NCBI RefSeq assembly: GCF_003030345.1
Contig: NZ_CP028158.1
Coordinates: 5,456,001-5,520,000 of the forward strand
Origin: Plantactinospora sp. BC1
GTDB lineage: Bacteria; Actinomycetota; Actinomycetes; Mycobacteriales; Micromonosporaceae
Length of the DNA stretch: 64,000 bases
Direction of reading: 5' to 3'
The position numbers and the translations under genes are program-made. Numbering within the stretch: position 1 is the stretch's first letter; each line of letters opens with the position of its first letter. Below, one piece after another: positions 1-64,000 of the stretch. The notes below the pieces were generated by a model, which saw only the letters and a list, made by a program, of their open reading frames with translations, was not told the DNA's origin and searched no databases.

Positions 1-333
1 TCGGTCGGCGGACGCGCGGAGGAGTGGCGCGACCCCGAGCCGGCCGGCGAGGACCAGCCCGGCCTGACCAGGGCACCGGGCAACGACACCCGCACCGGGG
101 TACCGCAGGGGATGACCTCGGAGGAGGTCGAGGCGCGCAGCCGGCTGGGCCGGTTCATCCCGCTCTCCGCGCTGCCCGGCGACCGCGACGGACTTCGCCG
201 CAGCGCCGAGGAGAACGAGGCGCCGGACGACATCCTCGCCCAACTGGACCAGCTGCCCGCCGGCACCCAGTTCCAGACCGTCTCCGAGGTGTGGGCCGCA
301 CTCGGCCACCCGAACGAGACCCGCCGCTGGTAA
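1..333 (+). CDS. DUF2795 domain protein, 5' end outside window
   Basis: The frame is open from the first base, so the start lies upstream; 110 residues are visible. The C-terminal part matches the small actinobacterial DUF2795 domain, with the pattern RSRLGRFIP, then ALPGDRD, APDDILAQL and FQTVSEVWAALGHP. The function of this domain is unknown. The visible N-terminal part is charged and rich in Gly and Pro, probably a disordered linker. The next gene starts 61 bases downstream behind its own strong ribosome binding site, so it need not share the transcript. No catalytic residues can be proposed. Confidence 0.75.
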   Translation, partial: SVGGRAEEWRDPEPAGEDQPGLTRAPGNDTRTGVPQGMTSEEVEARSRLGRFIPLSALPGDRDGLRRSAEENEAPDDILAQLDQLPAGTQFQTVSEVWAALGHPNETRRW

Positions 334-394
334 CGGCCCCCGGGCCCAGCGGCGCAACGGCCAGACCTAGACCGACCGACAAGGAGGAGGCCAG

Positions 395-856
395 ATGAGT
401 GGCGTGACCAAGTCCGTCGACGTGGCGGTGCCGATCAGGACCGCGTACGACCAGTGGACCCAGTTCGAGGACTTTCCGCAGTTCATGGAGGGCGTCCAGG
501 AGGTCCGGCAGATCTCGGACACGATGACGCACTGGAAGGTCGAGATCGGCGGGGTCAACCGGGAGTTCGACGCCCGGATCACCGAGCAGCTACCCGACGA
601 GCGGGTCGCCTGGACCTCGACCGACGGGACCCGGCAGGCCGGTGTGGTGACCTTCCACCGGATCGACGAGAACCACACCCGGGTCACCGCGCAGATGGAG
701 TTCGAGCCGCAGGGGATCGCCGAGAAGGCCGGCGACAAGCTCGGCGTGGTGGACCGGCGGGTCGCGGGTGACCTGAACCGCTTCAAGGAGTTCATCGAGC
801 GGCGCGGCACCGAGACCGGTGCCTGGCGCGGGGCGGTCGCCCGGCCGCAGCCGTAG
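395..856 (+). CDS. SRPBCC family protein
   Basis: 153 residues of the START/Bet v1-like SRPBCC fold (polyketide cyclase/dehydrase family), which forms a hydrophobic pocket for small ligands. The N-terminal signature DVAVPIRTAYDQWTQFEDFPQFM and the later pattern ITEQLPDERVAWTS are typical of the stand-alone bacterial proteins. The start is set by a strong AAGGAGGAGG ribosome binding site about 6 bases upstream of the ATG. Ligand and reaction are unknown. It is not linked to any polyketide gene, so an aromatase role is unlikely; a stress or membrane-associated role is more plausible. A strong hairpin follows the stop. Confidence 0.85.
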   Translation: MSGVTKSVDVAVPIRTAYDQWTQFEDFPQFMEGVQEVRQISDTMTHWKVEIGGVNREFDARITEQLPDERVAWTSTDGTRQAGVVTFHRIDENHTRVTAQMEFEPQGIAEKAGDKLGVVDRRVAGDLNRFKEFIERRGTETGAWRGAVARPQP

Positions 857-880
857 CTCCGGTCCGGGTACGACGACAAC

Positions 881-923
881 CGGTGGCCGCCGGAAGGGGT
901 ACGTCCCTTTCCGGCGGCCACCG
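881..923 (+). terminator. Hairpin terminator after SRPBCC gene
   Basis: A 15-base perfect inverted repeat (881-895 with 909-923), extended by four more pairs of which one is G-U, encloses a 5-base loop. It starts 25 bases after the SRPBCC stop. There is no T-tract, as is usual for actinobacterial terminators. Confidence 0.6.
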
Positions 924-1002
924 CCGTGCTGTCCCCGGATCGGCGGGTACGGGAGGGATCGGCGGTGTTTGCCCGCCGAGTGGGCCGGGTAGGGCGACAG
1001 GC

Positions 1003-1263
1003 ATGACGGACAGGGACAGGCACGTCTGGCGTGACGAGGAGCAGTTGCCACTGCGCGATCTGGAGAGGGCGATGGGCACGTCGACGCCCGACGGGCAGGT
1101 CGACGACGTGACCGGCAACGACGCGGGTGCGGAGTCGACGTTCGGCCACGGCGACGCGGCGGACGACACCGACCGGCCGTACGACGAGGAGCAGGCCGAC
1201 CAGCGCACCGACGAGCAGCGCCGGTACCGGCCGTCGACCACCGGACGCAACGGGCCGCACTGA
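1003..1263 (+). CDS. Small charged hypothetical protein
   Basis: 86 residues, very acidic and hydrophilic, without membrane segment, cysteine or recognisable domain. Composition (many Asp, Glu, Arg, Gly, Thr) suggests a disordered protein. The ATG at 1003 is preferred over in-frame starts further upstream, because those would run through the terminator hairpin at 881-923. It ends 7 bases before the convergent MFS gene's stop. I do not recognise it; coding is supported mainly by GC-rich third positions and position between genes. Confidence 0.5.
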   Translation: MTDRDRHVWRDEEQLPLRDLERAMGTSTPDGQVDDVTGNDAGAESTFGHGDAADDTDRPYDEEQADQRTDEQRRYRPSTTGRNGPH

Positions 1264-1270
1264 GCCCGGT

Positions 1271-2491
1271 TCAGCCGGCCGGGACGGGATGGCGGGCCGC
1301 CCGGCGGCTGGACGCCCAGTACAGCGCGATCATGGCCAGCGAGAGTACGACCAGCGCCGGCCCGAGCACCGCGACCGAGGTACGCCCGATCAGCACGCCG
1401 ATCGCGCCCGGGATGATCGCCCCGCCCAGCCCGGAGGCTCCGATCTGCAATCCGATGGTCCGGTCCGCGTGCTGCCGCCCCACCCGTTCGGCGGTGCTGA
1501 GGGTGAGCAGCGGGAAGACCGCCGCCGCGCCGAAGCCGATGACGGCGAGACCGGCCACCGCCAGCCAGCCCGGTCCGGGTATCGCGACGAGCGCCGAGCC
1601 GAACGCCATCGCGTACATGCTGCCGAGCAGCACCCTCCGGGTGCCCAGCCGCTCGGCGACGAACCCCTGCACGACCCGGCCGAGGAAGAGGCTGCCCCAG
1701 TAGAGCGAGACGCAGAGGCCGGCGACGGTCGGGCTGATCCCCCGGTCCTCGGTGAGCAGCAGGAAGGCCCAGAGCCCGGCACCGACCTCGATCGCCACGT
1801 ACACCGCGAAGGTCAGGACGCCGAACCAGACCGCCGGCAGCGCCAGGGTGGCGCCGATCCGTACCGGCCCGGCCGGGGCCGCCGGGGCGGGGTCGGGGCC
1901 TTCGGCGGCGTCGGCGCCGCGTCGACGCTCCCAGGTCCGGACGGTGAGCACGAAGGCCAGCGCCAGCCCGGCCTGGGCGGCGGCCAGGATGCCGTACCCC
2001 CAGCGCCAGCCGAGCCCGGCGCCGAGCACGGTGGTCATCACCAGCGGCCCGATGGCGACGCCGAGCCCGAAGAAGGCGTGCAGCCAGTTCATCTGGCGCG
2101 GCCCGAACGCGTCGGCGGCGTACGCGTTCAGCCCCGCGTCGATCGCACCCGAGCCGAGGCCGAGCAGCAGCGCGCAGCCGATCACGATCGACAACGCCGG
2201 CGCGGCGGCGTAGCCGGCGAGCGCGAGGCTGGCCAGCACGGTACTGCCGGCCAGCAGCCAGCCGACGCCGAGCCGGGCGATGCTGAACCCGGCCACCACG
2301 CTGGAGACGAGGTAGCCGACCGTGGCCGAGGTGAGCAGCAGTCCGACGGCCTCGGTCGGCGCCTCCAGCTCGGCGCTGATCGACGGCCAGCCGACGCCGA
2401 GCAGGCCGTCGGGGAGGCCGAGGCTGACGAAGGCCAGATAGGCCAGGACGAGCACGGCGAGACCCGGGCCGCGGCGGGAGGGAGTGGACAC
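1271..2491 (-). CDS. MFS transporter, FucP/sugar-efflux-like
   Basis: 406 residues with about twelve hydrophobic segments, the size and layout of a major facilitator superfamily permease in the cytoplasmic membrane. The first segment (LAVLVLAYLAFVSLGLPDG) with a GLPDGLLG motif and the second with IARLGVGWLLAGS resemble the group that includes FucP and YbjJ-type permeases. The C-terminus is basic and cytoplasmic. Substrate cannot be told from sequence. GTG start at 2491; no clear strong ribosome binding site. It converges on the small acidic gene at 1003-1263. Confidence 0.8.
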   Translation of the reverse strand: MSTPSRRGPGLAVLVLAYLAFVSLGLPDGLLGVGWPSISAELEAPTEAVGLLLTSATVGYLVSSVVAGFSIARLGVGWLLAGSTVLASLALAGYAAAPALSIVIGCALLLGLGSGAIDAGLNAYAADAFGPRQMNWLHAFFGLGVAIGPLVMTTVLGAGLGWRWGYGILAAAQAGLALAFVLTVRTWERRRGADAAEGPDPAPAAPAGPVRIGATLALPAVWFGVLTFAVYVAIEVGAGLWAFLLLTEDRGISPTVAGLCVSLYWGSLFLGRVVQGFVAERLGTRRVLLGSMYAMAFGSALVAIPGPGWLAVAGLAVIGFGAAAVFPLLTLSTAERVGRQHADRTIGLQIGASGLGGAIIPGAIGVLIGRTSVAVLGPALVVLSLAMIALYWASSRRAARHPVPAG

Positions 2492-2604
2492 GCTCGCCGA
2501 TCATGCCGGACGGTTGGACGTCTGGCCATCGGGCCCGGCGGCGCGGGTCCCGGCGCGTCGACCCGGGCGGCAGAGCCGGATCAAGTGGACAGGTACCCTG
2601 AATT

Positions 2605-2618
2605 CGTCCGAACGGACG
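2605..2618. promoter_or_regulatory. Small dyad in promoter region
   Basis: CGTCCG-AA-CGGACG, a perfect 6-base dyad in the divergent region between the MFS permease (start 2491) and the small membrane protein (start 2655). It has the size of a repressor half-site pair, but no regulator is adjacent, so the role is a guess. Confidence 0.25.
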
Positions 2619-2654
2619 ACCGGCGATCGGCGTCCGGCGAGGCAGAATTTCGGG

Positions 2655-2858
2655 ATGCGTCAGGCTCCTGGTTTCCTTTCCGCCCGTCAGCGTCGCCTCG
2701 CGTGGCTCGCCTTCCTGCTCACCGCGATGCAGGCGCCGGTCTCCGCCCGCCTGGTCGACGACAGCTCGTGGCTGTTCAGCCTCTGCGTCTCGCTGATGGT
2801 CGCCACCGTGATCCTGGCCGACGACGCGATGCGGCGTCGTCCGGTGGACGCCAGCTAG
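2655..2858 (+). CDS. Small membrane protein, hypothetical
   Basis: 67 residues with a basic N-terminus and two hydrophobic stretches (about residues 14-30 and 38-55), so probably a small integral membrane protein with two helices. No family recognised. The ATG at 2655 is chosen because the upstream in-frame sequence has the character of intergenic DNA and overlaps the dyad at 2605-2618. It stands alone between a divergent MFS gene and the SpoIIE-type phosphatase gene. Confidence 0.5.
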   Translation: MRQAPGFLSARQRRLAWLAFLLTAMQAPVSARLVDDSSWLFSLCVSLMVATVILADDAMRRRPVDAS

Positions 2859-2974
2859 GTCGACCACCTTCTCCCCCGCCCTCCCCGGCTGCCCGAAGCG
2901 GGCGGGATCACAGCACAACGGGCGTACCGACCAGGTCGGCGAGCGGATTCGGCGGCTCCGGTTAGGCTGCTGAC

Positions 2975-5131
2975 ATGCCAGGCACGGTCGGGCGGGTACC
3001 CGCTCCCCCCTCCACCGTCGCCGGCGCGCCGCCGACCCCGGATGCCACGGCCGGCCCGCCGGCCGAGCGTCGCTGGTCGGAGACGCCGCTGGGTCCGCCC
3101 GGCCGCTGGGATCCCGCGCTGCGGGCGGTCGTCGAGCTGGTGCTCTCGGCCCCGGTGCCGATGGCCCTGGCGTACGGTCCGCAGCTCGCGCTGGTCTACA
3201 ACGACAGCTTCGCCGAACTGATCCCGGCCAAGCATCCGCAGGCGTTCGGCCGGCCGGCGGCGGAGGTCTTCGCCGAGGTGTGGCAGCTGCCGGGGGTCGG
3301 CGACGTGATCGAGCGGGTCTATCGGACCGGCGAGCCGTTCCTGGAGCGGGACGCCCCGCTGCCGCTCTTCCGCGACGAACCCGGGTTCCGGGAACAGCCC
3401 CTCTTCACCCGTGGCTATTCACCGGTGCGGGACTCCACGGGCGGCACGGTCGGGGTGCTCACGGTCGCCGCCGAGGCTCCCCAGGTCACCCAGCGGTTGC
3501 AGAACCTCAGCGAGCTGGCCTCGGCGCTGGCCGGGACGCTCACCCTCGACGACGTCGCCCGGGTCACGCTGCGCAACGCCCTCTCGACGTTCGCGGCCGA
3601 CCAGGTCGAGTTCGGGGTCGACGACGGCAGCGGCTGGCGGCTGGTCCGGCGGATCCGGGGCGAGGTGCTGGACGAGGCCGACGAGCGGCTCCCCCCGCTC
3701 TGGCGCCGGCACGGGGCCACCTCCCCGGCCCCGCTGGTCCGGAGCGCCGACAGCGGTACGCCGAGCTTCGCCACCGACGGTCAGCCGCTGCTGCTCAGCG
3801 CCGTCGACCGGCACGACGAGAAGATCCGGGCGCTGGCCGCGCTGCCGCTGCGTACGCCGACGCTGCGTGGCGGGCTGACCGTCGGCTACCGGCAGCCACA
3901 CCGCTGGCCACCGGCCGAGCGGGCCCTGCTGGCCGCCTCGGCGGAGCTGGTGGCCCAGGCCGCCGAGCGGGCCCGCCGGTTCGAGACCCAGCACGGGACG
4001 GCGCAACTGCTCCAGCGCAGCATGCTGCCGGAGCACCTGCCCGACCTGCCGCTGCTGCGGATCGCCGCCCGCTACGACGCCGGGGTCGACGGCAACGCGG
4101 CCGGCGGCGACTTCTACGACGCCTTCGCGCTGCCGGACGGCAGGCTGGCGGTGGTCCTCGGCGACGTGGCCGGGCACGACGTGCAGGCCGCCGCGCTGAT
4201 GGGGCAGGTACGCGCCGCGCTGCGGGCGCTGGCCCTGAGCGATCCCGACCCGGTCGGGGTGCTCGCCGGGCTGGACCGGCTGGTGACGAGCCTGAGCGCG
4301 GAGGCGCACAGCGACGAACTCTTCGTCACCGTGGTCTACGGGGTGATCGAGCCGGCGACCGACCGGTTGACCATCGCCAGTGCCGGCCATCCGCCCCCGC
4401 TGGTCCGGCGTGCCTCCCCCGGCCAGCCCGGCGTTGCCCGATATGTAGAGGTGCCCCCCGGGGTGCCGCTGGGGCTGCACGGGCGGCGGACGGCGGTGAC
4501 AGTGGACTTTCCGCCCGGCGACACGCTGCTGCTCTTCAGCGACGGCGTGGTGGAGCGGCGGCAGCGCAGCCTCAGCGACGGGTTCCAGGCGCTGGCCGGC
4601 ACGGTGGCCGGGTCGGCGACCGGCGACCCGCGTACGCTCTGCGCGCTGGCCAGCAGCGCGGTGCCGGGCAGCACCGAGGACGACGTCGCCGTCCTCGCCG
4701 TCGAGCACGCGAGCACGCCCAGCCGGTCGGCGAGCATGGAGGTGCCGGCGGAGCCGACCGCCCCGGGCCGGGTACGGCACTGGATGGCCGGTCAACTGAA
4801 CCAGTGGGGGGTGCCGGAGCAGGTGGTCGGCGCGGCGGTGCTCTGCACCAGCGAGCTGACCACCAACGCGCTGCTGCACGCCGGCACCGCCGCCCGGGTG
4901 GAGATCGACCTCAGTCCGGAGCGGTTGCTGGTCTCGGTCGCCGACAGCGGCACCCGGGGCGCGGTGACCCGGGCCCGGACCGAGAAGCTGAGCAGCCGGG
5001 GCCGGGGGCTCGGGCTGATCGAGCAGCTCAGCGACGCCTGGGGGACCGATCCGACGGTACGCGGTTCGACGGTCTGGTTCGAGATGATGATCCCCGCCAC
5101 GGGCGGCACCGAGGAGCGGCCGGGCGGCTGA
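2975..5131 (+). CDS. PAS-GAF-SpoIIE-HATPase phosphatase/kinase
   Basis: 718-residue cytoplasmic signalling protein. In order: a PAS-like domain (about 35-175), a GAF domain (about 180-330), a PP2C-type SpoIIE phosphatase domain (about 350-570) and a GHKL/HATPase domain of the RsbW anti-sigma kinase type (about 590-710). The phosphatase metal motifs GGDFYD (near 377) and GDVAGHD (near 395) are intact. The ATPase N-box SELTTNALLHAG (near 625) and G-box GRGLGLIEQL (near 676) are also intact. Such fusions combine the two opposing activities of a partner-switching system, dephosphorylating and phosphorylating anti-sigma-factor antagonists in response to signals sensed by PAS/GAF. No sigma factor or antagonist lies nearby, so its partners are encoded elsewhere. 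Confidence 0.9.
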   Translation: MPGTVGRVPAPPSTVAGAPPTPDATAGPPAERRWSETPLGPPGRWDPALRAVVELVLSAPVPMALAYGPQLALVYNDSFAELIPAKHPQAFGRPAAEVFAEVWQLPGVGDVIERVYRTGEPFLERDAPLPLFRDEPGFREQPLFTRGYSPVRDSTGGTVGVLTVAAEAPQVTQRLQNLSELASALAGTLTLDDVARVTLRNALSTFAADQVEFGVDDGSGWRLVRRIRGEVLDEADERLPPLWRRHGATSPAPLVRSADSGTPSFATDGQPLLLSAVDRHDEKIRALAALPLRTPTLRGGLTVGYRQPHRWPPAERALLAASAELVAQAAERARRFETQHGTAQLLQRSMLPEHLPDLPLLRIAARYDAGVDGNAAGGDFYDAFALPDGRLAVVLGDVAGHDVQAAALMGQVRAALRALALSDPDPVGVLAGLDRLVTSLSAEAHSDELFVTVVYGVIEPATDRLTIASAGHPPPLVRRASPGQPGVARYVEVPPGVPLGLHGRRTAVTVDFPPGDTLLLFSDGVVERRQRSLSDGFQALAGTVAGSATGDPRTLCALASSAVPGSTEDDVAVLAVEHASTPSRSASMEVPAEPTAPGRVRHWMAGQLNQWGVPEQVVGAAVLCTSELTTNALLHAGTAARVEIDLSPERLLVSVADSGTRGAVTRARTEKLSSRGRGLGLIEQLSDAWGTDPTVRGSTVWFEMMIPATGGTEERPGG

Positions 5132-5180
5132 CCGTTTTGCGCAGGCGTGCGGAGCACCCCGGCGGGGAAAGGGTGCCGGG

Positions 5181-6542
5181 GTGGATCTCTCGGCTACCTC
5201 GTACGCGTTGATCGGCCTCGGGGCGCTGCTCGCCGGCATCCTGCCCAGGGTGCTGGAGCGGCGCCCGCTCTCCATGCCGATCGCCTTCCTCGGCCTCGGC
5301 ATGCTGGTGTTCCTGCTCCCGCTCGGGCTGCCCGAGCCGGATCCGCTGGCCCACGCCGAGATCACCACCCAGCTCACCGAGATCGGCGTGATCGTGGCGC
5401 TGATGGGCGCCGGTCTGAAGATCGACCGTCCGTTCGGCCGCCGCCGCTGGTCGTCGACGTGGCGACTGCTCGCCGTCGCGATGCCGCTCTGCATCGCCGC
5501 CGTCGCGCTGCTGGGCTGGTGGTGGCTGGGGCTGGTGCCGGCCGCCGCGCTGCTGCTGGCCGCCGCGCTGGCACCCACCGACCCGGTGCTCGCCTCCGAC
5601 GTGCAGGTCGGCGAGCCGACCGACGTCGAGGACAACGAGGACGAGGTGCGGTTCGCGCTGACCGCGGAGGCCGGGTTGAACGACGGCCTCGCCTTTCCGT
5701 TCGTCTACGCCGCCATCACGATCGCCACGGTCGGGCTCGCTCCCGGCGACTGGCTGGCGCGCTGGCTGACCCTGGACGTCGGCTACCGGGTCCTGCTCGG
5801 GGTGGCCGGCGGACTGCTGGTGGGCTGGCTGCTCGGCAAGCTCTTCTTCCGGGCCCCCTCCGAGCGGCTGCGGCTGGCCCGGCACTCGGAGGGCTTCCTC
5901 GCGCTGGCCGCCACCTTCCTCTCGTACGGCCTGGTCGAACTCGTCGGCGGGTACGGCTTCCTCGCGGTCTTCGTCACCGCGCGGGCGATCCGGGCGGCGG
6001 AGCGGTCGCACGAGTACCACCAGGTGCTGCACAACTTCGCCGAGCAGGTGGAGCGGCTGCTCACCGTGCTGTTGCTGCTGCTCCTCGGCGGTGCGGTGGT
6101 CACCGGGCTGTTCGCCCCGCTGACCTGGCCGGCGGTGGCGCTGGCGCTGGCGCTGGTCTTCGTCGTACGCCCGCTGACCGGCCGGCTCTCGCTGCTCGGC
6201 GCGCCGGGCCGGCCCGCCGAGCACTGGGTGATCGCGTTCTTCGGCATCCGTGGCGTCGGCACGTTCTACTACCTCGGGTACGCCAGCACGCACGCGCACT
6301 TCCCCGGTGCCGACCTGCTCTGGGCGACGGCCGGGCTGGTGGTGGTCGTGTCGGTGGTGGTGCACGGGGTGGCGGCCACCCCGGTCATGCAACTGCTGGA
6401 CCGTCGCCTGGACCGGACCGGCGACCCGTCCTCCGGCGGGACTGCGGACGACGGGTCAGGGGGCGGAGCGGAGGACCGGCCGGGCGTACCGGCGCAACGG
6501 GTGCCCGGCCCGGCCGGGACCGACAGTCCGGCCCGGGGCTGA
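5181..6542 (+). CDS. Cation:proton antiporter, CPA1/NhaP type
   Basis: 453 residues with about twelve to thirteen membrane segments. Two conserved CPA1 motifs are present: LAPTDPVLASDVQVG near residues 130-145 and EAGLNDGLAFPFVYA near residues 165-180. The LND acidic residue is the expected ion-translocating site. It should exchange Na+ or K+ for protons across the cytoplasmic membrane. The last 50 residues are Gly/Pro/Asp-rich and likely a disordered cytoplasmic tail. GTG start at 5181, 49 bases after the SpoIIE gene and in the same direction, so co-transcription is possible. Confidence 0.88.
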   Translation: MDLSATSYALIGLGALLAGILPRVLERRPLSMPIAFLGLGMLVFLLPLGLPEPDPLAHAEITTQLTEIGVIVALMGAGLKIDRPFGRRRWSSTWRLLAVAMPLCIAAVALLGWWWLGLVPAAALLLAAALAPTDPVLASDVQVGEPTDVEDNEDEVRFALTAEAGLNDGLAFPFVYAAITIATVGLAPGDWLARWLTLDVGYRVLLGVAGGLLVGWLLGKLFFRAPSERLRLARHSEGFLALAATFLSYGLVELVGGYGFLAVFVTARAIRAAERSHEYHQVLHNFAEQVERLLTVLLLLLLGGAVVTGLFAPLTWPAVALALALVFVVRPLTGRLSLLGAPGRPAEHWVIAFFGIRGVGTFYYLGYASTHAHFPGADLLWATAGLVVVVSVVVHGVAATPVMQLLDRRLDRTGDPSSGGTADDGSGGGAEDRPGVPAQRVPGPAGTDSPARG

Positions 6543-6559
6543 CCGGGATCACGGCGCGG

Positions 6560-7546
6560 TCAGGTGCCGCCCGCCGGGGCGGGGCCGGTCGCGGACCCGG
6601 CCCGGCGGTGCATGTGCAGCCGGACGGTGGTCGAGGTGCTGTCGGTGTGCACCTGGACCAGGTCGCAGAGGTAGTTGACCAGCAGCAGGCCGCGCCCGGT
6701 GTCGCTGACCGGTGACGGCGGGAGGCGGCCGGCGAGCCGGTCGGTGAGCACGCTGGAGCCGGTGATCTCGCAGGTCAGTCCCTCGTCGTCGAGCCAGACC
6801 CGGGCCACCGCCGGGCGTCCGGAGTGCACCACCGCGTTGGTGGCGATCTCGTTGGCCGCCACCCGCAGGTCCTCGACCTGGTCGCGGTCGAGCCCGGCCT
6901 CCCGGGCCAGCGCGGCGACCATGGCACGCATCCCGGAGAGGCCGGCGGCCTCGAAGAACAACGTGGACGCCGACGGCGGCGCGGGCGGAAAGGGGAGGTT
7001 GAACGAGTCGACCACGCTCTCCGGGCGGCCGTACCCGGCACTGGCCTGCCGGTCTCCGTCGCGGATCAGGAACGGGTGGGTGCTGGCCGCGTCGGCGATG
7101 ACGTCCACGTCCAGCCGCGCCGCGTCGTACGGGCAGAGCAGGCTGACCGGCCGGCCGGCGAGGGCGATGTTGATCAGAGCCTCGTGCTGTACACAGCGGG
7201 GGTAGGCGAGCACCGAGCGGCCCGGCCAGACCGGCTCGCCGACAACACGTACCCGCAGTGGCGCGTGCTCCTCGACGAAGGCGTGCAGCACTCCCGGGAT
7301 GATCCACCCCGGGTTGCGCCCCTCCCGGGCCATGTCGACGAAGCGCAGCTCGGTGCCGGTGCCGAGCGCCGCCCGGAGCAGGTCGAGCCGGATTCCGGGG
7401 ACCGCGATCAGCACCGGCTCACCGGCGTCGAGCCCGCCCGCCACAAAGGAGCCGATGCCGTCGACGTAGTCGTCGTCGCTGCGATAGAAGAGGGCGTCGT
7501 GCCGCAACGTTCCGGCCTCCGGCCGGGCGGCTGGTTCGAATGTCAT
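6560..7546 (-). CDS. MEDS-domain protein with anti-sigma-type ATPase
   Basis: 328 residues. The N-terminal half (LRHDALFYRSDDDYVDGIGSFV, then about 150 residues) is a MEDS (DcmR-like sensory) domain. The C-terminal half is a HATPase_c_2 domain with the N-box LRVAANEIATNAVVHSG and the G-box DTGRGLLLVNYL, as in RsbW-type serine kinases. This combination is frequent in actinobacteria and is thought to control anti-sigma-factor antagonists. The ATG at 7546 is chosen because the MEDS domain begins about 15 residues later; in-frame starts up to 7624 exist and a GGAGG lies just downstream of the most distal one. It converges on the antiporter gene. Confidence 0.82.
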   Translation of the reverse strand: MTFEPAARPEAGTLRHDALFYRSDDDYVDGIGSFVAGGLDAGEPVLIAVPGIRLDLLRAALGTGTELRFVDMAREGRNPGWIIPGVLHAFVEEHAPLRVRVVGEPVWPGRSVLAYPRCVQHEALINIALAGRPVSLLCPYDAARLDVDVIADAASTHPFLIRDGDRQASAGYGRPESVVDSFNLPFPPAPPSASTLFFEAAGLSGMRAMVAALAREAGLDRDQVEDLRVAANEIATNAVVHSGRPAVARVWLDDEGLTCEITGSSVLTDRLAGRLPPSPVSDTGRGLLLVNYLCDLVQVHTDSTSTTVRLHMHRRAGSATGPAPAGGT

Positions 7547-7760
7547 CGTCCGCCGGTCGTACGCGACGCGTTCACCGCCCACCTCCGTCTGGCAGCGTAC
7601 GCGGCAGCGGCAACATCTGGCCACGCAGAGTCAACGGGCGGGTCCTCGACGGTGCCGGCGCCCGGGTCGCCGGCCGGGGTGGCCGTCCCGCAACGGCAGC
7701 GTGGCGGTACCGCGTTCAAGCCGCTGACCTGCGGTGATGAGGTACGGCGGAAACCGGGGC

Positions 7761-7789
7761 TTCACACGGACGCAACATGGCCTTACCGT
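7761..7789 (+). promoter_or_regulatory. Candidate promoter of the GH6 gene
   Basis: TTCACA (7761-7766), a 17-base spacer and TACCGT (7784-7789) form a reasonable housekeeping-type promoter. A start of transcription near 7796 would place the CebR-like operator just downstream of it. Confidence 0.45.
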
Positions 7790-7791
7790 AA

Positions 7792-9252
<1,461 letters not shown>

Positions 9253-9266
9253 CCTTCCCCTCCGGC

Positions 9267-9303
9267 CCGGGTCGCCGCCCGCCACGCACGGGCGGCGACC
9301 CGG
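9267..9303 (+). terminator. Hairpin terminator after cellulase gene
   Basis: A perfect 15-base inverted repeat (9267-9281 with 9289-9303) with a 7-base loop starts 15 bases after the GH6 stop. It is almost all G and C and has no T-tract. Confidence 0.65.
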
Positions 9304-9388
9304 CCACCCGGGCATACCGCCCCTGACCAGGCCGGGCGGGCCGCAGCCGCCAGCGACCCGGCCGTACGATCGGAATGGTGATGACGAG

Positions 9389-10225
9389 ATGACGGTCGCC
9401 GGACAGCGGCAGCGACCGGTCGGCCAACTGCTGCGCGAGTGGCGTGAGCGGCGCCGGCTCAGCCAACTCGAACTCGCCATCCAGGCGGACATCTCCACCC
9501 GGCACCTCAGTTTCGTGGAGACCGGCCGGGCGATGCCGAGCCGTGACATGGTGCTCCGGCTCGCCGAGCAGCTCGACGTGCCGCTGCGCGAGCGCAACCA
9601 CCTGCTGCTGGCCGCCGGGTACGCGCCGATCTACCCGCGTACGCCGCTGGACTCCCCGGCCCTGGCCGCCGTACGCGGCGCGGTCCGCCAGGTGCTCACC
9701 GCCCAGCAGCCCTATCCGGCGATCGCCGTCGACCGGGGCTGGTATCTGGTCGAGGCGAACGCCAGCATCGGCCTCTTCACCGCCGGGGCGGCGGCGCCGC
9801 TGCTCACCCCGCCGGTCAACGCGCTCCGGCTGGCCCTGCACCCGGCCGGGCTGGCGCCCCGGATCGCCAACCTCGGCGAGTGGCGGGCACACCTGCTCGG
9901 GCGGCTCCGCCGGCAGGTCGCGCTCAGCGGCGACGCCGAGCTGACCGACCTCTACGCCGAGCTGCGGGCGTACCCCTGCGACCAGCCGGAGCCCGAGGTC
10001 GAGATCCCGGGGCCGGGTGAGGTCGTGGTGCCGCTGCGGATCCGGGACGGCGACCGGGAACTCGCCTTCTTCAGTACCGTCTTCACCTTCGGCACCCCGC
10101 TGGACGTCACGGTGTCGGAACTCTCGGTCGAGTCGTTCTTCCCGCTCGACGACTACACGGCGGCGGCGGTGCGCTCGGCCGCCGAGCAGGAGGAGCGACG
10201 GGTCGGCACCGCGACCGTCCGCTGA
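9389..10225 (+). CDS. XRE/MmyB-type transcriptional regulator
   Basis: 278 residues. The N-terminal helix-turn-helix (about 12-66) is of the XRE class; LREWRERRRLSQLELAIQ followed by STRHLSFVETGRAMPSRDMV is typical. The rest is an MmyB-like ligand-binding domain related to PAS, with the conserved stretch AVDRGWYLVEANASIGLFT. Members are often divergent from a short-chain dehydrogenase gene they control. Here no such neighbour exists, so its target and ligand (possibly a fatty acid, as for MmyB) are unknown. Confidence 0.88.
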   Translation: MTVAGQRQRPVGQLLREWRERRRLSQLELAIQADISTRHLSFVETGRAMPSRDMVLRLAEQLDVPLRERNHLLLAAGYAPIYPRTPLDSPALAAVRGAVRQVLTAQQPYPAIAVDRGWYLVEANASIGLFTAGAAAPLLTPPVNALRLALHPAGLAPRIANLGEWRAHLLGRLRRQVALSGDAELTDLYAELRAYPCDQPEPEVEIPGPGEVVVPLRIRDGDRELAFFSTVFTFGTPLDVTVSELSVESFFPLDDYTAAAVRSAAEQEERRVGTATVR

Positions 10226-10288
10226 CCGCCTCCGCTGCCCGCCACCGCCCCGGGCCGAGGCGGACATTCCGCCCAATGGGTCCCTTCC

Positions 10289-10312
10289 GTTTACCGTGCG
10301 CGAACGGGGTTA
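10289..10312 (+). promoter_or_regulatory. Candidate sigma-B-type promoter
   Basis: GTTT (10289-10292), 14 bases, then GGGTTA (10307-10312) resembles the general-stress sigma factor promoters of actinobacteria (GTTT, about 14-16 bases, GGGTAY). It lies 50 bases upstream of a general-stress protein gene, which supports the match. One base of the -10 differs from consensus. Confidence 0.45.
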
Positions 10313-10361
10313 CCAGGTAGGGGAAGGCGGGGAATCGAGCCGTGACGAAGGAGGCTGATTC

Positions 10362-10973
10362 ATGATGTCCAGGAACCCGACGGCGGCGTGGCGGTCCGGT
10401 ATGCCTGGTATGCCGGGTGTTGCCGGTGGCAACGACCTACCTGCCGGACCGTCCGGCGACCAGTTCAGGGCGCCGAGCAGCGAGGGTGGGATCGCGCCGG
10501 AGCAGCAGTCCACGGTGACCGTCGCCTCGTACCCGGACTACCCATCGGCGCAGTACACGGTGGACTTCCTCTCCGACAACGAGTTCCCGGTCGAACGGGC
10601 CGCCATCGTCGGTACCGACCTCAGGCTGGTCGAAACGGTGCTGGGCCGGATGACGACCGGCCGGGCCGCGCTGGCCGGCGCCGCCACCGGCGCCTGGTTC
10701 GGGCTCTTCATCGGCCTCCTCTTCGGCATCTTCACGGTCGGCAACTGGTGGGCCGTGATCCTCGTGGGCCTGGCCATCGGTGCGGTCTGGGGCGCGATCT
10801 TCGGCGCCATCGCGCACGCCATGACCGGGGGCCGGCGCGACTTCACCTCGGCGAGCAGCCTACGGGCCAACCAGTACGCGGTGACCGTCGACGCGACCTT
10901 CGCCGACCAGGCGCGGCAGCTCATCGGCCGGATGAACTGGCAGGGTCAGCGGCAGGCCGGCGCCACCGGTTGA
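10362..10973 (+). CDS. General stress protein, 17M-like (GS17) domain
   Basis: 203 residues. After a disordered Gly/Pro-rich N-terminus (1-50), the segment VASYPDYPSAQYTVDFLSDN begins the GSP_synth/GS17M-like domain. This has a ferredoxin-like fold and is interrupted by a glycine-rich hydrophobic hairpin (about residues 104-147) that is probably two membrane helices. The C-terminal strand NQYAVTVDATFADQARQLIG closes the domain. Similar proteins are induced by heat, salt or oxidative stress; their molecular role is unknown. A good GAAGGAGG ribosome binding site precedes the ATG and a sigma-B-like promoter is upstream. Confidence 0.8.
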   Translation: MMSRNPTAAWRSGMPGMPGVAGGNDLPAGPSGDQFRAPSSEGGIAPEQQSTVTVASYPDYPSAQYTVDFLSDNEFPVERAAIVGTDLRLVETVLGRMTTGRAALAGAATGAWFGLFIGLLFGIFTVGNWWAVILVGLAIGAVWGAIFGAIAHAMTGGRRDFTSASSLRANQYAVTVDATFADQARQLIGRMNWQGQRQAGATG

Positions 10974-11007
10974 CCGCGCCGCCTCCTCGGCGACACGGGT
11001 CGGCGGG

Positions 11008-11592
11008 TCAGTGGTAGACGCGCTCGCCGGCCCGGATCGGCGCCGTGATCCGGTTCTCCTCCGGCGCCAGCGGGCAGGCCCACCTGTCGTCGTAGGCGCA
11101 GGAGGCGTTGTAGGCGTAGTTGAAGTCCAGCCGTAGCCGGCCACCGGGCAGCACCGTCACGCCCCGGCCGTAGGTCCCCTTGACCGTGTCGGTGAGATAG
11201 CGCCCGCCGCCGTAGCTCTCCCGGCCGGCGGTGCCGTCCCGGAACGGCAGGAAGAGCCCGCCGCCGTACGCCTCGATCCACCAGAGCGTCAGCGGTCCCC
11301 ACGGAGTCTCGGCGACGCCCGAACGGCGGTAGTGCACGGTTCCGTCCGGTCCGCCGGTGTCGATGCTCAGCATCCCGCTGGCCGGTCGCACCGGCACGTC
11401 GACCACGGCCGACGGCTCGGGTGGGAAGTAGCGCAGGCCGGTGAAGCCGGCCCGCTCGGCCAGCGGGATCGGCGACTGCGGATGCCCGGCGAAGAGGGCG
11501 TCCCGGGCCGCCCGGAATCCGGCCAGGTCGAGGTCGGACAGGTAGAGCCTCGTCACCTGCTCGCGCCAGTCCGCCAGCTCCAGTTCCTCCAC
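11008..11592 (-). CDS. DUF1684 domain protein
   Basis: 194 residues matching DUF1684, a beta-rich domain found in many actinobacteria. Key conserved parts are PIPLAERAGFTGLRYFPPEP, TPWGPLTLWWIEAYGGGLFLPFRD and LDFNYAYNASCAYDDRWACPL with its two cysteines. Function is unknown. The GTG start at 11592 is chosen because the domain begins within 10 residues; longer in-frame reading would run through the palindrome at 11655-11694. It stands alone and converges on the general-stress gene. Confidence 0.75.
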   Translation of the reverse strand: MEELELADWREQVTRLYLSDLDLAGFRAARDALFAGHPQSPIPLAERAGFTGLRYFPPEPSAVVDVPVRPASGMLSIDTGGPDGTVHYRRSGVAETPWGPLTLWWIEAYGGGLFLPFRDGTAGRESYGGGRYLTDTVKGTYGRGVTVLPGGRLRLDFNYAYNASCAYDDRWACPLAPEENRITAPIRAGERVYH

Positions 11593-11654
11593 CCGTCCGA
11601 GCCTAGCGGCGCCGATCCGGCACCGACGGCGCGCATCTACCGTCCCGGCTGACG

Positions 11655-11694
11655 GAGGTTCCAGGAAGTCACCATGGTGACTTCCTGGAACCTC
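11655..11694. repeat. Perfect 40-base palindrome
   Basis: The 20 bases from 11655 to 11674 are the exact reverse complement of 11675-11694, with no spacer. The centre reads TCACCATGGTGA and the outer arms GAGGTTCCAGG. It lies between the divergent DUF1684 and regulator genes. The absence of a loop and of a T-tract argues against a simple terminator. Its AT content is higher than its surroundings. Confidence 0.8.
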
Positions 11695-11735
11695 TGCCGC
11701 GAGAGGGGGCGCCGGAGCCGAGTTGCCGAAGCGTG

Positions 11736-11754
11736 TGTCAACTGATCGTTGACA
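11736..11754. promoter_or_regulatory. Operator-like inverted repeat 1
   Basis: TGTCAAC-TGATC-GTTGACA, a perfect 7-base inverted repeat with a 5-base spacer. It overlaps the -35 box of the regulator gene at 11785. The same half-sites with the same 5-base spacing recur inside that gene at 12143-12159, which suggests autoregulation. Confidence 0.65.
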
Positions 11755-11778
11755 TGCCCGGGGCCAGCCGGACATCAT
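11749..11778 (+). promoter_or_regulatory. Promoter of small regulator, possibly leaderless
   Basis: TTGACA (11749-11754), 18 bases, CATCAT (11773-11778). The expected transcription start, about 7 bases after the -10, coincides with the ATG at 11785, so the mRNA may be leaderless. Confidence 0.5.
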
Positions 11779-11784
11779 GCGTGG

Positions 11785-12477
11785 ATGCCACCGGAGAGAA
11801 CGGACCGACCCGAGGAGACCTCGGCGCGGCCACCTGCCAGCCCGCCGTCGGACGAGGTGGGGCGACGACTCGCCGCGTACGCGGCCGTGCTCGGTGCCGC
11901 ATGCGACGGCGGTAGCGGGCAGCTCCCGCCGCTGGCCGCGCTACGGCTGCTGGACGGGGTACGGGCCGGGCTGGACGAGGCGGAACGCCGGCTCGTCGAG
12001 GCGGCCCGGGAAGAGCGGGTGAGCTGGGCACAGATCGCCACGGCGCTGGGACTGGCCAGCCGGCAGGCGGCCGAGCAGCGCTGGGTACGACTCTCGGGCG
12101 CGGCCACCCGGGACCCGGCCCGGGTACGCGCCGAGCGCAAACGTCAACAGTCTGTTGACACACTGTATGGGACGGCGATCACCCGGCTCCGGGCGGCGGT
12201 GGTGGCCGTACACCGGCAACTGAGCACGGAACCCGACGGGGCCGACTGGCACCCCCGGGCCCGACTCGCGCGTACCACCCTCGCACTGGCCCGCTCGGCC
12301 GAGCCCGGCGGGCTGTACGCGCTCGCCGTGCAGGCGGTCGCCGATCTCGACCAGATCCCGGCAGAGCGGTTGGAGGGCGCGCTGCCGGAGGCGCTGGACC
12401 GGCTCCGCCGGGCGGTGGACCAGGCCGTCCCCGCTTCCGGCCGCCGAGCCGCCGACGACGCGACGGAGTCGAGTTGA
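11785..12477 (+). CDS. Small HTH regulator-like protein
   Basis: 230 residues, soluble. The stretch ERVSWAQIATALGLASRQAA (about residues 77-96), followed by EQRWVRL, reads as a helix-turn-helix. The rest is helical, Ala/Arg/Leu-rich and unassigned. Similar actinobacterial proteins are sometimes labelled HSP18-type regulators, but that label is weak. ATG 11785 is chosen because no ribosome binding site fits the earlier ATG and the promoter places the transcript start here. Two GTCAAC-N5-GTTGAC repeats, one over the promoter and one within codons near residue 120, are likely its own operators. The downstream MFS gene starts 90 bases later and has a GTTGACA in its -35 region, so it may be the regulated partner. 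Confidence 0.65.
   Translation: MPPERTDRPEETSARPPASPPSDEVGRRLAAYAAVLGAACDGGSGQLPPLAALRLLDGVRAGLDEAERRLVEAAREERVSWAQIATALGLASRQAAEQRWVRLSGAATRDPARVRAERKRQQSVDTLYGTAITRLRAAVVAVHRQLSTEPDGADWHPRARLARTTLALARSAEPGGLYALAVQAVADLDQIPAERLEGALPEALDRLRRAVDQAVPASGRRAADDATESS
12143..12159. promoter_or_regulatory. Operator-like inverted repeat 2, inside regulator gene
   Basis: GTCAAC-AGTCT-GTTGAC repeats the half-sites and 5-base spacing of the site at 11736-11754. It is intragenic, about 360 bases downstream of the first, a distance that would allow looping between two bound dimers. Confidence 0.5.
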
Positions 12478-12499
12478 GCCGATCCGACGCAAGTTCTGG

Positions 12500-12529
12500 T
12501 TGACACGGGGCGACAGGTGATCCGAGGAT
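12500..12529 (+). promoter_or_regulatory. Candidate promoter of MFS gene
   Basis: TTGACA (12500-12505), 18 bases, GAGGAT (12524-12529). The -35 region reads GTTGACA, the right half-site of the two operator-like repeats at 11736 and 12143, which hints at control by the upstream regulator. Confidence 0.4.
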
Positions 12530-12567
12530 GTGAGTCTCCATGACTCAACCCCCTCGGAGGTCGAAAC

Positions 12568-13788
12568 GTGCCCGCTGCACCCTGGCGCAGCCCGGAGAAG
12601 CGCAACATCCTGATCTTCGTCGGCATCTCGCTCGTCTCCGGATTCGGCGGTACCGCACTCAACGTGGCCTCCGGGGTCTGGGTACTCGACCTCACCGGCT
12701 CCAGCAGCCTGGCCGCGCTCACCGGCCTCTGCCTCTTCGCCCCGACGCTCCTCGGCCCGGTCCTCGGCGCACTCGTGGACCGGCTCCCCCGCAGGCGACT
12801 GATCGTCTGGACCCACCTGCTCACCGCCGTGGCCGTGCTCTCGCTGCTGGGGGTCCGTACCGACGCCCAGGTCTGGCTCGTCTACCTCGTGATGGTCGGC
12901 TACGGCACCAGCCTCGTCCTGGTCGACGCCGCCGAGAACGCCGTACTGCCGGCCGCTCTGCCACCGGCCGCCCTCGGCGGGGTCAACGGGCTGCGGACCA
13001 GCGCACAGGAGGGCGTGAAGCTGGTCGCCCCGCTGGCCGGGGCCGGACTCTTCGTCTGGCAGGGCGGACATCCGGTGGCCGCGCTCACCGCGGCGGCGTT
13101 GACCGTGGCCGCCGTCCTCTGCACGCTGCTCACGCTCCGCCCGCAGGGGGCGGAGTCCGCCGCCGCACGGCGCCAGGGCGGGCGAGGTCGGATCCGGGCC
13201 GGTGCCGCCTTCCTCTGGCGGCACTCCGAACTGCGCACACCCGTGCTGGTCGGCTCCGTCACCATCGCGATGTCCGGGCTCACCACCGCCGCCGTCTACG
13301 CCGTCGTCACCGAGGACCTGCACCAGCCCGCCGCGTTCGTCGGGGTGCTCTCCTCGGGGCAGGGCGCCGGATCGCTGCTCGGCGGCCTGCTGGTCGGCCG
13401 GCTGCTGCGTACCCGGGGAAGCCTCGCCGTCGGCGCACTCGGCGCCGCCCTCTTCGCCCTCGGTACCCTCGGCCGGCTCGTCCCGTGGTCCCCGGCGGCC
13501 GTCGCCTGCTCGGTGGTGGTCGGGATCGGCCTGCCCTGGACCCTGGTGGCGGCCGTGACGGCGGTGCAGTCCCGGACCCCCGAGGCGTTGCTCGGGCGGG
13601 TGTCCGGCAGCGCCAACACCCTGCTCTTCGCGCCCGTCGCGCTCGCCACGCCGGTCGGCGCGGCCCTGGTCCTGCCGGATCACCGCCTGCCGCTGGTCGT
13701 CGCCGCCCTGCTCTGCCTCGGCACCGGGCTCGTCGCGCTCCGCTCGGCCCGGCGCGCCGCGGACGGGGACGCCGTGCTCCACACCTGA
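12568..13788 (+). CDS. MFS transporter, DHA3-like
   Basis: 406 residues with about twelve membrane segments. The first part (NILIFVGISLVSGFGGTALN) and motif LVDRLPRRRLIVWTHL after the second segment are typical of the DHA3 group of major facilitator exporters (MefA-type drug and metabolite efflux). GTG start with GGAGG 9 bases upstream. It follows the small regulator gene in the same direction. An efflux pump under control of that regulator is a reasonable reading, but the substrate is unknown. Confidence 0.82.
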   Translation: MPAAPWRSPEKRNILIFVGISLVSGFGGTALNVASGVWVLDLTGSSSLAALTGLCLFAPTLLGPVLGALVDRLPRRRLIVWTHLLTAVAVLSLLGVRTDAQVWLVYLVMVGYGTSLVLVDAAENAVLPAALPPAALGGVNGLRTSAQEGVKLVAPLAGAGLFVWQGGHPVAALTAAALTVAAVLCTLLTLRPQGAESAAARRQGGRGRIRAGAAFLWRHSELRTPVLVGSVTIAMSGLTTAAVYAVVTEDLHQPAAFVGVLSSGQGAGSLLGGLLVGRLLRTRGSLAVGALGAALFALGTLGRLVPWSPAAVACSVVVGIGLPWTLVAAVTAVQSRTPEALLGRVSGSANTLLFAPVALATPVGAALVLPDHRLPLVVAALLCLGTGLVALRSARRAADGDAVLHT

Positions 13789-13802
13789 CCGGACGCGGAG
13801 TC

Positions 13803-13836
13803 GGACCCGCTAGCCGTGCTGCCGGCCAGCGGGTCC
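13803..13836. terminator. Bidirectional hairpin between convergent genes
   Basis: GGACCCGCT (13803-13811) pairs with AGCGGGTCC (13828-13836) over a 16-base loop. An outer CCTGAC/GTCAGG pair (13784-13789 and 13838-13843) can extend it. It sits between the convergent MFS gene and the 44-residue membrane protein gene. Confidence 0.45.
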
Positions 13837-13859
13837 CGTCAGGCTGAGATCGGAGATCG

Positions 13860-13994
13860 TCACGTGGAGACGGCGAAGATGCCGGCCACCCCGAGCACCA
13901 CCATCACCAACACCGCGACGAGGGCTCCGCGCTCGTTCTCCACCGCCGCCTGGTCCGGTCCATCCGGCTCGGCGTCCATGATCTCGCTGGACAT
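13860..13994 (-). CDS. 44-residue single-helix membrane protein
   Basis: The protein has an acidic N-terminus (MSSEIMDAEPDGPDQAA) and one C-terminal hydrophobic helix (about residues 24-42, LVAVLVMVVLGVAGIF). A strong GGGGAGGA ribosome binding site stands 4 bases before the ATG, which supports real translation. No family is recognised. It could be a small membrane regulator or stabiliser, or a membrane-active peptide. It has no biosynthetic partner that would mark it as a RiPP precursor. Confidence 0.6.
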   Translation of the reverse strand: MSSEIMDAEPDGPDQAAVENERGALVAVLVMVVLGVAGIFAVST

Positions 13995-14428
13995 GCTGTC
14001 CTCCCCTGGTCGTCGCCTGCTCTCCCACACGGGCAGGACGACCACCGCCGTACCGGCTCCGACGTCTGCCGCCGACCGACCGGTCACCCGGCGCCTCCGC
14101 TGGTACGCGCCGGTCGTCCTCCCCTGGGCACCCGCCCCGGGTGCCTGGGCCGCCCGGAGGCCGTGTACGAGCACGGCCCCACCGTCCTGCGCGATCGGGG
14201 CAACCCGACATCGGAGTTGCCGCTCTGGGCGATCGGAAACCCGGCAGCGCCGCCCGATTCCGGGGTAGCCTGCCCGTCCGGACCGTCGGTGGAACCGGGG
14301 GCGGAATCGCGCCGAAGCTCCGCCGCGTCCCGCCGCGACCGGATCCCGGCCGAACGAGGGGTTCCTGCGGGTTCCGGTGTTCCGCCCGGATCCGGCGCCG
14401 AATCGTGGGATCCGAACGCCGGACGGTT
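13995..14428. other. 434-base intergenic region with two hairpins
   Basis: No convincing gene. Two short hairpins are present: GGCACCC/GGGTGCC (14127-14145) and GGCCGTG/CACGGCC (14159-14178). Either could end the PIMT-like transcript coming from the right, though both are over 250 bases past its stop. The promoter of the 44-residue protein should lie at the left end. Confidence 0.4.
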
Positions 14429-15550
14429 TCAGCGCTGGACCCAGCCGGTCGGTACCAGGATCGGCTGGTCGGGGTCGCCGGCCGGCACCAACCCGGCCGA
14501 CCAGTCGCAGATCGTCGGCTCGCCCCGGGCCACCCAGCGGTCCCGCAGGGCGAGCGCGTCGGCGGCGTACCGGGCGGCGGACGGTCCGGCCGCCTGCACC
14601 GAACCGTCGGGGAGCAGCCCCGCCCCGCCGCCGTGCACCTCGTCCAGGAGCAGGCAGCCGCCGGGGCCGCCCCACCCGCCCGGCGGACCGGCGGAGAAGG
14701 TGGTCCGCCGGTCCCAGGCCCCGACCGCGAACCACAGGTCGTGGTAGCGGAAGACGTCCAGCGGCGGATGCCAGCAGGGCGGATGGCGCACCGTCGGCGG
14801 CGGCAGTGTGTCGGTGCGCTGCGGCGCCGGATGTCCTCCCGGATAGCGGGCCGCCAGCGGTCCGGCCGCCGACATGAACCCGGCGCGCAGCTCGCCGCGC
14901 GCCTCGCCCGTCCCCGGCCCGCCCGGCCGGATCCGCAGCACCGGATGGTTTCCGGCGTGTTCGACCGGTGCAAGCAGGTAGCCGTCCGCCGCGAGCTGGT
15001 CCAGCCAGCGCGGTGACACCCCGGTCACCCCGACCGTGACCACCACCCGGTCGTACCCGGCGTCGGCCGGCACGCCGAGGTAACCGTCGCCGAGGCGTAC
15101 GTCGACGGCGTCGGCCAGCCCGACCCGGCGCAGCGCCGCCCCGGCCCGCTCGACGACGTCCGGGGCGATGTCCACCGTGGTCACCCGGGCACCCATGGTC
15201 GCCATCAGGGCCGCGTTGTAACCGGTACCGACGCCGATCTCCAGTACCCGGATGCCGGGGCGCAGCTCCAACGACTCGATCATCGCCGCCATCAGCGACG
15301 GCTGGCTCGACGAGCTGACCGGCACACCGTCGACGACCTTGGTGACCAGCGGATGGTTCCGATAGACGAGAGGGAGGAAGTCCGGATCGGCCGGCCCGAC
15401 CCAGCGCCCGTCGCCGCCGTCGAAACCGGCCGCGACGAACTCCTCCCGGGGCACCGTGCCGAACGCCCGGAGCAGGTCGGCACCGTCGAGCAGACCGTCG
15501 CGGCGCAGTTGGTCGACGTACCGGGAGCGCAGCTCGGCCGCCGACGTCAT
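14429..15550 (-). CDS. PIMT-like protein O-methyltransferase
   Basis: 373 residues. The N-terminal 200 are a protein-L-isoaspartate O-methyltransferase (PCMT) fold. The substrate loop VSSSSQPSLMAAMIE (near residue 80) and the SAM motif RVLEIGVGTGYNAALMA (near residue 100) are intact. About 170 further residues form a C-terminal extension with Trp-rich parts. Extended PIMT homologues are common in actinomycetes; some methylate Asp side chains in ribosomal peptides, others repair isoaspartate. No RiPP precursor or synthetase lies nearby, so a repair or unknown substrate is more likely here. The gene is alone on its strand, 35 bases upstream of which the next minus-strand gene ends. Confidence 0.78.
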   Translation of the reverse strand: MTSAAELRSRYVDQLRRDGLLDGADLLRAFGTVPREEFVAAGFDGGDGRWVGPADPDFLPLVYRNHPLVTKVVDGVPVSSSSQPSLMAAMIESLELRPGIRVLEIGVGTGYNAALMATMGARVTTVDIAPDVVERAGAALRRVGLADAVDVRLGDGYLGVPADAGYDRVVVTVGVTGVSPRWLDQLAADGYLLAPVEHAGNHPVLRIRPGGPGTGEARGELRAGFMSAAGPLAARYPGGHPAPQRTDTLPPPTVRHPPCWHPPLDVFRYHDLWFAVGAWDRRTTFSAGPPGGWGGPGGCLLLDEVHGGGAGLLPDGSVQAAGPSAARYAADALALRDRWVARGEPTICDWSAGLVPAGDPDQPILVPTGWVQR

Positions 15551-15584
15551 GGCCGGCCCGCCGGACCGGCCGGGCCGGACCGCC

Positions 15585-16247
15585 TCAGTGTCCGACCCAG
15601 CTCTCGCTGCCCGGCAGCGCGAACGACGAGCGTGGCGAGTAGAAGCCCCACAGCAACTCCAACGGGTTGGCCGGACGGAGCGCGTAGACGGGATGGTCCG
15701 GCGCGAGGAACTCCACCGACTCGATCTCGAACGGCGCGACCGGCTCGAAGATGTACGGGCAGGTGGCGCCGACGAGCTGGCTGCCGAGCCGGCTCAGGTA
15801 GCGGACGTGGCCCCGGTAGACCCGGGAGACGTTGCGGCCGACCCGGGCGGTGGTGCGGATCAGTGCCACACCGTCCACTTCGGTCACCGCCACCAGCGCC
15901 TGGCCGATGATCTCGATCGTGGTCCGGCCGGCGCCGGCCGGCACGCCGCGTACCGCCGCCTGGGTCTGGGCCAGCGGACTCGAACTCAGGTGGTGGGTGT
16001 ACCACCGGCCCCGGCCCGCGTCGGCCAGGTCGAGGTCCGGGCCGAGTCCCGCCGCCGAGTAGCTGTCCAGCCCGGAGGTCTGGGCCGGGTCGTCCACCAC
16101 GTACTGCTGGAGGAAGACCTGCCGGTTGGCCGGCAGTCGCAGGCCCGGCGGCACCATCGCCGCCACCGCCTCGGGGTCCGCCGGCACCCAGCCGAAGTGG
16201 AGCATCCGGCAGTGCACGACGAGTTGCGGCGGAACAGGCTGGCTCAA
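15585..16247 (-). CDS. Acetoacetate decarboxylase-like protein
   Basis: 220 residues with the look of the acetoacetate decarboxylase/DUF2071-like fold: MVPPGLRLPANRQVFLQQYVVDD near the N-terminus, a central beta-rich part, and FEIESVEFLAPDHPVYALRPA near the C-terminus. I cannot identify the Schiff-base Lys of true acetoacetate decarboxylases; the protein contains almost no lysine, so decarboxylation by that mechanism is doubtful. Such proteins are sometimes enzymes of unknown reaction in secondary metabolism. The gene ends 35 bases before the PIMT-like gene starts, so the two may form a small operon. Confidence 0.5.
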   Translation of the reverse strand: MSQPVPPQLVVHCRMLHFGWVPADPEAVAAMVPPGLRLPANRQVFLQQYVVDDPAQTSGLDSYSAAGLGPDLDLADAGRGRWYTHHLSSSPLAQTQAAVRGVPAGAGRTTIEIIGQALVAVTEVDGVALIRTTARVGRNVSRVYRGHVRYLSRLGSQLVGATCPYIFEPVAPFEIESVEFLAPDHPVYALRPANPLELLWGFYSPRSSFALPGSESWVGH

Positions 16248-16346
16248 CAGGGCTCCTGTCGCGTCGGGATAGCCGCGACGCTACGACCGGCCCCGGGCGC
16301 AGACAAGCGCAGGCGAGACGGAAAGTCGACAGTCACCTCCGCCGGC

Positions 16347-17552
16347 TCAGCCCGTTCGGGCCGCCCGGTGCAGATAGCCGGGCACGTCGGCGGCGTGGAA
16401 CACCCGCTCGCTCGGCTCGATCCGGGCCAGGAAGTCGGCGTACCCCGCCGCCATCCGCAACGCCGCCACCGGGCGGAGCAGCTCCACCGCCCGGCCCGGG
16501 TCGCTGCCCGGGACGCTCGACCGCCAGCGCCGGACCCAGGACCGCAACAGCTCGCCGGCCGGCTCCGCATCGATCGCCTCGGTCAGCCGCAGAATGTCGA
16601 AGGCGGGATGGCCGACGAAGCCGTCCCCCCAGTCGATGATCACCCGGCGGTCGCCGTCGATCCGGACGTTGCCCGGATGCAGGTCGCCGTGGACCAGCAC
16701 GTCCGGCAGGCCGCAGCGGCCCACCTCGGCCATCCGGTCCGGCAGGCCGTCCAGCAGCGACCGCACCGGCGCCAGGTCGGCGCCGTGCGCGGTCAGCTGG
16801 TCGCGTACGGTCCGGGCCAGTGCCGCGCCGCGCCGGTCCGGTACGCCGGCGGCGACCAGCCGCTCGACCTGCCCCACCGAGGCGAGCTGGATCCGGTGCT
16901 GGTCGGCGGCGACCGCGTCCCGCCCAGCCGGGTGCAGCCGGTAGCCGTCCTCGCCCGGCACGTGCTCCAGCAGCATCCGTCCGCAGCCGTCGGCGGCCAG
17001 CAGCACCGGCACCAGGTCGGGTACCGCCGTGCCGAGCCAGCGCAGCAGCACCGCCTCGTGCGCGAAGAACCCGGGTACCTGCTTGAGCCAGACCGGGCCA
17101 CCGGCCTCGCCGGCCGACCCCGCCGCGTCGAGTCGCCAGATCGCCGACAGGTTCCAGGCCCGCTGCGGCACGGCCAGGTGTGGACCCCGGCCGGCCCGGT
17201 GCAGTTCGGCGGCGGCCCAGCGCAGGCTCGCGGCCGGTCCACCCGGCTCGGCCCAGGGCGCCCGCAGCGGCTCTGCCGACAGGTCCACCTCGGACGGTGC
17301 CAGCGGCACGCCGGGCGGCACCCGTGCGCCCGGGTCGAGTTGGGCCAGGTAGCCGACTGTGCCGCCGTGCGGCTCGGGCCGGTCGGTGTGCAGCAGCCGC
17401 AGTACCGAGACGTCGATGCCGTACCGGGCCCGGGCACCGGCCACCACGTCGCCGACCTCCTGCCACCAGGGCGCCGGTACGTCGTACGCGGGCAGCACGC
17501 CGAGCGGCCGGCCGGTGCCGTCGAGCAGGTGCAGCAGTACGGTCCGGGTCAC
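16347..17552 (-). CDS. APH-family phosphotransferase at end of purine operon
   Basis: 401 residues. The C-terminal two thirds are an aminoglycoside phosphotransferase/choline kinase-like fold with the catalytic loop VLVHGDLHPGNVRID and the metal motif VIIDWGDG, both intact. The N-terminal 130 residues (LLHLLDGTGRPLGVLPAYDV, PAPWWQEVGDVVAGARARYG) form an extra domain that I do not recognise. GTG 17552 shares four bases (GTGA) with the allantoicase stop and has a GAGAG 10 bases upstream, so coupling to the purine operon is likely; GTG 17558 is an alternative. Its substrate is unknown; a small ureide- or sugar-related alcohol is as likely as an antibiotic. Confidence 0.75.
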   Translation of the reverse strand: MTRTVLLHLLDGTGRPLGVLPAYDVPAPWWQEVGDVVAGARARYGIDVSVLRLLHTDRPEPHGGTVGYLAQLDPGARVPPGVPLAPSEVDLSAEPLRAPWAEPGGPAASLRWAAAELHRAGRGPHLAVPQRAWNLSAIWRLDAAGSAGEAGGPVWLKQVPGFFAHEAVLLRWLGTAVPDLVPVLLAADGCGRMLLEHVPGEDGYRLHPAGRDAVAADQHRIQLASVGQVERLVAAGVPDRRGAALARTVRDQLTAHGADLAPVRSLLDGLPDRMAEVGRCGLPDVLVHGDLHPGNVRIDGDRRVIIDWGDGFVGHPAFDILRLTEAIDAEPAGELLRSWVRRWRSSVPGSDPGRAVELLRPVAALRMAAGYADFLARIEPSERVFHAADVPGYLHRAARTG

Positions 17553-18625
17553 GGCCACCAGGCTCTCGCCGGTCGGCTCCCGACCTGCCCCACCTGGCGG
17601 GCCTGGGCCGGCGGCAACGACTCCGACCAGCGGCGGCGCAGCCGGTCGAGGTCGGCCGGGGCGATCCGGCCGGGCAGACGCAGCCGGGCCATGCCGCCGT
17701 CCGGGAAGACGTCCAGCCGGACCTCGGTGGCGGTCGGCACGGCGTCGACCGGGAACCGGTGCCGGGTGTCCGGCTGCAACCGGGTGCGCGGCAGAATCTC
17801 GAACCAGGCCGCCTCGTCCGCCGGGTCGGCGATCCGGGTGTCCACGCCGCGCAGCCTCGCCGCCGCCGGTGCGTTCCCCTTGAAGTGGCTGGTGTCCAGC
17901 TCGACCTGGCGGATCTGCCCGGGTGCGGCCAGCCGGACCCGTACCCAGTCGTTGCCGTCGTCGCGGCGCCGGGCGGTCTCCCAGCCCTCGCCCATGCTCC
18001 GGGCCAGCCCGGGCGCGATCAACTGCCGGGGCGAACCGTAGAACATGTCGCTGCACCCGACCACCAGGCCGCCGTGTTCCAGCGCCGCGAGGTCGAGCTG
18101 CCCGTCGGGGAAGAGCGCCGGATCGGGTACGACCACACCGTGCACGCGCAGCCGGGCCACCCCGCCGTCGGGGTAGATCCGCAGCCGTACGTGCGTGTAG
18201 CGGCGTGGGTCGTCCACCTCGAAGAGGTTACGACCGTCCCCGCGCAACGCCGCCCTCGGCACCAGGGTGGCCCAGTCGGCGTCGGCCAGCTCGGCCGGAT
18301 CGGGATATCCGGCCATCCCGCACGCCTCCACCGAGGCGTACGGCGGATAGTTGCCGACGAAGTGCGAGGTGTCCACCACCACCCCGGTGACCACGCCGGG
18401 GGCGCCGAGCCGGACGACCGCCCAGTCGTGTCCGGGCTCCCGGCGGCGGCGGGTCTCCCAGCCGTCGTACACCTGGCCCTTGGCCCCGAAGGTGCCGGCG
18501 GCGAAGGCCGGCGGCTCGTCGGTGACCAGGTTGTCCCGGGCGGCGAAGAACTCGTCGTTGGCCGCCACCACCCCACCGCCGAGGGACCGTGCCGCCAGGT
18601 CGGGCAGTTCGGTGAAGGCGCTCAT
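17549..18625 (-). CDS. alc: Allantoicase
   Basis: 358 residues made of two tandem allantoicase repeats. Repeat one contains [21 protein letters not shown] and [18 protein letters not shown]; repeat two contains [21 protein letters not shown] and [17 protein letters not shown]. It hydrolyses allantoate to ureidoglycolate and urea in the cytoplasm. ATGA overlap with the upstream allantoinase and GTGA overlap with the downstream phosphotransferase show tight coupling. Length is normal for the family. Confidence 0.95.
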
Positions 18626-19974
18626 CCGGGCCCCTTTCCGGCCGGCAGGCCCCGGTCATTCGCTCGACGGTCGTCCCGGGACAGCAGACGTCCCCGGGGC
18701 GGGTCCGTCGCGGCGACCGGTTCGCCGCGCAGCCAGGTGGCCCGGACCACCCCGGTCAACCGACGCCCGGCGTACGGGGTAACGGGGTGCCGGTGCAGCA
18801 GCCGGGCCGGCTCGACGGTCCACTCCGCGTCCGGGTCCAGCGCCACCAGGTCGGCGTCGGCGCCGGCCCGCAGCACCCCCTTGCCGGGCAGCCCGGCGAT
18901 CTCGGCGGGCCGCCGCGCCATCCAGCGCACCAGGTCGGTGAGCCCGTGCCCGCGCCGCCGCGCCTCGGTCCAGACCACCGGCAGGCCGAGCTGCACCGAG
19001 GCGATCCCGCCCCAGGCGGCGCCGAAGTCGCCGCTGTCGAGCCGCTTCAGGGCGGGAGGGCACGGCGAGTGGTCCGAGACGACACAGTCGACCAGCCCGT
19101 CGGCCAGGCCGGCCCAGAGCGCCGCCCGGTTCGCCGCGTCCCGGATCGGCGGACAGCACTTGAACTCGGTCGCCCCGTCCGGGACCTCGGCGGCGTCCAG
19201 GGTCAGGTAGTGCGGGCAGGTCTCCACGGTCACCCGTACCCCGTCGGCGCGGGCGGCGGCGATCGCCGGCAGTGCGTCGGCGGCGGACAGGTGCAGGACG
19301 TGCACCCGCCGGCCGGTCCGCCGGGCCGCGTCCAGCACCACTTCGACCGCGCGCCGCTCGGCGACCGGCGGCCGGGAGCCGAGGAAGTCCGCGTACCGGG
19401 CCGAGGCGGGCGCGACGGCGATCCGGGCCGGATCCTCGGCGTGCACCACGAAGAGCGCGTCGACGGCGGTCAGCGCCTCGTGCAGCCCGGCCGGATCCAG
19501 CGGCGGGAACTCCGGCACCCCCGAGTCGACCAGGAACGCCTTGAACCCGAGCACCCCGGCGGCGTACAGCGCCGGCAGCTCGGCCAGGTGCTCCGGGACG
19601 GCGCCGCCCCAGAAGCCGACGTCGACGTGGCACCGGCCCCGGGCCGCGTCCCGCTTGCGGCGCAGCGCCGGCACGGTGACCGTCGGCGGTACCGAGTTGA
19701 GCGGCATGTCGACGATCGTGGTCACCCCGCCGGCCAGTGCGGCCCGGGTGGCCGAGGCGAAGCCCTCCCACTCGGTGCGCCCCGGCTCGTTGACGTGCAC
19801 GTGTGTGTCCACCAGCCCCGGCAGCAGGGCCAGGTCACCGAGGTCGGTGCCGGGCACCTCGTCGTATCCGGCCACCCGGACGATCCGACCGTCGCGTACG
19901 CAGATCGCCGCCGGCCGCTCACCGTCGGGCAGTACCGCCCGGCGGGACCGCAGCACCAGGTCGTACCCGCTCAT
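18622..19974 (-). CDS. allB: Allantoinase
   Basis: 450-residue amidohydrolase that opens the hydantoin ring of allantoin to give allantoate. Metal ligands are visible: [10 protein letters not shown] (H58, H60), the lysine of [13 protein letters not shown] near 145 (the carboxylated metal bridge in this family), [11 protein letters not shown] and VVSDHSPCP. The latter, with [10 protein letters not shown], is characteristic of allantoinases rather than dihydroorotases. ATG 19974 has GGAGGGGAG directly upstream. It ends with a four-base overlap onto allantoicase. Confidence 0.95.
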
Positions 19975-20004
19975 CGCTCCCCTCCCCCGCACGCCCGGCA
20001 GTGG

Positions 20005-21192
20005 TCACACCGCCGACAGCGTGGCCCGGTCGTAGCCGGTCTCCTCCTCGGTCAGCGCGCCGCAGTCGAGCCCGCGCAGCAGGAAGCCGGCGAGTGCCCG
20101 CGCCGTCGCCGGCTCGTCCAGGATCCCGCCGGAGCGCCCCGCAAGGTACGCCCGCAGCCGCGCCACCGCCGCCGCCCGCCCCTCCCGGAAGAACGCGTAC
20201 GTGCCGGCGAACCGGGTCGGCAACTGGGCCGGATGCAGGTCCCAGCCCTGGTAGAAGCCGCGTTCCAACCCGCGCCGGACCAGCGCGGCATGCTCCGCCC
20301 AGCCGGCCTGCACGGCGGCGGTGTCGCCGACCGGGAGCAGGTTGGTCGAGCCGTCGGCCAGCCGTACCCCGGTCTCGGCGGCGGCGACCTGCATCACCGC
20401 CTTGGCGAAGTCGGCGACCGGATGCGCCAGGCTCTGCTGCGCGGCGGCGATCCCGCAGGCGGCGCTGTAGTCGTAGGTGCCGTAGTGCAGTCCGGTGCAC
20501 CGGCCGGCGGCCGCCCCGATCAACCGGCCCGGCGTCGCCAGCCCGTCCGGGCCGAGGATCGCGGCCGGCGTCTCGATCTGCACCTCGAAGCGCAGCCAGC
20601 CGGCCGGCAGCCCGTACGCCGCCTCCAGCCGCTCGCAGAGCAGCACCATCGCCTCGACCTGGGCGGGCACGCTCACCTTCGGCAGCGTCACCACGAACCG
20701 GTCGGCCGGGGGCAGCTCGGCACCGCCGTCGCGCAGCGCGTCGAGGAAGAGGTCCAGGGTACGGACCGCCCGGCGCCGTACCGGCCCGGTCAGGCTCTTG
20801 ATCCGCAGCCCGGCGAACGGCACCCCGAGCCCGTCGCCGACCAGCCGCCCCGCCTCCCGGGCCGCCGCGTCCTCGACCTCGTCGTCGGGTGTCCCGTAGC
20901 CGTCCTCGAAGTCGATCCGCAGGTCCTCGATCGGCTCCCGGCGCAGCTTGTCGACCACCCGGTCGTGCAGCTCGGCCGGGTACGGCAGCGGCGGGTGCTC
21001 GCGCAACGCCGTCAGTGCGGCCGCACCCCAGCGCGCCGCCAGCCCCGGGCCGCAGCGGTCGGCCGGCACGTAGACGGTGTGCACCGGCTGCCGCCCGGAC
21101 GGCTGGCCGGGATAGCGGCGCCGCAGCTCGGCGTCGACCGGCGCCAGCCGTCCGTCCAGTTCGACCAGGACGTCCGGGGGGAGCCGGCCCAT
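20005..21192 (-). CDS. DUF6986 aldolase/citrate lyase-like protein
   Basis: 395 residues of the DUF6986 family, related to the HpcH/HpaI/CitE aldolase and malate synthase-like TIM barrels. The segments LRIDFEDGYGTPDDEVEDAA, FVVTLPKVSVPAQVEAMV and RFEVQIETPAAILGPDG place the Asp and Glu residues that bind Mg2+ in CitE-like enzymes. The function is not established. Its position between xanthine dehydrogenase and allantoinase genes, with a one-base TGATG overlap, suggests a role in the ureide pathway. C-C bond formation or cleavage with glyoxylate or a ureidoglycolate-derived acid is my inference, since Streptomyces loci carry a malate synthase at the comparable place. Confidence 0.75.
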   Translation of the reverse strand: MGRLPPDVLVELDGRLAPVDAELRRRYPGQPSGRQPVHTVYVPADRCGPGLAARWGAAALTALREHPPLPYPAELHDRVVDKLRREPIEDLRIDFEDGYGTPDDEVEDAAAREAGRLVGDGLGVPFAGLRIKSLTGPVRRRAVRTLDLFLDALRDGGAELPPADRFVVTLPKVSVPAQVEAMVLLCERLEAAYGLPAGWLRFEVQIETPAAILGPDGLATPGRLIGAAAGRCTGLHYGTYDYSAACGIAAAQQSLAHPVADFAKAVMQVAAAETGVRLADGSTNLLPVGDTAAVQAGWAEHAALVRRGLERGFYQGWDLHPAQLPTRFAGTYAFFREGRAAAVARLRAYLAGRSGGILDEPATARALAGFLLRGLDCGALTEEETGYDRATLSAV

Positions 21193-23516
21193 CAGCCGGT
21201 CCCGGTCAGGTGCTCGGGTCGGACCGGTACCCGGGCCAGCGGCAGCCCGGTCGCCGCCCGGATCGCGGCCACGATCGCCGGGGTGGCCGAGATGGCCGGC
21301 GGCTCCCCCACCCCGCGCAGCCCGTACGGGGCGTGCGGGTCCGCCAGCTCCAGCACGTCGACCGTCATCGGCGGCACGTCGGCGATGGTCGGGATCAGAT
21401 AGTCGGTGAAGGACGGATTCCTGATCACCCCGTCGACGACCTGGAGTTCCTCCATCAGCGCCAGCCCGAGTCCCTGGGCCGTGCCGCCGTGGATCTGGCC
21501 CAGCACCGCCTCCGGGTTCATCGCCCGGCCGACGTCCTGGGCGGTGGCGATCTCCACCACCCGGACCAGCCCGAGTTCGGGGTCCACGTCCACGGTGGCC
21601 CGGTGCGCCGCGAAGGCGTACTGCACGTGCGCTTCGCCCTGCCCGGTCACCGGGTCCAGCGGCCGGGTCGGGCGGTGCCGCCAGCGGGCGGTCTCCTCGA
21701 CCGGGCCGGCGGCGAGCAGTTCGACCAGGGTGCCGAGGGTGCGGCCGGCGGGATCCCGTACCGCACCGTCGGCGAACTCCAGCCCGTCGGCGAACTCCAG
21801 CCCGTCCGCGTCCGGCCGGCCGGCGGAGTCGGCCAGTCGCGCCGCCAGCGCCGCCCGGACCGCCCGGCAGGCCGCCCGCACCGCACCCCCGGTCATGTAC
21901 GTCTGCCGGGACGCCGACGACGACCCCGCGCTCCCCACCGAGGTGTCCGCGGTCGCCACCACCACCCGCTCGACCCCCAGCTCGGTCCGGGCGATCTGGG
22001 CCTGCACCGTCACCAGCCCCTGCCCCACCTCGGCCGCGGCGGTGTGCACCAGCACGGTCGGCTCGCCGCCGAGCAGCTCCAGCCGGACCCGCGCCGTCGA
22101 GTAGTCGTCGAACCCCTCGGAGAAGCAGACGTTCTTGATCCCGATCGCGTAGCCGACCCCCCGGACCACCTGCTCCGGCGCGGTCGTGTTCGCCACCCCG
22201 CCCGGCAGCCGCCGCGGGTCGTCGCCGGCCGGCGGCGGTGCCGGCCGGTCCCGGACCAGCTCCAGCAACCGGGCCACCGGCGCCGGCCCCTCCACCCGCT
22301 GCCCGGTCGGCATCACCCCGCCCTCGGCCAGCGCGTTGCGGACCCGCAGTTGCACCGGATCCAGCCCGACCGCCTCGGCGAGCCGGTCCATCTGCGACTC
22401 GTACCCGAAGCACGCCTGCACCGCCCCGAACCCGCGCATCGCCCCGCACGGCGGGTTGTTGGTGTGCACCCCGTACGCGTCGACGGTCACGTTCGGCACC
22501 CGGTACGGCCCCACCCCGAGGGTGGCCGCGTTCGCCACCACCGCCGGGGTGGTCGACGTGTACGCCCCACCGTCGAGCAGGATCCGGGCCCGTACGTAGA
22601 CCAGCTCGCCGTCCCGGGTCGCGCCGTGCTCGTAGCGGAGGATCGCCGGGTGCCGGTGCACGTGCCCGACGAACGACTCCTCCCGGCCGTAGACCATCTT
22701 CACCGGCCGCCCGGTACGCAGGGCCAGCAGGCTGGCGTGCACCTGCATCGACAGGTCCTCCCGGGCACCGAACGCGCCACCGACCCCGGCCAGGCTCAGC
22801 CGGACCGACTCGACCGGCAGCCCGAGCGCGGCGGCGACCTGCCGCTGGTCGGCGTGCAGCCACTGGGTGGCGACGTACAGCTCGATCCCGCCGTCGTCGG
22901 CCGGCACCGCCAGCCCCGACTCCGGCCCGAGAAACGCCTGGTCCTGCATGCCGACCCGGTATTCCCCGGTCACCACCACCTCGGCGGTGACGTCCGGGTC
23001 GCCCCGGCGGATCGGCACGTGCCGCACCAGCCGGCCAGCGACGAGCGCCGCCTCCGGGTCCGTCACCGGCTCCCGCACCAGGTAGTCGACCATGATCCGC
23101 TCGGCCGCCCGCCGCGCCGTCTCCGGATGGTCGGCGGCCACGATCGCCACCGGCTCGCCCCGGTAGCAGACCTCGTCGACGGCGAGCACCGGTTGGTCCG
23201 CCACCTCCAGCCCGTAGTGCCGGTCGCCCGGCACGTCGTCGGCGGTCAGTACCGCGTACACGCCCGGCACGGCGAGTGCGGGGCCGATGTCGATGCCCCG
23301 GATCGTCGCCGACGGGTGCGGGCTGCGCAGGGTGGCGCCCCACAGCATGTCGTCGACCCACAGGTCCGACGAGAACGCGAACTCGCCGCGCACCTTCAGC
23401 GCGCCGTCCGGTCGTACCGGACTGGCCCCGATCCCCTGGGAGGCCGGCGCCGCCGCATCCGGGCGCGGCCCGGCCCCGCCTCCCGCGCGCCGCACCTCGC
23501 CCGGCGGGCCGGTCAT
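21192..23516 (-). CDS. Xanthine dehydrogenase, molybdopterin subunit
   Basis: 774-residue large subunit of a xanthine oxidase-family hydroxylase. The a/b hammerhead domain (RPDGALKVRGEFAFSSDL onward) is followed by the Mo-binding domains. The stretches LAGVGGAFGAREDLSMQ, PPCGAMRGFGAVQACFGYE (with the active-site Arg) and AAEVGQGLVTVQAQIARTEL are typical, and LRGVGEPPAISATPAIVAAI carries the conserved catalytic Glu. It hydroxylates hypoxanthine and xanthine to urate together with the FAD and 2Fe-2S subunits encoded a few genes upstream. It contains a short in-frame duplication, LEFADG twice, near residue 585. It may need the MocA-modified cofactor made by the gene at 29902. Confidence 0.93.
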   Translation of the reverse strand: MTGPPGEVRRAGGGAGPRPDAAAPASQGIGASPVRPDGALKVRGEFAFSSDLWVDDMLWGATLRSPHPSATIRGIDIGPALAVPGVYAVLTADDVPGDRHYGLEVADQPVLAVDEVCYRGEPVAIVAADHPETARRAAERIMVDYLVREPVTDPEAALVAGRLVRHVPIRRGDPDVTAEVVVTGEYRVGMQDQAFLGPESGLAVPADDGGIELYVATQWLHADQRQVAAALGLPVESVRLSLAGVGGAFGAREDLSMQVHASLLALRTGRPVKMVYGREESFVGHVHRHPAILRYEHGATRDGELVYVRARILLDGGAYTSTTPAVVANAATLGVGPYRVPNVTVDAYGVHTNNPPCGAMRGFGAVQACFGYESQMDRLAEAVGLDPVQLRVRNALAEGGVMPTGQRVEGPAPVARLLELVRDRPAPPPAGDDPRRLPGGVANTTAPEQVVRGVGYAIGIKNVCFSEGFDDYSTARVRLELLGGEPTVLVHTAAAEVGQGLVTVQAQIARTELGVERVVVATADTSVGSAGSSSASRQTYMTGGAVRAACRAVRAALAARLADSAGRPDADGLEFADGLEFADGAVRDPAGRTLGTLVELLAAGPVEETARWRHRPTRPLDPVTGQGEAHVQYAFAAHRATVDVDPELGLVRVVEIATAQDVGRAMNPEAVLGQIHGGTAQGLGLALMEELQVVDGVIRNPSFTDYLIPTIADVPPMTVDVLELADPHAPYGLRGVGEPPAISATPAIVAAIRAATGLPLARVPVRPEHLTGTG

Positions 23517-24868
23517 CGCCGCGCCCGCCTGACCAGGGTCCGGTGCGCCCGGCGAAGCCCCCGGGCCAGCCCGGCCGGGTCGGCCGTGCGCAGCTCGCCG
23601 TTGTCGACCACCGGCTCACCCCCGACCAGCGACAGCTCCACCGGGGCCGGCGGCCCGAAGACCAGCGCCGCCACCGGGTCGTCGATGCCGACGTGGCCGA
23701 GCCCGTCCAGCCGCCACAGCACCACGTCGGCGAGCTTGCCGACCTCCAGCGAGCCGAGCTGGTCGGCCCGGCCGAGGCAGCGCGCCCCGCCGACGGTGCC
23801 GAGCGCGAGCGCGTCCCGGGCGGTCAGCGCCGCCGCGCCGCCGCGCAGCCGGGCCGTGTAGAGGGCCTGGCGCAGCTCCGCGCCGAGCTGGCCGGCCTCC
23901 TGCGAGGCCGGTCCGTCGACGCCGAGCCCGACCGGTACGCCCCGGTCCAGCAGTTCCCGGACCCGCGCCGCACCGGCACCGAGCCGGGCGTTCGAGCTGG
24001 GACAGTGCGCGACCGAGGTACCGGTACGGGCCAGCGCGTCCAGCCCGGCGTCGTCCAGGTGTACGCCGTGCGCGAGCCAGACGTCCGGGCCGAGCCAGCC
24101 GAGCCGTTCGGCGTACTCGACCGGGGTGCAGCCGTGGGTCTGCCGGCAGTACTCCTCCTCGTCGACGGTCTCGGCGAGATGGGTGTGCAGCCGTACGCCC
24201 CGGCGCCGGGCCAGCGCCGCCGACTCGGCCATCAGCTTCGCGGTGACGCTGAACGGCGAGCAGGGTGCCACCGCCACCCGCAGCATCGCGTCGTCGGCCG
24301 GGTCGTGGTAGCGGTCGATCGCCTCCTCGGTGCCGATCAGCGCCGCCTCGGTCTCCTCGACGATCTCGTCCGGCGGCAGCCCGCCCGCCGACGCACCGAG
24401 ATCCATCGAGCCCCGGCAGGGGTGGAACCGCAAGCCCACCCCACGGGCCGCCTCGACCTGTGCGGCCATCAGGTCACCGGCGCCGGCCGGATGGACGTAG
24501 TGGTGGTCGGTGCTGGTGGTGCAGCCGTGCAGCGCCAGCCAGCCGAGCCCGGCGGCGGTGGTCGCGGCCACCACCTCGGCGTCCAGCCCGGCCCAGACCG
24601 GATAGAGCGCCCTCAGCCAGCCGAACAGCTCCTCCTGCTGCGCCATCCCCCGGGTCGCCCACTGGTAGAGGTGGTGGTGGGTGTTCACCAGGCCGGGGGT
24701 GGCGAGGCAGCCGGTGCCGTCGATCCGGCGTACCGAGCGGTGGTAGCGGGGGGCGTGCCCGGGGCCGACCGCGACGATCCGGCCCTCGTCGAGCACCAGG
24801 TGCCCGTCGGAGTACTCGGTCCCGGCCGGGTCGACCGTGGCGACGGCGCAGTTCTCGATGATGATCAC
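23513..24868 (-). CDS. Guanine/8-oxoguanine deaminase-type amidohydrolase
   Basis: 451 residues of the amidohydrolase superfamily, cytosine/guanine deaminase branch. Metal ligands are seen in PGLVNTHHHLYQW (H64, H66), VRLHTHLAET, LAHGVHLDD and VGLGVDGPASQE. The THHHLYQ motif and overall layout are like 8-oxoguanine deaminases and guanine deaminases, which make urate from 8-oxoguanine or xanthine from guanine. Either would feed this pathway. GTG 24868 lies 7 bases after GGAGG and shares GTGA with the preceding 2Fe-2S gene. Placement between xanthine dehydrogenase subunit genes supports a purine substrate. Confidence 0.85.
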   Translation of the reverse strand: MIIIENCAVATVDPAGTEYSDGHLVLDEGRIVAVGPGHAPRYHRSVRRIDGTGCLATPGLVNTHHHLYQWATRGMAQQEELFGWLRALYPVWAGLDAEVVAATTAAGLGWLALHGCTTSTDHHYVHPAGAGDLMAAQVEAARGVGLRFHPCRGSMDLGASAGGLPPDEIVEETEAALIGTEEAIDRYHDPADDAMLRVAVAPCSPFSVTAKLMAESAALARRRGVRLHTHLAETVDEEEYCRQTHGCTPVEYAERLGWLGPDVWLAHGVHLDDAGLDALARTGTSVAHCPSSNARLGAGAARVRELLDRGVPVGLGVDGPASQEAGQLGAELRQALYTARLRGGAAALTARDALALGTVGGARCLGRADQLGSLEVGKLADVVLWRLDGLGHVGIDDPVAALVFGPPAPVELSLVGGEPVVDNGELRTADPAGLARGLRRAHRTLVRRARR

Positions 24869-25338
24869 GATTCGTCCTCCCGGCCGGCGGCCAGACGTAC
24901 CGCCGTCAGGATCTTCTCGTACCCGGTGCACCGGCACAGGTTTCCGGCCAACGCCTCCCTGATCTCCTCCTCGGCCGGGGACGGCGTCCGAGCCAGCAGG
25001 TCGTGTACGGCGACCACCAGTCCCGGGGTACAGAATCCGCACTGCACGGCCCCGGCCGCGACGAACGCCCGCTGCACCGGGTCGAGTTCGCCCGGCCCCG
25101 GGCCGAGCCCCTCCACGGTGACCACCTCGCGGCCCCGGGCCTGCCCGGCCGGGACCAGGCAGGCGCAGACCGGCTCGCCGTCCAGATAGACCGTGCAGGA
25201 GCCGCACTCGCCCTGCTCGCAGGCGTTCTTGGCGCCGGGCAGCCCGAGCCGCTCCCGCAGCAGGTGCAGCAGGCTCTCCCCGGCCCAGACGTCGTCGGCC
25301 CGGCGCGGCGCGCCGTTGACCACGCAGTCGATCCTCAC
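24865..25338 (-). CDS. Xanthine dehydrogenase, 2Fe-2S subunit
   Basis: 157 residues with two [2Fe-2S] clusters. The plant ferredoxin-type cluster uses C40, C45, C48 and C60 (NACEQGECGSC and VCAC). The second uses QCGFCTPG and NLCRCTGYE in the C-terminal helical domain. It passes electrons from the molybdenum site to FAD. It overlaps the FAD-subunit gene by four bases and the deaminase gene by four bases, so stoichiometric expression is likely. Confidence 0.95.
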   Translation of the reverse strand: MRIDCVVNGAPRRADDVWAGESLLHLLRERLGLPGAKNACEQGECGSCTVYLDGEPVCACLVPAGQARGREVVTVEGLGPGPGELDPVQRAFVAAGAVQCGFCTPGLVVAVHDLLARTPSPAEEEIREALAGNLCRCTGYEKILTAVRLAAGREDES

Positions 25339-26201
25339 CCGTCGGCCCCCTTCCGCCGATGTTCCGCCCAGACCCGCTGCACCGCCCGCCGGGCCAGTAC
25401 CCCGAGCGCGTGCCGGCGGTAGGCGGCCGTGCCGCGTACGTCGTCGATCGGACTCGCCGCCGCCGCGACCAGCTCGCCGAAGCGGCGGACCAGCGGTTCC
25501 GGCAGCGCGGCCCGGTGCGCCCAGGGCAGCTCGGCGGCGAGCAACTCCTCGGCGGCCACCGCCCGGACCGGCGTCGGTGCCGCCGAACCGATCCCGGTGC
25601 CAACCGTCCGGTTCGCCGGCCGCAGCGCCAGCGCGAACGAGCAGACCGCGATCACCATCGCGTTCCTGGTGCCGACCTTGGCGAACTGCTCCGGCCCGCC
25701 GTCCGGCCCGATCAGGACGGCGGCGATCAGCTCGTCCGGGGCCAGCACGCTGCGCTTCGGTCCGGTGCAGAAGCCGGTCACCGGCACCCGGCGGACGCCC
25801 CGGACCGAGGCCAGCTCCACCAGCGCCCCGGCGGCGAGCAGCGGCGGCAGCGCGTCCCCGGCCGGTGAGGCCGAGCCGAGGTTGCCGCCGACGGTGCCCC
25901 GGTTGCGGATCTGCGCCGAACCGACCGTCCGGGCCGCCATCGCCAGCCCCGGCACCCGGTCGGCCAGTTCGGTGACGATCCGCCGGTACGGCACCCCGGC
26001 GCCGAGCCGCAGCAGGCCGTCCTCGACGCCCCAGTCGGCCAGCCCGGCGACCCGACCCAGGTCGAGCAGGGCCGGCGGGCGGCGGCGGGCGAAGTTCAGC
26101 TCCACCATCACGTCGGTGCCGCCGGCCACCGGCAGCGCCTCCGGGTACGCCGCCCGCGCCGCCAGCGCCTCGGCCCAGCTCTCCGGTTGCAGGAACTCCA
26201 T
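25335..26201 (-). CDS. Xanthine dehydrogenase, FAD subunit
   Basis: 288 residues of the medium (CoxM-like) FAD-binding subunit. PEALPVAGGTDVMVELNFARRRP near the N-terminus and IRNRGTVGGNLGSASPAGDALPPLLA in the middle are the two FAD-contacting motifs. The C-terminal CO dehydrogenase flavoprotein domain follows. ATG 26201 overlaps the urate oxidase stop by one base (TGATG). It receives electrons from the 2Fe-2S subunit and passes them to NAD+ or another acceptor. Confidence 0.95.
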   Translation of the reverse strand: MEFLQPESWAEALAARAAYPEALPVAGGTDVMVELNFARRRPPALLDLGRVAGLADWGVEDGLLRLGAGVPYRRIVTELADRVPGLAMAARTVGSAQIRNRGTVGGNLGSASPAGDALPPLLAAGALVELASVRGVRRVPVTGFCTGPKRSVLAPDELIAAVLIGPDGGPEQFAKVGTRNAMVIAVCSFALALRPANRTVGTGIGSAAPTPVRAVAAEELLAAELPWAHRAALPEPLVRRFGELVAAAASPIDDVRGTAAYRRHALGVLARRAVQRVWAEHRRKGADG

Positions 26202-27100
26202 CAGCCCGGCCCGCCGTCCCCGGCCCCCGCCGCCTCGGGTGTGCGGGTCTCCACCTCGGGTGTGCGGGTCACGGTGCCCTCGATCAGCCCGTACGGCCGG
26301 TCGGTGGCCACGAACACCTCGCCCGGGTTGTCCAGCCCGAACGGCGCCAGATCGACCAGCAGGTGGTGGCGATTGGGCAGGGCCAGCCGCACCTCGGCGA
26401 TCTCCGGGCGCTCGGCGAGCACCCGGTGCCCCATCGCGTACAGGGTCTGTTGCAGCGAGCGGCTGTAGGTCTGCACGAACGCGTCGACCAGCGCGGCCCG
26501 CACCCCGGCGTACGACCCCGCCCAGTCCCGCCCTCCATCGGTCGGGTCGACGTCGTGGTGCCGCCACGACGCCTCGACGGCGGTGGCCAGGATCCGGTCG
26601 TCGGTCTCCGGCAGCGTCGTGTACCGGTCCTTCAGGTAGCCCCTGAACTCGGAGTCGGTGCTGTTCAGCAGTACCAGCCCGGTCAGCCCGGACTGCACCG
26701 TGCCGCCCTCGGCGTCCACGGTCACCGTCGCGGTACGACTCTCGGCGCCGTCGCGCTGGAACGAGTGCGGGCCGAGCCGCCGCCAGCCGTGCTCGGTCAG
26801 CTCCACCCGGGCCCGGGAGATCGCCGGTGCGCTCCGGACGAAGTGCCGGGCGAGCAGCAGGCCGAACTCCTCGGGCTGGTCGACGCCGTGTTCCCGGGCA
26901 AAGGCGTAGACGGTGTTCTTCTGCGAGTCGGTGGGGAGCACGTGCGCGTTGTCCCCGCTGCGGTGCACCTCGTCGAGGTCCCCGGCGAGCGCGATGCTGA
27001 CGGTCAGGTCGCGCAGTTCGTGCCGGGGACCGTCCCGGCGTACCCGGACCAGCCGCACCTCGGCCTTGCCGTACTGGTTCGCGCCAAGCACGATCGCCAC
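26201..27100 (-). CDS. pucL: Urate oxidase (uricase)
   Basis: 299-residue cofactor-free urate oxidase, converting urate and O2 to 5-hydroxyisourate and H2O2. The tandem T-fold motifs are clear: ANQYGKAEVRLVRV, PTDSQKNTVYAFAREHGVDQPEEF with the catalytic Thr, and LPNRHHLLVDL near the end. GTG 27100 is preferred because a GAGGAG lies 9 bases upstream; GTG 27109 is also possible and gives three more residues. The C-terminal 25 residues are Thr/Glu/Gly-rich and probably disordered. The Lys of QYGK is the expected catalytic base. Confidence 0.95.
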   Translation of the reverse strand: MAIVLGANQYGKAEVRLVRVRRDGPRHELRDLTVSIALAGDLDEVHRSGDNAHVLPTDSQKNTVYAFAREHGVDQPEEFGLLLARHFVRSAPAISRARVELTEHGWRRLGPHSFQRDGAESRTATVTVDAEGGTVQSGLTGLVLLNSTDSEFRGYLKDRYTTLPETDDRILATAVEASWRHHDVDPTDGGRDWAGSYAGVRAALVDAFVQTYSRSLQQTLYAMGHRVLAERPEIAEVRLALPNRHHLLVDLAPFGLDNPGEVFVATDRPYGLIEGTVTRTPEVETRTPEAAGAGDGGPG

Positions 27101-27113
27101 CGCCCGCACCTCC

Positions 27114-27497
27114 TCAGCTTCCCCGGTAGGTGGTGTAGCCGTACGGGCTGAGCAGCAGCGGCACGTGGTGGTGCCGGTCCGGCTCGGTGATCTGGAAGGC
27201 GACCACGATCTCCGGGAAGAAGGCCGCGCCGGGCGGGTAGTGGCGCTCGACCTGGAACACCAGCCGGTAGCCGCCGGCCTGCCCGCCCCGCAGCGGCAGC
27301 CGGTCCAGCAGCGGCGTCCAGTCGGCCAGCCGCCCGTCGGGATCGGTCCGGCCGTGTGCCACCGGCGTCCAGCCGCCGCTGTCCCGCCGGTCGAGCCGGA
27401 CCGGGATGTCGGCGGCCGGTTCGCCGCGTACGGTGTCCAGCACGTGCGTGGAGATCCGGATCAGGCCGTCCGGTGCGTTCGTCCGGTCGTCGCTCAC
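27114..27497 (-). CDS. uraH: 5-hydroxyisourate hydrolase
   Basis: 127-residue transthyretin-like enzyme that hydrolyses 5-hydroxyisourate to OHCU. The family signatures are intact: ISTHVLDTVRGEPA with the active-site His at the N-terminus, a central Arg-containing strand, HHHVPLLLSPYGYTTYRGS at the C-terminus ending in the diagnostic YRGS. GTG 27497 overlaps the uraD stop by four bases, so the two successive enzymes are coupled. Confidence 0.95.
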   Translation of the reverse strand: MSDDRTNAPDGLIRISTHVLDTVRGEPAADIPVRLDRRDSGGWTPVAHGRTDPDGRLADWTPLLDRLPLRGGQAGGYRLVFQVERHYPPGAAFFPEIVVAFQITEPDRHHHVPLLLSPYGYTTYRGS

Positions 27498-28003
27498 GAC
27501 AGCAGCCTCCTCAGCCGGAGCAGCGCGATCTGCCGCAGTTCGTCCCGGACCACCTCGCGTTCGGTGCCGGGATCGTTGCCGAGCCGCCGCCGGACCGCCG
27601 CGAGCAGTTCCAGGTCCGTCCGGCCGTCGGCGAAGACCAGGAAGAGGTGGCCGAACCGCTGCTCGTACTCCCGGTTGGCCCGGTCGAGCGCGGCCCGGGT
27701 GTCCTGGTCGGCACCGTCGACTCCGGACTGTTCCCGGCGGGACCAGTTCGACTCCCGACCGGTGCCGGCCGGCCGTTCGCCGATCCGCGGGTGCGCGGCC
27801 AGCGCCTGCGCCACCTCCGACCAGGTCAGCCGGCGCAGCGCGGCGTCGGCCACCGCGACCGCCGCCGCGACGTCCGGGTACGGCCTGCCGCCCGCCACCG
27901 TACGAGCCCAGTCCGGCACGGCGCAGCAGGCGAGCAGGGCCTGCTCGGCCTGCCCGGCGGGTCGCCGGTTGAACTTGTCCAACACGGTGCTGACGGTGCC
28001 CAC
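27494..28003 (-). CDS. uraD: OHCU decarboxylase
   Basis: 169 residues, the helical UraD fold that decarboxylates 2-oxo-4-hydroxy-4-carboxy-5-ureidoimidazoline to S-allantoin. The catalytic His lies in AAHPRIGERPAG and the following SNWSRREQSGVDGA and YEQRFGHLFLVFADG are characteristic. GTG 28003 has AGGAGGTG 5 bases upstream, a strong site. It is the first gene of the purine operon, facing pucR across a 172-base regulatory region. Confidence 0.93.
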   Translation of the reverse strand: MGTVSTVLDKFNRRPAGQAEQALLACCAVPDWARTVAGGRPYPDVAAAVAVADAALRRLTWSEVAQALAAHPRIGERPAGTGRESNWSRREQSGVDGADQDTRAALDRANREYEQRFGHLFLVFADGRTDLELLAAVRRRLGNDPGTEREVVRDELRQIALLRLRRLLS

Positions 28004-28019
28004 CCGTTCACCTCCTGCC

Positions 28020-28061
28020 CGGCTGACCAGAAGTCCACCTGCGCGGTTGACCAGAAGTACA
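28020..28061. promoter_or_regulatory. Direct repeats in pucR/purine operon region
   Basis: CGGCTGACCAGAAGTCCA (28020-28037) and CGGTTGACCAGAAGTACA (28044-28061) match at 16 of 18 positions with a 24-base period. They sit 17-58 bases upstream of uraD, between it and the divergent pucR gene. They are candidates for tandem binding of PucR or another regulator. Confidence 0.5.
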
Positions 28062-28175
28062 ACAGCCGGGCGGTGGCCGGGTGAACCGGCGCGATCACCG
28101 AAACCGCCGCCGCCCGCCGTATCGTTTTCGTAGGTTCCTCCAACCGGCCTGTCGCCGGGATCGGACGGGTACGCG

Positions 28176-29831
28176 ATGCTGCTGCGTGAGGCGCTGGACC
28201 GGCCCCAACTCCGGCTGACGCTGCTCACCGGCGAATCCGGACTGGACCGCCCGATCAGCCGGGTGTACGTCACCGACCTGCCCGATCCGCGCCGCTACCT
28301 CTCCGGCGGCGAGATCGTGCTCACCGGGCTGATGTGGCGGCGCCGGGCCGGTGACTCGGACGGGTTCGTGGCGGCCTGCGCCGCCGCCGGGGTCGCCGCG
28401 ATCGGTGCCGGCGACGCGGCGTACGGCTCGGTGCCGGAAGACCTGGTGACGGCGTGCCGGCGGTACGGCGTACCCCTGTTCGAAGTCCCGGTCGAGGTCT
28501 CCTTCCGGGACGTCATCGACGAGGTCACCCCGACCCTGTGGGCGCGCCGGGCGAACGGGCTGGCGACGGTGCTCGGCCGGTACCGGGGTCTGGTCGCGGC
28601 GATGGCCGGCGGCGCCCGGTTGGCCGACCTGATCCAGCCGGTCGCCGCCGACCTCGGCGTCGACTGCTGGGTGTTGACCGCGACCGGCCGGGCCGTCGCC
28701 GGTACCGGCGAGCTGCCGTCCGACGCCCGCCGCCGGTTGGCGGCCTCGTTCCTGGCCGCCGGCCGGCTGCCGACCGTGGTCGAGGTCGACGGCCGGCGGG
28801 TCTGGCTGGTCGCCGTCGCCGGCCGACCCGAGCACCGGCTCGCCGCCTGGCTGCTGGCCTGTGCGGCACGGGACACGGAACCGTCCGAGCACGAGGTCGC
28901 CGCCCGACCCGCCGCCGCCGGTCCCGGCACGGACCCCGGCCGCTCCCCGGACGCGGGTCGGGCCGCGATCGGCGAATCCGGTCCGCCTCCGAGGCTACCC
29001 GAGGCGGCAGCCGAACTGGTCAGCCTGGTGGCGCTGGAACGGGCCCACGCCGACGAGGCGGGTCGGGTGGAGCGGCGGCTCGCCGACCAGCTCGGCACGG
29101 TCCTGTCCACCGGCGCCTCCCCGGCGGAGTTGCGCGCCGCGCTCTCCGCCTGCGGGTTGCCGCCCCGGTCGACGCTGCTGGTGGCGGCCGTCCGGCTGAC
29201 CGGGCTGACCACGCCCCCGGAGCTGGCGGTCGCGGTCACCGAGGAACTCGCCCGGTCGACGGCGCTGCCGGCGGTGGTCACCGGCGCCGGCCGGCCCGGA
29301 ACGGTACTGGCCGTGCTGGCCGGTGGACGGACCGAACTCGCCGAGGTCTGCGAGGCGGTCCGGGGCACGGTCGCCGGGCTGGCGCCGGGGCTCGGCGCCG
29401 GACGGCTCGCGGTGGGGATCGGCGGACCGGCCGCCGACCCGGGCGGCCTGCCGGGCGCGGTCGAGCAGGCCGAGCATGCCCTGGCCACGGCGGACGCGGA
29501 TCCCGGCCCCGGCACGGTGGTCTCGGCCGGCGATCTCGCCTCGCACCTGTTGCTGCTCTCCGGCGTACCCGCCGAGGCGCGGCGGGCGTTCCGGGACCGG
29601 GTACTCGGCCCGGTGCTGGCCTACGACCGGACGCACGACAGCGACCTGCTCCACACGTTGGACGAGTTCCTCGCCTGTTCCGGGTCGTGGAGCCGGGCGG
29701 CCGAACGGCTGCACCTGCACGTCAACACCCTGCGCTACCGGATCGGCCGGATCGAGCAGCTCACCGGGCGGGACCTGTCGCGGTTTCCCGACCGGGTCGA
29801 CTGCTATCTCGCGCTGCGCCTACCGCACTGA
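28176..29831 (+). CDS. pucR: PucR-family transcriptional regulator
   Basis: 551 residues. The N-terminal PucR domain (LREALDRPQLRLTLLTGESGLDRPISRVYVTDLPDPRRYLSGG and onward) is the purine-catabolism regulatory domain. A GGDEF-like middle part follows. The C-terminal helix-turn-helix CSGSWSRAAERLHLHVNTLRYRIGRIEQLTG is the PucR_HTH/CdaR type. In Bacillus, PucR controls purine breakdown genes in response to allantoin-type effectors. Divergent placement over the purine operon strongly implies the same role here. It is typical in length. Confidence 0.93.
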   Translation: MLLREALDRPQLRLTLLTGESGLDRPISRVYVTDLPDPRRYLSGGEIVLTGLMWRRRAGDSDGFVAACAAAGVAAIGAGDAAYGSVPEDLVTACRRYGVPLFEVPVEVSFRDVIDEVTPTLWARRANGLATVLGRYRGLVAAMAGGARLADLIQPVAADLGVDCWVLTATGRAVAGTGELPSDARRRLAASFLAAGRLPTVVEVDGRRVWLVAVAGRPEHRLAAWLLACAARDTEPSEHEVAARPAAAGPGTDPGRSPDAGRAAIGESGPPPRLPEAAAELVSLVALERAHADEAGRVERRLADQLGTVLSTGASPAELRAALSACGLPPRSTLLVAAVRLTGLTTPPELAVAVTEELARSTALPAVVTGAGRPGTVLAVLAGGRTELAEVCEAVRGTVAGLAPGLGAGRLAVGIGGPAADPGGLPGAVEQAEHALATADADPGPGTVVSAGDLASHLLLLSGVPAEARRAFRDRVLGPVLAYDRTHDSDLLHTLDEFLACSGSWSRAAERLHLHVNTLRYRIGRIEQLTGRDLSRFPDRVDCYLALRLPH

Positions 29832-29901
29832 GGCCGGACCCTCGACCAGCGGGCGTCGGCCGGGCGAGCACGGTCACCTGGTCGGAGCGACGACCGCCGC
29901 G

Positions 29902-30564
29902 TCACGGCACGGTCGCCGGTGGCACGTCCAGGTCCGCGTCGTCCGCGACGTCGTCACAGGGTACGACCGACAGCCGCGCCTGGTGCCGCCGCAGGTACGG
30001 CCGGGCGCCCACGTCGCCGACCGCCAGCTCGGCCGCCCCGGACCAGTGTGAGCGGCCGAGCAGTACCGGATGGCCGCGCCGGGTACCGTAGCCGGCCATG
30101 CCGAGCGCGTCCGGTGCGGCGATCTCGACCAGCCGCCGGACCGCCTCGGCGGTGATCCCGGGCATGTCGACCAGCAGGACGACCGCCGCGACGGCGCCGG
30201 AGTCCCGCAGCGCGGTCAGCCCGGCCCGCAGCGAGGAGCCCATCCCGGACTCCCACTCCGGGTTCTGCACCGTCACGGCGTCGCCGAGTTCGGCCCGGGC
30301 CCGGATGGCCGGCGCGGCGGCCCCGAGCACCGCGACGACCGGCTCACAGCCACCGTCCCGGGCGACCTGGACCGCCCGCTCGACCAGCAGCCGGCCGTCG
30401 AGCCGGACCAGCGCCTTGGGCCCGCCGTAGCGCCGCCCCGCACCGGCGGCGAGCACCAGCCCGCCGACCCGCTCGACGGGTACTCGATCGGCCGTGACTC
30501 GATCGGCGGGTGTAAGCCGTCCGGTGGGGTCCGATGCCGGCTCGTCCGGAGCGAGGTGGGTCAC
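29902..30564 (-). CDS. mocA: MocA-type molybdenum cofactor cytidylyltransferase
   Basis: 220 residues of the MobA-like nucleotidyltransferase fold. GLVLAAGAGRRYGGPKALVRLDGRLL carries the nucleotide-binding loop, and VVLLVDMPGITAEAVRRLV the metal-binding Asp. These features fit MocA/MobA proteins that attach CMP (or GMP) to molybdopterin for xanthine oxidase-family enzymes. Its place next to the purine operon indicates that it matures the xanthine dehydrogenase here. The first 30 residues contain a repeat (TADRV, then TADRVPVERV), so translation might begin at an internal GTG. It converges on pucR. Confidence 0.82.
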   Translation of the reverse strand: MTHLAPDEPASDPTGRLTPADRVTADRVPVERVGGLVLAAGAGRRYGGPKALVRLDGRLLVERAVQVARDGGCEPVVAVLGAAAPAIRARAELGDAVTVQNPEWESGMGSSLRAGLTALRDSGAVAAVVLLVDMPGITAEAVRRLVEIAAPDALGMAGYGTRRGHPVLLGRSHWSGAAELAVGDVGARPYLRRHQARLSVVPCDDVADDADLDVPPATVP

Positions 30565-30755
30565 GGTCGGAGCCTAGTTCAGTCAAAAGATCTTGCCGAA
30601 GTTCCGGTTATGAGCAGCATTATCCGTTTTATACATCAGCCGTTCGGCTAGCATCCCCCGATACCAACGGGCTAAGGTGATGCCTGAACAGCCACACGAC
30701 ACCTCCACCACCCGACCACCACATAACGAACCTCCACCACCGAACAACTCTGGAG
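30565..30755. other. AT-richer region at left edge of biosynthetic cluster
   Basis: The 90 bases after 30575 are clearly less GC-rich than the window and probably hold promoters for the cluster and for mocA; no consensus pair of boxes could be fixed. Two ACCTCC stretches (30701-30706 and 30730-30735) are complementary to the GGAGGT at 30752-30757, so the leader could mask the ribosome binding site of the PCP gene. An ATG at 30680 opens a 26-codon proline-rich reading in another frame. Confidence 0.5.
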
Positions 30756-31022
30756 GTGGCGTTCGAGGCGCCGCGTTCGGTGACGGAGCGGGTGTTGGCG
30801 GGGTTGTGGGTGGAGTTGTTGGGGGTGGACCGGGTCGGGGTGCACGACAACTTCTTCGAACTCGGCGGACACTCACTGCTGATGATGCAGTTGTTGTGGC
30901 GACTACAGGAACAGTTCGGTGCCGAGGTGCCACTCGAACTGCTCTTCGAGGCGAGTACGGTCGCCGAACTCGCCGCGGCCCTCGACGACCAGGCAATGTC
31001 GGCCGCACGGCCGACCGACTGA
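30756..31022 (+). CDS. Free-standing peptidyl carrier protein
   Basis: 88 residues. [12 protein letters not shown] contains the phosphopantetheine Ser (S40). The preceding SVTERVLAGLWVELLGVDRVGV and following VPLELLFEASTVAELAAAL are those of a PCP cut out of an NRPS module. It could carry an amino acid for one of the stand-alone or terminal condensation domains. Leu codons TTG cluster in the first half (four in residues 14-22), unlike neighbouring genes. The GTG at 30756 overlaps its own GGAGGT, so the start is uncertain; a frameshift could join it to the proline-rich reading from ATG 30680. Confidence 0.85.
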   Translation: MAFEAPRSVTERVLAGLWVELLGVDRVGVHDNFFELGGHSLLMMQLLWRLQEQFGAEVPLELLFEASTVAELAAALDDQAMSAARPTD

Positions 31023-31075
31023 CCCACCGACAACGCGAGCCGATCCGCCCATCGCGCGGGCGGAGGCCGCGTGCT

Positions 31076-31104
31076 GCACAACTGGGGAGTTCCTGCGGTT
31101 GCAC
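31076..31104. promoter_or_regulatory. StrR-like inverted repeat, site 1
   Basis: GCACAACTG, 11 bases, CGGTTGCAC. The layout equals the published StrR-family target (GTTCGACTG-N11-CAGTCGAAC), with the core ACTG-N11-CGGT kept. It lies 117 bases upstream of the first PhyH gene. Related sites are at 41400, 42521 and 49989. Confidence 0.4.
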
Positions 31105-31220
31105 GCCGAGTCCGGGTGAATTCCACGCCCTGGCTGCCCTCGCGGAAGTTCGCTATACCTATGGCACACCGGCGGCCCGTCGCGTCCGGAGACAGGACGC
31201 GCATGGAGAGGAGCACCGGC

Positions 31221-32159
31221 ATGGAATCGGCATTCGCATCCGAGGTACCGCTGACGGACGAAGAGCGGTCGCGGCTGGCCGACGACGGATATCTCGTACT
31301 GCGTGGCGTCCTCCCGGACGACGCACTGCAACCGGTCCGGGACGCGCTCGCCGCGGTCGTCGACCGGATGGCGCGGCAGTGGCGGGACGAGGGGCTCATC
31401 GAGCAGTTGCACGAGGACGCCCCGTTCACCACCCGGTGGTGGCTGATCCGCCAGCAGCTGCCGGCACTGCGCCCGGTGACCTGGCGCCGGGTGCTGGTCA
31501 GTGAGGCGATGTACCGGCTGTGGCGGCGCCCTGAGCTGACCGGCCGGATGCGGAGCTGGCTCGGCGACGAACTCTGGGCGCACGACACCTGGAACGGCCG
31601 TCCGCGCGAGCCGTGGGCACCGGTCCAGAAGATCGGCTGGCACCAGGACGCGTACTACCTGCGGGGCTGGGAGCCGGCCGACGGCAACATCCTGACCTGC
31701 TGGATTCCGCTGGTGCCGGTCGACGCCCGGGCCGGTTGCCTCCAGATCCTGCCGGGCTCACACCGGCACGGCGTGATCCCGCCGGAGTTCGACGAGTTCC
31801 GCAACAAGAACGTCTCGGTCGAGCGGCTCGGCCACATCGAGCCGGTCACCCTGCCGACCGTGCCGGGCGACGTGGTGATCTTCACCGAGAGCACGGTCCA
31901 CCAGGCGCTGCCGAACGAGTCCGAGGGTGTGCGCTGGACCGTGGACGTACGGTTCGGCGCGGAGAGCCCGGCCATGCGGCGCAAGGCCCGAGGCGGGTAC
32001 CTCTGCCGGACGGCCGGCGACCCCGGCCGGATCGAGAGCTACGACGAGTGGGCGGCCAAGTACGACCCGCGCACCGGGGCGATGGCCGCACAGCTGCGCG
32101 CCATCGACGCGGCCGCGATGCGCAGCGGAAGCATGGCCCGGGACATCAGCACCTACTGA
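31221..32159 (+). CDS. PhyH-family Fe(II)/2-oxoglutarate dioxygenase 1
   Basis: 312 residues of the phytanoyl-CoA dioxygenase family. The iron-binding facial triad is complete: HQD at H141/D143 (GWHQDAYY) and H227 (STVHQALPN); the following Arg of VRWTVDV (near 237) should bind 2-oxoglutarate. A hydroxylation of an amino acid, sugar or peptide-bound residue is expected. ATG 31221 is preferred because GAGAGGAG lies 7 bases upstream; ATG 31203 is an alternative. The gene heads a run with a glycosyltransferase and a formyltransferase. Confidence 0.87.
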   Translation: MESAFASEVPLTDEERSRLADDGYLVLRGVLPDDALQPVRDALAAVVDRMARQWRDEGLIEQLHEDAPFTTRWWLIRQQLPALRPVTWRRVLVSEAMYRLWRRPELTGRMRSWLGDELWAHDTWNGRPREPWAPVQKIGWHQDAYYLRGWEPADGNILTCWIPLVPVDARAGCLQILPGSHRHGVIPPEFDEFRNKNVSVERLGHIEPVTLPTVPGDVVIFTESTVHQALPNESEGVRWTVDVRFGAESPAMRRKARGGYLCRTAGDPGRIESYDEWAAKYDPRTGAMAAQLRAIDAAAMRSGSMARDISTY

Positions 32160-32175
32160 CGGAACTGGGGGTTTC

Positions 32176-33393
32176 GTGGCCAACATAGCCGTGGCCAGCC
32201 TGGGCTCACGCGGAGACCTCTTTCCGCTGCTCGGGATCGGGCGGTCGCTGCGCGACCGGGGCCACCGGGTCACCGTCTTCGAATACTCGGAGTACGCGGA
32301 CGACGTCACCCGGACCAACCTGCGGTTCGCCCCGCTGGGCACCGGCAGCGCCTGCCAGGAGGTCTTCGAGAACTCGGGAGAGACGTCCCAGGCACTGTCC
32401 CAGTTGATCCGCCGGGTGGCGCTGCCGACCGCGGCCGAGGCGGCCCGCCGGATCGTCGCCGAGGGACCCTTCGACGTCGTGATCGCCAACCACTTCCAGT
32501 ACGGCGGCCAGCTCGCCGCCGAACTGCTGGGCGTACCGCTGATCTCGGTGACCGGGGTCGACATCGTCGAGCTGTACTATCCGCCGGCCGGCGCCTCGGC
32601 CGAGGAGCGTGCCCTGGCCGAGCGCACGCTGCGGCTGGTGGACCGGCTCGGCACACCGCCGCTGAACGCCATCCGGCGCGAGCTGGGCCTGCCGGAGCGG
32701 CCCCACGCCAGCACCCTCGGCAGCCTCTCCGACGACGCCGTTCTGGTGATCGTCTCCGAGCTGTTCCTCTCGGGTACCGATTCCTGGCCCGACCATTTCC
32801 GCATCGCCGGGTACCCGGCGTACGAGGGCAGCGACGGGCTGGCGGTGCCGCCACGGGTGCAGCGCTTCGTCGACCGTACCGACCTGGGCCCACTGGTCAT
32901 CTGCACCCTGGGGGACAGCTGGGCCAACGACTACCCGCCGACCTGTGCCCACCTCGCCCGGCTGGCGCAGCGGCTCCGGTTCCGGGTGCTCTACCTCGTC
33001 TGCCGGGGCCGGGTCGACGCCGAGGGCGAGCACTGCCTGGTCCACCAGTTCGCCCCGCTGTCCCGGCTGTTGCCGCAGGCGAGGGCGATCGTGCACCACG
33101 CCGGCCGGGGCAGCCTGCTCACCGGGATGCGGGCGGGCGTGCCGGCGCTGATGATCCCGCACTGGCTCGACGGCTTCGAGAACGCCCGCCGGGCCGAGCG
33201 GCTCGGCGTCGGTCGGGTGGTGGCGCCGGACCTGGACCCGGCGGCGGTGAGCCGGGCGATCACCGAGCTCCTGGGCGACGAGGCGTACCACGTCGCGGCC
33301 AGAGCGGCCGCCGCCCGCCTCGCCGAGGACCCCGATCCGGGACGGGTCGCCGAGGAACTCGTGCTCGGCACGGTCGGGTCGCGGTCGTGGTGA
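32176..33393 (+). CDS. GT1 glycosyltransferase 1
   Basis: 405 residues of the GT-B fold, in the EryCIII/MGT group. The N-terminus ANIAVASLGSRGDLFPLLGIGRSLRDRGHRVTVF is the acceptor-domain start; the nucleotide-sugar site near the C-terminus reads IVHHAGRGSLLTGMRAGVPALMIPHWLDGFENARRAERLGVG. This site, with its HHAGRG motif, is typical of transferases for TDP- or UDP-sugars onto natural products. GTG start at 32176. It precedes a formyltransferase with a four-base overlap. Confidence 0.88.
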   Translation: MANIAVASLGSRGDLFPLLGIGRSLRDRGHRVTVFEYSEYADDVTRTNLRFAPLGTGSACQEVFENSGETSQALSQLIRRVALPTAAEAARRIVAEGPFDVVIANHFQYGGQLAAELLGVPLISVTGVDIVELYYPPAGASAEERALAERTLRLVDRLGTPPLNAIRRELGLPERPHASTLGSLSDDAVLVIVSELFLSGTDSWPDHFRIAGYPAYEGSDGLAVPPRVQRFVDRTDLGPLVICTLGDSWANDYPPTCAHLARLAQRLRFRVLYLVCRGRVDAEGEHCLVHQFAPLSRLLPQARAIVHHAGRGSLLTGMRAGVPALMIPHWLDGFENARRAERLGVGRVVAPDLDPAAVSRAITELLGDEAYHVAARAAAARLAEDPDPGRVAEELVLGTVGSRSW

Positions 33394-34247
33394 GCGCGGA
33401 ACCGCCGATGCGGGTGGCGATCGGCGGCCGTGGCTGGCTGCCGGTACGGGCCGCCCGGCTGCTCGGCTCACTGGTCGCGGCCGGCGCGCTGGAGGCCCGG
33501 ATCGAGGTGGTGCGCAACGACGGCGACCCGGGACGGGACACCTGGATGCCCTCGCTGGCGGCCCTCGCCCAGCGGCGTGGCTGGCGGGTGCACCGCACCG
33601 CGGAGACGGCCGGGCTCGGGCCACGGGACGTCTTCCTGTCGTTGCAGCACGACGTGATCGTGGACTGCGCCCGGCTCGGCGGTGCCGCCGCCTACAACCT
33701 GCACTTCGCGCTCCTGCCGCACTACCGGGGCAGCCTGACCTCGCTGCTGCCGATCCGCCGGGGCGAGAGCCGGGTGGGTGTCACCCTGCACGTGTTGGCG
33801 CCGTCGGTCGACGCCGGGCCGGTGATCGCGACCCGCGCCTTCGAGCTGCCACCCTTCACGACCGCGTACGACCTGTTCCAGACCTACCACCGGTACGGGT
33901 TCGAGCTGCTCAAGGAGCATCTGGAGGCGTTGCTGCACGGCACGGTCACCGCCACCGCGCAGGACGACTCCGCCGCGACCACGTTCTACCGCAGCTCGGT
34001 CGACTTCACCGACCTGGAGGTGAGCGACTTCGACCGCGACGCCGAGCAGGTGCGGGACTGGTGTCGCTCGCTCATCTTCCCGCCGATCCAGCTGCCGACG
34101 TACCGGGGCCGGCGGGTCGGCTCCTGCTACGTGCTGCGCTGGAACGGCGTCGCCGCCGCGCCCGGCACCGTCCTCGACGAGGATCCCGACCAGGTGGTCG
34201 TGGCCTGCCGGCGTGACCTGGTGTGCCTGGAGTTCGCCACCGACTGA
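33390..34247 (+). CDS. Formyltransferase, sugar or amino-acid N-formyl type
   Basis: 285 residues of the methionyl-tRNA formyltransferase-like fold. The catalytic Asn-x-His is in AAYNLHFALLPHYRG (near 104) and the catalytic Asp in APSVDAGPV (near 140), so the Asn/His/Asp set is intact. It transfers a formyl group from 10-formyl-tetrahydrofolate to an amine. The C-terminal part (PPIQLPTYRGRRVGSCYVLRWNG) is not the tRNA-binding domain, so a metabolite is the substrate. With the DegT aminotransferase at 61413 it could make a formamido sugar; formylation of a peptide or diaminobutyrate amine is also possible. GTGA overlap with the glycosyltransferase stop. Confidence 0.83.
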   Translation: MSAEPPMRVAIGGRGWLPVRAARLLGSLVAAGALEARIEVVRNDGDPGRDTWMPSLAALAQRRGWRVHRTAETAGLGPRDVFLSLQHDVIVDCARLGGAAAYNLHFALLPHYRGSLTSLLPIRRGESRVGVTLHVLAPSVDAGPVIATRAFELPPFTTAYDLFQTYHRYGFELLKEHLEALLHGTVTATAQDDSAATTFYRSSVDFTDLEVSDFDRDAEQVRDWCRSLIFPPIQLPTYRGRRVGSCYVLRWNGVAAAPGTVLDEDPDQVVVACRRDLVCLEFATD

Positions 34248-34299
34248 CCGGTACGGCCGTGCCGCGCCACCACGTGCCGACCGCGCCGACCGTGCCCCG

Positions 34300-35424
34300 T
34301 CAGGCCAGCACGTCGAGCGGGCCGGCGGTGGCGGCCCGGGTACGCAGCGGGTCGAAGCGCCGCAGCGGGGCCGGGGTCCGACCCGACGAGATCGCCAGGG
34401 CGATCGCCTCGGTCAGCGGCGGTGCCAGTTTGAAGCCCCGACCGCCGAAGCCGTAGGCGACGAGCAGCCCCTCCCCGACCGGCCCGATGTAGGGCTGGCC
34501 GTCCCCGGTGAGGTCGAACTCGGACTCGACGACCAGCCGTGGCCGGGGCAGGGCCCGGTCCAGCCGGGTGGTCGCGGCGGCCCGGAGCGCGTCCAGGAAG
34601 GACCGGCCGCGCGCCTCGGTGCGGAGCGTCCCCAGCAGGCCCCCGCGAACCGGGCGCAGCAGCACGTCGTGCACCAGGTCCACGACGGCCGGCAGGGCAC
34701 CGTGCGGGGCGCCGGAGCGGGCACCGCCGGCCTCGGGGAGGTCGGGGAAGAGGCCGAGGCTGACCGGCTGCCGGTGGATCCGGCGCCGGGTGGCCGGATC
34801 GGGCAGCAGCGCCGGAGTGGCCGCGCCGGCCGCCAGCAGCACCACCGAGGCGTCCGAGGCGGGCCCGTCGGCGGTGCGGAGCCGCCAGCCGTCGCCGATC
34901 CGGTCCAGCGCGCGTACCCGGGTCAGCCGGAGCGCACCGCCCGCCCGCAGGAAGGCCCGGACCAGGGAGAGCAGCACGACCCGTGGGTCGGCGCAGCCGG
35001 CGTCGGGCTCGTACCAGGCCACGCCGGCCCCCGGGTCGTACCCGCCGGGGACCTCGGCCCGGTCGCACCGCCGCGGCGGGGTCCCGGAACGCCCGGCGAC
35101 GGCCCGGCCGGCCCGGGTCGCCGCCTCGGCGGCCTCCGCCGGGGTGACCACGACGACGCCGCAGCGCAGCAGGGCGGCCAGTGCCGGCGGCACCTGGTCG
35201 CTCCACCGTCGGTACCAGGAGAGCCCCTCGGTGGCCAGCTCCGGCTCGTCGCAGAGCGTCCGGAGCACCGCGGCCGACCCGGCGGTGGTGCCACCGACCA
35301 GCCGCTCGGCCAGCAGCAGCACCCGGTGGCCGGCAGCCTGGAGCCGCCACGCGGTGAGCGCCCCGATGATGCCGGCGCCGACCACCGCGACGTCGGCCCG
35401 TCCGGTACGCCGGTCCAGCGCCAT
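34300..35424 (-). CDS. FAD-dependent oxidoreductase, DAO family
   Basis: 374 residues. The dinucleotide-binding motif VAVVGAGIIGALTAWRLQAAGHRVLLLAE is at the N-terminus and the FAD-contacting TGDGQPYIGPVGEGLLVAYGFGGRGFKLAPPLTEAIA near the C-terminus, as in glycine oxidase and sarcosine oxidase relatives. It likely oxidises an amine or amino acid to an imine with H2O2 release. ATG 35424 has GGGGAGGA 4 bases upstream. It is on the opposite strand to its neighbours and divergent from the SDR gene, so it has its own promoter in 35425-35561. Confidence 0.85.
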   Translation of the reverse strand: MALDRRTGRADVAVVGAGIIGALTAWRLQAAGHRVLLLAERLVGGTTAGSAAVLRTLCDEPELATEGLSWYRRWSDQVPPALAALLRCGVVVVTPAEAAEAATRAGRAVAGRSGTPPRRCDRAEVPGGYDPGAGVAWYEPDAGCADPRVVLLSLVRAFLRAGGALRLTRVRALDRIGDGWRLRTADGPASDASVVLLAAGAATPALLPDPATRRRIHRQPVSLGLFPDLPEAGGARSGAPHGALPAVVDLVHDVLLRPVRGGLLGTLRTEARGRSFLDALRAAATTRLDRALPRPRLVVESEFDLTGDGQPYIGPVGEGLLVAYGFGGRGFKLAPPLTEAIALAISSGRTPAPLRRFDPLRTRAATAGPLDVLA

Positions 35425-35561
35425 CGGATCCTCCCCACGTCGAACCCTGGCCGTCGCACCGGCCACTGAGCAGAATGCGGGTTGCCGCGACTGTCGACAA
35501 TCGCATCGGTGGTGTTCAGCATGGTGATTCCGGCCCGACCCGGTGCTCCGGTGGGGTGGCC

Positions 35562-36512
35562 GTGAGCCGGGTGGTCGTGCTCGGCGGCACGGGATTCGTC
35601 GGCGGGGCGATCGCCGCTCTCCTCGGCCCGGGCGGTCGACCGGAGCCCGGGGTGGTGGCCGTCGGACTGCCGGGCAGCGGAGCGGCGGTCCCGCGCGGCG
35701 TGCCGGTGGTCGAGCGCGACCTGCTCGCCGACCCGGCGTCGGGCGAGGACCTGCTCCGGGGTGCCGACGCGGTGGTCTACGCGCTCGCGCCGGCCGGGCC
35801 GCGCCGTACCGCCGGGGAGCGGATGGTCGAGGCGGCCGGCCGGCTCGCCTCGGCGGCGGCCCGGGCCGGGGTACGTCGCTGGGTGCAGGTGAGCAACGTC
35901 AGCGTCTACGGTCCGGGCGACGGCTGGGTCGAGGACGACACCCCGGCCGATCCGCGGAATCCGCTCGGCGAGGCGACGGTGCGGATGGAGGAGACGGTAC
36001 GGCGGAGGCTGGCGCCCGGGCCGACCCTCGGCACCTTCCTGCGGGCCGGACCGGTCTACGCGGAGGACCCGGAGCGGACCGGGGTGTCGGCGTCCTATGT
36101 GGACCCGGGACTGAACTGGCTGAGCTTCGTACGCCGGGACGACCTCGCCGGCGCCGTCCGGTTGGCGCTGGCCGGGAAGCTGCCCGAGGTGTGCGTGGTC
36201 GCCGACGGGGAGCCGCTGCGGGCGGTCGAGGCGGCCCGGCTCGCCGCCCGGTGGCGGGGGTGTGCGCCGCGACCCGTACCCGAGGCCACCGCGGCCCGGT
36301 TCGGCGCCGACGCGTACGCCGTGCTGACCTCGTCGGTACGACTGCGCCCGGTGGCACTGCTGGCGGCCGGATGGCGCCCCTGCGCACCGTTGCGGGCGGC
36401 GACGCCGCACCCGCACCCGGCCGGCTCAGCAGAGCAGCCGCCCCGCTCAGCGCAGCCCTCGGCCAGCGCAGCACAGGGCTCAGCGCAGGGCGGATTCGAG
36501 GGCCGGCCGTAG
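35562..36512 (+). CDS. Atypical SDR, NAD-dependent epimerase-like
   Basis: 316 residues of the extended/atypical short-chain dehydrogenase fold. The NAD(P) loop GGTGFVGGAIAALL is at residues 8-21 and VSNVSVYGPGDGWVEDDTP in the middle. At the place of the catalytic YxxxK the sequence reads LGEAT, so Tyr and Lys are absent, as in YeeZ-like atypical SDRs. Classical epimerase or reductase chemistry is therefore uncertain. The last 35 residues are Pro/Ala/Gln/Ser-rich and overlap, tail to tail, the end of the kinase gene on the other strand (36480-36512). GTG start. Confidence 0.75.
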   Translation: MSRVVVLGGTGFVGGAIAALLGPGGRPEPGVVAVGLPGSGAAVPRGVPVVERDLLADPASGEDLLRGADAVVYALAPAGPRRTAGERMVEAAGRLASAAARAGVRRWVQVSNVSVYGPGDGWVEDDTPADPRNPLGEATVRMEETVRRRLAPGPTLGTFLRAGPVYAEDPERTGVSASYVDPGLNWLSFVRRDDLAGAVRLALAGKLPEVCVVADGEPLRAVEAARLAARWRGCAPRPVPEATAARFGADAYAVLTSSVRLRPVALLAAGWRPCAPLRAATPHPHPAGSAEQPPRSAQPSASAAQGSAQGGFEGRP

Positions 36513-37211
36513 CCGCCTGACCAGCCGCAGCGACCGCTCGCAGTAGGCCAGGTGGCTCGGTGGCGTGTCGCCCTGCGGTGCGTCGGTGCCGGCGAGCGAG
36601 CGGATCCCGTCCCGGAGCCGCTCCAGCCGCGCCTCGATCAGGTCGACCAGCCGGGACCGGTCCGTCAGCCCGTACGCGTCGCAGATCAGTCGTAGCCGGC
36701 GCGGCCGGTCCGGCACCGGCACGTCCGGATTGAGCGGGACGAAACTGAAGGCCGTCCAGGCCAGGTCCCAGCCGCGTGACCCGGGGGCGGCACCGTCGAA
36801 GTCGATCATCGCCTGGGGGAGTCCGTCGACGAAGACGCAGTTGTACACCGCGAAGTCGTTGTGGCAGACCACCTCCGCCTCCGGGTCACCCCGCAGCTCC
36901 GGGGGCTCCTGGAGGAAGGGATCCCAGCCGGGCAGCGTCCGCAGCGCGGTACCGGCCACCGCGTCGTGGTACCGGCGCAGCAGCCGGGCCGCCTCGACCA
37001 GCGCCCGGTCGTCGCCGACCCAGCGCCACGCCCGGGGAACCTCACCCGGCAGATAGCTGAGCAGCTCGCGGCCCTGCCCGTCGACGCCGAGCAGTCGCGG
37101 TGACCGGTCGAACCCGACCGTCTCGAGGTGGGAGAGCAGCGCGTGCACCGGCGGGCTCCAGAAGCCCGTCCGGCGCCGTACGACGTCACCGCGCTGCTCC
37201 ACCAGCGACAT
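36480..37211 (-). CDS. APH-family phosphotransferase within cluster
   Basis: 243 residues from ATG 37211. The kinase catalytic loop EVVCHNDFAVYNCVFVDG and the metal site QAMIDFDGAAPGSRGWDLAW are intact. In an antibiotic cluster such a kinase is a candidate for self-protection by phosphorylating the product, or for a biosynthetic phosphorylation. The reading frame extends upstream (DADWQRLSGGT looks like the family's first strand), so the true start may be earlier; a CTG at 37277 would overlap the ACP stop as CTGA. It follows the ACP gene on the same strand. Confidence 0.78.
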   Translation of the reverse strand: MSLVEQRGDVVRRRTGFWSPPVHALLSHLETVGFDRSPRLLGVDGQGRELLSYLPGEVPRAWRWVGDDRALVEAARLLRRYHDAVAGTALRTLPGWDPFLQEPPELRGDPEAEVVCHNDFAVYNCVFVDGLPQAMIDFDGAAPGSRGWDLAWTAFSFVPLNPDVPVPDRPRRLRLICDAYGLTDRSRLVDLIEARLERLRDGIRSLAGTDAPQGDTPPSHLAYCERSLRLVRRLRPALESALR

Positions 37212-37273
37212 CGTGCCGCCGGAGAGCCGCTGCCAGTCGGCGTCGGTGGCGGAGGCCGGCCGCCGGTCGCCGG

Positions 37274-37528
37274 TCAGGAGGAGCCGACCTGCGCGCGAGC
37301 GGACTCGACGTACCCGACGATGCCGGACCGGCTGGCCCACCAGTCGGCTCCCAGCGCCTCGTCCTGGAATGGAATGGCGAGGTTCTGCTCCAGCAGGACG
37401 AGAAGTTCCAGCTTCTGCATGGAATCGATCGACCCGGTCAGGTCCTCGTCGTCCGGCGGCAAATACCCGAGGACCTCGCGCAACGCGTTGTCGACCTGTT
37501 CCGTCACGCCAACCATCTTGTCCGTCAT
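37274..37528 (-). CDS. Free-standing acyl carrier protein
   Basis: 84 residues. The phosphopantetheine attachment Ser is S36 in TGSIDSMQKLELLVLLEQ, followed by a helix typical of carrier proteins. The DSM rather than GGHS context marks it as an ACP or D-alanine carrier-like protein, unlike the NRPS-type PCP at 30756. GGAAGG stands 7 bases before ATG 37528. It may carry an acyl or amino-acyl unit activated by the stand-alone adenylating enzyme at 43461. It is transcribed divergently from the FkbM gene. Confidence 0.85.
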   Translation of the reverse strand: MTDKMVGVTEQVDNALREVLGYLPPDDEDLTGSIDSMQKLELLVLLEQNLAIPFQDEALGADWWASRSGIVGYVESARAQVGSS

Positions 37529-37699
37529 GGTTTTTCCTTCCGGGAACGAGCGATCCGACAGCACGATCCAGCAGATGAGAGCCAACACCGCGACCGGGGC
37601 GAGGGCAAGTGGGATGTCGAACGTGAATGTGCAGTTTCGGTCGTGCGGGTCGGCGGCGCCAAAGCTAGCATCGACCTTGCTCGCCGAGAGGAGGGCGAC

Positions 37700-39166
37700 G
37701 TGTACGGCATGTTGCCTGACTATTTATCGGAGCTTCGTCCACACACCACGGAAGACGGTCTGCGGGTCTTGTCGGCCCGGATATCGCCGGATCGGTTGTC
37801 GACCGGGGCGGCGGCGCTCATTGGCCTGATCGCCGATCGGGTCGCCGACAACTCGCTGTCGCTGATCGGCGACCACCCCGTATTCGCCAACACGCCGTAC
37901 GAGGCCGAAGTCGTACTGGCCGAGTTCGCCGCCGACGGCGGATATCTGCACCGGATGCGCCCGCTGCCACCCCGGCCGGTGGTTCTCGACATCGGTGCGC
38001 ACATCGGCCTCTTCTCGCTCGACGTCCTGCGCCGCCGCCCCGACGCCCGGGTGATCGCGGTCGAACCGTTCGGGTCGTCGCACGCGGCCCTGCTCCGCAA
38101 CCTCGCGCTGCACCGGGGCCGGACGGAGCCGGTCGCGGTCCGCGCCGTGGCGGCCCAGCAGCTCGGCCGGGCCGAGATCGTCGGCTGTCGCGGTGGCAGC
38201 ATGCTCGCCGCCACCACGGCCGGCGAGGACGCCCGGACGCTGGCCGAAACCGCCGCGGTGCTCGCCCGGTCGCTGCCGAGGATGCTGCGGCACGGCCCGT
38301 GGGGACCGCAGCTGGCCGAGGCGGTGGCGACGGACCTGATCGACCAGCTCTTCGCCCCGGTACGGTCCGTGGTGCCACAGGTGACCGTCTCGACGCTGAT
38401 CGAGGAGCACGCGATCCGCCGGCTGTCGTTGCTGAAGGTGGACGTCGAGGGTGACGAGGTGCGGGTGCTGGCCGGGGTGGATCCGGCGCACTGGCCGCTC
38501 GTCGACGCGGTGGTGGTGGAGGCGGACGCCACGACGGTACCGGCCGTCTGCGCCATGCTGGACCGGCACGGGCTGACCCCGGTGGTCAGCGGGTCGCCGC
38601 AGGCTCCCGGCGCGTTCGCCCGGCAGAGCCGGATCGTCCGGGCGGAGCGCGGCGGGCCGCCGGGTGACGACCGGGCGGACCCGCCGGCAGCCGGAGCCGC
38701 AGCGCCGGAGTCCCGGCACGCCGGTGCGGTCGCCGAGATCGCCGCGATCTTCGCGCGGCTGCATCAGCTCTCCCGGGGGTACTGGCCGACCGGACACGTG
38801 CTCGTCGACGCGTACGCGACGCCGTACGCCGGGCCGCTCTCCGAGCCCTGGCGGGAGCGGGACTTCCGGCTCGGGCTGTCGTACGGCCGGGCGTGGGCCC
38901 GGCACCTGCTGTCGGCGTACCCGCCGCCCGGCCCGGCGGACGACGGTCTCCCGGCCGCGCTGACCCGGTTGGTCGGCGGGGACTGGGGTTCGGTGGCGCC
39001 GCTGCTGGCCCGGCACCCGGTCGCCGACGTGGTGGCCGCCCGGATGGCCGCGCTGCAACTGGTCCACCGAGCGGTCCGGTTGCCGCTCGACCCCGGTGCC
39101 GGATCCGACGTGCGGATCCGGACCGAAGCTGACCGGCCCGGCGGGTCGGGGGAGGAGAGGACATGA
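37700..39166 (+). CDS. FkbM-family methyltransferase, C-terminal extension
   Basis: 488 residues. The Rossmann SAM site RPVVLDIGAHIGLFSLDVL starts near residue 93 and the later motif LSLLKVDVEGDEVRVLAGV (near 250) is diagnostic of FkbM O-methyltransferases. Beyond about residue 330 lies a 150-residue helical extension (AEIAAIFARLHQLSRGYWPTG and following) that I do not recognise; it might be a separate domain for substrate binding. It should methylate a hydroxyl of a sugar or peptide. GTG 37700 has GGAGG 6 bases upstream. The stop overlaps the MbtH gene by four bases. Confidence 0.83.
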   Translation: MYGMLPDYLSELRPHTTEDGLRVLSARISPDRLSTGAAALIGLIADRVADNSLSLIGDHPVFANTPYEAEVVLAEFAADGGYLHRMRPLPPRPVVLDIGAHIGLFSLDVLRRRPDARVIAVEPFGSSHAALLRNLALHRGRTEPVAVRAVAAQQLGRAEIVGCRGGSMLAATTAGEDARTLAETAAVLARSLPRMLRHGPWGPQLAEAVATDLIDQLFAPVRSVVPQVTVSTLIEEHAIRRLSLLKVDVEGDEVRVLAGVDPAHWPLVDAVVVEADATTVPAVCAMLDRHGLTPVVSGSPQAPGAFARQSRIVRAERGGPPGDDRADPPAAGAAAPESRHAGAVAEIAAIFARLHQLSRGYWPTGHVLVDAYATPYAGPLSEPWRERDFRLGLSYGRAWARHLLSAYPPPGPADDGLPAALTRLVGGDWGSVAPLLARHPVADVVAARMAALQLVHRAVRLPLDPGAGSDVRIRTEADRPGGSGEERT

Positions 39167-39387
39167 GCGAGGTCGAGTCGCCGCGACAGCGCGGCTACGA
39201 GGTGGTCCGCAACCACGAGGGCCAGTACTCGATCTTTCCGCAGGGTCGGCCGGTGCCGCCCGGCTGGGAACTGGTCGGCCGCGCCGGCTCCGAGGAGGAG
39301 TGCCTCGGCTACATCGAAGAGGTGTGGACGGACATGACCCCGCGCTCGGTACGGCGCCGCCTCGACGAGGCGTCCCGGGGCCGGTAG
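39163..39387 (+). CDS. MbtH-family protein
   Basis: 74 residues with the full signature: NHEGQYSIFP, PPGWELVGRAGSEEECLGYIEEVWTDMTPRSVR. MbtH proteins bind adenylation domains and are needed for folding or activity of many NRPS A domains. It should act on the A domains of the synthetase at 51493. ATGA overlap with the FkbM gene. Confidence 0.95.
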   Translation: MSEVESPRQRGYEVVRNHEGQYSIFPQGRPVPPGWELVGRAGSEEECLGYIEEVWTDMTPRSVRRRLDEASRGR

Positions 39388-39423
39388 GCCGGACGGATGC
39401 CCCGTCGGCGCGGTGCCTACCGG
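39381..39423. terminator. Bidirectional hairpin across two stop codons
   Basis: CCGGTAGGC (39381-39389) pairs with GCCTACCGG (39415-39423). One arm includes the MbtH stop TAG, the other the stop of the convergent PLP-enzyme gene. The loop is 25 bases and can fold further. A shared terminator for both transcripts is the likely role. Confidence 0.45.
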
Positions 39424-40523
39424 CGGGGTACCGCGTCGGGGTCGTCGGTCCTGCCCTCGGTGACCACCACCAGGGCGCGGCGGGCGGTGCGCGCCCCGGC
39501 CAGCGCCGGGTCGTCCCGCTCGGCGGCGAGTTGGCGCAGCGCCAGCAGGCCGGCCAGTCCGGCGGCGCCGGTGTCGCCGGCCGGTATCCCGCGCTCCCGC
39601 AGGGCGTCCCGGGCGAGCAGCGCCCACTCGTCGGCGACGGTGAGGAAGCCGTCGAGGGCGGTGGCGAGGTCGGGCCAGGCCGCCGAGGACAGCCGGCCGG
39701 CGTTCAACCCGACCATCACCGACCGGAAGTCGGACTCGATCTGCGCCGGGGTGTCCCGGCCCACCGACGCCGCCGCGCAGCCGGCGTCAACTGGTTCCAC
39801 TCCGCAGATGAACGGCCGGCCCGGCGCGTGGTGCCGGAGGAACCGGGCCGTCGCGGCGGCGAGTCCGCCGACCCCGATCTGCACCGTCACCAGATCCGGC
39901 CAGGGATCCCCGGTCCGGGCGAAGACGTCACCGATCTCCCAGAAGATGGTGCCGTAGCCGTCGATGGTCGCCCGGGGCACCGGGTCGGCCGGGTGGAACG
40001 CGGTGTCGGAGACGAGTACGGCGTCGGCCGAGGCGGCGGCGAAGTCGGCGGCGGCGCGTACCGCGTCGTCGTAGCTGCGCTCCCGCGCGTCGATCTCGGC
40101 GCCCTCGGCCCGGATCGCCTCGATCCGGGCCGGCGCCGTGTCGGCGGGGAGGAAGATCCGGGCCCGGCAGCCGGCCCGGCGGGCGACCCGGGCCACCGCG
40201 CGTCCGTGGTTGCCGTCGGTGGCGGCCACCAGCACCGGTACGGCCGGCCGCGCGGCGAGCTGCGCGAGCGCCACCTCGCTGGCCCAGGACGCCCCGAGGA
40301 TCTTGAAGGCGGGCAGTCCGAACCGATCGGTCTCGTCCTTGACCCAGAGTCGTTCCAGCCCGAGCTGGCCGGCGAGGTCCGGCAACTCCCGCAGCGGGGT
40401 GGCGGCGTAGCCGGGCAGGGCGCGGTGCCAGTCGTACACCGCCCGGGAGGGGCGCTCCGGCAGCCCACCGGCGGAAGGGTTGGCCACGAACCGAGGCGCG
40501 GGCCCGGTCGGTCGGGTTGGCAT
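39417..40523 (-). CDS. Diaminopropionate ammonia-lyase-like PLP enzyme
   Basis: 368 residues of fold type II PLP enzymes. The PLP Lys is in GLPAFKILGASWA and the phosphate/substrate loop in VAATDGNHGRAVARVARRAG, both typical of diaminopropionate ammonia-lyases; GVGGLAAATARFL is the glycine loop. Members split 2,3-diaminopropionate, serine or threonine into an alpha-keto acid and ammonia. In a biosynthetic cluster it could instead catalyse beta-replacement or dehydration. It follows a PhyH gene with a 12-base gap, so hydroxylation and elimination may be linked steps. Confidence 0.8.
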   Translation of the reverse strand: MPTRPTGPAPRFVANPSAGGLPERPSRAVYDWHRALPGYAATPLRELPDLAGQLGLERLWVKDETDRFGLPAFKILGASWASEVALAQLAARPAVPVLVAATDGNHGRAVARVARRAGCRARIFLPADTAPARIEAIRAEGAEIDARERSYDDAVRAAADFAAASADAVLVSDTAFHPADPVPRATIDGYGTIFWEIGDVFARTGDPWPDLVTVQIGVGGLAAATARFLRHHAPGRPFICGVEPVDAGCAAASVGRDTPAQIESDFRSVMVGLNAGRLSSAAWPDLATALDGFLTVADEWALLARDALRERGIPAGDTGAAGLAGLLALRQLAAERDDPALAGARTARRALVVVTEGRTDDPDAVPRR

Positions 40524-40535
40524 CCGGCCCGCCGG

Positions 40536-41327
40536 TCAGCCGACCAGGAACTGGCGGTCGTCGAGATCCTGCGGGGTGGTGGCGGTGCCGCCGTCGTCGC
40601 CGCGGTCGACCGCGACCGCACCGTCCGGGATGTACTGCACCACGTACGCCTTGCGGGTCGAGTCGCTCCGGTTCGGGTACGTCATGTGCGTCGTCACCGA
40701 GGAGAAGATGGCCATGTCACCGGCGGAGAGCGGCACCGGGACGGCGTCGGCCGGATCCTCGTCCAGGCAGACCCAGCCCTGCTCGCTCTGCCAGTGCCGC
40801 AGCGTGCCCAGCCGGTGCAGCCCGGGTGCCACGCTCAGGCAGCCGTTCTGCTCGGTCGCGTCGGTCAGCGCCACCCAGCAGGTGATGTACTGCTGCGGCT
40901 CGACGAAGACCTTGCCGTTGTCCTGGTGCCAGGCGAACGCCTGGGAGTGCTCGGGGCGCTTGTAGACGGCCTGCTCCCAGAAGAGCCGTACCCTCGGGCC
41001 GAGCAGGTCCCGGGCCACGTCGGGCAGTACGCCGGTGGCGCAGAACTGCCGCAGCACGGGCGACCGGAGCACCAGGTTCGAGGCGATGGTGAAGCCCGGC
41101 CGGTCGCCGCTGGTCCGGCGTTCGAGCGTCGCGTTGATGCGCGCCTGGATCGGGTCGATCTCGGCGGCCATCCGGTCGACCTCGTCGGCGTCGTACGCGT
41201 TCGGAATAACGAAGAATCCCTGCTCGCAATACGAGTCGACCTGCTCGTCGGTAATGCGGCGGAAGGGGCCGTCCGGGCGTCGCCACTCAAAGCCCGCGTT
41301 GAATTCATGGACGCCTCTGTGTGCCAT
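40536..41327 (-). CDS. PhyH-family Fe(II)/2-oxoglutarate dioxygenase 2
   Basis: 263 residues. The metal triad is H134/D136 (AWHQDNGKV) and H214 (TTHMTYPNRS), with R225 (STRKAYVV) for 2-oxoglutarate; VAPGLHRLGTL is a further family motif. The protein is distinct from the dioxygenase at 31221. An amino acid or peptidyl residue hydroxylation is expected. ATG 41327 is chosen; ATG 41342 is five codons upstream and neither has a strong ribosome binding site. It forms a two-gene operon with the PLP enzyme and is divergent from the oxidoreductase at 41484. Confidence 0.87.
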   Translation of the reverse strand: MAHRGVHEFNAGFEWRRPDGPFRRITDEQVDSYCEQGFFVIPNAYDADEVDRMAAEIDPIQARINATLERRTSGDRPGFTIASNLVLRSPVLRQFCATGVLPDVARDLLGPRVRLFWEQAVYKRPEHSQAFAWHQDNGKVFVEPQQYITCWVALTDATEQNGCLSVAPGLHRLGTLRHWQSEQGWVCLDEDPADAVPVPLSAGDMAIFSSVTTHMTYPNRSDSTRKAYVVQYIPDGAVAVDRGDDGGTATTPQDLDDRQFLVG

Positions 41328-41399
41328 GCTGGCCAGTCTCATCCACGAATCGTCCGGCCGGCAACCATCTGCGTGAACGGCGTACCGTGCGAGTCCGCA

Positions 41400-41428
41400 C
41401 TCGAACTGTGGTCGGTGGACGGTCACGC
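41400..41428. promoter_or_regulatory. StrR-like inverted repeat, weak site
   Basis: CTCGAACTG, 11 bases, CGGTCACGC, keeping the ACTG-N11-CGGT core of the site at 31076. It lies between the divergent PhyH and oxidoreductase genes. Outer positions are poorly conserved, so this is the least certain member. Confidence 0.25.
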
Positions 41429-41483
41429 AAATATGCTGCGCTGTCATGTGTGGGGACAACCGTCGAAGACGTACGGAGTCGTG

Positions 41484-42518
41484 ATGATGCGGGTGGCGCT
41501 GCTCGGGGTGGGCTACTGGGGCGCCAAGCTCCTGCGCAACCTGGTCGGGCTGGTCGGCGCCGACCAGGTGACCGCCGTCGACCCCGATCCGGCCCGGTTG
41601 GAGTGGGTCCGCCGGCACTACCCGTCGGTGGCCCGCCGGTCGAGCCTGGCCGCCGCGCTGGCCGGGGGCGACGTCGAGGCGGTGGTCGTGGCGACGCCGG
41701 TGCGCACCCATCCGGAGTACGTCCGCACGGCGCTGGAGGCCGGCTGTCACGTCCTGGTGGAGAAGCCCCTGGCGACGTCGACGGCCGAGGCGGTGGCGCT
41801 GGCCGAGCTGGCCGACCGGCTCGGCCGGGTACTCATGGTCGGGCACACCTTCCTGTTCAGCCCCCGGGTCCGCTGGATCTTCCGCCGGCTGACCACGACC
41901 GGCATCGGTCAACTGCACTACCTGATGTCGTCCCGGCTCAACCTCGGTCCGCACCGCGACGACGCCAGCGTGGTCTGGGACCTGGCGCCGCACGACGTCG
42001 CGATCGTGCTGCGGCTGCTCGGCGAGACGCCGGTGACGGTCAGCGCCAACGCCCGCAGCGTGGTCACCGCCGGCATCCCGGACGTGGCGTTCGTGGACCT
42101 GACCTTCCCGTCCGGGGTGATCGCCTCGCTGGCCGTGTCGTGGCTGGCGCCGAGGAAGGTCCGCAACCTGGTCATCGTCGGTGACGAGAGCATGATCGTC
42201 TACGACGACATCGAGCCGGACGAGCCGGTGAAGGTCTACGACAAGGGGATGGCGCTGGAGCCGTCGCCGGACTTCGGCGCGGACCAGCTCACCTACCGGT
42301 ACGGGGACACGGTGGCGCCGCACATCGCCGTGCAGGAGCCCATCATGGAACAGATAACCCATTTCGCGGAATGCGTCGCCGCCGGCAAACGCCCGATCTC
42401 GGATGGCTGGTTCGGTACCCGGGTCATCGCCGCACTGGAAGCCGCGGACCGGTCCTGGCGTGACGGCGGCCGGGCGATCGAGGTCGAAGCGGTTACCGCG
42501 ACCGAGTGGTCGACCTGA
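41484..42518 (+). CDS. Gfo/Idh/MocA-family oxidoreductase
   Basis: 344 residues. The NAD(P) site VALLGVGYWGAKLLRNLVGL is at the N-terminus, CHVLVEKPLATSTAEAVALAE holds the conserved EKP motif, and WDLAPHDVAIVLRLLG carries the conserved His. The RLNLGPHRDDASVVWDLAPHD stretch resembles WlbA-type 3-dehydrogenases of nucleotide sugars. Oxidation or reduction at C-3 of a sugar, in concert with the DegT aminotransferase, is the likely role. Three tandem starts (GTG 41481, ATG 41484, ATG 41487) follow CGGAG; 41484 or 41487 fits best. Confidence 0.85.
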   Translation: MMRVALLGVGYWGAKLLRNLVGLVGADQVTAVDPDPARLEWVRRHYPSVARRSSLAAALAGGDVEAVVVATPVRTHPEYVRTALEAGCHVLVEKPLATSTAEAVALAELADRLGRVLMVGHTFLFSPRVRWIFRRLTTTGIGQLHYLMSSRLNLGPHRDDASVVWDLAPHDVAIVLRLLGETPVTVSANARSVVTAGIPDVAFVDLTFPSGVIASLAVSWLAPRKVRNLVIVGDESMIVYDDIEPDEPVKVYDKGMALEPSPDFGADQLTYRYGDTVAPHIAVQEPIMEQITHFAECVAAGKRPISDGWFGTRVIAALEAADRSWRDGGRAIEVEAVTATEWST

Positions 42519-42520
42519 GT

Positions 42521-42548
42521 GCACAACTGCGGAAGTAAGCAATTGAAC
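42521..42548. promoter_or_regulatory. StrR-like inverted repeat, site 2
   Basis: GCACAACTG, 10 bases, CAATTGAAC. The right half matches the StrR half-site CAGTCGAAC at 7 of 9 positions. It starts 3 bases after the oxidoreductase stop and lies 110 bases upstream of the gene of unknown function at 42658. Confidence 0.4.
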
Positions 42549-42657
42549 GCTCCTCCGGTGGCACTACCGCCTCCCGGAATCGTAAGAAACAATCGCAGCG
42601 CGTGCGGTCGCGGTGCGCCGCCCATTCTCGCCCATTCTCGGCCCGGAGGTAGGGACA

Positions 42658-43461
42658 GTGACCGACACTCGGACGGACAACCAGATCGGTGGGGGCACCA
42701 CCGGCGCCTCGGCCCGGGACCCGTACGCGCCCGCCCGGTCGCCGTCGGCGCTGACCCGGGACCGGGCACTCGGTCTGGTGCAGGGACTGCTCGCCGACGG
42801 GATCATCAGCCCGACGGACCTGCGGGCGTACGTCCCCGAGGTCGCCGACCCGTTCGAGCCGGAGAGCCTGCGACAGGACTACGAGACCTGGTTCCGGGCC
42901 AACGGCATCGAGACCGTCACCGGCCGCAAGTTCTCGCTCGGCCCGTGCCCGTACACCGCCGAGGAGCTGATGCAGGCCAAGGCCGACGGGTGGATCCCGG
43001 TCGTCTCGCCCAAGGGCCTGTCGCTGGCCGAGACCGCCCGGACCTTCCACTGTGACACCTGGGCCACCTCCGACCCGCTGGTGACCGCGCCGGCCGAGGA
43101 GGAGGACCTCTGGTTCCTCACCCCGGGCGACCTCGTGCCGCAGGACGCCAACGTCTCCGCCCGGGAGCTGCGGCAGCGGTACGACAAGGACGGTTCGCTC
43201 GGACTGAGCCTCCAGCGGTACATCATCCTCACCGCGCGGCTGCGGCACCTGACCGGCCAGGCCCCGGACTTCCGCTGGTGGGTGTGGATCATGCGGGGCC
43301 GGTACGACCGTTCGGGCTTCATGATCGCGGGCTTCGACCCCAACAACAGGTTCAGCGTGCACGCCTGGATGCCACAGTTCCGGGCCAGCTTCGTCGGCGC
43401 CCGGCCGATCCGGATCTGCCCCCGGATCGCCGGACCGTCCGACCACAACACCGCCGGCTGA
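42658..43461 (+). CDS. Unknown biosynthetic protein, 267 residues
   Basis: I do not recognise this protein. It is soluble, starts with a disordered 45-residue segment, then has a compact domain. Notable conserved-looking parts are FSLGPCPYTAEELMQAKADG, ETARTFHCDTWATSDPLV, EEEDLWFLTPGDLVPQDANV, DFRWWVWIMRGRYDRSGFMIAG and AWMPQFRASFVGARPIRICPR. Three cysteines (two single, one in CPR) and many Trp residues stand out; no nucleotide loop, SAM motif or metal triad is evident. GTG 42658 has GGAGG 11 bases upstream. TGATG overlap with the adenylating enzyme ties it to substrate activation, perhaps making or modifying the acid that enzyme loads. Confidence 0.7.
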   Translation: MTDTRTDNQIGGGTTGASARDPYAPARSPSALTRDRALGLVQGLLADGIISPTDLRAYVPEVADPFEPESLRQDYETWFRANGIETVTGRKFSLGPCPYTAEELMQAKADGWIPVVSPKGLSLAETARTFHCDTWATSDPLVTAPAEEEDLWFLTPGDLVPQDANVSARELRQRYDKDGSLGLSLQRYIILTARLRHLTGQAPDFRWWVWIMRGRYDRSGFMIAGFDPNNRFSVHAWMPQFRASFVGARPIRICPRIAGPSDHNTAG

Positions 43462-44900
43462 TGTCGGCCGCACCGGCGCCGGCCGGCACCCTCGCCGAGC
43501 TGGTCTGCGGCAGCGGGTTCGTGCTGGAGACCGAACGCGGCGCCGTCACCGGCCAGGAGCTGGCCGGGGCGGCCCGCCGGTACGCCGCCGGCTTCGCCCG
43601 GTACCCGCGCGGCGCCGGGGTGTCGATCGGGCTCACCGACCCGGCCGAGGCGCTGGCCGTCACCGCCGGAGCGTGGTGGTCCGGGCTCCGGGTCGCCTTC
43701 ACCCGCACCGACAGCCCGCACGACCCGGCCGCCCAGGCCCGGATCGTGGACGCCCTGGTGCAGGTCGTCGACGCCGGCACCGAGGCAGCCGGGGGAGTGA
43801 CCCGGCTGACCCCCGGTGAGCTGCTCGGCCCGCCGGTCGACGGGGCGCCGCGCTGCCGCCCGTCCGACCCGGCGCTGGACCTGCTCACCTCGGGCAGCAC
43901 CGGTACGCCGAAGTGTGTGGTCTTCGGCCACGCGGCGATGGTGGCGAACGCCCGGGCGCTGGCCGCCGCCATGCGGATCGGCCGGACCGACCGGCTCTGG
44001 ACGTCGCTGCCGCACGGCCTGCCCGGCGTGCTGAGCACGGTGACCCTGCCGGCGGCGGCGGCCGGCGCCACCGCGCTGCTGGTCACCCCGGCGGATCCGC
44101 TGGTCGCGGCGGACTCGCTGGTCGCGGCGGCCCCGTCGGTCGTCTACGCCGTGCCGGAGTTCTACGACGTGCTGGGCCGGATCTCCCCGGCCGCCGGATC
44201 GGCGCCGTCGGTGCGGTGGTGGTTGTCGAGTTCGTCGCAGCTCTCCGCCGGCCGCTTCGACCGGATGCGCGAGCGCTGGGGCGCGGTGGTGCGCAGCTTC
44301 TACTGCGGCAGCGAGGTCGGCACGGTGACCTTCAACGACGACGACGATCCCGGCAGCGTCCGGTCCGGGGTCGGCCGGCCCCTGCCGGGGGTACGCGTCC
44401 TGGTCGAGCGGGACGGCTCCGGGGCGGGCGTCGCCGGAGTGCCGGACGCCGGCCGGCTGACCATCGGCGGCGACCTGGTGGCGCTGGGCTACCGCGAGCG
44501 GGGCGTACTGGTGCCGTTCCCGTCCGACGGGGTCCGGACCAGCGATCTCGGCTACCTCGACGACGACGGCGCGCTGCGCCTGGTCGGCCGGGTCGACGAC
44601 CGGATCCACGTCGGTGCCGAGGTGGTCGACCCGCAGGTGGTGGAGGCGTGCATCAACGCACACCCGGCGGTGCACGACTGCGTGGTGGTGCCGAAACCGC
44701 ACACGATGCTGGGCAGCGTGCTGGAGGCCCGGGTGGTACGCCGGGCCGGTACCGCCCTCTCGGAACGGGACGTGATCCTGGCCTGCCGCGCGCACGGGCT
44801 GCGCAACGGCTGGCTGCCCCGGGCCGTGCGGTGGATCGACACCGTGCCCACCACCCCGGCCGGGAAGCCGAACCGCGACCCGGCGTGGCCGGCGGGATAG
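43461..44900 (+). CDS. Stand-alone AMP-forming adenylating enzyme
   Basis: 479 residues of the ANL superfamily. The ATP loop LLTSGSTGTPKCVVFGH (near 143), the A5-like YCGSEVGTVTFND, TSDLGYLDDDGALRLVGRVDD (A7-A8) and TPAGKPNRD with the catalytic Lys (near 472) are present, so it should be active. At the place of the Asp that binds the alpha-amino group in amino-acid A domains, the sequence reads LPHGLPGVLS, so the substrate is probably not an ordinary alpha-amino acid. It may activate an aryl, acyl or beta-amino acid and load the free ACP or PCP. Overlaps the unknown protein gene by one base. Confidence 0.87.
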   Translation: MSAAPAPAGTLAELVCGSGFVLETERGAVTGQELAGAARRYAAGFARYPRGAGVSIGLTDPAEALAVTAGAWWSGLRVAFTRTDSPHDPAAQARIVDALVQVVDAGTEAAGGVTRLTPGELLGPPVDGAPRCRPSDPALDLLTSGSTGTPKCVVFGHAAMVANARALAAAMRIGRTDRLWTSLPHGLPGVLSTVTLPAAAAGATALLVTPADPLVAADSLVAAAPSVVYAVPEFYDVLGRISPAAGSAPSVRWWLSSSSQLSAGRFDRMRERWGAVVRSFYCGSEVGTVTFNDDDDPGSVRSGVGRPLPGVRVLVERDGSGAGVAGVPDAGRLTIGGDLVALGYRERGVLVPFPSDGVRTSDLGYLDDDGALRLVGRVDDRIHVGAEVVDPQVVEACINAHPAVHDCVVVPKPHTMLGSVLEARVVRRAGTALSERDVILACRAHGLRNGWLPRAVRWIDTVPTTPAGKPNRDPAWPAG

Positions 44901-45046
44901 CCGCCCATCGTTTCCGGTCCCGCCGGGACGTGCCCGAACTGTCCGGACTTTGCGCTGGTTGCACGGCCACGACCGATTGGCTTTGATGGACGGGCTTCCG
45001 CGACGACGCGGTCCGGTCCGGTACGAGCCGAGTCGAGAGGGTTCAG

Positions 45047-46960
45047 ATGACGGCAGTGGGTGCGGCCCCGGCGGGTGCGCTGCTCCGGTGGCTGGGCGCC
45101 GGTCGACATTCCACGGCCCGGGCCGTTCCGGAGCTGTGGCGGGCGTCGTGGCGGGTCGGTCCGGTGCTGACCGGGACGGTGCTGACCCTGACCCTGCTGC
45201 TGGGGCTCGCCGGCCCGGTGCAGTTCGTGGCGATGGGGGCGGTGGTCGGCGGGCTGACCGCCGACGGTGCCGGGCTCTGGCCGGCGGTGACCTTCCTGAT
45301 CGTCGTCGCGGCGGCCCGTACCGTGCTGCCCGTCGTCGTCGAGCCGCTGACCGGCGAACTCGTCCGCCGCATCGACCTCAACTTCCGCAACCGGATGGTG
45401 GCCTGCCTGACCGGGCCGTACGGGGTGGCGCACCTGGAGGATTCCGGCACCCGTGACCTGATCTCCACCGCGCAGGGGATCGCCTCTCCCGGGCAGGGGC
45501 CGGGCAGCGGGGCGCGCGGGTACCTGAACCTGATCGCCCTCAAGGCCGGTGCGTTCGGATCGATCCTGCTGCTCGCCCAGTACCGCTGGTGGTTGGGGCT
45601 CGGAGTGGCGGCCGGGGCGATGGTGATCCGCCGGCACATCCTGGCGATCTGGTTCCAGACCGCGCAGGCGCTCAGCGGCGACGTACCGGGGCTGCGACGC
45701 TCGGAGTACCTGCGGGACCTGGCGCTGCGTCCGGAGACCGCCAAGGAGACCCGGCTCTTCGGCCTGGGCGGCTGGCTGGTGGGCCGGCACGACACCGCCT
45801 GGACGACCGCGATGGCTCCGGTGTGGCGGCGGCGCCGCAGCATCGGCTGGCGGATGACCGTGGTCGACCTCGCCGTACTGGTGCTGGCGGCGCTGGCGGG
45901 TGTGCCGATCGTGCTGGGTCTGGTCAGCGGGGACCTCGACGCCGCCCAGGCGGTGGTGCTCGGCGGCGCGCTGACCGCCATCGTCGGGCTCGGCGGGTTC
46001 CTGCCGGACGCCGACTTCCCGATCCGGTACGGCTGCCTGACCCTGCCGTCGCTGCTGGAACTGGAGGCCCGGATGACGGCCCGGCGCAACGCGGACGCCC
46101 CGGCCGGCACCCTCCCGACGGTCGACGGCGGACGGTCCGGGGCGGCGCCGCCGGAGCCCGCCCCGCCGGAGCCCGCCCCGCCGGCCGGGCCGCTCGGCGA
46201 CATCCGGTTCGACCGGGTCGGCTTCCACTATCCCGGCGTCGACCGTCCGGTGGTCGACGGGGTGGACCTGACCATCGCCGACGGCAGCACGGTCGCCCTG
46301 GTCGGGGCGAACGGCGCCGGCAAGACCACCATCATCAAGCTGCTGACCCGGCTCTACGAGCCGACCAGCGGGTCGATCCGGGTCGGCGACACCGACCTGC
46401 GCGACCTCGACCCCGAGCGGTGGCGCCGCCGGCTCGCCGTCATCTTCCAGGACTTCGCCCGGTACGAGCTGAGCGCCCGGGACAACGTCGGCTTCGGCGC
46501 GCTCGACCTCCTCGACGACCGGACCGCGCTGGAGGAGGCGGCCGACCGGGCCGGGGTGCTGGCGGCGATCCGCGGCATGCCACGGGGCTGGGATTCACCG
46601 CTGTCCCGCAACTATTCCGGCGGGGCGGACCTCTCCGGCGGGCAGTGGCAGCGGATCGCCCTGGCCCGGGCGCTGCTGGCGGTACGCGCCGGTGCCCGGG
46701 TACTCGTGCTGGACGAACCCACCGCCAACCTGGACGTCCGGGCCGAGGCCGAGTTCTACGACCGGTTCCTGGACCTGACCTCGGGCACCACCACCGTCCT
46801 CGTCTCGCACCGCTTCTCCACCGTCCGCCGGGCCGACCGGATCTGCGTACTCGACGGCGGCCGGGTCACCGAGGACGGCAGTCACGACGAGCTGATCTCG
46901 CTCGGCGGGACGTACGCCCGGATGTTCCGACTACAGGCGGAGAGGTTCGTCGATGGCTGA
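45047..46960 (+). CDS. ABC exporter half-transporter A
   Basis: 637 residues. An N-terminal membrane domain (about residues 35-330) is followed by a nucleotide-binding domain with LVGANGAGKTTIIKLL (Walker A, near 424), LSGGQWQRIALARALL (signature) and VLVLDEPTANLDVRAE (Walker B). The linker contains a short repeated PPEPAPPEPAPPAG. Together with the next gene, which it overlaps by 8 bases, it should form a heterodimeric exporter in the cytoplasmic membrane, the likely efflux route for the cluster product. Confidence 0.9.
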   Translation: MTAVGAAPAGALLRWLGAGRHSTARAVPELWRASWRVGPVLTGTVLTLTLLLGLAGPVQFVAMGAVVGGLTADGAGLWPAVTFLIVVAAARTVLPVVVEPLTGELVRRIDLNFRNRMVACLTGPYGVAHLEDSGTRDLISTAQGIASPGQGPGSGARGYLNLIALKAGAFGSILLLAQYRWWLGLGVAAGAMVIRRHILAIWFQTAQALSGDVPGLRRSEYLRDLALRPETAKETRLFGLGGWLVGRHDTAWTTAMAPVWRRRRSIGWRMTVVDLAVLVLAALAGVPIVLGLVSGDLDAAQAVVLGGALTAIVGLGGFLPDADFPIRYGCLTLPSLLELEARMTARRNADAPAGTLPTVDGGRSGAAPPEPAPPEPAPPAGPLGDIRFDRVGFHYPGVDRPVVDGVDLTIADGSTVALVGANGAGKTTIIKLLTRLYEPTSGSIRVGDTDLRDLDPERWRRRLAVIFQDFARYELSARDNVGFGALDLLDDRTALEEAADRAGVLAAIRGMPRGWDSPLSRNYSGGADLSGGQWQRIALARALLAVRAGARVLVLDEPTANLDVRAEAEFYDRFLDLTSGTTTVLVSHRFSTVRRADRICVLDGGRVTEDGSHDELISLGGTYARMFRLQAERFVDG

Positions 46961-48713
46961 GCGCCTCCAGGTGGTCTGGCTGGGCACCCGCCTCGCCATC
47001 CGGGCCGGCGGCTGGCGGGTCGGCGTCATCGCGCTGTGCAGCCTGTCGCTGGCCCTGCAACCGTCGGCCAACGCGCTGGCGCTGAAACTGGTCACCGACG
47101 GGGCGTTGGCCGGCGACTGGACCCGGGCCGGGATCGGCGTCGGCACCCTCGCCGCGATGATCGCGGTGATGTTCTCCGCGTACGGCATCTCCGTACCGTT
47201 GCAGACCACCGTCTCCGAGCGGGCCGCCCGGCTCTTCGAGCAGGACGTCATGCGGCTGGTCACCTCGATCCCCACCGTCGAACCGCACGAGCGGCCCGAC
47301 TTCGCCGACCGCCTGGAGGTGCTGCGGAGCAACTCGCGGCTGCTGGTCGGTGCACTCTGGACGGCGCTGTCCAACGTGTCGTTCTTCGTCGGCGCCGCCT
47401 CCGCGCTCTCGCTGCTCGCCGGTGCCGACCCGGCACTGCTGCTCCTGCCGCTCTTCGGCATCCCGCTCTTCGTCACCTCGGCCCGGGCCGAGCGGTTGCG
47501 GGACGGTGCGATCGGGCGGACCGCCGAGGCGTCACGCACCAGTACCCACCTGTTCCGGGTGGCGACGACCCCGCAGTTCGGCAAGGAGATCCGGATCTTC
47601 CGGCTGCGCGACGAGATCGTGTCGCGGTTCCACCGGGTCAGCGAGGAGACCAACCGGGAACTCTTCGCCGCCGACCTGCGGGCCGCCCTGCTGGCGGCCG
47701 GCGCCTGGCTGCTCTTCACCTCGGCCTGGGCCGGCGGCATCGTGCTGGTCGCCGCCCGTGCCGTGCGCGGCGAGGCCACCCCGGGCGACGTGGTGCTGGC
47801 GATCGCGGTGGCCGGCCTCGTCCAGGGGTACGTCTCCGGCGCCGTCGGGCTGGTCCGGGAGCTGACCCAGACGCTGGCGATGGCGAGCCGGTACGTCTGG
47901 CTGGTGGAGTTCGCCCGTGGCAAGCGCACCGGCACCGGCACCCCGCCGGCCCGGCTGACCCGGGGCATCGAACTCGACCGGGTCTCGTTCCGCTATCCCG
48001 GTACCGACGACGAGGTGCTGCACGACCTCAGCGTTCGGCTGCCGGCCGGTGCCACCGTCGGGATCGTCGGCGACAACGGGGCCGGCAAGACCACCGCGGT
48101 CAAACTCCTGCTCGGCCTCTACCAGCCGAGCAGTGGGCGGATCACGGTCGACGGCGTGGACCTGGCCGACCTGGACACCCACCGCTGGCAACGGAGTCTG
48201 GCGGGTGCCTTCCAGGACTTCGCGCGGTTCGAGTTCACCCTCGGCGAGTCGGTCGGCGTCGGCGACCTCGACCGGTGCGACGAGGACGGCGCGGTTCGGG
48301 CGGCGCTCACCCGCGCCGGCTCGACGATCACGCTGCCGCTCTCCGAGCAGCTCGGCCGGGCCTGGGACGGTGCGGAGCTCTCCGGCGGGCAGTGGCAGCA
48401 ACTCGCGGTCGCGCGCGGGATGATGCGCGAACAGCCGCTGCTGCTGGTGCTGGACGAGCCGACCGCGTCGCTGGACCCGGACGCCGAGCACGCCCTCTTC
48501 GAGCGCTTCCGGGAGGCGACCCGGCGCGGGACCGAGGGGAGCGGGGCGATCACCCTGCTGGTGTCGCACCGGTTCTCCACGGTCCGGATGGCCGACCTGA
48601 TCCTCGTCTTCGACCAGGGCCGGATCGTCGAGCACGGCTCCCACCAGGAACTGCTCGCCCTCGGCGGCGTCTACGCCGAGTTGTTCGAGCTCCAGGCGCG
48701 CGCCTACCGGTAG
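46953..48713 (+). CDS. ABC exporter half-transporter B
   Basis: 586 residues with the same layout as its partner. The membrane domain (about 20-300) precedes the ATPase domain with IVGDNGAGKTTAVKLLLGLY (Walker A, near 372), LSGGQWQQLAVARGMM (signature, near 475) and LLLVLDEPTASLDPDAEH (Walker B). The Walker B Glu is present in both halves. It may transport the peptide out of the cell and give self-resistance. Confidence 0.9.
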   Translation: MAERLQVVWLGTRLAIRAGGWRVGVIALCSLSLALQPSANALALKLVTDGALAGDWTRAGIGVGTLAAMIAVMFSAYGISVPLQTTVSERAARLFEQDVMRLVTSIPTVEPHERPDFADRLEVLRSNSRLLVGALWTALSNVSFFVGAASALSLLAGADPALLLLPLFGIPLFVTSARAERLRDGAIGRTAEASRTSTHLFRVATTPQFGKEIRIFRLRDEIVSRFHRVSEETNRELFAADLRAALLAAGAWLLFTSAWAGGIVLVAARAVRGEATPGDVVLAIAVAGLVQGYVSGAVGLVRELTQTLAMASRYVWLVEFARGKRTGTGTPPARLTRGIELDRVSFRYPGTDDEVLHDLSVRLPAGATVGIVGDNGAGKTTAVKLLLGLYQPSSGRITVDGVDLADLDTHRWQRSLAGAFQDFARFEFTLGESVGVGDLDRCDEDGAVRAALTRAGSTITLPLSEQLGRAWDGAELSGGQWQQLAVARGMMREQPLLLVLDEPTASLDPDAEHALFERFREATRRGTEGSGAITLLVSHRFSTVRMADLILVFDQGRIVEHGSHQELLALGGVYAELFELQARAYR

Positions 48714-48720
48714 CCGTTGC

Positions 48721-49872
48721 TCAGCAGCCGATCAGCCGGTGTATCGCGTCCACCGTCGACACCACCCCGCCGTGCTCGTACGTCGACCGGTGCGCCGACG
48801 CGGCGGCGGACCGGATGTCGTCGTCGTCGAGCAGCCGCTGGAGGATCGTGGCCAGCCGGCTGGGCCGGAGTACCGCCAGGTCACCGGTGACGCTGGTGCC
48901 CAGCTCGGCGAGGCGGGTGGCGTTGTACCGCCGCTCGTAGTGCCGGCCGGGCACGGCCAGCGCCGGTACGCCGTGGCAGAGCGAGGCCAGCGCGGTGGCC
49001 TGCCCACCGTGGAAGACCACCGCGCCGGCCCGGCCCAGCAACGCCTCGAACGGCAGGTAGGAGAAGACCTCGCAGTGCGCCGAGACGCGGCCGGTGGGCC
49101 CACCGGCCCGGGCCACGCACCAGAGCACCGCCCCGGCCCGCTCGGCGGCGGTGGCCAGCGCCTCCACCACCCGGGGTACGCCCCACGGCGCGTTGCTGGC
49201 GTAGGCCAGCACCAGCCGGTCCGGCACCGGTCGGCTCCACGGCGGTTCGGCCTCGGTCATCGGGCGCAGATAGCCGGTGTAGAGCGTGTTCGGCAGGTCG
49301 ACGAAGTCCGGCTCGAAGATCGGCACCGAGGTGACCATCCGCAGGTCGGCCCGCCAGAAGACGAGTTCGCTGATGGAGCGTACGGTCAGTGCCGACCAGG
49401 TGCTGGCGAGCTGACCGGCCATCTCGTCGAGCGGATGCGTGCCGGACGCCTGGACCCGGGGATCGGTCGACCACCCGCCGCACGAGGCGAGCGGAATGCC
49501 GTGCCGGGCCGCCGTGATCGGCGCCGTCAGCCGCATGTGTGAGACCAGGGCGTCCGGCCGTACCGCCTGCACGGCCTCCTCCTCGGAGCGCAGCACCCGG
49601 TCCCAGAAGGCCCGGTCGTCGAAGCCGAGGGCGGTGCAGACGTCGTAGAAGGTGTCGACGGCCCGGGGTGTCTCCCGCGGCGGGACCCCCTCGACCGGAA
49701 GCACCTCGAAGCCCTGCCGGCGGAGCAGTTCGGCGGTGGGCGGGCAGGCGTGGAAGACGGCCCGGTCGCCCCGGCCGCGGCACTCCTGGGCTAGGGCGAC
49801 CAGGTTCATCACCGAGCCCCAGCTACCCGACGTGGACGGGTAGGGCAGGAACAGGACGGTCGCGCCGGCCAT
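48721..49872 (-). CDS. GT1 glycosyltransferase 2
   Basis: 383 residues of the GT-B fold. The acceptor domain starts VLFLPYPSTSGSWGSVMNLVALAQECRGRGDRAVF and the donor site reads RAGAVVFHGGQATALASLCHGVPALAVPGRHYERRYNATRLAELG. It differs clearly from the transferase at 32176, having an FHGGQAT motif instead of HHAGRG, so a second sugar or a different position is likely. It converges on the ABC genes, its stop lying 8 bases from theirs, and is divergent from the stand-alone condensation gene. Confidence 0.85.
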   Translation of the reverse strand: MAGATVLFLPYPSTSGSWGSVMNLVALAQECRGRGDRAVFHACPPTAELLRRQGFEVLPVEGVPPRETPRAVDTFYDVCTALGFDDRAFWDRVLRSEEEAVQAVRPDALVSHMRLTAPITAARHGIPLASCGGWSTDPRVQASGTHPLDEMAGQLASTWSALTVRSISELVFWRADLRMVTSVPIFEPDFVDLPNTLYTGYLRPMTEAEPPWSRPVPDRLVLAYASNAPWGVPRVVEALATAAERAGAVLWCVARAGGPTGRVSAHCEVFSYLPFEALLGRAGAVVFHGGQATALASLCHGVPALAVPGRHYERRYNATRLAELGTSVTGDLAVLRPSRLATILQRLLDDDDIRSAAASAHRSTYEHGGVVSTVDAIHRLIGC

Positions 49873-49988
49873 CAGTCCCGCACCGGCGGCGGGGGTTCGC
49901 GGTGTCGCATGGCGGGGTTCCCTCGGCTCGTCCTGCCGGCCAGTCTGCGCCCCGGCGCGGCACCGGACAAGGTGGACCGTCGGCTCGC

Positions 49989-50016
49989 GTTCAACTGCGG
50001 AAAGCGCCAGTTGGCG
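49989..50016. promoter_or_regulatory. StrR-like inverted repeat, site 3
   Basis: GTTCAACTG, 10 bases, CAGTTGGCG. The left half matches the StrR half-site GTTCGACTG at 8 of 9 positions, and the inner CAACTG/CAGTTG is a perfect inverted repeat. It lies between the divergent glycosyltransferase and NRPS transcripts, 155 bases before the condensation gene. Confidence 0.45.
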
Positions 50017-50170
50017 GCGGTTTCCGCGCCCCTATTGCACCGCACCGCGATGCGAAAGAATCGGCGGGCGCACGGCCGTCTCCGGGGTGAGCCGACGGGC
50101 CGCCGCGTCGCGCTGCCGGAGCCGTACCGGTTGGCAGCGCAGGCCCGACGCCTTGGAGGTGGTCCGTCCG

Positions 50171-51496
50171 ATGCGACCCGGTGCGTCACTCGACCCCACC
50201 GGCGATCCGCTCACCTTCGGGCAGGAACAGCTGCGGCTGGTCGAGCAGATGAGCGACCCGGAGACCCTGGTGTACGCGCTGCGTCTGCCGCTGCGCGACG
50301 GCGTCGCCCCCGAGCCGGTGCTGGCCGCGCTGACCCGGATCGTCCGGGCGCGCGACGCGTTGCGGATGTCGGTGCTGCCGGGGGAGCCGGAGACGCAGCT
50401 GACGTACCCGACCCGACCGGTGCAGCAGTTGCCGGCCGGCGCGGACCCCCGGGTCTACGGGGCGATCGGTCCGTCGACGACCGCCGGCCGGATCCCGTGC
50501 TTCTTCGCCATCGACGAGGGGTCGGATCCGCCCAGGCTGATCCTGCACCTGCACCACGTCTTCGTGGACGGCTGGTCGGCGTCGCTGATCGCCAGGGACT
50601 TCTACCGGTACCACGCCGCGCTCCGCGCTGGCCGGCCCGTCCCGTCCGGTCCGCCGGCCGGCTCGTTCGGGGCGTACGCCCGGGCATCCCGGCAGGCGAT
50701 GACCGGGGAGCGGTTGGCGAGCCACCTCGCGTTCTGGGCCGAGGAGCTGCGCGACGCGGAGCCGCTCAGGCTGCCGTACCCGGTCCGGCCCTGGCAGCCG
50801 GGTCTCCGGACGGGACGCTTCCCGGCGCTGGTCTTCGAGGTGGACGGCTGCACCATGGCCGGGCTGGATGCCCGCTCGCGGCCGCTCGGCGGGCACGGGT
50901 CGGCGGCCATCCTGGCCGGCTTCGCCAGCGCGGTCGGCGCCCTGACCGGGCAGCGGGACCTGCTGCTACAGACGCCGCTCACCGATCGCGGCAGCGCCAG
51001 CCGGCGGAACCTGGTGGGGTCGCTGGTCAACCTCTGCGTGCTGCGGATGCGGATGCCGGCCCGCCCGGACCCGGAGGCCACGATCCGGAGCGCTGCCGGG
51101 GTGCTGCGCCGGGCGATGCGCCAGCAGAGCGGCCCGTTCCAGCGGGACGGCCGGCACACCGAGAGCGGCCGGGTCCTCAACCTCTCGCCCAAGGTGACGA
51201 TCGCCTTCAACCAGGACATCGGCAGCCGGCTCCGACTCGGGGTGGTACTGCGCAGCGCTCCGGCCGACGCCGAACGGGACGGGCCGTGCCTGGTCTGGGA
51301 CGCCGAGAGTGGCTGTATCGACGATCTGCACCTGGAGGTCCTGGCGAGTCCACCGGACCTGCCGCTGCGATTCAAGATCACTTATCGGGCCGACCTGTGG
51401 CACCGGGACGGGATCAGAGCCCTCGGTACGGACCTCGCGGAACGGCTGCTGCGGATGTCCACCGACGCCGCCACGGTGGGAGGTGTACGTCGATGA
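50171..51496 (+). CDS. Stand-alone NRPS condensation protein
   Basis: 441 residues, one condensation domain. The active motif HLHHVFVDGWSASLIARDFYR gives H128, H129 and D133, intact. The first motif TFGQEQLRLVEQ is less typical than in ordinary elongation domains. It should supply the missing upstream condensation step for the first module of the next protein, which begins directly with an A domain; the donor would be an acyl or aminoacyl unit on a free carrier protein. ATG 50171 has GGAGGT 10 bases upstream. ATGA overlap with the synthetase gene. Confidence 0.88.
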   Translation: MRPGASLDPTGDPLTFGQEQLRLVEQMSDPETLVYALRLPLRDGVAPEPVLAALTRIVRARDALRMSVLPGEPETQLTYPTRPVQQLPAGADPRVYGAIGPSTTAGRIPCFFAIDEGSDPPRLILHLHHVFVDGWSASLIARDFYRYHAALRAGRPVPSGPPAGSFGAYARASRQAMTGERLASHLAFWAEELRDAEPLRLPYPVRPWQPGLRTGRFPALVFEVDGCTMAGLDARSRPLGGHGSAAILAGFASAVGALTGQRDLLLQTPLTDRGSASRRNLVGSLVNLCVLRMRMPARPDPEATIRSAAGVLRRAMRQQSGPFQRDGRHTESGRVLNLSPKVTIAFNQDIGSRLRLGVVLRSAPADAERDGPCLVWDAESGCIDDLHLEVLASPPDLPLRFKITYRADLWHRDGIRALGTDLAERLLRMSTDAATVGGVRR

Positions 51497-54400
51497 CGGA
51501 CCCGGGGTACCGGTCCGCCGGTCAGCTCATCTCGGCCCGGGCGGCGCTGGTGCCGGACCGGGTCGCGGTCCGGGACGGTCACCGAACCCTGACCTACGCC
51601 GAACTGGACGCCCGGGCCGACCGCTGGGCCGCCGAGCTGCGTCGGCGCGGCGTCGGCCCGGAACAGCTCGTCGGGCTGCTGATGGAGCGCTCGGCCGAGC
51701 TGGTCGTGAGCTGCCTGGCCGTGCTCAAGGCCGGAGCCGGGTACGTCCCGCTGGAACCCGGGCACCCGGTGGCCCGGCTGCGGACGATGCTCGACGACTG
51801 CGGCGCCCGGCTGGTGCTGACCCAGCCGGCCCGGCGGCAACTCGCCGACGACCTCGGCGTACCGGCGCTCGCGGTGACCCTGGAACAGGCCGACCCCGGC
51901 GCCGAGCAGCTCGACGGTGTCGGGGAGGTCGGCGCCGAGGTGGAGTCGGCCGGTCCGGGGAACCTGGCGTACGTCATCTACACCTCCGGCTCGACCGGCC
52001 GGCCGAAGGGTGTCCAGATCGAACACCGGTCGCTGCTGAACTACCTCGACTGGGCGAGCCGGGCGTACGGCCCGGACGGGATCGGCACCGTACCGCTGCA
52101 CTCGCCGCTGGCCTTCGACTTCACCGTCACCAACCTGCTGCTGCCGTTGGCCGCCGGTGGCACCGTCGAGGTGCTCGAAGACTACCGGCGGCTGCTCTCC
52201 GACGAGGTCGGGGCGGGCCGGCCGTACACCTTCGTCAAGCTGACCCCCGCGCACCTGGCCGTGATCGGCCGGGAGCTGTCGCCGGACCGGCTGGCCGCGC
52301 TGACCGGCCAGCTCGTGGTCGGCGGTGCGGCGCTGTTCGCCGACACGCTGGCTCCGTGGCGGGAGTCGCCGGAGCCGGTCGTGGTGGTCAACGAGTACGG
52401 CCCCACCGAGGCGACCGTCGGATGCTGCGTACACCGGGCGGCGGTGCCGGAGCTGACCGGACCGGCGGTACCGATCGGGCGGCCGATCGCGAACACCGCG
52501 ATCCATCTCCTGGACGAGGAGCTGAACCCGGTACCGGAGGGCGCGGTCGGGGAGATCTTCATCGGCGGGGTCGGGGTGGCCCGGGGCTACCTGGGGCGGC
52601 CGGGCCTGACCGCGCGCTGCTTCCTGCCGGACCCGTTCGCCGTCGAGCCCGGCGGCCGGCTCTACCGGACCGGCGACCTGGCGCGCCGCCGCCCGGACGG
52701 CGAGCTGGAGTTTGTGGGCCGGTCGGACGACCAGGTCAAGATCCGGGGCTGGCGGGTGGAGCCGGGCGAGATCGAGGCGGCGATGCTCACCCACCCGGAC
52801 CTGGCCGAGGCCGTGGTCGTCGCGGGACAGGACCGGCACGGGGACCACCGGCTGGTCGGCTACTTCGTCGCCGCCGCCGACCGGGTGCCGGACCCGGCCG
52901 CGCTGCGCGCACACCTGCTCCGGATACTGCCGGAATACCTGCTGCCGGCCGCGTTCGTGCCGCTCGCCGCGCTGCCGCTGACCGGCAACGGCAAGGTGGA
53001 CCGGCGGGCGCTGCCGGAACCGGACGCCCGCCAGCTCGGGCAGGCCGAGAAGTCGCCCGAGCCGGCGACCCCGACCGAACGGACGGTGGCCGAACTCTGG
53101 GCCGACGTGCTGGGGGTGTCCCGGGTGGGCCGGGACGACAACTTCTTCGAACTCGGCGGACACTCCCTCACGGCGGCCCGGCTGGCCGGCCAGTTGCGGC
53201 GGACGCTCGGGTTGCGGGTCCCGTTCGGTACCCTCTTCGAGCACCCAACACTGGCCGGCTTCGCCGCCGAGCTGGACCGGGTCGGTCGGCCGACCACCGC
53301 GCACCAGGTGCGGCCCACCGGCTCGCCGGGGCCGTTCCCGCTCTCCTTCGCCCAGCAGCGGCTGTGGTTCCTGGCCCAGCTCCAGCCCGAGTCGGCGGAC
53401 TACAACGTGCCGCTGGTGATGCGGCTGGGCGGGCCGTTGCGGGTCGACCAACTCCGCACGGCGCTGGAGACGGTGGTCGAGCGGCACTCGGTGCTGCGCA
53501 GCGTATTCCCGGTCACCGACGGCCACCCCCGGCAGGTGGTGCGGCCGGCGACCGCGAGCGCGCTGTCGGCGGTCGACGTGCCCGCCGACCCGGAGACCCT
53601 CCGCCGACTGGTCTCCGACGAGGTGGCCCGGCCGTTCCACCTGGCCGAGGAGCCGCCGCTGCGGGCCCGGTTGCTGCGGGTCGGGCCCACCGACCACGTA
53701 CTGGTGCTGACCCTGCACCACATCGCGGTGGACGCCCGGTCGATCGAGCTGCTCCGTACGGAGCTGGCCCGGGCGTACTCCGCGGCCTGCCTGGGGCGCC
53801 CCGCCGAGCTGCCCGAGCTGCCGGTGCAGTACGTCGACTACACCGTGTGGCAGCGGCAGCTCGTGCACTCCGGGGCGCTGCGCGGCCAGCTCGACCACTG
53901 GCAGCAGCGGCTCGCCGGACTGCCCGTCCTCGACCTGCCCGGCACCGGTGTGCGCAGCCGGATCCGCTCCGGGGCGGGGGCGGCGCTGAGCTTCGCCGTC
54001 GAGCCCCCGGTGGTCGAGGGCCTCCGCGCGTTGACCCGGAGCGCCGGGGTGACCACGAACATCGTCGCGCTGGCGGCGTTCGCGGTGTTGCTGCACCGCC
54101 TGGCCGGGCAGGACGACATCGGGATCGGCTCGCCGGTGGTACGCCGGGCGGAATCCGGGGTGGACGATCTCGTCGGGTGCTTCCTCAACATGGTGACGCT
54201 GCGGATCGACGTCTCGGCGGAGCCGACCTTCACCGAGCTGCTGCGGCGGGTCCGGGAGACCACCGCGACGGCGATCGAGAACTCCGACGTCCCCTTCGAG
54301 CTGGTCGTCGACGAGGTGGTGGTGGACCGGGACACCAGCCGGCCGCCGCTGTTCCAGGTCTCCTTCAGCCACCAGCTGGAACGCCCGCCGACGGAGGAGG

Positions 54401-57400
54401 AGTTCCACGACCTGGCGGTGCTGCCGTTCCGGGTCGAGCAGCGTACCGCGAAGTTCGAACTCACCCTGGCGGTCACCGAGTCCGCCGCCGGGCTGCGGGG
54501 CAGCTGGGAGTACAGCACCGAACTCTTCGACGAGGCGATGGTCCGGCGGATGTCGGCGTACTACCAGGCGATCCTGCGGGCGGTGGTGCGCGACCCCGGG
54601 CAGCCGGTCGGCGCCCTGCCCGTCGCCGAGGAGTCACCGGCCGGACCGGCGGTGTACGGCCCGGTCGTCGAGATCCCGCCCCGGTGCGCGCACGAGCTGG
54701 TGGCCGAGCAGGCGGCCCGTACCCCGGACGCCACGGCGGTCACCTCCGGCGGCCGGTCGGTGACGTACGCGGAACTGGACCGTCGGGCCGCCGCGCTGGC
54801 CGCCCGGCTCCGTCGACGGGGCGTCGGGCCCGGGAGCCTGGTCGGGCTCTATCTGGAGCGCGGCGTGGATCTCGTGGTGGCCCTGCTCGGAGTCTGGAAG
54901 GCCGGCGGTGCGTACGTCCCGCTGGACCCCGCCGTCCCGGCGGAGCGGGTGGCCCAGGCCCTGTCGGACACCAAGGCACCGATCGTGGTGACCCAGCGCG
55001 CCCTGGCCGGAGCCCTACCCGACGGCGGCCCCGCACCGCTCCTGCTCGCCGACGCCGACGCCGATGCCGGCGCGCTGGGTGCCGATGCCGATGCCGACGC
55101 CGGCGCGGCCGACGCCGGAGCCGAAGCCGGGACCCACGCCGTCCTCGGCGCCGGGCCGGCCGACCCCGCCGACCTCGCCTACGTGATCTTCACCTCGGGC
55201 TCCACCGGACGACCGAAGGGGGTGCAGGTCAGCCACGCGGCGGTGGTGAACCTGCTGACCTCCTTCGCCGCACTGCTGCGCCCGGAACCCCGGGACGCCC
55301 TGGTCGCGGTGACCACCCTCTCCTTCGACATCTCCGTGCTGGAGTTGCTGCTGCCGCTGGTCACCGGGGGACGGGTGATCGTCGCGCAGCGCGCGCAGAC
55401 CACCGACCCGCTGGCGCTGCACGCCCTGGTGCGCGACGAGGGCGGCACCGTCATGCAGGCCACTCCGGCGACCTGGCGGATGCTGACCGAGTCGGTCGGG
55501 GTGCCGCCGGGGCTGCGGATCCGGCTCTGCGGCGGCGAGCGACTGCCGGCGGACCTGGCCGGCGAACTGCTCGCCCCGGAGAGCACGCTCTGGAACGTGT
55601 ACGGCCCGACCGAGACCACGGTGTGGTCCACGGCCGGCGTGGTGGACGGTACGGCGGCACCGATCACGATCGGCGCCCCGATCGCGAACACCGGCCTCTA
55701 CGTGCTGGACTCGCGGCTGGCCCCGACGCCGGTCGGCGTGGTCGGCGAGATCTACCTCGGCGGTGCCGGCGTGGCGCGCGGCTATCACGGCCAGCCCGGG
55801 TTGACCGCGGCGCGATTCCGGCCCGACCCGTTCGCGGCTGCGCCGGGGCGGCGGATGTACCGCACCGGCGACCTGGGCCGGCGACGCCCGGACGGGACCG
55901 TCGAGTTCCTCGGCCGGGTCGACCAGCAGATCAAGATCCGTGGACACCGGGTGGAGCCGGCCGAGATCGAGCTGGCGCTGCTCGGGCACCCGGCGGTACG
56001 CCAGGCCGTGGTGGTGGGCCGGACCGACGACGCGGGCGGGGTACGGCTGGTGGCGTACCTGGTCGGCGACGGTGGCCGGCTGCCCGACCCGCCGGCCCTG
56101 CGCGACCACCTGCGGCACCGGCTGCCCGACTACATGGTGCCGGCCGCCTTCGTCGACCTGCCGGCGCTGCCGTTGACCCCGAACGGCAAGCTCGACCGGG
56201 GGGCACTGCCGGCGCCCGACCAGAGTGCCGGGCAGTCCACCGGATACGCCCCGCCGTCCACCCCCACCCAGGAACTCCTGGCCGGGATCTGGGCGGACGT
56301 GCTGGGGCTGGACGACGTCGGGATCGAGGACAACTTCTTCGAGCTGGGTGGCGACTCGATCCTCGGTATCCAGGTCGTCTCCCGGGCCCGTGACGCGGGT
56401 CTCTGGCTCGTCCCCGCCCAGGTGTTCGAGTTCCAGACCGTGGCCGAGCTGGCCAGGATCGTCGACGCCGACGCGGCGCCGACCGTCGTCCGCGGCGCGG
56501 CGGCCGGCCCGGTCCCGCTCACTCCGGGGCAGCGGGACCTGCTCGACCCGGCCGGGACCCCGGCGGTCCGGGCCGTCGCCGTCGAACTGCCGCCCGGACT
56601 CGGCGAGCCGGCCGTGGCGGAGGTGCTGGCCGCACTCGCCGAGCAGCACGACATGCTGCGGGCCCGGCTGCTGGTCGACGCGCAGGGCCGGCGGCTGTCG
56701 GTGCCGGCCGTCGGGCCGGTGCCGCTGTCGATCCGACAGGTCGACGGCGGTGCCACGGATCCCTCGTCGGCGCTGCGCGACGCCGCCGAGACGCTCGCCG
56801 CGACGATCGTCGAGACCAGCACCGCCGCGCCGCCCGACGGCACCCCGAGCGGTCCGCTGGTCCGGGCCGCCCTGGTCGGCGGGTCCTCCGGAGACCGCCA
56901 CCTGGTGCTCGTGGCGCTGCGCCGGCTGCTCGACCGGGCCTCCTGGCGGATCGTCACGGCCGACATCGGCACCCTGTGCGCGCGGATCGCCGCCGGCCGG
57001 CCGGTTCGGCTGCCGGAGCCGACCACCTCCTACCGGTACTGGGCCGAGCGGATCAGCCGCTACGCGGAATCCGGCGCGGCCCGGGCCGAGGCCGACTACT
57101 GGCTGATGGCCGACGAGCCCGCCCCGGCGCTGCCCCCGGACGGCCCCGACCCGACGGCCCGCCCGGAGACCGTCCCCGCCCGGTCGGTGGTGGCGGAGCT
57201 GAGCGCGGCCGAAACCGCCGGGCTGACCGGTGTCGCGGCCGAGTGGTTCGGGGTGACCCCGGCGGAACTGGTACTCGCCGCCCTGGTCCTGACGGCGACG
57301 GCCGAGACCCGGGGCGGCGCGCTCGCGGTACGCCTGCGCGACGACGGACGCGACTCGCCGTTCCCGGAGGTCGACCTCAGCCGCACGGTCGGGCGGCTGA

Positions 57401-59208
57401 CCGGCAGTTGTCCGGTACGGCTGCCGGCGGTCGCCGGTGACATCACCGCCACCGCCCGGGCGGTGGCCCGGGAGCTGCGCCGGGTTCCCCGCGCCGGCCT
57501 GGCGTACGGGGTGCTGCGGCACCTGTCACCCGACGAGGAGCTGCGGGCCCGACTGGCCCGGGTCGATGCCGAGACGGTCGGGTTCGCGTTCGACGGCGTG
57601 CCGCTCGACGCCGGTGTCCGGACGGTGCCGCTCGGCCCCGCCGAGCCGGTACCGGGGCTCGACGTCCGGTGCGAGGTGGCCGCCGGTCGGCTGCGGATCA
57701 CCTGGGCGTACCCGGCCGGCCGGCACCGGGCGGAGACGATCCAACGGCTCTGCGCGAACCTCGTCGACCGGCTGCGGGCCGCCCTGGCCCAGGGGCTGGC
57801 CGGCTGCGTCGACGGGCCCGGCAGACCGGCGCGACACCCGCTGGCGACCCTGACCGGCGCCCAGCTCGACGACGTCTGCGCCGAGCCGGGCGTACGCGAG
57901 GTGTACCCGCTCACCCCCGCCCAGCACGGGATGCTCTTCCACTCCCTCTACAGCCCCGGCGAGGGCATGTACCTCAACCAGACCAGCTTCACCCTGACCG
58001 GACAGTTCCACCCGGAACTGTTCCGGACCGCGCTGACGGCCGTGGCCCGCCGGCACGACGCGCTGCGTACGGCGATCCGCTGGCGGCGGCTGGCCGAACC
58101 GCACCAGGTGGTGCACGCCGAGGTGGTGCCGCCGCTGACCGTCGTCGACCGGTCCGGGACGGCGTCGTCGTCGTTCCGGATCGCCGACATCCTCGCCGAG
58201 GACGGCCGGCTCGACCTGGAGTTCTCCACCGCACCGCTGTACCGGGTCACCGCCGTCCGGCTCGCCGACGACCTGCACCACCTGGTCTGGACCAACCACC
58301 ACGCGATCATGGACGGCTGGAGCAGCAGCCTGGTGTTCACCGAGTGCTTCCAGGCGTACGCGAACCTGCTGGCCGGCCGACCCGTGGACGACGAGCCCGC
58401 GGCACCGTACCGGGACTACGTACGGTGGATCCAGACCCGGACCCCCGGGCCGGAGCGACGGTTCTGGCGCGAGCTGCTGGCCGACCTCCCGCACCCGGCC
58501 GGCCTGCCGAAACCCGTCGCCGACGCCGGCACGCCGGCCCGGACCGGCCCGGAGGGCGCCGGCCCGTCGGCGGAACGCGTGCTGCGGCGGGAACTCTCCG
58601 CCGAGTTCACCACCGAGGTGGAACTCTTCTGCAAGCGTCGCCGGCTGACCCTCGGCGCCCTGGTCTACGGCGCCTGGGCGGTGGCGCTCAGCCGGGTCAC
58701 CGGCGACCGCGACCTCGTCTTCGGGGTGATCCTCTCCGGCCGGTCGGCGCCGCTTCCGGGCATCGAGCGGATGGCCGGGCTCCTCTCGACCACCCTGCCG
58801 ATGCGGGTACGGCTGCCCCGGCACGACGACGTGGCGACCTTCCTCAGGGAGGTGCAGTCGACGCTGATCGGGCTGGGCCGGTTCGAGTACATGTCGGTGG
58901 CCGAGGCGCAGCGGGCGGCCGGGTCACCGCCGGGCCGGCCGCTCTTCGACACCACCGTCGGGGTGCAGAACTTCCCGCTGTTCAAGGGCGGACGGTACCC
59001 GGCCGGGGAGACCCTGTCGGTGCGCCGGGGGCCGGGAGCCGGCCGGAACAACTATCCGCTCACCGTCGAGGTGCACCCGGACGCCCGGCTCGGGCTGCGC
59101 GTCCGGTTCGACCCGGCGACGGTGGCGGAGGCGGCGGCGCGGCAGGTCACCGACGAGTTCTGTGCCGCCCTCACCCGGCTGGTGGCGGAGGATCCGCGTG
59201 CCTGGTGA
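51493..59208 (+). CDS. Bimodular NRPS: A-PCP-C-A-PCP-E(inactive)-C
   Basis: 2571 residues. A1 (1-510), PCP1 (Ser 558 in LGGHSLT), C2 (about 610-1040), A2 (about 1050-1560), PCP2 (Ser 1622 in LGGDSILG), an epimerization-type domain (about 1670-2120) and C3 (about 2137-2571). Hand-read codes: A1 D-F-T-K-V-G-E-V-G-K, close to Asn (DLTKLGEVGK); A2 D-I-L-Q-L-G-V-V-W-K, close to Gly (DILQLGLIWK). C2 has HHIAVDA (H742, H743, D747), the final Gly replaced by Ala. The E domain reads [12 protein letters not shown] where HHxxxDG is expected and RDDGRD for EGHGRE, so it should be dead. C3 is intact (HHAIMDGW, H2269/H2270) with [17 protein letters not shown], typical of domains after epimerases. No thioesterase: release or transfer must be by C3. 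Confidence 0.93.
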
Positions 59209-59254
59209 GCTGTTGGTGAGGACGGGTGGTCAGGTCGACGAGGGCGGGGGCAGC

Positions 59255-60535
59255 GTGGACGTACTGGAGACGTACGAGTCGAGGGTCCGGTACTACTGCC
59301 GGCGGTGGCCGGCGGTCTTCGCCCGGGCCGAGGGCGCCCGGCTGTACGACGAGGACGGCCGGGAGTACCTGGACTTCTTCGCCGGCGCGGCGACGCTCAA
59401 CTACGGTCACAACCCGCCGGAGCTGGTCGAGGCGGTGATCGACTACCTGCGCTCCGGCGGGCTGGTGCACGGGCTGGACACGGCGACGGTGGCCAAGCGC
59501 GAGTTCGTCCGGGCACTCTCCGACGTGGTACTGGCGCCGCGCGGGCTCGACTACCGGATCCAGTTCACCGGGCCGACCGGCACCAGCGCGGTCGAGGCGG
59601 CGCTCCGGGTGGCCCGGAAGGCGACCGGGCGACGCCGGGTGGTCTGCCTCACCGGCGCCTACCACGGGATGACGGTCGACTCGATCGCGGTCTCCGACAT
59701 CTCCGGGCCGGCCGGGCTGCCCACCCTGGACCCGGCCGGGGTGACCCGGGTGCCGCACGAGATGGACGCGCCCGGCACCGAGCACGCGCTGGCCGCCCTG
59801 GCGAGCGCGCTCGACGGCCCGGACGGCGCACCGGCGGCGTTCGTCGTCGAGACCCTCCAGGGCGAGGGCGGCGTCCGGCCGCTGTCGGCGCGGTACCTGA
59901 GCGAGGCACAGGCGCTCTGCCGGCGTACCGGGACGATCCTGATCGTGGACGACATCCAGGCCGGCGGTGGGCGTACCGGACCGTTCTTCTCGTTCGAGTC
60001 CGCCGGGCTGCGGCCCGACGTCGTCTGCCTGTCGAAGTCGATCAGCGGCCTCGGGCTTCCGCTCAGCCTGGTACTCATCGCTCCGGAGCTGGACGTGTGG
60101 GCGCCCGGCGAGCACTCCGGAACGTTCCGGGGCAACCAGCTCGCCTTCGTCACCGGCGCGCTGGCGATCAGGCGGTGGTGGCGTACCGAGCACCTGCGCC
60201 GGGAGGTGGAGCGCAAGTCGGCGCTGCTGGCCGAGGAACTGTCCACTCTGGACGACGACGGCGAGTGCCTGGCCGGGCCGGTGCGGGGGCGCGGACTGCT
60301 GCTCGGGCTGCCCTGCCGGAGTCGCGGGGTGGCGGACCTGGTCGCCCGGTACGCCTTCGAGCAGGGCCTGCTGCTGGAGACCTGCGGTCGGGACGGCGAG
60401 GTGTTGAAGCTCTGCCCGCCGCTGACGGTGACCGACGCGGAGCTGCGGCGCGGCGTCGGCACGCTGGCGGCGGCGCTGCGCCGGGCGGGTGACCGGCACG
60501 GCGCCGGCCAGGTGGTGGCGGTACGACCCGGCTGA
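59255..60535 (+). CDS. Diaminobutyrate-type class III aminotransferase
   Basis: 426 residues of the fold type I, EctB/Dat group. The PLP Lys is K261 in VVCLSKSISGLGLPLSLVL; ILIVDDIQAGGGRTGPFFSFE and APGEHSGTFRGNQLAFVTGAL are diagnostic of diaminobutyrate-2-oxoglutarate aminotransferases. It should make L-2,4-diaminobutyrate from aspartate semialdehyde and glutamate. No ectA or ectC lies nearby, so ectoine is not the product; the diaminobutyrate is probably a building block. GTG 59255 follows a GAGGGCGGGGG stretch; GTG 59198, overlapping the NRPS stop, is an alternative. Confidence 0.88.
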   Translation: MDVLETYESRVRYYCRRWPAVFARAEGARLYDEDGREYLDFFAGAATLNYGHNPPELVEAVIDYLRSGGLVHGLDTATVAKREFVRALSDVVLAPRGLDYRIQFTGPTGTSAVEAALRVARKATGRRRVVCLTGAYHGMTVDSIAVSDISGPAGLPTLDPAGVTRVPHEMDAPGTEHALAALASALDGPDGAPAAFVVETLQGEGGVRPLSARYLSEAQALCRRTGTILIVDDIQAGGGRTGPFFSFESAGLRPDVVCLSKSISGLGLPLSLVLIAPELDVWAPGEHSGTFRGNQLAFVTGALAIRRWWRTEHLRREVERKSALLAEELSTLDDDGECLAGPVRGRGLLLGLPCRSRGVADLVARYAFEQGLLLETCGRDGEVLKLCPPLTVTDAELRRGVGTLAAALRRAGDRHGAGQVVAVRPG

Positions 60536-60666
60536 CCCGCCGGGCGCGGCCGTAACGGGATCCCGGGGCCGGGGACGGGGCCGGCAGTCGATCCATCGCC
60601 TCCGCCGGCAGGCGAGGCATTGGCTCCACCGGCCCGAGGAGAGTCGTATCGAGGGGGGAGACCCGA

Positions 60667-61416
60667 ATGTCGTCGTCGCTGACCGCCGGATCGGCCGGCC
60701 GGCTGGCCGGTGCGCCGGGAACCGTCTGCGAGCTGCTGGGGCGTGGCGCGGCCAGCACCGGGCCGCCGGCGCCGGCCGGCCGGTACGAGCAGAGCGCGCG
60801 CGGGTACGGGCGGGGCTTCGCCGAGCAGGGCTATCCGGACGGGTCACTGGTGCTGATCGCCCTGCGCCGGCCGGCGGAGATCGTGGCGCTCACCCTCGGG
60901 GCGTGGTGGGCCGGGCACCAGGTCGCCTACGTCGCCGAGTCGGACCATGGTCGCCGGGACCGGATCGCGCTCGACCTCGGTGCGGCACTACAGGTCTGCG
61001 ACCCGGGGGACATCGTCGACGAGGAGCACTTCCGGCATCGCGACGTGCCGGCCGTACCCCCGGAGAACCTGGCCCTGCCGCCCGCCTCGTGGCCGGCTCG
61101 CTGTCGGCCCTCCGATCCCGCCCTGACGACCTGGCGCGGCTTTCCGGCGGTGCCGACCGGCACGTGGTCGCACGCCGAGCTCATCGAGGCGGCGTCCGCC
61201 CCGGACGGCGACACCGACAACGGCCGGGACACCGACGACTACGGCCGGGACACCGCCAACGGCCGGGACGGCGACGTCGGCCCGGACGGGACGCTCATCG
61301 TGCCCGCCGACGCCCCGGCCGAGCAGGTGCTGCGGGCCCTGCTGCGGTCGCTGCTCACCGGGGCCGGCCCGGCCCCGGACGGCGCCGCGCGGCACCGGCC
61401 GGGAGCCCCCCGATGA
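60667..61416 (+). CDS. Truncated adenylation-domain relative
   Basis: 249 residues that align by eye with the N-terminal half of the stand-alone adenylating enzyme at 43461: GTVCELLGRG with GTLAELVCGS, the middle LGAWWAGHQVAYVAESD with AGAWWSGLRVAFTRTD, and ARCRPSDPALTTW with PRCRPSDPALDLL. Where the ATP loop TSGSTGTPK should be, it reads RGFPAVPTGTWSH. All later motifs are missing, so it cannot adenylate. A GGGGGGAG ribosome binding site upstream and an ATGA overlap with the next gene indicate that it is still translated. It is either a decaying relic or a repurposed substrate-binding protein. The region around residues 180-205 holds a short repeat of NGRD and GRDT. Confidence 0.75.
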   Translation: MSSSLTAGSAGRLAGAPGTVCELLGRGAASTGPPAPAGRYEQSARGYGRGFAEQGYPDGSLVLIALRRPAEIVALTLGAWWAGHQVAYVAESDHGRRDRIALDLGAALQVCDPGDIVDEEHFRHRDVPAVPPENLALPPASWPARCRPSDPALTTWRGFPAVPTGTWSHAELIEAASAPDGDTDNGRDTDDYGRDTANGRDGDVGPDGTLIVPADAPAEQVLRALLRSLLTGAGPAPDGAARHRPGAPR

Positions 61417-62513
61417 CGGTGCCCTTCCTGGACCTGCGCGCCGCGTACGCCGAACTCCGCACCGAACTGGACGCCGCCTACGCCCGGGTGCTGGCCTCCG
61501 GGCGGTACGTGCTCGGGCCCGAGACGGAGGCGTTCGAGGCCGAGTTCGCCGCCTTCTGCGGCGCACCGCACTGCGTCACGGTGGGCAGCGGATGCGACGC
61601 GCTGGAACTGGCCCTGCGGGCACTCGACATCGGCGACGGCGACGAGGTCATCGTGCCGTCGCACACCTTCATCGCGACCTGGTTGGCGGTGTCGGCGGCC
61701 GGCGCCCGGCCGGTGCCGGTCGAGCCGGACGAGCGGACCGGGACGATGGACCCGGCCCGGATCGAGGCCGCGATCACCGGTCGGACCAGGGCGATCATGC
61801 CGGTACACCTCTACGGCCACCCGGCCGACCTGGACGGGATCAACGAGGTGGCCGCCAGCCGGGGCCTGGCGGTGCTGGAGGACGCAGCCCAGGCCCACGG
61901 CGCCCGGTACCGTGGCCGTCGGGTGGGCGAGGGTTCGACCGTGGCGGCGTTCAGCTTCTACCCGGGCAAGAACCTCGGCGCGATGGGCGACGGCGGAGCG
62001 GTGCTGACCGCCGACGCCGGCCTGGCCGAGCGGGTACGGCTGCTGCGCAACTACGGCTCGCGGGTCAAGTACCAGCACGAGTTGCGCGGTACGAACTCGC
62101 GGCTCGACGAACTCCAGGCGGCGTTCCTGCGGGTCAAACTGGCCCACCTGCCGGAGTGGAACCGCCGTCGCGCCGAGGTGGCAACGCGGTACCTGACAGA
62201 CCTCGCCGGGCTGCCCGGACTGACACTGCCCGGGGTGGCGTCCTGGGCCGAACCGGTGTGGCACCTCTTCGTGGTCCGGACGGCGGCCCGGGACCGGCTG
62301 CGGGCGGCACTGCACCGGTCCGGCGTGGAGACGATCATCCACTACCCGGTGCCGCCGCACCTCGCCCCGGCCTATGCCGGCCCCGACGTCCCGGCCGGCG
62401 GATACCCGGTCGCCGAACGCCTCGCCGACGAGGTGCTCAGCCTGCCGATCGGCCCGCACCTGTCGGCCGAGCAGGTCAAGACGGTGGTCGCCGCCGTACG
62501 CGCCGGACTGTGA
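61413..62513 (+). CDS. DegT/DnrJ/EryC1 sugar aminotransferase
   Basis: 366 residues, PLP fold type I. The PLP Lys is K186 in FSFYPGKNLGAMGDGGAV; VPSHTFIATWLAVSAAGARPVP and MPVHLYGHPADLDGI are typical. From memory of family members it is closest to TDP-3-oxo-6-deoxyhexose 3-aminotransferases (DesV, TylB, FdtB), so a 3-amino sugar is the likely product. No 4,6-dehydratase or ketoisomerase gene is in the window; these steps must come from elsewhere, unless the Gfo/Idh/MocA oxidoreductase makes the 3-keto substrate directly. Last gene of the NRPS transcript. Confidence 0.9.
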   Translation: MTVPFLDLRAAYAELRTELDAAYARVLASGRYVLGPETEAFEAEFAAFCGAPHCVTVGSGCDALELALRALDIGDGDEVIVPSHTFIATWLAVSAAGARPVPVEPDERTGTMDPARIEAAITGRTRAIMPVHLYGHPADLDGINEVAASRGLAVLEDAAQAHGARYRGRRVGEGSTVAAFSFYPGKNLGAMGDGGAVLTADAGLAERVRLLRNYGSRVKYQHELRGTNSRLDELQAAFLRVKLAHLPEWNRRRAEVATRYLTDLAGLPGLTLPGVASWAEPVWHLFVVRTAARDRLRAALHRSGVETIIHYPVPPHLAPAYAGPDVPAGGYPVAERLADEVLSLPIGPHLSAEQVKTVVAAVRAGL

Positions 62514-62604
62514 CCGCGCCCGGACTGTGACCGCACCGGACCGTGACCGCACCGGACCGTGACCGCACCGGACCGTGACCGCGCGGGACTGTGACCGGGC
62601 CCGG
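62508..62604. repeat. Six-copy tandem repeat, 16-17 base unit
   Basis: The unit CCGTGACCGCACCGGA, with slight variation, occurs six times from 62508. The first copy includes the last Leu codon and TGA stop of the sugar aminotransferase gene, so the array begins in the coding end and runs into the intergenic region. Copies 3 and 4 are identical. Confidence 0.75.
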
Positions 62605-62676
62605 TCGCCGCGCCGAACCGGGCGGGACGGCGGCCGGCGCGGTGACGGGGCGGCGCGGTGACGGGGCGACAACCGG

Positions 62677-64000
62677 TCAGGTTCCGATGATCCCGCCGTC
62701 CTCCTTGCGGATCACCAGGGTGGCGGAGCGGGGCCGGCCGGCGGGATCGAAGTCGGGCCAATTGCTGACCGCGCGCGGGTTCTCCGGTGTCGGGCTGCCC
62801 CAGGCCGGGGTCAGCTCGCCGGGGTGCTGCACGTTGACGAACATCGTCCGCCGGTCCGGCGTCACGGTGATCCCGGTGATCTCGCAGCCGCGGGGACCGA
62901 CGAGGAACCGGCGGATCTCGCCGGTACCCGGGTCACACGCCAGCATCGCGTTGTTGCCTATCCGGTCGTACCCCCAGCCGGGGGAGTTCAGCACGTAGTT
63001 CGACACGTCGGTCTGGATCCACAGCCGACCGTCGGGGTCGAACCACAGCCCGTCCGGCGAACCGAAGATGCCGGCGTCGTCCAACCGGACCCGGTCGTCG
63101 TACGCGGGGTCGCCGCCGAGCACGAAGACGTCCCACTCGAAGGTGGTGGCGGTGTTGTCGTCGCCGCTCTCCCGCCACCGGATGATGTGCCCGTACGGGT
63201 TGGGGGTCCGGGGAGTCACCGCGTGCGCCCAGCCGGAACCGTTGGAGAGGCTGGCGTAGACCGCCGAATTCTCCGGGTGCACGCTGATCCACTCCGGCCG
63301 GTCCAGCGGGGTCGCGCCGAGCGCGTCGGCGGCCCGCCTGGTCCGCAGCAGCACGTCGGCCTGGTCCGTCCAGCCCTGCGCCGGGGTGAGCGGCCCGTGA
63401 CCGAAGCGCAGCGGCAGCCAGCGGCCGGTCCTGTCGTCGTCGAACCGGGCGACGTAGAGGGTGCCCTCGTCGAGCGGGCTGCGACCCCGGGCCCGCATCG
63501 CCGCCCAGGGGGCCGCGCTGACGTACTTGTAGATGTATTCGCCGTCCTGGTCGTCGCCGCTGTAGACCACGAGGTGGCCGCGCGACTCGGTGACGGTCGC
63601 GCCCTCGTGCTTGAACCGGCCCAGCGCCGTACGTTTCACCGGGGTGGAGTCCGGCCGGAACGGGTCGATCTCCACGACCCAGCCGAACCGGTTCGGCTCG
63701 TTCGGGTTGCGCGCCAGGTCGAACCGGGGGTCCGCCAGGTGCAGCCGGTAGTCCAGCCCGGTGCGTGAGATCCCGTACCGGTCGTGCTCGGGGCCGGGCG
63801 TCCAGGCCGGGTCGGCGGTGCCGAAGTAGATGTTGAAGTTCTCCTCGCAGGCCAGGTAGGTGCCCCAGGGGGTGACCCCGTGCGAGCAGTTGTTGAGGGT
63901 TCCCCGTGGCAGGCCGACGGCGCGCAGCGCGGGATGGCGCGGCGAGACCGGCCCCGAGTACGTCATCCGGGTCGTACCGTTGATCCGCCGGTTGAACGGT
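62677..64000 (-). CDS. PhoX-family (DUF839) phosphatase, 5' part outside window
   Basis: 441 codons are visible; the frame stays open to the last base, and the residues at the edge (INGTTRMTYSGP) are internal to the family, so the start lies beyond the window. PhoX enzymes are secreted Ca2+/Fe-dependent alkaline phosphatases exported by Tat. Typical parts are NNCSHGVTPWGTYLACEENFN, GWVEIDPFRPDSTPVKRTALG, LVVYSGDDQDGEYIYKYVS and WIQTDVSNYV. It releases phosphate from organic esters outside the cell. It is outside the biosynthetic cluster and on the opposite strand. Confidence 0.88.
   Translation of the reverse strand, partial: PFNRRINGTTRMTYSGPVSPRHPALRAVGLPRGTLNNCSHGVTPWGTYLACEENFNIYFGTADPAWTPGPEHDRYGISRTGLDYRLHLADPRFDLARNPNEPNRFGWVVEIDPFRPDSTPVKRTALGRFKHEGATVTESRGHLVVYSGDDQDGEYIYKYVSAAPWAAMRARGRSPLDEGTLYVARFDDDRTGRWLPLRFGHGPLTPAQGWTDQADVLLRTRRAADALGATPLDRPEWISVHPENSAVYASLSNGSGWAHAVTPRTPNPYGHIIRWRESGDDNTATTFEWDVFVLGGDPAYDDRVRLDDAGIFGSPDGLWFDPDGRLWIQTDVSNYVLNSPGWGYDRIGNNAMLACDPGTGEIRRFLVGPRGCEITGITVTPDRRTMFVNVQHPGELTPAWGSPTPENPRAVSNWPDFDPAGRPRSATLVIRKEDGGIIGT

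Follow-up and report, generated by a model that had tools for sequence, protein, structure and literature searches.

We describe an orphan nonribosomal peptide synthetase (NRPS) pathway with an unusual mix of parts, encoded by 23 genes between positions 30756 and 62513 of the window, the whole 64,000-nucleotide stretch of Plantactinospora sp. BC1 DNA that was analysed (positions 5456001-5520000 of a single-contig genome of 8.33 Mb; G+C 74%). The pathway type is familiar, and the locus is not a new kind of system. The initial annotation had read it as a dissociated NRPS cluster whose product would be a short peptide, modified and glycosylated, and this reading is well supported by gene content and domain order: free-standing PCP, adenylating ligase and condensation (C) proteins and an MbtH-like protein are all encoded here.

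Gene content of the cluster

The genes were delineated with a codon-usage path combined with Pfam and NCBIfam scans, as follows (window coordinates, strand, feature, best evidence):

30756..31022, + strand, free PCP with an LGGHS site, the first gene after the synteny break (PF00550, E 4.7e-20)
31116..32159, + strand, PhyH-type Fe/2OG dioxygenase 1 with the HxD..H motif and an uncertain exact start (PF05721, E 2.7e-24 on 31071-32156)
32176..33393, + strand, glycosyltransferase 1, EryCIII/MGT type (PF06722, E 2.3e-20)
33387..34247, + strand, sugar N-formyltransferase (PF00551, E 1.2e-8)
34300..35466, - strand, DAO-family FAD oxidoreductase (PF01266, E 7e-39)
35475..36512, + strand, NAD epimerase/reductase (PF01370, E 1.2e-10)
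36480..37211, - strand, APH-fold kinase with an HND....N motif, candidate for self-protection (PF01636, E 3.8e-10 on 36480-37340)
37274..37528, - strand, free ACP-like protein, 84 aa (PF00550, E 0.094, 13.4 bits, cut-off 20.8)
37700..39166, + strand, FkbM methyltransferase, 488 aa (TIGR01444, 75.5 bits, cut-off 37.7)
39163..39387, + strand, MbtH-like protein (PF03621, E 4.3e-18)
39417..40523, - strand, PLP lyase, diaminopropionate ammonia-lyase type (PF00291, E 5.3e-51)
40536..41447, - strand, PhyH-type dioxygenase 2, HxD..H present (PF05721, E 4.7e-34)
41484..42518, + strand, Gfo/Idh sugar dehydrogenase, EKP motif (PF01408, E 3.7e-23)
42613..43461, + strand, orphan protein, stop codon overlapping the ligase start by one base
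43461..44900, + strand, stand-alone acyl-adenylating ligase (PF00501, E 8.8e-31)
45047..46960, + strand, ABC transporter half 1 (PF00005, E 6.6e-29)
46953..48713, + strand, ABC transporter half 2 (PF00005, E 2.4e-25)
48721..49872, - strand, glycosyltransferase 2 (PF06722, E 2.9e-13)
about 50171-51496, + strand, stand-alone C protein, HHVFVDG, start picked by eye (PF00668, E 2.4e-23)
51493..59208, + strand, NRPS with the order A(Asn-like)-T-C-A(Gly-like)-T-E*(degenerate)-C and no thioesterase (TE) (domain and motif scans)
59255..60535, + strand, EctB-like diaminobutyrate (DABA) aminotransferase, start picked by eye (NF006733, 518 bits, cut-off 438)
60667..61416, + strand, half-length paralogue of the ligase N-terminus, without the C-terminal part (40% identity over 114 aa, E 1e-13)
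61413..62513, + strand, DegT-type sugar aminotransferase (PF01041, E 2.1e-120)

All the gene types named in the initial annotation (PCP, ACP, ligase, C, MbtH, NRPS, tailoring, sugar, ABC and APH) lie within these limits, the ACP being the weakest. For the listed families other than ACP, the Pfam matches exceed the curated cut-offs, so that these assignments are not due to chance. The PALP/PLP lyase, the Gfo/Idh protein, the NAD epimerase, the orphan protein and the half-length ligase paralogue are additions to that list. No match to a regulator or thioesterase family was found among the cluster proteins in the Pfam and NCBIfam scans. The PLP lyase reaches 242 bits against NF006058, under the cut-off of 276, the DABA aminotransferase scores 495 bits against the ectoine EctB equivalog TIGR02407, below the cut-off of 552, and the C-terminal part of the FkbM methyltransferase has no Pfam match.

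Assembly line

The initial annotation listed a bimodular synthetase. An NRPS is present and contains C, A and carrier domains, but its architecture is A-T-C-A-T-E*-C, with a degenerate epimerization (E)-type domain, a terminal C domain and no TE. It begins with an A domain, its first module carries no starter C, and the C protein is encoded separately by a gene whose end overlaps the NRPS start through an ATGA. The best matches of this stand-alone C protein are the C domains of Txo2 and Txo1 (77 and 71 bits), compared with only 34 bits for the C domain of CDA synthetase I, which we take to be of the starter type. Carrier sites of the LGGHS/LGGDS form are present in the synthetase, and in the free ACP-like protein the segment GSIDSMQKLELL resembles a carrier site on inspection by eye. 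The free PCP has no clear loading adenylation domain within the cluster.

With the A4-A6 motifs as anchors, inspection by eye gives the signature D-F-T-K-V-G-E-V-G for A1 and D-I-L-Q-L-G-V-V-W for A2; these presumably correspond to Asn and Gly, respectively. The internal C domain has HHIAVDA where HHxxxDG is expected. The E-type domain aligns with the E domains of PvdL and tyrocidine synthetase and should be inactive because catalytic residues are lost: Leu-Arg stands in place of the HH of HHxxxDG, and in EGHGRE the first Glu position is occupied by Arg. The domain that follows it is a C domain with an HHAIMDG motif, its nearest relatives being C domains of McyB and PvdL. Given that the Gly module is followed by a dead E domain and that the synthetase ends in a C domain instead of a thioesterase, the chain may be handed to the free PCP or to some amine.

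Stand-alone ligase, its half-length paralogue and the orphan protein

The stand-alone ligase has the TSGSTGTPK loop and the A10 lysine, and the Asp of amino-acid activation is missing from the substrate position (by eye). Its nearest relatives are oxalate and malonyl-CoA ligases, and it is too distant from characterized ligases for its acid to be named. The half-length paralogue reaches only E 0.21 against the Pfam AMP-binding profile.

The orphan protein has no Pfam or NCBIfam match, and no PDB entry matches it better than E 0.44. Among 101 relatives it was found in three genomes at E<=1e-3: its own, G083 (32% identity), and G057, where the match (E 0.001) contains an internal stop. The G083 relative, from a genome of the same order, lies in a stretch with G+C of 51% beside a FAD-linked oxidase, with no NRPS gene seen around it (both by eye). 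Across 394 class genomes (best five or six candidates per genome scored for nearly all), only the protein itself was recovered at 1e-5, and there was none in plasmids or viral contigs. The AlphaFold model, folded without an alignment, has a mean pLDDT of 34.5 and no usable fold.

Sugar branch

The presence of genes for a Gfo/Idh protein, a DegT enzyme and a formyltransferase suggests that the sugar is of the 3-formamido type. The formyltransferase aligns with the solved structures 5uij, 4lxq and 4xcz at 101 to 82 bits, and its nearest relatives include WlaRD and TDP-3-aminoquinovose formyltransferase, the tentative assignment to position 3 following the nearest solved relatives only. The DegT enzyme scores 525 bits against 2oga, presumably DesV, whose substrate is a 4,6-dideoxy sugar, and 377 bits against QdtB; here too, position 3 comes from the nearest relative only. 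Matches of both enzymes to named NCBIfam equivalogs fall below the curated cut-offs. A search of the BC1 genome for the FdtA ketoisomerase (PF05523) gave nothing at E<=0.001, and the Gfo/Idh protein is best matched by UDP-GlcNAc 3-dehydrogenase (NF040723; 126 bits, below the cut-off of 450); therefore, it is probably the Gfo/Idh protein that introduces the 3-keto group. A dTDP-glucose dehydratase above the cut-off is encoded elsewhere in the genome.

Cluster boundaries and flanking genes

Of the two edges of the cluster, the left one alone is defined. There, the DNA ceases abruptly to resemble that of sister genomes, at window position 30745 for G003 and 30722 for G002, between a MobA-like gene and the first cluster gene (start 30756). 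Left of the cluster, a PucR gene has a match in four of the six sister genomes, two of which (G003 and G002) were examined. Beyond the break, these two genomes have another region in common, the first genes of which are sigma-factor-like and HrpB-like (by eye). Right-flank proteins up to genome position 5576402 have no match in the 31 kb of G003 past the break, so the picture of a simple insertion was not borne out.

On the right, a PhoX-type alkaline phosphatase adjoins the cluster (window 62677-64000, continuing past the window end); as a speculation, it could pair with the APH-fold kinase by taking off the phosphate that such a kinase adds. Past PhoX and a GIY-YIG gene come a C protein, an A-C protein (the A loop of which looks degenerate), a FAAL, two ACADs, an ACP and a KASIII-like protein, followed further on by an ATP-grasp protein, a LysA-like decarboxylase, a second ACP, a second KAS-like protein, a PPTase, a P450, an SDR and a BVMO-like flavoprotein (second KAS, P450, SDR and BVMO named by eye). 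The region with the FAAL-ACAD-ACAD-ACP-KAS lipid cassette and the two odd C-domain proteins (L114/L115) occupies genome positions 5521645-5542160; the cassette itself begins outside the window, some 9 kb beyond the final gene of the cluster. The ATP-grasp, decarboxylase and carrier set presumably resembles the carrier-decarboxylase set of butirosin-like pathways.

Rarity of the cluster

The formyltransferase was detected only in its own genome, both among 354 family genomes (E<=1e-20) and among 394 class genomes (E<=1e-25), with the best five or six candidates scored for nearly every genome; in plasmids, it matched 18 records, those listed being 28-40% identical and ArnA where annotated. Homologs of the stand-alone C protein were found in 18 of 298 order genomes, its own included (E<=1e-20), with no identity above 33% besides its own gene (five candidates per genome scored in the matches shown), and in six plasmid records at 26-29%. 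As a probe for the cluster, this protein was discarded, given that it reported general C-domain similarity only.

A contig scan with six short peptide patterns from the ligase yielded 294 relatives; of the best 80, 79 were 24-32% identical and one reached 40% over a short segment. When 20 of the 23 cluster proteins (all except the ACP and the two ABC proteins) were compared with these best 80 of 294 loci at E<=1e-15, no locus matched more than four query names and no close relative of the cluster was found. The locus with four names (L066; PCP, A, C and NRPS) is a different NRPS cluster. In a few of these loci there is additionally a single weak match, to the PhyH, Gfo, DegT or aminotransferase query. 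The literature search, in which subscription journals were thinly covered, turned up no cluster of this kind named in titles or abstract openings. We use "unmatched" for this cluster within the family, class and order genomes, contig scan, plasmids and literature searched.

Proposed pathway and alternative explanations

The initial annotation proposed a core of acyl-Asn-Gly linked to a further amine. Of these parts, Asn and Gly are in line with the signature residues. The other parts we infer: the acyl group would follow from a ligase nearest to oxalate and malonyl-CoA ligases, and the amine from the terminal C domain, the free PCP and the DABA aminotransferase; the placement of the sugar is likewise putative.

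In the model that we favor, most parts of the assembly line are separate proteins. The stand-alone ligase, perhaps with the adjoining orphan protein, would load a carboxylic acid on the free ACP, and the stand-alone C protein would couple the acyl group to Asn on the first carrier. Gly would then be added by the internal C domain, the dead E-type domain being perhaps a relic of an epimerizing module that leaves the achiral Gly untouched. The terminal C domain could transfer acyl-Asn-Gly to an amine that is either soluble or part of an amino acid (DABA as the best guess) carried by the free PCP, and this transfer would stand in for thioesterase release. In the sugar branch, C3 of an NDP-hexose would be oxidized by the Gfo/Idh enzyme, aminated by the DegT enzyme and formylated by the formyltransferase, and sugars would be attached by the two glycosyltransferases. 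The PhyH, DAO and FkbM enzymes are predicted to tailor the product, the ABC pair to export it and the APH-fold kinase to protect the producer. In its favor are the domain and family assignments, the degenerate E domain followed by a terminal C, the signature residues, the nearest relatives of the DegT and formyl enzymes together with the missing FdtA, the gene overlaps (orphan protein with ligase, stand-alone C with NRPS) and the left boundary. Against it count the free PCP with no clear loader, the distance of the ligase from characterized enzymes, the low score of the stand-alone C with the CDA domain, the HHIAVDA of the internal C, the below-cut-off matches of the Gfo/Idh, PLP lyase, DegT, formyltransferase and ectoine EctB types, the resemblance of the DegT enzyme to DesV and the weak ACP. 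We give this model as a whole about an even chance of being correct. If it holds, the locus would specify an uncharted peptide natural product, the candidate self-protection kinase within the cluster hinting at antibiotic activity; a small group of separate enzymes would then be available in which to study trans-acting condensation and thioesterase-free release, along with a testable pathway by which a bacterial peptide acquires a formylated amino sugar. It is considerably less likely that the product defines a new class, namely, a short lipo-glycopeptide with an acyl-Asn-Gly-diaminobutyrate core that the terminal C domain, in place of a thioesterase, releases to an amine or a free carrier, with a 3-formamido-3-deoxy sugar from the combined action of Gfo/Idh, DegT and formyltransferase, and with inactivation by a dedicated producer kinase.

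The foremost alternative, possible if rather doubtful, is a larger lipo-glycopeptide supercluster in which the right-hand cassette and the extra C proteins provide an unsaturated fatty acyl group, the ligase of the window being used for a different building block. The lipid cassette may belong to the cluster: a FAAL with ACADs and an ACP is a lipopeptide starter arrangement, and FAAL, two ACADs, ACP and KAS occur here in one run, as in lipopeptide initiation according to PMC9113097. Moreover, there is no complete NRPS module among the scanned proteins of the right-hand region, and none of the six sister genomes has a match at E<=1e-30 to the GIY-YIG gene that lies between the two parts. However, PhoX and GIY-YIG lie on the other strand and part the cassette from the window cluster. 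In addition, a 20-kb slice of another genome (G758) contains five lipid-block genes at 56-67% identity and a sixth at 36%, with no other cluster gene matched save for a generic NRPS match on the FAAL. Relatives of the second ACAD occur in 43 of 354 family genomes, its own included (E<=1e-50), compared with one of 354 for the formyltransferase, and they include four of the six sister genomes as well as a second ACAD pair in the BC1 genome. This spread and the recurrence in G758 indicate that the lipid cassette is a common, portable block, and it may be a neighbor of the cluster rather than a part of it.

Two further alternatives appear less probable still. An antibiotic cluster already known but unrecognized here is improbable: absence from the genomes searched is silent on described compounds of other strains, but the literature search, with its thin subscription coverage, weakly argues against it. 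Slightly less probable again is that the locus makes two products or has partly decayed, the half-length ligase, dead E domain and PCP with no clear loader being remains of a pathway not functional as a whole. The half-length paralogue, the dead E domain and the HHIAVDA of the internal C would fit decay, but the motifs searched for are intact in the PCP, both PhyH enzymes, the formyltransferase, DAO, epimerase, APH, Gfo/Idh and ligase proteins, to which this check was applied. Long frames are also open, and codon bias marks most of 30756-62513 as coding.

Comparison with known systems

Uridyl peptides such as pacidamycin are made by dissociated NRPS pathways with a free PCP, stand-alone A and C proteins and MbtH, and these parts are common to both systems; in contrast to the pacidamycin type, no nucleoside genes were recognized in the cluster in Pfam scans, and amino-sugar, formyl and DABA genes are found instead. 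The sugar branch resembles the GnnA/GnnB (2,3-diaminoglucose) and Qui3N/Fuc3N formyl-sugar pathways, which combine C3 oxidation or ketoisomerization with a DegT 3-aminotransferase and an N-formyltransferase, but it is tied here to an NRPS, in a genome without FdtA.

With the FAAL:ACP:CIII lipopeptides of the friulimicin/daptomycin group, the cluster has in common a putative free ACP (below the Pfam cut-off here), a separate acyl-activating enzyme and an ABC exporter, and friulimicin has Asn at position 1, as does the Asn-like A1 here; unlike these systems, as described in PMC9113097, the cluster encodes neither a FAAL nor a TE, and module 1 lacks a fused starter C. The only FAAL seen lies outside the window, and the synthetase ends in a C domain rather than in the CAT-CATTe termination. 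For corramycin, PMC10996006 reports that a kinase with aminoglycoside phosphotransferases as its closest structural homologues inactivates the peptide in the producer's cluster. Although the BC1 cluster differs from that of corramycin and the role of its kinase is a candidate one, predicted from sequence, the two loci are alike in that an APH-related kinase, ComG in the corramycin case, is encoded inside the peptide cluster (PMC10996006).
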